A stretch of 64,000 nt of DNA from Tragulus kanchil (Eukaryota > Chordata > Mammalia > Artiodactyla > Tragulidae). The position numbers and the translations under genes were made by a program. The stretch lies in contig JAIOJX010000004.1 in assembly GCA_022376925.1 (NCBI GenBank), positions 175,179,501 through 175,243,500 of the forward strand. The letters are read 5' to 3'. Position 1 is the stretch's first letter. The number at the start of each line of letters is the position of its first letter. Below are positions 1-64,000 of this stretch, in pieces. The notes under the pieces were generated by a model, which did no database searches, was not told the origin of the DNA, and saw only the letters and a list, made by a program, of their open reading frames with translations.

Positions 1-2148
1 TCAGTGTGCTCAGTGCGGGTCTGTGTGCAGCGTCTGCGGCCTGGTCCTGACGGCGTGTGCTGGCTAAAGAACCAGGACTGCAGGGCAGCCCGGGCTGTCT
101 GGTCGTCCAGGTTAATAGCAGCCCCTTCCCTTCACAGTGGCCAGGGGTGGGCCAGGCTGGCCCTGGGAAGCCACCCGGTCAGGACGCACGGACTTTCAGA
201 AGGTCACTGTGGGGACTCTGAGTTCCCCTTGAGTTCTCAGTCAGCTTATTCCAGTTAAGAACATAATTAAGAAATAGGTGACCTAGGCCGGGGGTTGGGA
301 GCCCAGGTTTGCCACCAGCTCTGCGTGGGCAAGTCACTTTTCCTTCTGGGCCTCAGTTTTCCCATCTGACATATTGGCAGCTAGACTTGATGTTGCTAAG
401 GTGGCTGCTAGCCTTGGTAGTTTGTAACTGCACGTGACCAAAGCTGTGGGCTAGGTCATACCAAATATTAATTCAGATTAAGTGTTGATAACGGGTGAAT
501 TGGACGGGGGAAGAACTCCTTAGACGTGTCCACACGTGCTCTCCTGCCTGTTCCAACACAACTGATAAAAGCCTGTTCACATGCTGGAAAAACAGCACGC
601 CTCTGGGGACGTAAACGCTGTGCTTTGCTTTGGCACCCCGCACACTGTCAGAGGGAAGAGGACCTGCCTGGTCAGGGGCCGGGGCTGCTCCTGGAGACCT
701 GAGCGTCTGGGCTGCCTCGGCAGGGATGCGGGAGCCCCTGCACCTGATTCTGTTTGTACCTGTCGCCTGTTTGCCACGCTGCACGTGTGCTCAGGCCCGC
801 ACCCGCCTCTCCTGCCCCGCTGGGAGCCAGTCAGGCGGGGCATGGGTGGGAGGGGTCTTCAGCCCTGAAGGCCAGACCCATTGAAGGGGGGCTCTGGCTG
901 CTTTGGAAGCGCAAGGAAACTTGGCGAGGCCTCTAGTGGCTGCCGTGGGCCTAGGGGTCTAGAGACGGAGTGCCATGGGGCCAGGGCGGGGAGGACCCCT
1001 CGGTGTCAGCCCCCGTGGTTCCTGCCCATCGTGCCCTTTATCTAATGAATTTACTTGTTTTTATTTTCCATGCCACAAGGATGAAGTAAGTTGCTACTTT
1101 ATGACTGACTTATTGAATCCCAAACCTCCCTCAGTGTGCTCAGTGCGGGTCTGTGTGCAGCGTCTGCGGCCTGGTCCTGACGGCGTGTGCTGGCTAAAGA
1201 ACCAGGACTGCAGGGCAGCCCGGGCTGTCTGGTCGTCAGGTTAATAGCAGCCCCTTCCCTTCACAGTGGCCAGGGGTGGGCCAGGCTGGCCCTGGGAAGC
1301 CACCCGGTCAGGACGCACGGACTTTCAGAAGGTCACTGTGGGGACTCTGAGTTCCCCTTGAGTTCTCAGTCAGCTTATTCCAGTTAAGAACATAATTAAG
1401 AAATAGGTGACCTAGGCCGGGGGTTGGGAGCCCAGGTTTGCCACCAGCTCTGCGTGGGCAAGTCACTTTTCCTTCTGGGCCTCAGTTTTCCCATCTGACA
1501 TATTGGCAGCTAGACTTGATGTTGCTAAGGTGGCTGCTAGCCTTGGTAGTTTGTAACTGCACGTGACCAAAGCTGTGGGCTAGGTCATACCAAATATTAA
1601 TTCAGATTAAGTGTTGATAACGGGTGAATTGGACGGGGGAAGAACTCCTTAGACGTGTCCACACGTGCTCTCCTGCCTGTTCCAACACAACTGATAAAAG
1701 CCTGTTCACATGCTGGAAAAACAGCGCGCCTCTGGGGACGTAAACGCTGTGCTTTGCTTTGGCACCCCGCACACTGTCAGAGGGAAGAGGACCTGCCTGG
1801 TCAGGGGCCGGGGCTGCTCCTGGAGACCCGAGCGTCTGGGCTGCCTCGGCAGGGATGCGGGAGCCCCTGCACCTGATTCTGTTTGTACCTGTCGCCTGTT
1901 TGCCACGCTGCACGTGTGCTCAGGCCCGCACCCGCCTCTCCTGCCCCGCTGGGAGCCAGTCAGGCGGGGCATGGGTGGGAGGGGTCTTCAGCCCTGAAGG
2001 CCAGACCCATTGAAGGGGGGCTCTGGCTGCTTTGGAAGCGCAAGGAAACTTGGCGAGGCCTCTAGTGGCTGCCGTGGGCCTAGGGGTCTAGAGACGGAGT
2101 GCCATGGGGCCAGGGCGGGGAGGACCCCTCGGTGTCAGCCCCCGTGGT
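1..2148. repeat. Tandem near-identical duplication 1 (about 1-1018 and 1131-2148)
   Basis: The window opens with a block that is repeated from 1131 at offset 1130, then 1129 after a one-base indel. The copies differ at isolated sites such as 596/1726 and near 688/1817, both C/T-type changes at CpG. The 112 bases between them (1019-1130) are AT-rich and match neither copy well. The block is PACSIN2 intron sequence with no exon. Copy 1 may extend left of the window. Probably an unmerged contig overlap. Confidence 0.95.
290..405 (+). repeat. MIR SINE fragment
   Basis: The stretch runs through a 'gggcaagtcactt...gggcctcagttttcccatctg' style core, the usual MIR middle and 3' region, diverged as expected for an old mammalian SINE. 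A second copy lies at about 1420-1534 because of duplication 1. Confidence 0.65.
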
Positions 2149-2344
2149 CTCATCCCCCATCTGTCCCTGGAGGCTGGGCCCCCAAGGAGTCCCCACGTTG
2201 CACGCTGAGGAGGGCCGTGGTAGGCGTCGTGAGCCTGGAGTCTGCTGGGAAGCGGGGAGAGCAGGGCAGCGAGGTGAGGTGCCACGCTGCGGGGCGGGCG
2301 GCTGGCAGTGAACTGCTGACTCTCTCCCGGTGCCCCTTGCTCAG

Positions 2345-9300
<6,956 letters not shown>

Positions 9301-10905
9301 CGGGCCGGCCGGCCGGTGACGGAAGGGCGGGGTGTAGGCCAGCGGCTCTGAGCCTTCGGCCCCAGGCGGCCCTCCTGCCAGCCGCGAGGGCATCCACTCC
9401 TCTTCCTGCAAAGACGAAGGTTCCGTTGCTCTTGGCTTCATGGTGTCTCGAAGGCGGACAGGCTGGTTATTTCACCTGGATCTCAGCACCCTTTCCACAG
9501 TGCGGACGGAGAGCGGTGCCCAGGAAGCCGCTTTCCAACAGAAGCCCCGGGCCGCCTCGCCCCGCTCCCACCCCCGCTCACCCCGGGCTGGCTTATCATG
9601 GATCCGTGTATGCGCAACTTCGTCTCCTCTCCCCATCGGTGGTGATGGTGGGTCCTGCTAACCTTTTGCACCACCGGTTGCTTTCTCTGACAAGTGAACA
9701 AACCCACATGCTGTTTTCTGAGTGAAGACTTCGAGGTTTTTAATTTAAAGGCTGTGTACAGTTCCTTTTTTACATACATGTTCTCCATTCATTTATACTT
9801 AAATTATGTACACCAGTCTTGAGAAAGCACGTCTTTCTCACGCTGTCCTGCTTGTCACCTGCGCCCCTGCCTGGGGTCACAGCCGGCTGCCCGGACAGGC
9901 CGTCTGAGACAGGAGGTCGTGGTGGCCAGACGGGAGCCCGGGGCTGGGTTTCCATGGTGGATGCTCTCGGCATTTGGGGTGTCCAGCGGGAGTTTAGCAA
10001 GTAGCCTTATGTCGTATTCTCTGAAGTCGCCATGTTTAAAAACTATTTCAGTCTGTGCTTAAAACTTTACTCTTGCAAATTAACAATTTTATCAGTGATT
10101 TGAAAGGTTGCAAAATAAGACTCACTTTTCAAGCGAGTGCATCTCCAGTAGGGTGCCTTGCAGTAGACGGTCGTGTCTTGGTGTGTATCTGTATATACGA
10201 TTTGATACTCAGAGAAGCTAAAGAGCTCGTCTGCTGTGTTGTTGAGATTTCACAGCTTTTGACAATGGCTTTAATTTGTAAACTGCTTGCAGACCATTCG
10301 GGCACAGTGGCTGGTCGGCAGGGACCCTGCGGGCTCGGCCTGGGCCTCTCAGCAGTGGGGCCTGCCGCGAGGAGGTCTGTCCTCACTGGCCAGCTAGGGG
10401 TCCAGCGTCCTTCGTCTAGCTAGCCTTCGCCCTTCCTGTAGCAGAACACTGTACAGCGTACCAGGTCCTGGCAGCAGTTGCAGGTTTCACTGCCGTCCAC
10501 ATTCCTCGTGAGCAAACACAGGCTGGGCCCCACCCCACGGCACAGGGGTCTCTTCTGGGGGTCCTTCAGTGATCGGGGAGCAGACGTGCTGGGGCAGGAA
10601 GCTACACTGTAACCACGGGGCAGGGGAGGGAGAGAGAACTTTTATTTTGTGTAACTCAAGAGATTGGAGAAGTGGCTGCCGCCCTCACAGAAGCTATGCA
10701 TTTTATTCAGTGTTTTCAGTGAGCTTGACGTCTTGCTTGGAAAATGGATGTGTGTCTGTCTGTCCTGAAAAGTTACCAGCAGAAACCCTCATTCCTTTGC
10801 TGCAAATGTACCAAAAATTGTCAAGTCTTTTCACTTTAGGAGTCTCTTTAAAATGTATAGTATTTTAGGGAAAAAAATCAATAAACAGTCGATCTCATGA
10901 TTGTG
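9301..10905 (+). other. PACSIN2: PACSIN2 3' untranslated region (first copy of its end)
   Basis: The sequence becomes AT-richer after the stop codon and runs without splice sites to AATAAA at 10880-10885, about 1.6 kb, in line with the long 3' UTR of mammalian PACSIN2. The last 440 bases lie in duplication 4 and recur at 11539-11977. Confidence 0.85.
10880..10885 (+). terminator. PACSIN2: PACSIN2 poly(A) signal AATAAA, copy 1
   Basis: Canonical AATAAA in an A-rich stretch, followed within 30 bases by a GT-rich element (gtgctgtgcgtgtgcc) typical of the CstF-binding downstream region. An identical second copy is at 11952-11957. Confidence 0.85.
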
Positions 10906-11951
10906 ACCATCTCTGTGCTGTGCGTGTGCCTCCCAGTGACACCAGGTGGTGGACAGGCCTTCAGAAGACGGCTCCCCTGGGGCCGTGTCCCTGGCCCACC
11001 ATCCTTGCCGAGCCGGAGGCCGGGGACTCGAGGCCCTGAGCCCCTGCCTCTGTGTGGCCTGGGTGCCTCCCGCCCCCTCCCCGAGGCCCGGACAGCAGGA
11101 CCAGACCAGCAGTGCGCATCCGAGTGTCTTTGCACACATGTCCTGAGCAGGCCCTGAGCACTGGGCCCTCTTCGCTTACATCATCTGCAAAGAACACGCT
11201 CAGCCTCAAGACATGCTGTGAGGGAGGTGGGCCCTGCTCTCTCCTGAGGCTGCTCTGAGCAGTGCGGCTGCCTGCTGCCCCGGGCAGTCACAGCGTCTAC
11301 CTCGCCCAGCCCCAGGCTGCCTCCGCTACACGAGCGGGGTCAGGGCAAAGTGGAGGGGTCAGAGCGAGCAGGCTGCCTGGTCGGTGGCCAGAGCTAGGCC
11401 TGCCAGCCCCGGGCACTCGGTGAGCTCGTGTGCTGTGATGCCAGCCTGTGGGGGAGGCTGGAGTCCCCACTTCACACAGGACATGCGGTCTGGAACCCTC
11501 GGTGCCCCCTAAACCGAGTGGGGGCATCGTGGTTTTTCCCTGGCAGCAGTTGCAGGTTTCACTGCCGTCCACATTCCTCGTGAGCAAACACAGGCTGGGC
11601 CCCACCCCACGGCACAGGGGTCTCTTCTGGGGGTCCTTCAGTGATCGGGGAGCAGACGTGCTGGGGCAGGAAGCTACACTGTAACCACGGGGCAGGGGAG
11701 GGAGAGAGAACTTTTATTTTGTGTAACTCAAGAGATTGGAGAAGTGGCTGCCGCCCTCACAGAAGCTATGCATTTTATTCAGTGTTTTCAGTGAGCTTGA
11801 CGTCTTGCTTGGAAAATGGATGTGTGTCTGTCTGTCCTGAAAAGTTACCAGCAGAAACCCTCATTCCTTTGCTGCAAATGTACCAAAAATTGTCAAGTCT
11901 TTTCACTTTAGGAGTCTCTTTAAAATGTATAGTATTTTAGGGAAAAAAATC

Positions 11952-11957
11952 AATAAA
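11952..11957 (+). terminator. PACSIN2: PACSIN2 poly(A) signal AATAAA, copy 2
   Basis: Second copy of the signal with the same GT-rich downstream element, created by duplication 4. Probably only one exists in the genome. Confidence 0.8.
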
Positions 11958-12570
11958 CAGTCGATCTCATGATTGTGACCATCTCTGTGCTGTGCGTGTG
12001 CCTCCCAGTGACACCAGGTGGTGGACAGGCCTTCAGAAGACGGCTGCCCTGGGGCCGTGTCCCTGGCCCACCATCCTTGCCGAGCCGGAGGCCGGGGACT
12101 CGAGGCCCTGAGCCCCTGCCTCTGTGTGGCCTGGGTGCCTCCCGCCCCCCACCCCGAGGCCCGGACAGCAGGACCAGACCAGCAGTGCGCATCCGAGTGT
12201 CTTTGCACACATGTCCTGAGCAGGCCCTGAGCACTGGGCCCTCTTCGCTTACATCATCTGCAAAGAACACGCTCAGCCTCAAGACATGCTGTGAGGGAGG
12301 TGGGCCCTGCTCTCTCCTGAGGCTGCTCTGAGCAGTGCGGCTGCCTGCTGCCCCGGGCAGTCACAGCGTCTACCTCGCCCAGCCCCAGGCTGCCTCCGCT
12401 ACACGAGCGGGGTCAGGGCAAAGTGGAGGGGTCAGAGCGAGCAGGCTGCCTGGTCGGTGGCCAGAGCTAGGCCTGCTAGCCCCGGGCACTCGGTGAGCTC
12501 GTGTGCTGTGATGCCAGCCTGTGGGGGAGGCTGGAGTCCCCACTTCACACAGGACATGCGGTCTGGAACC

Positions 12571-15200
12571 TGCCTCGTGCCTTGCCCACGGTCCGAGGAC
12601 AGAACTGCAGTGCAGACCTTCGGCTGCAGGATTCGTGAGGTCTAATCCTTTCTCGCTCCACTGGTGGGTAAAGAGCAAGGTGACTGAGCAGGAGGGACCC
12701 TCAAAAGTCGGAGTGAAGTCACCTCTGCTCAGTGAGGCCCTTTCCTCCACTCTGTTCTCCCTAGAACTCCTGAAAGGGGGGCCCTCGCTGCCCACTGCCC
12801 TCTCCTGTCTGGCCCTCAGGGCGAGCTTGGAAACCTTCACCCACCCCTGGGTCCTATCTTCTCCAGGCCAGAGGGGTGCCCACCTACTGCCTGGAGGTGA
12901 GAGCAGGGGACAGGCCACAGGTGCTCCAGACCATGACCTTGCCTGACACCGCGTCCCCTGGTCCCACCCAGCACCCTCTGGCACCCTGGTGCCCCTCTCG
13001 CACCCTCCGTGCTGGGCCACCAGCTCCCGTTGCCTCCGTCCCGCCCCAGCCCCATTGCCGCTTCCCCTTTGCCCCCCAGGTTATTACTGCATCCACCCCC
13101 ACCCCCAGGGCCCTCAGCATGTGGGGGGAGGTGGCATTTCATCCTCTCCAACCCTTCCTAGTAATACCCGGAGGGCAAATGGCCTCTGGCTTAGTGACCT
13201 GGGCAGCTGCCCTCTCTGCCCCTCCCCAGCTCTTTCCCCAGATACCAGCAGGAGGCGTGTGCCTCTCCAGGCCCCAGCTTTCCCTTAACTGGACCGGCAG
13301 TGACCTCCGGGCTGCCTCTCTGGTCACTGGACAGAGTGAGCAGAAGGGCAGGGTCATAGCACGTTAATGGACAGACTGGGGCCGCCTGAGGGAAAGGCCT
13401 GGGGCCGGGACAGAAGCCATTCCCTCGCCTGGGGGAAGACAGACCCAGGTTGAAGTCTGAGGCTCATGCCCTGCCAGGCAGGGCCACTCCCAAGCACAGG
13501 GCAGGAGGAGCCAGGCTGACCTCTGCACTCTCGGGGGACAGGTGGCTTCTCAGCCTGCTGTTTCCAAGCAGCCTTGGGTTTTAAACATGTATCGGCTACA
13601 CGCGCGGCCCTGTGCTGAGCCCTTCCCTGCCAAGAGCCATAGAAACTGCCTCCCAACGGATGAACACCATTTAATAGAAACAAACCAGAGCTCGATCGGC
13701 CTTCACCACACCACACAGCAAGTCGGCAGATGGGGCGTCTGAGCTCTGGTGCCGGACTCCAAACCCCGCCTGCTCTCAAACGTCTAGAGGGCTTGTCACA
13801 ACCCAGCTTGTGGAACCACATCCAGGGAATGAATAAAGTCGGAGTGAAGTCACCTCTGCTCAGTGAGGCCCTTTCCTCCACTCTGTTCTCCCTAGAACTC
13901 CTGAAAGGGGGGCCCTCGCTGCCCACTGCCCTCTCCTGTCTGGCCCTCAGGGCGAGCTTGGAAACCTTCACCCACCCCTGGGTCCTATCTTCTCCAGGCC
14001 AGAGGGGTGCCCACCTACTGCCTGGAGGTGAGAGCAGGGGACAGGCCACAGGTGCTCCAGACCATGACCTTGCCTGACACCGCGTCCCCTGGTCCCACCC
14101 AGCACCCTCTGGCACCCTGGTGCCCCTCTCGCACCCTCCGTGCTGGGCCACCAGCTCCCGTTGCCTCCGTCCCGCCCCAGCCCCATTGCCGCTTCCCCTT
14201 TGCCCCCCAGGTTATTACTGCATCCACCCCCACCCCCAGGGCCCTCAGCATGTGGGGGGAGGTGGCATTTCATCCTCTCCAACCCTTCCTAGTAATACCC
14301 GGAGGGCAAATGGCCTCTGGCTTAGTGACCTGGGCAGCTGCCCTCTCTGCCCCTCCCCAGCTCTTTCCCCAGATACCAGCAGGAGGCGTGTGCCTCTCTC
14401 CAGGCCCCAGCTTTCCCTTAACTGGACCGGCAGTGACCTCCGGGCTGCCTCTCTGGTCACTGGACAGAGTGAGCAGAAGGGCAGGGTCATAGCACGTTAA
14501 TGGACAGACTGGGGCCGCCTGAGGGAAAGGCCTGGGGCCGGGACAGAAGCCATTCCCTCGCCTGGGGGAAGACAGACCCAGGTTGAAGTCTGAGGCTCAT
14601 GCCCTGCCAGGCAGGGCCACTCCCAAGCACAGGGCAGGAGGAGCCAGGCTGACCTCTGCACTCTCGGGGGACAGGTGGCTTCTCAGCCTGCTGTTTCCAA
14701 GCAGCCTTGGGTTTTAAACATGTATCGGCTACACGCGCGGCCCTGTGCTGAGCCCTTCCCTGCCAAGAGCCATAGAAACTGCCTCCCAACGGATGAACAC
14801 CATTTAATAGAAACAAACCAGAGCTCGATCGGCCTTCACCACACCACACAGCAAGTCGGCAGATGGGGCGTCTGAGCTCTGGTGCCGGACTCCAAACCCC
14901 GCCTGCTCTCAAACGTCTAGAGGGCTTGTCACAACCCAGCTTGTGGAACCACATCCAGGGAATGAATAAAGCTCAGAGTCTGCGTGTCTAACAAGTCCCC
15001 AGAGGATGCTGACCCAGGACCACACTGTGAGTAAGTCATACCAGCAATTCCTTGTGCTCCATGATTTGTTCATTCGACCAGCGGGTGCTCCCAACCAGCT
15101 CGAGGGCGCAGGAGCTGAGCCCTGGGGACCGAGAGACTGATGAGCCACGGTTTAGGCCAAGGAGGCAGGGAGAGTATGGACAAAGAGAGCCCGGGAGGGG
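12571..15200. other. Intergenic region downstream of PACSIN2
   Basis: Mostly duplication 5. GC-rich with long frames on both strands (up to about 265 codons on the minus strand), but these run through the duplication junction, lack gene-like structure and resemble no protein I know. No promoter, RNA gene or young SINE seen. Confidence 0.6.
12704..14971. repeat. Tandem near-identical duplication 5 (12704-13837 and 13835-14971)
   Basis: Offset 1131. The copies abut with only a shared AAAG at the seam (gaataaag|tcggag versus gaataaag|ctcag). Differences are few and mostly indels, such as two extra bases near 14397. Confidence 0.95.
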
Positions 15201-15202
15201 AC

Positions 15203-16115
15203 GTACCTGGTGGTCCAGTGATTAAGAATCTGCCTTGCGAGCTTCCTTGGTGGTTCAGTGGGTAAAGAGTCCACCTTGCAGTACAAGGGGCTCCAGTTCA
15301 ATCCCTGGCCCAGGAGGATCCCACGTGCTGCAGAACGGCTGGACCGCTGTGTCCAATTGCGAGCCAGTGCTCTGGAGCACATGCACCCAGAGCCGGTGCT
15401 CTGCAACAAGAGAGGCCACTGCGACAGGAGGCCCACAAAGGCTGAAGAATAAAGATGGATGAGAATAAAAGAATAGAAAACTAATAAAAGAGGCCAAAAA
15501 AAAAAAATCTGCGCCAATGAAGTGAAATGCTGTTCAAGCTATGCTAAAGGTGATGGTTTCAAATTTTAAAAAATAAAAAAGAATCTGCCTCGGGTTTTCC
15601 TGGTAGCTTAGTGGAAAAGAGTTCACCTACCAATGCAGGAGACACGAGTTCGGTCCCTGATCTGGGAAGATCCCACATGCTGCAGAGCAACTAAGCCCGT
15701 GAGCCACAACTATTGAGCCTGTGTGCCACAACTACTGAAGCCCGTGAGTCCTGGAGCCCGAGTTCCACAATGGGAGAAGTAGCTGCAACAAGAAGCCTAC
15801 TCACCTCAACTGAAGAGTATCCCCCACTCCCTGCAACTAAAGAAGAGCCTGTGGCAGCAGTGAAAACCCAGAAGAGCCAAAAATAAATAAATAAAGTAAA
15901 ATAAAATAATAATAAAAAAAGAATCTGCCTTGCGCTGCAGCGGACGTGGGTTTGATCCCTGATTGGGTAACTAAGACCCCATGTGCTGTGGGAAACTAAG
16001 CCCATGGGCCACAACTACTGAGTCCATGAGCCACGCTGGAGAGTCTGTTCTGCAATGAAAGATCCTGCATGGCGCAGCTAAGACCCAACACGGCCAAATA
16101 AGTATTTTTTTAATG
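15203..16115 (+). repeat. Nested SINE cluster: Bov-tA-type element split by two later SINEs
   Basis: The outer SINE begins at about 15203 (tggtggtccagtgattaag), is broken at AAGAATCTGCCTTGCG (15224-15239), and resumes at the same 16-base word at 15919-15934, running on to about 16115. Between lie a CHR-lineage SINE of the 'ccaaagaacaaagatgga' kind (about 15240-15510) and a longer CHR-type SINE (about 15590-15915) ending in ccaaaaataaataaa. The 11-base core AAGAATCTGCC also occurs at 15579-15589. This gives a readable insertion order. Confidence 0.8.
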
Positions 16116-18168
16116 TTAAAAATAGTTCTAAAAGAGAGAGGGCTTCCCTGGTGGTCCAGTGGATAAGGACACCACCGCCTTGCAGTGCAAGGGGCGCCGG
16201 TTTGATCTCTGGCCTGGGAAGATCCCACTTGCCGCGGAGTGACTGGACCTGTGTGTCCAATGACCGAGCCGGAGCTCTGGAGCGCATGCGCTCAGAGCCG
16301 GTGCTCTGCGACAACAGAGGCCACCGCGATGGGAGGCCCACATGGGCCAAAGAACAAAGATGGATGAAGACAGATAAATGAAAGACCAATTGAAGTGTCC
16401 CTCCCAACAAAAAGAGAGAGCCCAGAAAGCAAGGGACATGGGAAAATGTGACCTCCCATTCCTGGCAAGGGGCAGAGAGGGCTAGGTGGCAGCCAAGTAG
16501 TGGAGAGAGGTGGCCCACCACGATCAGATGGGCACCTTGTGTCCGCATGAAGTCCCTTCATATCTCTGACCCTCCATTTCCTCATCTGGAAAATGGTTCC
16601 CGTCTTTTCTTTTTCCTTATCATTGGGTCAGCAGTGTGTAAGTGCTTGTTAAAACACCCAGATATAAGGCACCACTTTATGACAGTGGTCTCACCTCCAA
16701 GTACCATCCCAACTCAAGCAGATAATAACCAAAGTGCGCAGACTCCAGGTGGAGATGCTGGATTCTCCCCAACCAGACACTGAGCATGAACACTTCCTTC
16801 AAGCCATATGTTCATTCATATATGAAACTGTATATAAGCAAACTGGATTTTCCACACCAAAATCTAATAAAATATTTTACTTTTTTTCATCTCTGAAATG
16901 TAAAGTCTTATAGAGAGAGGTGTAAAGATGAATCCAGTGGTTAAGAGCATGGATTGTGAGGTCATATTCCCTGCATCCAAACTTGGCTTCTCTTGTAGGA
17001 CCTTACTTACGTTACCTCGGGCTTTTCAAAGACTTAATTTCTCTGAGCCTTGGTTTGCTCATCGATTTACTGAGTTTCCCATGTGCTGTGGGAAACTAAG
17101 CCCATGGGCCACAACTACTGAGTCCATGAGCCACGCTGGAGAGTCTGTTCTGCAATGAAAGATCCTGCATGGCGCAGCTAAGACCCAACACGGCCAAATA
17201 AGTATTTTTTTAATGTTAAAAATAGTTCTAAAAGAGAGAGGGCTTCCCTGGTGGTCCAGTGGATAAGGACACCACCGCCTTGCAGTGCAAGGGGCGCCGG
17301 TTTGATCTCTGGCCTGGGAAGATCCCACTTGCCGCGGAGTGACTGGACCTGTGTGTCCAATGACCGAGCCGGAGCTCTGGAGCGCATGCGCTCAGAGCCG
17401 GTGCTCTGCGACAACAGAGGCCACCGCGATGGGAGGCCCACATGGGCCAAAGAACAAAGATGGATGAAGACAGATAAATGAAAGACCAATTGAAGTGTCC
17501 CTCCCAACAAAAAGAGAGAGCCCAGAAAGCAAGGGACATGGGAAAATGTGACCTCCCATTCCTGGCAAGGGGCAGAGAGGGCTAGGTGGCAGCCAAGTAG
17601 TGGAGAGAGAGGTGGCCCACCACGATCAGATGGGCACCTTGTGTCCGCATGAAGTCCCTTCATATCTCTGACCCTCCATTTCCTCATCTGGAAAATGGTT
17701 CCCGTCTTTTCTTTTTCCTTATCATTGGGTCAGCAGTGTGTAAGTGCTTGTTAAAACACCCAGATATAAGGCACCACTTTATGACAGTGGTCTCACCTCC
17801 AAGTACCATCCCAACTCAAGCAGATAATAACCAAAGTGCGCAGACTCCAGGTGGAGATGCTGGATTCTCCCCAACCAGACACTGAGCATGAACACTTCCT
17901 TCAAGCCATATGTTCATTCATATATGAAACTGTATATAAGCAAACTGGATTTTCCACACCAAAATCTAATAAAATATTTTACTTTTTTTCATCTCTGAAA
18001 TGTAAAGTCTTATAGAGAGAGGTGTAAAGATGAATCCAGTGGTTAAGAGCATGGATTGTGAGGTCATATTCCCTGCATCCAAACTTGGCTTCTCTTGTAG
18101 GACCTTACTTACGTTACCTCGGGCTTTTCAAAGACTTAATTTCTCTGAGCCTTGGTTTGCTCATCGAT
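15978..18168. repeat. Tandem near-identical duplication 6 (15978-17066 and 17078-18168)
   Basis: Offset 1100. It starts inside the SINE cluster and ends inside a MIR, at atcgat. The junction is 11 bases (17067-17077). Its right end overlaps duplication 7, so 16946-17066, 18048-18168 and 19200-19320 are the same sequence three times. Confidence 0.95.
16141..16410 (+). repeat. CHR-lineage tRNA-type SINE (about 270 bp form)
   Basis: Begins ggcttccctggtggtccag, has the tRNA-like B-box region (ggtttgatctctggcc) and ends with the 'aaagaacaaagatggatg' tail. Flanked by a perfect 10-base target-site duplication AAAGAGAGAG at 16131-16140 and 16411-16420. A copy lies at 17241-17510 through duplication 6. 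Exact family name uncertain. Confidence 0.85.
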
Positions 18169-18362
18169 AAAACGGCAATAGTAAACATTTATATCTCACT
18201 CTGTGCCATTTCCTGTTCAAAACTCTAACACTGATTAACATTTAACACAACAACCCTATGAACTCAGTAAATGTTATTACTCCTGTCTCTATAGGTGAGG
18301 AACCTGAACCAGCCCCAAGTTAGGTAACTTGCCCAAGGAGCAAGCGTCACCAGGTTCAGACG
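18032..18362 (+). repeat. Two MIR-type SINE fragments
   Basis: The first (to about 18175) has ggttaagagcatgg and cttggtttgctcatcgataa, matching a MIR core and 3' side. The second (about 18180-18362) has aacaaccctatgaactcagt and ggtaacttgcccaagg, matching another MIR. Other copies sit at 16930-17066 (truncated) and 19200-19515 because of duplications 6 and 7. Confidence 0.7.
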
Positions 18363-20339
18363 GGTTGGTGCAGTGCAGCCTCTGCCCACCAGGGCGCGCT
18401 GTTGGACCGCGTGCCGCAGAGGATGAGGCCGTGTCGGGCGCCGGGGGCACTCGTCGGGGGACACCAGGATAACAGGATACCAGGCCTCCCTCCCTGCTCT
18501 GGACACCACACAGTCACTGCTGGTGTATCCGCTTGCTTGAACAGCAAGCTCACTGGTGCAGGGGCTGTGCCTTCATCTTCTCCCTAGCCCCAGCGCTTGT
18601 GGAGCGAAACTGAAAAGAAAAAATGAAATCAGTTTTGGACCATCCAATTAGACCCAGGTTGCACTGTTTCAGACCTCTTCAGATCCTCTGTGGGGGAAGG
18701 CGAGGAGATGCAGGAAGCAAGGAACAGATAAACTGCATAAAGAGCATCACTCTCTTCCCAGGTGGCCCAGTGGCTAAGACTCTGCACTCCCAATGCTAGG
18801 GGCCAGGGTTCAATCCCTCGTCAGGGAACTAGATCCCACATGCCCCAGCTAAAGAGTTCACATGCTTCAACAAAAATCAAAGATCCTACGTGCTACCCTT
18901 AAGACCTGGCACAGTTGAATACAATTAATAAAAACTTTTTTTAATTAGAAAAAAACAGCATCATTGTCTGAGGAAAGGATAACTAACACCCCAGCTCCGC
19001 TGACAGGCTACGGCCCTGGTGTGCAGTGTGGCAGCTGAAGGTCACAGAAACCCGAGTGCCTGGCCCGGAGCCTGAGCGCAAACAGTGCCAGTCTGGTGGC
19101 CTCGGATCAGCATGGTGAAGGGACTGCCCGCGACCTCCGGCGGCCAGGCCGCTCCTGCCCCAGCAGGCTTCATGGAACAATGTTGATACTGAAATGTAAA
19201 GCATGGATTGTGAGGTCATATTCCCTGCATCCAAACTTGGCTTCTCTTGTAGGACCTTACTTACGTTACCTCGGGCTTTTCAAAGACTTAATTTCTCTGA
19301 GCCTTGGTTTGCTCATCGATAAAACGGCAATAGTAAACATTTGTATCTCACTCTGTGCCATTTCCTGTTCAAAACTCTAACACTGATTAACATTTAACAC
19401 AACAACCCTATGAACTCAGTAAATGTTATTACTCCTGTCTCTATAGGTGAGGAACCTGAACCAGCCCCAAGTTAGGTAACTTGCCCAAGGAGCAAGCGTC
19501 ACCAGGTTCAGACGGGTTGGTGCAGTGCAGCCTCTGCCCACCAGGGCGCGCTGTTGGACCGCGTGCCGCAGAGGATGAGGCCGTGTCGGGCGCCGGGGGC
19601 ACTCGTCGGGGGACACCAGGATAACAGGATACCAGGCCTCCCTCCCTGCTCTGGACACCACACAGTCACTGCTGGTGTATCCGCTTGCTTGAACAGCAAG
19701 CTCACTGGTGCAGGGGCTGTGCCTTCATCTTCTCCCTAGCCCCAGCGCTTGTGGAGCGAAACTGAAAAGAAAAAATGAAATCAGTTTTGGACCATCCAAT
19801 TAGACCCAGGTTGCACTGTTTCAGACCTCTTCAGATCCTCTGTGGGGGAAGGCGAGGAGATGCAGGAAGCAAGGAACAGATAAACTGCATAAAGAGCATC
19901 ACTCTCTTCCCAGGTGGCCCAGTGGCTAAGACTCTGCACTCCCAATGCTAGGGGCCAGGGTTCAATCCCTCGTCAGGGAACTAGATCCCACATGCCCCAG
20001 CTAAAGAGTTCACATGCTTCAACAAAAATCAAAGATCCTACGTGCTACCCTTAAGACCTGGCACAGTTGAATACAATTAATAAAAACTTTTTTTAATTAG
20101 AAAAAAACAGCATCATTGTCTGAGGAAAGGATAACTAACACCCCAGCTCCGCTGACAGGCTACGGCCCTGGTGTGCAGTGTGGCAGCTGAAGGTCACAGA
20201 AACCCGAGTGCCTGGCCCGGAGCCTGAGCGCAAACAGTGCCAGTCTGGTGGCCTCGGATCAGCATGGTGAAGGGACTGCCCGCGACCTCCGGCGGCCAGG
20301 CCGCTCCTGCCCCAGCAGGCTTCATGGAACAATGTTGAT
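18048..20339. repeat. Tandem near-identical duplication 7 (18048-19187 and 19200-20339)
   Basis: Offset 1152. The junction tgttgat|actgaaatgtaaa (19188-19199) looks like a shortened form of the true continuation at 20340-20360 (gacttttctgtaattataaa). It chains with duplications 6 and 8. Confidence 0.95.
18756..18953 (+). repeat. Bov-tA SINE
   Basis: Contains gtggcccagtggctaagac, ggttcaatccctcgtcaggg and aactagatcccacatgcc, the Bov-tA hallmark, then an A-rich tail. Second copy at about 19908-20105 through duplication 7. Confidence 0.85.
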
Positions 20340-20640
20340 GACTTTTCTGTAATTATAAAAGGAACAAAGTTTCAGATGAAAATTTGGAAATGGAGCAAAA
20401 GTATTCAGAAAAACATTAAAGTCCCAACATATAGAGGTAATACTGCCAATATTCGGGTGGATTTTTTTCATATGTACACATGTGCTCGTGCTTTATTGTC
20501 CTCACATTCATGTCTGTGCGTTTTACAAAGTTGGGTTCATACTCTAAATGTAGTTTGGTACCTGCTTCATTCTTTTTAATATTTGATCATGAGCATTTCT
20601 CATGTCCCTTAATATACTTCCACTAAAAATACATGTAATG

Positions 20641-21086
20641 GGGCTTTCCTGGAAGCTCAGTGGTAAAGAGTTCGCCTGCCAATGCAGGAGACATGGGGGA
20701 AGATCCCACATGCTGCGAAGCGACTGAGCCCGTGAGCCACAGCGATGGAGCCTGGGCTCTAGAGCCTCGGAGCCTCAGCGACTGAGCCCGTGAGCCACAG
20801 CGATGGAGCCTGGGCTCTAGAGCCTCGGAGCCTCAGCGACTGAGCCCGTGAGCCACAGCGATGGAGCCTGGGCTCTAGAGCCTCGGAGCCGCAGCGACTG
20901 AGCCCGTGTGCTGCAACTACTGAAGTCTGTGTGCCCTAGAGCCCGTGTCCCACAAGAGACGTCACTGTGACAAGAAGCCTACTCACGTCAGCTAGAGAGT
21001 AGCCCCCACTCCCTGCAACTAGAGAAGAGCCTGCAGCAGTGAAAACCCAGAACAGCCAAAACTAAGTAAGTAAATAAAATTTTTTA
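20641..21086 (+). repeat. CHR-type SINE carrying an internal 58-bp tandem repeat
   Basis: Starts gggctttcctggaagctcag, runs through agcccgtgagccacagcg and ends in ccaaaactaagtaagtaaa. Imperfect target-site duplication: aaaatacatgtaatg before, aaaatacaggtaacg after. The 58-bp triplication makes it longer than its relatives at 15590 and 27936. Second copy about 21791-22237. Confidence 0.85.
20721..20894 (+). repeat. 58-bp minisatellite, three units
   Basis: Units begin cgactgagcccgtgagccac at 20721, 20779 and 20837; the word recurs in part at 20895. The units are almost identical, so the expansion is recent. Second copy of the array at 21872-22045. Confidence 0.92.
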
Positions 21087-22409
21087 AAATACAGGTAACG
21101 GCTGTGTGATATTTCACGTGCTGTAAGTCCCATATGGCTGAGCACTTGTCTCCTGCCTTTTTTCCATTTTTCCATACAGTAAAATGCACTGTGTTTAATG
21201 TATAATTTGATAAATGCATATAGTCAAGCTACCATTGCCTCAAACAAGATACAGACTGCCTCACCCCTGAGGAAAGGATAACTAACACCCCAGCTCCGCT
21301 GACAGGCTACGGCCCTGGTGTGCAGTGTGGCAGCTGAAGGTCACAGAAACCCGAGTGCCTGGCCCGGAGCCTGAGCGCAAACAGTGCCAGTCTGGTGGCC
21401 TCGGATCAGCATGGTGAAGGGACTGCCCGCGACCTCCGGCGGCCAGGCCGCTCCTGCCCCAGCAGGCTTCATGGAACAATGTTGATGACTTTTCTGTAAT
21501 TATAAAAGGAACAAAGTTTCAGATGAAAATTTGGAAATGGAGCAAAAGAAAACATTAAAGAAAACATTAAAGTCCCAACATATAGAGGTAATACTGCCAA
21601 TATTCGGGTGGATTTTTTTCATATGTACACATGTGCTCGTGCTTTATTGTCCTCACATTCATGTCTGTGCATTTTACAAAGTTGGGTTCATACTCTAAAT
21701 GTAGTTTGGTACCTGCTTCATTCTTTTTAATATTTGATCATGAGCATTTCTCATGTCCCTTAATATACTTCCACTAAAAATACATGTAATGGGGCTTTCC
21801 TGGAAGCTCAGTGGTAAAGAGTTCGCCTGCCAATGCAGGAGACATGGGGGAAGATCCCACATGCTGCGAAGCGACTGAGCCCCTGAGCCACAGCGATGGA
21901 GCCTGGGCTCTAGAGCCTCGGAGCCTCAGCGACTGAGCCCGCGAGCCACAGCGATGGAGCCTGGGCTCTAGAGCCTCGGAGCCTCAGCGACTGAGCCCGT
22001 GAGCCACAGCGATGGAGCCTGGGCTCTAGAGCCTCGGAGCCGCAGCGACTGAGCCCGTGTGCTGCAACTACTGAAGTCTGTGTGCCCTAGAGCCCGTGTC
22101 CCACAAGAGACGTCACCGTGACAAGAAGCCTACTCACGTCAGCTAGAGAGTAGCCCCCACTCCCTGCAACTAGAGAAGAGCCTGCAGCAGTGAAAACCCA
22201 GAACAGCCAAAACTAAGTAAGTAAATAAAATTTTTTAAAATACAGGTAACGGCTGTGTGATATTTCACGTGCTGTAAGTCCCATATGGCTGAGCACTTGT
22301 CTCCTGCCTTTTTTCCATTTTTCCATACAGTAAAATGCACTGTGTTTAATGTATAATTTGATAAATGCATATAGTCAAGCTACCATTGCCTCAAACAAGA
22401 TACACAGCT

Positions 22410-22830
22410 GTCCTCGCAACCCCTCAAACTCCTCCCTGCTCCTCTGTAATCAGCCCCTCCTTGTCCTCCCAGCCTCTGGAAACCACTGACCAGTTTTGTT
22501 TCCATAGTTTTGACCTTTCCAGAATGCTATGTGAATGAAATCATATAACACGTAGCCTTTTGAGATCGCCTTAGCTTTCACTTCACATAATTCATCTGAA
22601 GTCCATCCACGTGGCTTCATGGATCGATCGTTTGTTCCTGCTTACCATGGGTAGTTTCCATTGAGTGAATGAACCATGGTCTGTTGGTCCAACTGAAGGC
22701 TATTTGGGCTGTTTCTGTCGCTTTTGATGATTACAAATAAATGTATTATTAACATGCATGTATAGGTTTTCAAGTATATGTTATTGTGTAAACATAAGTT
22801 TTCATTTCATTTAAAATAATATTGTAATGT
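22410..22830. repeat. Old L1 LINE 3' fragment
   Basis: Contains gaatgctatgtgaatgaaatc, tgaagtccatccacgtggc and ctatttgggctgtttctgtc, the familiar wording of mammalian L1M 3' regions, with many substitutions. The part from 22671 recurs from 23843. Assignment from memory of the family. Confidence 0.6.
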
Positions 22831-22926
22831 TGAAAATATTACAGTAATGAGGATTTCAAATCTTTTATCCCATTAAAGGAGGTAATGGCATCAGCTTAAA
22901 TTTCTATTTTTAAAAAAATCAATCAA

Positions 22927-23045
22927 GGGGAACTCCCTGGTGATCTATTGGTTAGGATATTTCCACTGCAGAGAACAAAGGTTCCATCCCTGGCCTGGGA
23001 ACCAAGATCCTGTAAGCTGTGCAATGTGGCCAAAAAAAAGAAAGA
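22927..23045 (+). repeat. Bov-tA-type SINE
   Basis: Begins ggaactccctggtgatctat, has ccatccctggcctgggaacc and ends caatgtggccaaaaaaaag. Second copy about 24099-24225. Confidence 0.75.
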
Positions 23046-23329
23046 AAAAAAAAAGGACACATTTGTGAATTTCCAAAAGTATGAAATCAAGTAGGACCCT
23101 ACATGGTCCTCCTGGACCCTCCATGCCCCCCCATTTATTGCTTGTGAAAAATGGGTTTGTTTCCCAGGACTTCCCTGAGTTCCAAAGACCAGACTCAAGC
23201 AGCTACTAATGAAGGAGATGAGCAAATGCAGAAACAAAGGAGATGGCACCGGGCTTTCAGCAAGGTGCTGTTCAAATGGATGAGCTAAAGGAACTTTGGG
23301 GGATGGCCAGGCCACAGGCGTGTGCTCTA

Positions 23330-23527
23330 AGCCCTGCCCATCTCTGCGGCGCCATGGACTGTAGCCCTCTCGGCTCCTCCGTCCATGGATTTCCTAGGCA
23401 AGAATATGAGAGTAGGCTGCCATTTCCTCTTCCAGGGGATCTTCCCAACCCAGGAATCGAACCCAGATCTCTTAGTCTCCTGCACCAAGTAGGCAGATTC
23501 TTTACCCACTGCATCACCTAGGAAGCT
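23330..23527 (-). repeat. Bov-A2 SINE, minus strand
   Basis: In + reading it shows atggactgtagccctctcgg, ccaggggatcttcccaaccc, gaatcgaacccagatctc and gcagattctttacccactg, the reverse complement of Bov-A2. Second copy about 24502-24700. Confidence 0.85.
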
Positions 23528-24703
23528 GAAGTGTTAGTCACTCAATTGTGTCCAACTGTTTATGAGCCCATGGACTGTAGCCCATCAGGCTCTTCTGTCC
23601 ATGGAATTCTCCAGTCAAGAATACTGGAGTGGGGGACTTCCCTGGTGGTCCAGTGCTTAAGACTCTGTGCTTCTAATGCAGGGTCCCAGGTTTGATCCCT
23701 GGTCAGGGAACTAGATCCCACATGCCACAACGAAGACCCAATGCAGCCAAATTAAGGTAAATAAAGCAATAATTAAAAAAAAAAAAGAATACTGGAGCGG
23801 GTAGCCATTCCCTTCTCCAGGGGATGTTCCTGACCCAGGATCGAACCATGGTCTGTTGGTCCAACTGAAGGCTATTTGGGCTGTTTCTGTCGCTTTTGAT
23901 GATTACAAATAAATGTATTATTAACATGCATGTATAGGTTTTCAAGTATATGTTATTGTGTAAACATAAGTTTTCATTTCATTTAAAATAATATTGTAAT
24001 GTTGAAAATATTACAGTAATGAGGATTTCAAATCTTTTATCCCATTAAAGGAGGTAATGGCATCAGCTTAAATTTCTATTTTTAAAAAAATCAATCAAGG
24101 GGAACTCCCTGGTGATCTATTGGTTAGGATATTTCCACTGCAGAGAACAAAGATTCCATCCCTGGCCTGGGAACCAAGATCCTGTAAGCTGTGCAATGTG
24201 GCCAAAAAAAAGAAAGAAGAAAAAAAGGACACATTTGTGAATTTCCAAAAGTATGAAATCAAGTAGGACCCTACATGGTCCTCCTGGACCCTCCATGCCC
24301 CCCCATTTATTGCTTGTGAAAAATGGGTTTGTTTCCCAGGACTTCCCTGAGTTCCAAAGACCAGACTCAAGCAGCTACTAATGAAGGAGATGAGCAAATG
24401 CAGAAACAAAGGAGATGGCACCGGGCTTTCAGCAAGGTGCTGTTCAAATGGATGAGCTAAAGGAACTTTGGGGGATGGCCAGGCCACAGGCGTGTGCTCT
24501 AAGCCCTGCCCATCTCTGCGGCGCCATGGACTGTAGCCCTCTCGGCTCCTCCGTCCATGGATTTCCTAGGCAAGAATATGAGAGTAGGCTGCCATTTCCT
24601 CTTCCAGGGGATCTTCCCAACCCAGGAATCGAACCCAGATCTCTTAGTCTCCTGCACCAAGTAGGCAGATTCTTTACCCACTGCATCACCTAGGAAGCTG
24701 AAG

Positions 24704-25087
24704 TGTTAGTCACTCAATTGTGTCCAACTGTTTATGAGCCCATGGACTGTAGCCCATCAGGCTCTTCTGTCCATGGAATTCTCCAGTCAAGAATACTGGA
24801 GTGGGGGACTTCCCTGGTGGTCCAGTGCTTAAGACTCTGTGCTTCTAATGCAGGGTCCCAGGTTTGATCCCTGGTCAGGGAACTAGATCCCACATGCCAC
24901 AACGAAGACCCAATGCAGCCAAATTAAGGTAAATAAAGCAATAATTAAAAAAAAAAAAAGAATACTGGAGCGGGTAGCCATTCCCTTCTCCAGGGGATGT
25001 TCCTGACCCAGGGATCGAACCTGCATCTCTTGTGCCTCCTGCATTGATCAGATGGATTCTTTACCAACTGTACCACCTGCGAAGCCC
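24704..25087 (-). repeat. Bov-A2 SINE (minus) split by a Bov-tA (plus) insertion
   Basis: The Bov-A2 is broken after AAGAATACTGGAG (24789-24801). A plus-strand Bov-tA (about 24805-24957, gggacttccctggtggtcc to a long A tail) follows, and the same 13 bases recur at 24958-24970, where the Bov-A2 resumes and runs to its end. A perfect target-site duplication. The first, incomplete copy is at 23532-23847. Confidence 0.88.
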
Positions 25088-25253
25088 CTGGCCAAAAAGA
25101 TCATTGGGGTATTCCTGTAAGATGTTACCTGGCCACAGCCACACCAGGCTCTCTTCATGAAAGGCAGAGAGCAAGGACAGTACCCAGAAGGCAATGTGCA
25201 CCTGCCTCTTGATGGGGCCCTTCTATTTTTCTCAAATCTGAAGCAGTGATTTT

Positions 25254-25622
25254 CTGCCTGTCCTCTTTTTTTTTTTTTTTTTTAACGATTTATTTATTTA
25301 TTTATTTTTTGAGCGGGGGTCGGGTTGGGGAGGGAGGGGAGCAGGCGGGCCACTTCTACTGGTCTTTCATTTCTCTATTTTCATCCGTCTTTGTTCTTTG
25401 GCTCCTGTGGGCCTCCCATCGTGGTGGTGTCTGTCGTCTCAGAGCGCCAGCTCTGGGCACATGCGCTCCAGAGCTCCGGCTCGGTGATTGGACACATCAG
25501 TCCAGCCGCTCCGCGGCTCGTGGGATCTTCCCAGGCCAGGGCTCAAACCAGAGCCCCTTGCACTGCAAGGCGGTGTCCTTACCCACTGGACCACCAGGGG
25601 AAGCCCCTGCCTGTCCTCTTTT
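25254..25622 (-). repeat. CHR-lineage SINE, minus strand, with perfect 16-bp target-site duplication
   Basis: Element about 25270-25606, in reverse orientation (poly(T) first, then ctttgttctttggctcctgt and ccactggaccaccaggggaa). Flanked by CTGCCTGTCCTCTTTT at 25254-25269 and 25607-25622. The intact duplication implies a fairly recent insertion. Confidence 0.9.
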
Positions 25623-25893
25623 GAAGGCAAGAGGATTTCCTATCTGCTTCAGGATTTGGTACTCCCGGATTTGGCTTCTACTCCTGGCAGCCATGACTCT
25701 TTGCCTACAGCCTGGGAGAGAGTGAATTTGCTGCTTTTGCTTTCTAGGAGCAAAGAGAAGTAGGTGGGGTTCTGTGCCCATTGGCCAAAGGTTGGATGGC
25801 TGCCCAGCAAGGAGTTTCTCTCTGGTCTCTCTCTGTCTCCATCTTTCTTGTGAAGAAAGACTTTTGGTGGAGGTTTTATAAAAAAGCACTTGT

Positions 25894-26203
25894 GGGGCTT
25901 CCCTGGTGGTCCAGTGGGTAAGGAATCCACCTTGCAGTGCAAGGGGCGCCAGTTCAATCCCTGGCCCAGGAAGATTCCACATGCCGGAAAGATCCCACAT
26001 GCCGTGGAGCGGCTGGACTGGTGTGTCCAATTATGAGCCAGTGCTCTGGAGCACATGCGCCCAGAGCTGGTGCTCTGCTACAGGAGAGGCCACTGCAATG
26101 GGAGGCCCACACAGACCAAAGAACAGAGATGGATGAAAAGAAATAAATAAAAGACCAATAAAAGAGGCGAAAATTTAAAAAACAACAAGAACAAGAACAA
26201 CAA
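25894..26203 (+). repeat. CHR-lineage SINE, plus strand
   Basis: gggcttccctggtggtccag through gagcggctggactggtgtg and gaacagagatggatgaaaag to an A-rich tail; a short duplication of acttgtg flanks it (near 25888 and 26207). It has a small internal repeat of the gatcccacatgcc segment at about 25970-26003. Confidence 0.85.
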
Positions 26204-26242
26204 AAAACTTGTGAGTGAAAGTAAGGTCTCTTTGTTTTTGAG

Positions 26243-26310
26243 AACCCCGGCTATTCTTTTTTTTTTTTAAACCTTTATTTTACTTTTAACTTTTAACCCC
26301 GGCTATTCTT
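26243..26310 (-). repeat. 36-bp truncated retroposon bounded by a 16-bp target-site duplication
   Basis: AACCCCGGCTATTCTT occurs at 26243-26258 and 26295-26310. Between lie a poly(T) run and 25 bases of T-rich sequence, i.e. a poly(A)-tailed stub on the minus strand. It looks like an extremely 5'-truncated LINE-driven insertion. Confidence 0.75.
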
Positions 26311-26977
26311 AACTGACATGCTAGGCCTCCAAGAGTTCATTAAAATTTTAACTGATTTCCTTTTGCCCACTCGGATGGCAGCCACCTCTGTCCCCTGCTC
26401 TTTGCCAAAGGTGACAGTGTTCTTTGTTCCCTCTGTCTTGGGGAGGCTCGTCTCTCTTTGGAATTCAGTTCACTCGGTTGCCCTGCAGCCCCAGTTCCCT
26501 GCTGGGCTCAAGTGATGACTTCAAACGTGATCCAGCCTCTTGTCATCATTACGTGGAGTCATGTTCTTCACAGCCTTCTACATTTGAGGCCTGCTCCACA
26601 CATCCTTACTGAATGCATTCTCTGTGCCGGGCTTCGTTCCAGGTGCTGGGATAGAAAGGTAGGCACATCTGATCTCAACAAATTTATACTCAGTGGAGGT
26701 AAGTGTGACGCATTATGGCATCCAGTGTAGTAAGTTCTGTGAAGAACGTTTAAGCAGGTGAGAAAAAAGACAGCGACGGTATTTTTTCCGCTTGATTCTC
26801 TCCTGCCTCAGTTTGTGGAGATACTGCTACATCTCATGTCCTCTTCTTCTTCTCTGCAGAGTAGTCAGTACCCTGAATCTGATAAATATCTTGGTGAGAT
26901 TTCATTCTTGTCAGAAAGGGTGTTCTGTGTAGGGTCAACCAACTCCTGGGGACACAAAGTACAGCAGAGTACAGGAC

Positions 26978-27175
26978 AGTTGCTGTCGTTTAGTTGTGTC
27001 CGACTCTGCGACCCCATAGGCTGTAGCCCACCAGTTTCCTCTGTCCACGGGATTCTCCAGGCAGGAATATTGGAGTGATTGTCATTTCTTCCTCCAGGGG
27101 ATCTTCCCAGCCTAGGGATCGAACTCCTGCCTCCTGCACTGGCAGGCAGATTCTTTACCACGGAGCCACCAGGAA
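26978..27175 (-). repeat. Bov-A2 SINE, minus strand
   Basis: Shows gttgtgtccgactctgcgac, ccaggggatcttcccagcc and ggcaggcagattctttacca, the reverse complement of Bov-A2. Confidence 0.88.
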
Positions 27176-27179
27176 GTAA

Positions 27180-27750
27180 TATTTTGATTCAAAACAAGGA
27201 AGAACTTTCAGTCAGAGCTGAAACTTACTGTAATAGTAACTTACTGTTCTGGAAGGTCATACATTTCCCTTCCTGGGAACAGTTCCAACCATGTAAGTGT
27301 CCAACTTCCCTAAGGGCATCCACCCAGACAGGCTGAGAGAACATTCCTTGCTGCGCCTCAAAAGCAGAAAGGCCACTGCCCAAGCCTTTCCCTGGGCTTC
27401 CCTGGGAAGCCGCTCTCCTCTGCTGCCCAGTACTGGGTCCCCAGCCCTCACCCTATGGTACGGGAGGGCCACCCAGCTTCAGAGAAGTGATCTGACCCAG
27501 ATCACAGAGCTGGGAGGGAGGTGGCTGGACTGGGCTTGGAGCCAAGGTGTTGCATTCGACTCCAGAACCTGTTAGCCTTCTCCTGACCTGTAGGTGACAC
27601 TTTCCTAATGGCTCTAACCTACTGCAAAAGAGACGCCTTTCTCCAAGAGTTTGAACTGTCCAGCTAGTCATGTTAGGTGAAGGGAAAGAGAAAGCCAACT
27701 TCTCCTCCTGTTTATATTCATCAGATCCAACTACGCCAGTCTTTTGCCTC
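27180..27750. other. Intergenic sequence without recognised features
   Basis: Between the Bov-A2 at 26978-27175 and the BovB fragment. Unique sequence; one short stretch resembles a MIR 3' end (gtgatctgacccagatcaca near 27487). Nothing else supported. Confidence 0.5.
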
Positions 27751-27782
27751 AGGAGAATTGCTGTCTCTCACGGATATACCCT

Positions 27783-28596
27783 GACATGGAACAACGGACT
27801 GGTTCAAAATCAGGAGAGGAGTATACAGTCTGATATCTAAGGCTGTATATTGCTTATTTAGCCCATATGCAGAGTACATCATGTGAAATGCCGAACTGGA
27901 TGAAGCACGAGATGGAATCAAGATTGCTTGGAGAGGGCTTCCCTGGTGGCTCAGTGGTAAAGAGTTCGCCTGCCAGTGCGGCGACATGGGTTCGATCCCT
28001 GAGCCAGGAAGATCCCACATGCTGTGGAACAACTAAGCCCGTGAGCCACAACTATGGAGCCTGTGCTCTAGAGCCTCAGCGCTGCAACTACTGAGCCCAT
28101 GGGCCACAACTATTGAAGCCTGTGTGCCCTAGAACTCAAGTTCCACGAGAGAAGTCACTGCAGCAAGAAGTCTGATCACCTCAACTAAAGAGTAGCCCCC
28201 ACTCCCTGCAATTAGAGAAGAGCCTGTGGCAGCAGTGAAAACCCAGAATAGCCAAAAATAAGTAAATAAATGAAATTTTAAAAAAAAGATTGCTGAGAGA
28301 AATATCAATAACGCCAGGTAGGCAGATGACAATCTCCCTTATGGCAGAAAGTAAAGAGGATTTAAAGAGCCTCTTGAAGGTGAAAGAGGAGTGTACAAAA
28401 ACTGGCCTAAAAGTCAACATTTAAAAAAACGAAGATTATGGCATCTGCTCCCATCACTTCACAGCAAATAGATGGGCAAACAATGGAAATAAGTGAGACT
28501 CCAAAGTCACTGCGGATGGTGACTGTAGCCATGAAATTAAAAGAAGCTTGCTCCTTGGAAGGAAAGCCATGACAAACCTAGGCAACGGATTAAAAG
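27783..28596 (+). repeat. BovB (RTE) LINE fragment with a CHR SINE inserted
   Basis: The plus strand reads like the BovB reverse transcriptase region: gacatggaacaacggactgg, atgcagagtacatcatg, then after the SINE gagaaatatcaataacgcc and ggtgactgtagccatgaaat. The frame is broken by indels and stops, so it is dead. The SINE is at 27936-28285, with target word aagattgct on both sides (27920-27928, 28286-28294). BovB stops abruptly at about 28596 where the STMN1 retrocopy begins. Second copy 28967-29780. Confidence 0.88.
27936..28285 (+). repeat. CHR-type SINE inside BovB
   Basis: ggcttccctggtggctcagt through ggttcgatccctgagccagg, agcccgtgagccacaac and ccaaaaataagtaaataaa. Second copy 29120-29469. 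Confidence 0.88.
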
Positions 28597-28936
28597 GTCA
28601 GGCATCAAGAGTGTGGCCCGGTGGCTCGGACTAAGCAGGGTTTTCCTTGCCATGGATCCTGCAGAGCCCACGCCAGTCTCTTGTCTTCTGTTCACCATGG
28701 CTTCTTCTGGTGTCCAGGTGAAGGAACTGGAGAAGCCTGCCTCAGGCCAGGCTTTTGAGCTGACTCTCAGCCCTCGATCAAAAGAATCTGTGCCAGCATT
28801 TCCCCTTTCCCCTCCTAAGAAGAAGGATCTTGCCCTGTAGGAGATTCCGAAGAAATTAGAAGCTGCAGAAGAAAAACACACGTCCCATGAAGCCGAGGGC
28901 TTGAAGCAGCTTCAGAAACCAGAGGGCTCGGAAATC
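28597..28936 (+). pseudogene. STMN1: STMN1 retrocopy, truncated first copy
   Basis: 5' UTR-like sequence, then ATG at 28697 and the first 68 or so codons of the stathmin frame, ending in degraded sequence at the duplication junction. It is the same locus as 29781-30680 (offset 1184), not a second retroposition, because the flanking BovB and SINE are duplicated with it. Confidence 0.85.
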
Positions 28937-29780
28937 GAGAATTGCTGTCTCTCACGGATATACCCTGACATGGAACAACGGACTGGTTCAAAATCAGGAG
29001 AGGAGTATACAGTCTGATATCTAAGGCTGTATATTGCTTATTTAGCCCATATGCAGAGTACATCATGTGAAATGCCGAACTGGATGAAGCACGAGATGGA
29101 ATCAAGATTGCTTGGAGAGGGCTTCCCTGGTGGCTCAGTGGTAAAGAGTTCGCCTGCCAGTGCGGCGACATGGGTTCGATCCCTGAGCCAGGAAGATCCC
29201 ACATGCTGTGGAACAACTAAGCCCGTGAGCCACAACTATGGAGCCTGTGCTCTAGAGCCTCAGCGCTGCAACTACTGAGCCCATGGGCCACAACTATTGA
29301 AGCCTGTGTGCCCTAGAACTCAAGTTCCACGAGAGAAGTCACTGCAGCAAGAAGTCTGATCACCTCAACTAAAGAGTAGCCCCCACTCCCTGCAATTAGA
29401 GAAGAGCCTGTGGCAGCAGTGAAAACCCAGAATAGCCAAAAATAAGTAAATAAATGAAATTTTAAAAAAAAGATTGCTGAGAGAAATATCAATAACGCCA
29501 GGTAGGCAGATGACAATCTCCCTTATGGCAGAAAGTAAAGAGGATTTAAAGAGCCTCTTGAAGGTGAAAGAGGAGTGTACAAAAACTGGCCTAAAAGTCA
29601 ACATTTAAAAAAACGAAGATTATGGCATCTGCTCCCATCACTTCACAGCAAATAGATGGGCAAACAATGGAAATAAGTGAGACTCCAAAGTCACTGCGGA
29701 TGGTGACTGTAGCCATGAAATTAAAAGAAGCTTGCTCCTTGGAAGGAAAGCCATGACAAACCTAGGCAACGGATTAAAAG

Positions 29781-30680
29781 GTCAGGCATCAAGAGTGTGG
29801 CCCGGTGGCTCGGACTAAGCAGGGTTTTCCTTGCCATGGATCCTGCAGAGCCCACGCCAGTCTCTTGTCTTCTGTTCACCATGGCTTCTTCTGGTGTCCA
29901 GGTGAAGGAACTGGAGAAGCCTGCCTCAGGCCAGGCTTTTGAGCTGACTCTCAGCCCTCGATCAAAAGAATCTGTGCCAGCATTTCCCCTTTCCCCTCCT
30001 AAGAAGAAGGATCTTGCCCTGTAGGAGATTCCGAAGAAATTAGAAGCTGCAGAAGAAAAACACACGTCCCATGAAGCCGAGGTCTTGAAGCAGCTTGCTG
30101 AGAAACCAGAGCATGAGAAAGAAGTGCTTCAGAAAGCAATAGAGGAGAACAACCACCTCAGTAAGATGGCGGAGGAGAAGCTGACCCACAAAATGGAAGC
30201 CAACAAAGAGAACTGAGAGGCACAAACGGCTGCCATACTGGAGCATTTGCAAGAGAAGGACAAGCACATTGAAGAAGTGCAGAAGAACAAAGAAGCCAAA
30301 GATCCCGCTGATGAGACTGAAGCCGACTAATCTGTTCTGAGAACTGACTTTCTCCCGTCCCCCTCCTAACTGTCCGGAGACTCTACTGGCCAGAGTCATT
30401 TTACTGTTGCCCTCTTGACAAACATTCTAGAAGCTGATGTAGGACTGTACAGTATGATGTTGTTTTAGGGGCTAAAGGGGAGAAACGAGAAGTGTTTTAT
30501 TTTTTTTCTAAAAGTGTTGAAGTCTATCTAATGTAGCTATTTTTCTTGTTGCATCCTTTCTACTTCAGTACACCTGGTGTGCTGGGTTAGTGGCTACTAC
30601 TGTATTGGCTCTGTGAAAAGAGTATGTAGTGGGTTCTTTCAGACTGTTGGATGCTGAATATCTGTTCACGTTTTGTTGGT
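29781..30680 (+). pseudogene. STMN1: STMN1 (stathmin) processed pseudogene
   Basis: Intron-less copy of stathmin, the phosphoprotein that sequesters tubulin dimers. A 450-base frame runs from ATG 29881 to TAA 30330, exactly the 149-residue length of stathmin. It reads [20 protein letters not shown]..., keeps [10 protein letters not shown] and [11 protein letters not shown], and ends [10 protein letters not shown]. Two in-frame stops disable it: TAG at 30022 (codon 48) and TGA at 30214 (codon 112, where stathmin has arginine; a CGA to TGA change). The 5' UTR (ggactaagcagggttttcct) and long 3' UTR (ttttaggggctaaaggggag, tagctatttttcttgttgc) are present. It sits inside a BovB element and its 3' UTR is cut by a SINE at about 30683. 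Not expected to make protein. Confidence 0.93.
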
Positions 30681-30682
30681 TA

Positions 30683-30905
30683 GGGAGGAAGGGGGACGGG
30701 CGGGCCACCTCTATTGGTCCTTCATCCGTTCATTTTCATCCATCTTTGTTCTTTGGCTCTTGTGGGCCTCTCATCGCAGTGGCCTCTGTCGTCGCAGAGC
30801 ACCGGCTCTGGGCGCATGCGCTCCAGAGCCAGCACTCAGTGAGGAGAGAGGCCACTGCAATGGGAAGCCCGCACACACCATAGAATAAAGATGGATGAAA
30901 ATCAG
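30683..30905. repeat. Foldback CHR-lineage SINE (minus half joined to plus half)
   Basis: Bases about 30683-30828 are the SINE on the minus strand (gggcgggccacctctattgg, ctttgttctttggctcttgt, gcgcatgcgctccagagc). Bases 30829-30905 are the 3' part of the same family on the plus strand (gaggccactgcaatgggaag, aataaagatggatgaaaatc). The two can pair as an inverted repeat. It resembles a twin-primed or rearranged insertion. Confidence 0.75.
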
Positions 30906-30940
30906 TGATGACTCAGGGGCAAAAACAAAACAAAACAAAA

Positions 30941-31412
30941 CAGACATCATTTTGCCAACAAACGTCTGCATAGTCAAAGCTGTGATTTTCCCAGTAGTCA
31001 TGTACGGATGTGAGACGTGGACCATAAAGGCTGAATGTCAAATAATTGACGCTTTTGAACTGTGGCGCTGGAGAAGACTCTCGAGGGTCCCTTGGACAGC
31101 AAGGAGATCAACCAGTCAGTCCCAAAGGAAATCAACCTTGAATATTCATTGGAAGGATGAATGCGGAAGCTGAAGCTCCAGATACTTTGGCCACCTGATG
31201 TGAAGAGATGACTCACTGGAAAAGACCCCGATGCTGGGAGAGACTGAGGGCAGGAGGAGAGGGGGCGACAGAGGACGGGATGGTTGGATGGCATCACCGA
31301 CTCAATGGACGTGAATTTGAGCACACTCCGAGAGATGGTGAAGAACAGGGAAGCCTGACGCGCTGCCGTCCATTGTGCAGAGTCTGAAAGGGCCTGGCGA
31401 CTGAACAACAAC
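30941..31412 (+). repeat. BovB LINE 3' fragment
   Basis: Plus-strand translation keeps the BovB reverse transcriptase C-terminal pattern: VIFPVVMYGCETWTIK, FELWRWRRLSRVPWTARRS, then frame-shifted GHLM, LMLGE and [15 protein letters not shown] text. It continues the element interrupted at 28596/29780 by the STMN1 retrocopy. Confidence 0.88.
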
Positions 31413-31599
31413 TGATATGCCCAAACTGATATTCAAGGAAACCAACTTCGCCAGAGAACGCTTCCCCCCCAGGGGACAGCGGTAGCTTAGGGCAAAATAA
31501 ATACATAAAAAAGTGACCAGAGACAATCCGCCTCTTGTCCTCGGGCGTCGGGTAACGGAAGGTAGGCCCTTGCCCAGCAAGCTTCCTCCTTGGCCACTT

Positions 31600-32006
31600 A
31601 GAGTGACAGGTTCTGCCCCTCTGACTTTGGCCGAGGAGGAGTCGGATGACGAAGCGCTGGCGGCTCGGGTAGCGGCGAGCGTCGGCACCAACCAGGCCCA
31701 GGCCAAGCACCGCCCAGAGCGGGCAGAGGCCGGGAGGAGGGGCGCGAGGCTCCTGCGCATGTGCGCGCCGCTCTGGGGCGGGGCTAGAGTGGGCGGAGCG
31801 AGTGACGCTCGGCGCGAGGGCTCCCAGGAGAGGCGCGTGCGCCACGGCCGTGGGCGGGGACAGGGGCGGGGCCCTCGAGAGGCGGGGTTTGATCTCCACG
31901 GCCAGCCCCGCCCCTCGGCCCGCGTCTACCTCCCGGAGGCGGCAACCGCTCCAGCTCTGCGCTTCCCAGTGTGCGGGGCCAGCTGCGCCTCGGTGCTTCG
32001 GTGACC
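31600..32006 (+). promoter_or_regulatory. ARFGAP3: ARFGAP3 CpG-island promoter and 5' UTR, copy 1
   Basis: Very GC- and CpG-rich, with GC boxes at about 31775-31784, 31851-31860 and 31863-31873 and no TATA box, upstream of the ATG at 32007. The island continues into intron 1 to about 32530. This is the usual architecture of a housekeeping TATA-less promoter. Start site not determinable by eye. Copy 2: 32710-33116. Confidence 0.75.
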
Positions 32007-62443
<30,437 letters not shown>

Positions 62444-64000
62444 GTATGTGTTACCCTGTAGTCTGATTTAGAGAGTGAGGCTTATTGAGGAAAAGATGAA
62501 TCCTGCCTGTGTAGTCTGCCCAGAACGTACAATGTAATGAGATGTATTTAAACAAAAAGCGCCACTCTGTTTTGGCCAGCCTGGAGACGGAGAGGCAGCA
62601 GCTTCTGCACCGGAGAAGCTGCTCCCGCTGCTGTCTGACCTGCTGGCTCGTGTCCCGGGACACGCAGAGGTCAGAGCAGCCACGTCACTCCCGGCCGCTC
62701 GAGCACCCCCAGCATTTTCTTCTCCTTCTGATGTTATCGTTGGTGAACTCAGTCTCTACTTTTTCACTCTCAGGGAAGTGTAATCTGAAATTCATGTGTA
62801 TGACACTTCACTGACTGGAAAGCAGCAGCTCAAATATTAGCCACGTTCCCGGTTTCTTCATCCAGTATTAGTAGACTGGCGGGGGCTTCCCTGGTGGCCC
62901 AGTGGGTAAGGACACCACCTTGCAGTGCAAGGGGCGCCGGTTCAATCCCTGGCCTGGGAAGATCCCACGTGCCGCGGAGCGGCTGGACCGATGTGTCCAA
63001 CTACCGAGCCAGAGCTCTGGAGCGCACGCACCCAGAGCCGGTGCTCTGCAATGACAGACGCCACTGCAATGGGAGGCCCACATGGGCCAAAGAACAAAGA
63101 TGGATGAAAAATAGAGAAATGAAAGACCAATAGAAGTGGCCCGCCCGTCCCCTCCTTCCCCAACCCGCCCCCTCCAATAAATAAATAAATAAGTAGTAGA
63201 CTGGCAGGAAGCCGGAAGCAGATTACGTGGCTGCCATAATACGCAGCTAGAAGAATGTGGGGACAAAGAGGATTTCCATGAGTGTCTTTTTTATACTCAA
63301 ACTGTAATGATGCGACTCCTTCCTTAAGGGCTAAAAATTTTCATCTTTGTGGGTTTATGCTATCTTTTCCTATTAAAGCACATTCTCATCTTTGTAAGAA
63401 AAAACCAAGATTTTATTCTTACTGGGTCTCTTAAACCTAATTCTAAACACAGAACATATAATCTATGATTATATTTTACCCAGAAAACAATTTTCAAGAA
63501 ACTTTAACTAAAAGCATCATCTATTTTTGTACAATTTAGGAAGTAATGTTACCAAGATAATGGAGTGTTTTCTATTTCCTTAGTGATAAAATCTGTATAT
63601 AAATCAGGGTGGAAAAGCACTTCGCTGGCTGCTTTAGCTGTACACATAATGCCCGGCTAACTTTATACTTTAAAGCCATTTTGAAAGTCTTTGAAGAGTC
63701 GCGATTAATAGGCGAGTTTGTTTAAACGCACAAATGCCCCTGGAGAGCGTGGTGAGCGGGCAGGCTGAGGCTCCCTGTTTCTCCGCAGTGTGGTCTCCTC
63801 CCCGCCACGGTGCATGCTCTCTGAGTTTAGAAAGCCTAGACAGACTAAGGATGCTGTTCACTGGTCTCCTTGGGTCTTCTGGATGACAAACTAATGTGGA
63901 CAGTGTTACAGTCTCTTAAATAATAAAAGACAGGATCTTAGAATTTTTTTAAAAAGTACACTAAAAATAGGCAAATTATGTATTTCTATTGGTCCGACTT
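62444..64000 (+). other. ARFGAP3: ARFGAP3 intron 7 (partial)
   Basis: Continues past the window end. Contains a CHR-lineage SINE at 62882-63192; the AT-rich remainder (63193-64000) shows no exon or other feature I recognise. Confidence 0.7.
62869..63207 (+). repeat. CHR-lineage SINE with target-site duplication
   Basis: Element about 62882-63190: gggcttccctggtggcccag, gcggctggaccgatgtgtcc, gaacaaagatggatgaaaaa and an (ATAA)n tail. TAGTAGACTGGC lies just before it (62869-62880) and again after it (near 63195-63206). Confidence 0.9.

What the first reader, a model, noticed from the sequence alone, without database searches (positions are those of the whole stretch)
1..62664. Nineteen ~1.1-kb tandem near-duplications spread through the window
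Nineteen times a block of 1.03-1.18 kb is followed at once by a near-identical copy. Offsets lie in a narrow band (1072-1184). Breakpoints ignore exons, SINEs and promoters, and about 21 kb is redundant. Real tandem duplication of uniform size at 19 unrelated sites has no known mechanism. Overlapping contig ends placed side by side explain it fully. The true locus would be near 43 kb.
Basis: partly seen in the sequence, partly recalled or inferred. Interest (0 to 1): 0.92.

Follow-up and report, generated by a model that had tools for sequence, protein, structure and literature searches.

The report
False tandem duplications from assembly overlaps
Nineteen stretches of about 1,100 letters appear twice in a row in this animal gene region, most likely because genome-assembly software printed the overlapping ends of neighbouring pieces side by side, so it is probably an ordinary, if unusually regular, data error and not biology.

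Summary
In detail: 19 adjacent direct repeats, left copies 1,029-1,177 bp, offsets 1,072-1,184 bp (mean 1,118, SD 29), identity 98.65-100%, 21,249 redundant bases, 42,751 after subtraction. They are almost surely false. Small losses sit at the end of whichever piece stops there: within 250 bp of a block end, 42 of 46 indels are missing from the copy whose own piece ends at that point (22 of 22 at heads, 20 of 24 at tails; Fisher p = 2e-9); 34 of the 42 lie within 100 bp of that end. Real duplications have no reason to decay at each copy's own seam. Three neighbouring block pairs overlap, so 125-224 bp occurs three times. The ARFGAP3 first coding exon and one later ARFGAP3 exon segment are doubled. 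Precedents are published for Entamoeba, cattle, chicken and chimpanzee assemblies. Ordinary contig overlap does not predict the uniform size (CV 2.6%) without any N. This suggests an assembler stitching units with a designed overlap of about 1.0-1.1 kb and failing to trim it. That last step is inferred: step-only periodicity tests were not significant, and the window's own assembly could not be reached in seven tries.

The parts
1..2168 (.). Block 1: left 1-1037 (cut by window edge), right 1131-2168, offset 1130
3135..5339 (.). Block 2: left 3135-4228, right 4248-5339, offset 1113; its 19-bp linker resembles, with bases lost, the sequence after the right copy
6345..8559 (.). Block 3: left 6345-7444, right 7460-8559, offset 1115
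10467..12570 (.). Block 4: left 10467-11497, right 11539-12570, offset 1072
12704..14979 (.). Block 5: left 12704-13845, right 13835-14979, offset 1131
15978..18168 (.). Block 6: left 15978-17066, right 17078-18168, offset 1100
18044..20343 (.). Block 7: left 18044-19190, right 19197-20343, offset 1153; overlaps block 6, so 18044-18168 exists three times; holds a tRNA-like element in both copies
20120..22415 (.). Block 8: left 20120-21262, right 21267-22415, offset 1147; overlaps block 7, so 20120-20343 exists three times
22671..25021 (.). Block 9: left 22671-23847, right 23843-25021, offset 1172; holds a tRNA-like element in both copies
27753..30111 (.). Block 10: left 27753-28924, right 28937-30111, offset 1184
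31533..33722 (.). Block 11: left 31533-32612, right 32643-33722, offset 1110, identical; contains the ARFGAP3 first coding exon twice
34101..36255 (.). Block 12: left 34101-35171, right 35188-36255, offset 1087
39582..41791 (.). Block 13: left 39582-40694, right 40692-41791, offset 1110; six indels in its first 160 bp, all missing from the right copy
41586..43764 (.). Block 14: left 41586-42677, right 42671-43764, offset 1085; overlaps block 13, so 41586-41791 exists three times
44707..46956 (.). Block 15: left 44707-45838, right 45828-46956, offset 1121
47034..49169 (.). Block 16: left 47034-48062, right 48138-49169, offset 1104; 75-bp linker of unproven origin
50031..52238 (.). Block 17: left 50031-51135, right 51134-52238, offset 1103, identical
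54316..56499 (.). Block 18: left 54316-55404, right 55417-56499, offset 1101; 10 bases of its linker recur within the 130 bp before the left copy
60448..62664 (.). Block 19: left 60448-61548, right 61559-62664, offset 1111; eight indels in its terminal 250-bp zones, all missing from the copy that ends there; holds an ARFGAP3 exon segment twice
32007..32078 (+). ARFGAP3 first coding exon (24 aa), left copy; identical right copy at 33117-33188
61272..61331 (+). ARFGAP3 exon segment (residues 189-208 of the recalled human protein), left copy; right copy at 62380-62439

Best explanation
The nineteen repeats are most likely assembly errors in which neighbouring assembly pieces, each probably ending in error-rich sequence, were laid end to end with their shared overlap of about 1.1 kb printed twice. 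Shown: the 19 adjacent repeats, their uniform offset, indels gathering at the outer end of each copy, three stretches present three times, doubled exons, no N. Inferred: the pieces were units that the assembler itself makes with a near-constant overlap (about 1.0-1.1 kb), as in long-read assemblers that compute a consensus per graph edge and then join edges across a shared node (recalled design); where error-rich ends failed to align, the two units were concatenated untrimmed. I put the artefact as such at about 0.97 and this particular stitching step at about 0.6; the first two rivals below are other versions of the same artefact.
For: Within 250 bp of block ends, 42 of 46 indels are missing from the copy whose own piece ends there (heads 22 of 22, tails 20 of 24; Fisher p = 2e-9). 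Loss decays from the end: 34, 6 and 2 such indels in successive 100-bp bins, against 3, 1 and 1 missing from the other copy; 26 of the 42 are losses within runs or of a repeat unit. By block: 13 for, 0 against, 1 tie, 5 without terminal indels (p = 0.0002). Core substitutions are few: 21 in 11,444 bp, 1.8 per kb, a level I would expect of two haplotypes or residual error (inference). Some linkers resemble damaged continuations of a piece: of 11 tested against the sequence after the right copy, blocks 2 and 3, and of 10 tested against that before the left copy, blocks 11, 12 and 18, reach p 0.05 or less against 400 random sites (5 of 21 tests, about one expected by chance). Offset CV is 2.6% while pieces advance by 894-5,031 bp: the overlap is near-constant, the piece length is not. 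Three pairs of neighbouring blocks overlap each other, as a fixed overlap on short pieces forces. Precedent: 161 artefactual tandem duplications at contig boundaries, median 892 bp, in an Entamoeba assembly (PMC2886108, passages).
Against: No reads, depth or second assembly could be examined. Four of 46 terminal indels have the wrong polarity (blocks 1, 2 and 14), and all six core indels are missing from the left copy, which the model does not predict. Six of 11 linkers tested match neither neighbour at p 0.05. For the fixed-unit step: the test on cumulative positions gave period 1,038 with p = 0.004, but the step-only tests (best 1,024, p = 0.13; best 231, p = 0.17) were not significant. The assembler's design figures are recalled; its paper is not held.
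Confidence: 0.95

Rival explanations
1. Duplicated overlapping contigs: ordinary scaffold neighbours from two haplotypes, or ending in single-read tails, whose overlap was not recognised; any gap of N was later removed.
For: Known in cattle, chicken and chimpanzee assemblies, most contigs under 2 kb (PMC2864568, passages), and in Entamoeba, median 892 bp (PMC2886108, passages). Core substitutions of 1.8 per kb would fit two haplotypes.
Against: Nothing in it fixes the offset at 1,118 with SD 29; two pairs are identical, so divergence did not block their merging; there is no N; the median identity reported for haplotype cases is 98.1%, here 98.65-100%.
Confidence: 0.28
2. Untrimmed gap-filling: inserted fill sequences kept about 1 kb of anchor on each side, so each filled gap yields two duplications.
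For: Would also give a fixed overlap and no N, as seen.
Against: Contig and fill would alternate, and at each seam only the fill copy should be worn; but at 5 of 19 seams (blocks 1, 7, 12, 15, 19) both copies have lost bases at their own ends, and runs of consecutive pieces carry losses (read from the list).
Confidence: 0.08
3. Real tandem duplications of uniform size in the animal's genome.
For: The sequence as given does hold both copies.
Against: Polarised losses at each copy's own seam end, linkers that in part look like damaged continuations, overlapping blocks giving stretches in three copies, 19 events of one size within 43 kb, and doubled exons of conserved genes.
Confidence: 0.015

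Closest known systems
Artefactual tandem duplications at contig boundaries, first Entamoeba histolytica assembly (PMC2886108, passages)
   Same: Tandem copies at boundaries of neighbouring contigs, about 1 kb (161 cases, median 892 bp), exposed by self dot-plots
   Different: There found across a whole assembly with contig boundaries on record; here 19 in 64 kb with a 2.6% spread in offset and no boundary marks
Duplicated overlapping contigs (DOCs), Kelley and Salzberg 2010 (PMC2864568, passages)
   Same: Overlapping neighbouring contigs both placed in the assembly give false duplications; found in cow among others
   Different: Attributed to haplotype divergence, median identity 98.1%; here identity is higher, two pairs are identical, and size is near-constant
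Mis-assembled high-fidelity duplications in Btau 4.2, Zimin et al. 2012 (PMC3411808, text part 1 of 2)
   Same: False near-identical intrachromosomal duplications in a cattle assembly, conjectured by the authors to come from unmerged overlaps
   Different: Defined as over 5 kb and linked to BAC merging; here about 1.1 kb
Negative gaps removed by BisCoT (PMC8389630, passages)
   Same: Artefactual tandem duplications called negative gaps
   Different: Introduced at optical-map hybrid scaffolding of long contigs; here seams lie every 2-6 kb

Membership tests
False duplication from overlapping assembly pieces | Copies directly adjacent, near-identical, at piece boundaries | tested here: met
   19 of 19 adjacent (-11 to 93 bp between copies), 98.65-100% identity; the boundaries themselves are inferred from the error pattern
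False duplication from overlapping assembly pieces | Quality falls at the end of the left piece and the start of the right piece | tested here: met
   42 of 46 terminal indels with that polarity; 34 of 42 within 100 bp
False duplication from overlapping assembly pieces | Half read depth per copy, reads skipping one copy | not testable with these tools
   no reads held
False duplication from overlapping assembly pieces | Absent from an independent assembly | not testable with these tools
   no eukaryotic reference in the tools; the window's own assembly not reached
Haplotype-driven duplicated overlapping contigs | Copies differ as two haplotypes | tested here: inconclusive
   1.8 substitutions per kb in cores, but two pairs identical
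Fixed-overlap unit stitching (fuzzy-Bruijn-graph type assembler) | Overlap length constant and independent of piece length | tested here: met
   offset CV 2.6%, steps 894-5,031 bp
Fixed-overlap unit stitching (fuzzy-Bruijn-graph type assembler) | Piece spacing quantised at bin or node size | tested here: inconclusive
   period 1,038, p = 0.004 on cumulative positions; p = 0.13 and 0.17 on steps
Fixed-overlap unit stitching (fuzzy-Bruijn-graph type assembler) | Assembly known to come from such an assembler | not testable with these tools
   assembly not named or reached
Genuine tandem duplication | Copies equally intact at the seam | tested here: not met
   polarised losses, Fisher p = 2e-9

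The most novel reading that the evidence does not exclude
A genuine burst of tandem duplications of one fixed size, about 1.1 kb, at 19 unrelated sites within 43 kb of a mammalian chromosome, followed by loss of bases at each seam.
Probability: 0.01. Interest if true: 0.95.

Novelty: not a real feature. Interest (0 to 1): 0.15.

Why it matters
If the rest of the assembly is like this window (not tested), it would be inflated by about half over its true length (21.2 kb added to 42.8 kb) and would carry false doubled exons, promoters and SINEs that would mislead gene models, copy-number calls and sequence models trained on it. The polarity of terminal indels is a simple reference-free test that could separate false from true tandem duplications.

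Tried and rejected
Real tandem duplication: rejected because losses are polarised to each copy's own seam end, blocks overlap each other, and exons are doubled.

Linkers as foreign inserts: 11 of 19 blocks had linkers of 9 bp or more and were tested; the other 8 were left out. Five match a neighbour at p 0.05 or less (blocks 2, 3, 11, 12, 18), six do not (blocks 1, 4, 6, 10, 16, 19). Block 1 could be tested on one side only, its other side lying before the window. Block 18's 10-base match lies about 55 bp away from the left copy's start, so it is weak.

Bin or node periodicity: suggestive on cumulative positions (periods 300-2,499, 500 simulations), not significant on steps (4,000 simulations; the simulations scanned every third period only, which if anything favours significance). 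Kept as a weak lead.

Literature: nine searches for false tandem duplications, wtdbg and consensus joining brought precedents for contig-boundary duplications but, in the listings and passages seen, no description of a series of constant 1.1-kb size; that is no claim that none is in print. The wtdbg2 paper is not held. The cattle benchmark that used wtdbg2 (PMC10250393, 12 of 13 places) says nothing of such repeats in what I saw.

Full report
Observation. A self-comparison of the 64,000-base window shows 19 adjacent direct repeats. Left copies measure 1,029-1,177 bp (mean 1,102), offsets 1,072-1,184 (mean 1,118, SD 29), identity 98.65-100%. Summed offsets are 21,249 bases; 42,751 remain. The window has no N. 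A looser scan (40 bp or more, at least 93% identity, within 6 kb) found five further pairs: three third copies caused by overlap of neighbouring blocks, and two that belong to a 72-bp repeat. So at that sensitivity no further duplication of intermediate length was found.

Setting. The window runs through the last PACSIN2 exons into ARFGAP3 on the + strand. This rests on tblastn with protein sequences recalled from memory, checked against solved structures for two exons: 32007-32078 matches human ARFGAP3 (2crw, E 4.7e-10) and 9184-9297 matches PACSIN2 (3haj, E 3.6e-20). The exon with the ARFGAP3 start codon lies in block 11 and so appears twice, identical; an ARFGAP3 exon segment appears twice in block 19. 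tRNA-like elements, probably SINE-derived (inference), are doubled in block 7 and block 9. The species was not determined.

The decisive pattern. If two pieces of sequence overlap and are laid end to end, the left copy is the end of the left piece and the right copy is the start of the right piece. Errors at piece ends should then appear in the right copy near the block head and in the left copy near the block tail. Within 250 bp of block heads 22 of 22 indels are missing from the right copy; within 250 bp of tails 20 of 24 are missing from the left copy (Fisher p = 2e-9). By 100-bp bins from the end the losses in the ending copy number 34, 6, 2, while those in the other copy number 3, 1, 1. 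By block, 13 show the pattern, none the reverse, one is tied (block 2) and five have no terminal indels (blocks 4, 6, 11, 16, 17). 26 of the 42 are losses inside runs or of a repeat unit. The 34 substitutions show no such gathering by thirds (13, 12, 9), though nine of them lie within 100 bp of an end; core substitutions run at 1.8 per kb (21 in 11,444 bp).

Further signs. Some linkers between copies look like damaged continuations: block 2's resembles the sequence after the right copy with bases lost, block 11's the sequence before the left copy. Five of the 11 linkers tested reach p 0.05 against 400 random sites on one side or the other (5 of 21 tests, about one expected by chance), six do not. 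Three neighbouring pairs of blocks (6-7, 7-8, 13-14) overlap, leaving 125, 224 and 206 bp in three copies with at most one difference each. Independent real duplications would not be expected to do that three times.

Mechanism. That the duplications are false I hold at about 0.97. Which step made them is less sure. The overlap is near-constant (offset CV 2.6%) while pieces advance by 894-5,031 bp. Read-length or haplotype overlaps should vary far more (inference). A constant overlap suggests units made by the assembler with a shared node of set length; from memory, wtdbg-type assemblers use 256-bp bins and nodes of four bins (1,024 bp) and join per-edge consensus sequences across the shared node. 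Failure of that join at error-rich ends would give just this picture. Against over-reading: cumulative positions gave a best period of 1,038 with p = 0.004 (500 simulations), but step-only tests peaked at 1,024 (p = 0.13) and 231 (p = 0.17) and are not significant. The paper on that assembler is not held. I put the stitching step at about 0.6. Untrimmed gap-filling would also give a fixed overlap, but at 5 of 19 seams (blocks 1, 7, 12, 15, 19) both copies have lost bases at their own ends, where that model expects only the fill to be worn.

Unpredicted. All six core indels are missing from the left copy, and four terminal indels, all at tails (blocks 1, 2 and 14), go the wrong way. I have no explanation beyond small numbers and alignment choice.

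Precedent. Artefactual tandem duplications at contig boundaries with a median of 892 bp were reported for Entamoeba (PMC2886108, passages); false overlapping-contig duplications for chicken, chimpanzee and cow (PMC2864568, passages); false high-fidelity duplications for Btau 4.2 (PMC3411808, main text part 1 of 2); negative gaps for a scaffolded plant assembly (PMC8389630, passages). The kind is known; what is unusual here is density and near-constant size.

Limits. No reads and no second reference were available.

Noticed in passing
18756-18829 and 19908-19981; 23639-23711 and 24811-24883: tRNA-like elements (called tRNA-Gly and tRNA-Arg by ARAGORN; the second pair also hit by Rfam tRNA), each doubled by its block; probably tRNA-derived SINEs rather than tRNA genes (inference).
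   Followed up: partly
20835-20906, 21870-21941, 21986-22057: A 72-bp repeat at 97% identity with two copies 116 bp apart, inside block 8; a small local repeat, not part of the 1.1-kb series.
   Followed up: no
cores of blocks 3, 4, 5, 6, 8, 16: All six indels more than 250 bp from both block ends are missing from the left copy; not predicted by the end-error model.
   Followed up: no
48063-48137: The 75-bp linker of block 16 matches neither neighbour convincingly (p 0.28 and 0.09).
   Followed up: partly
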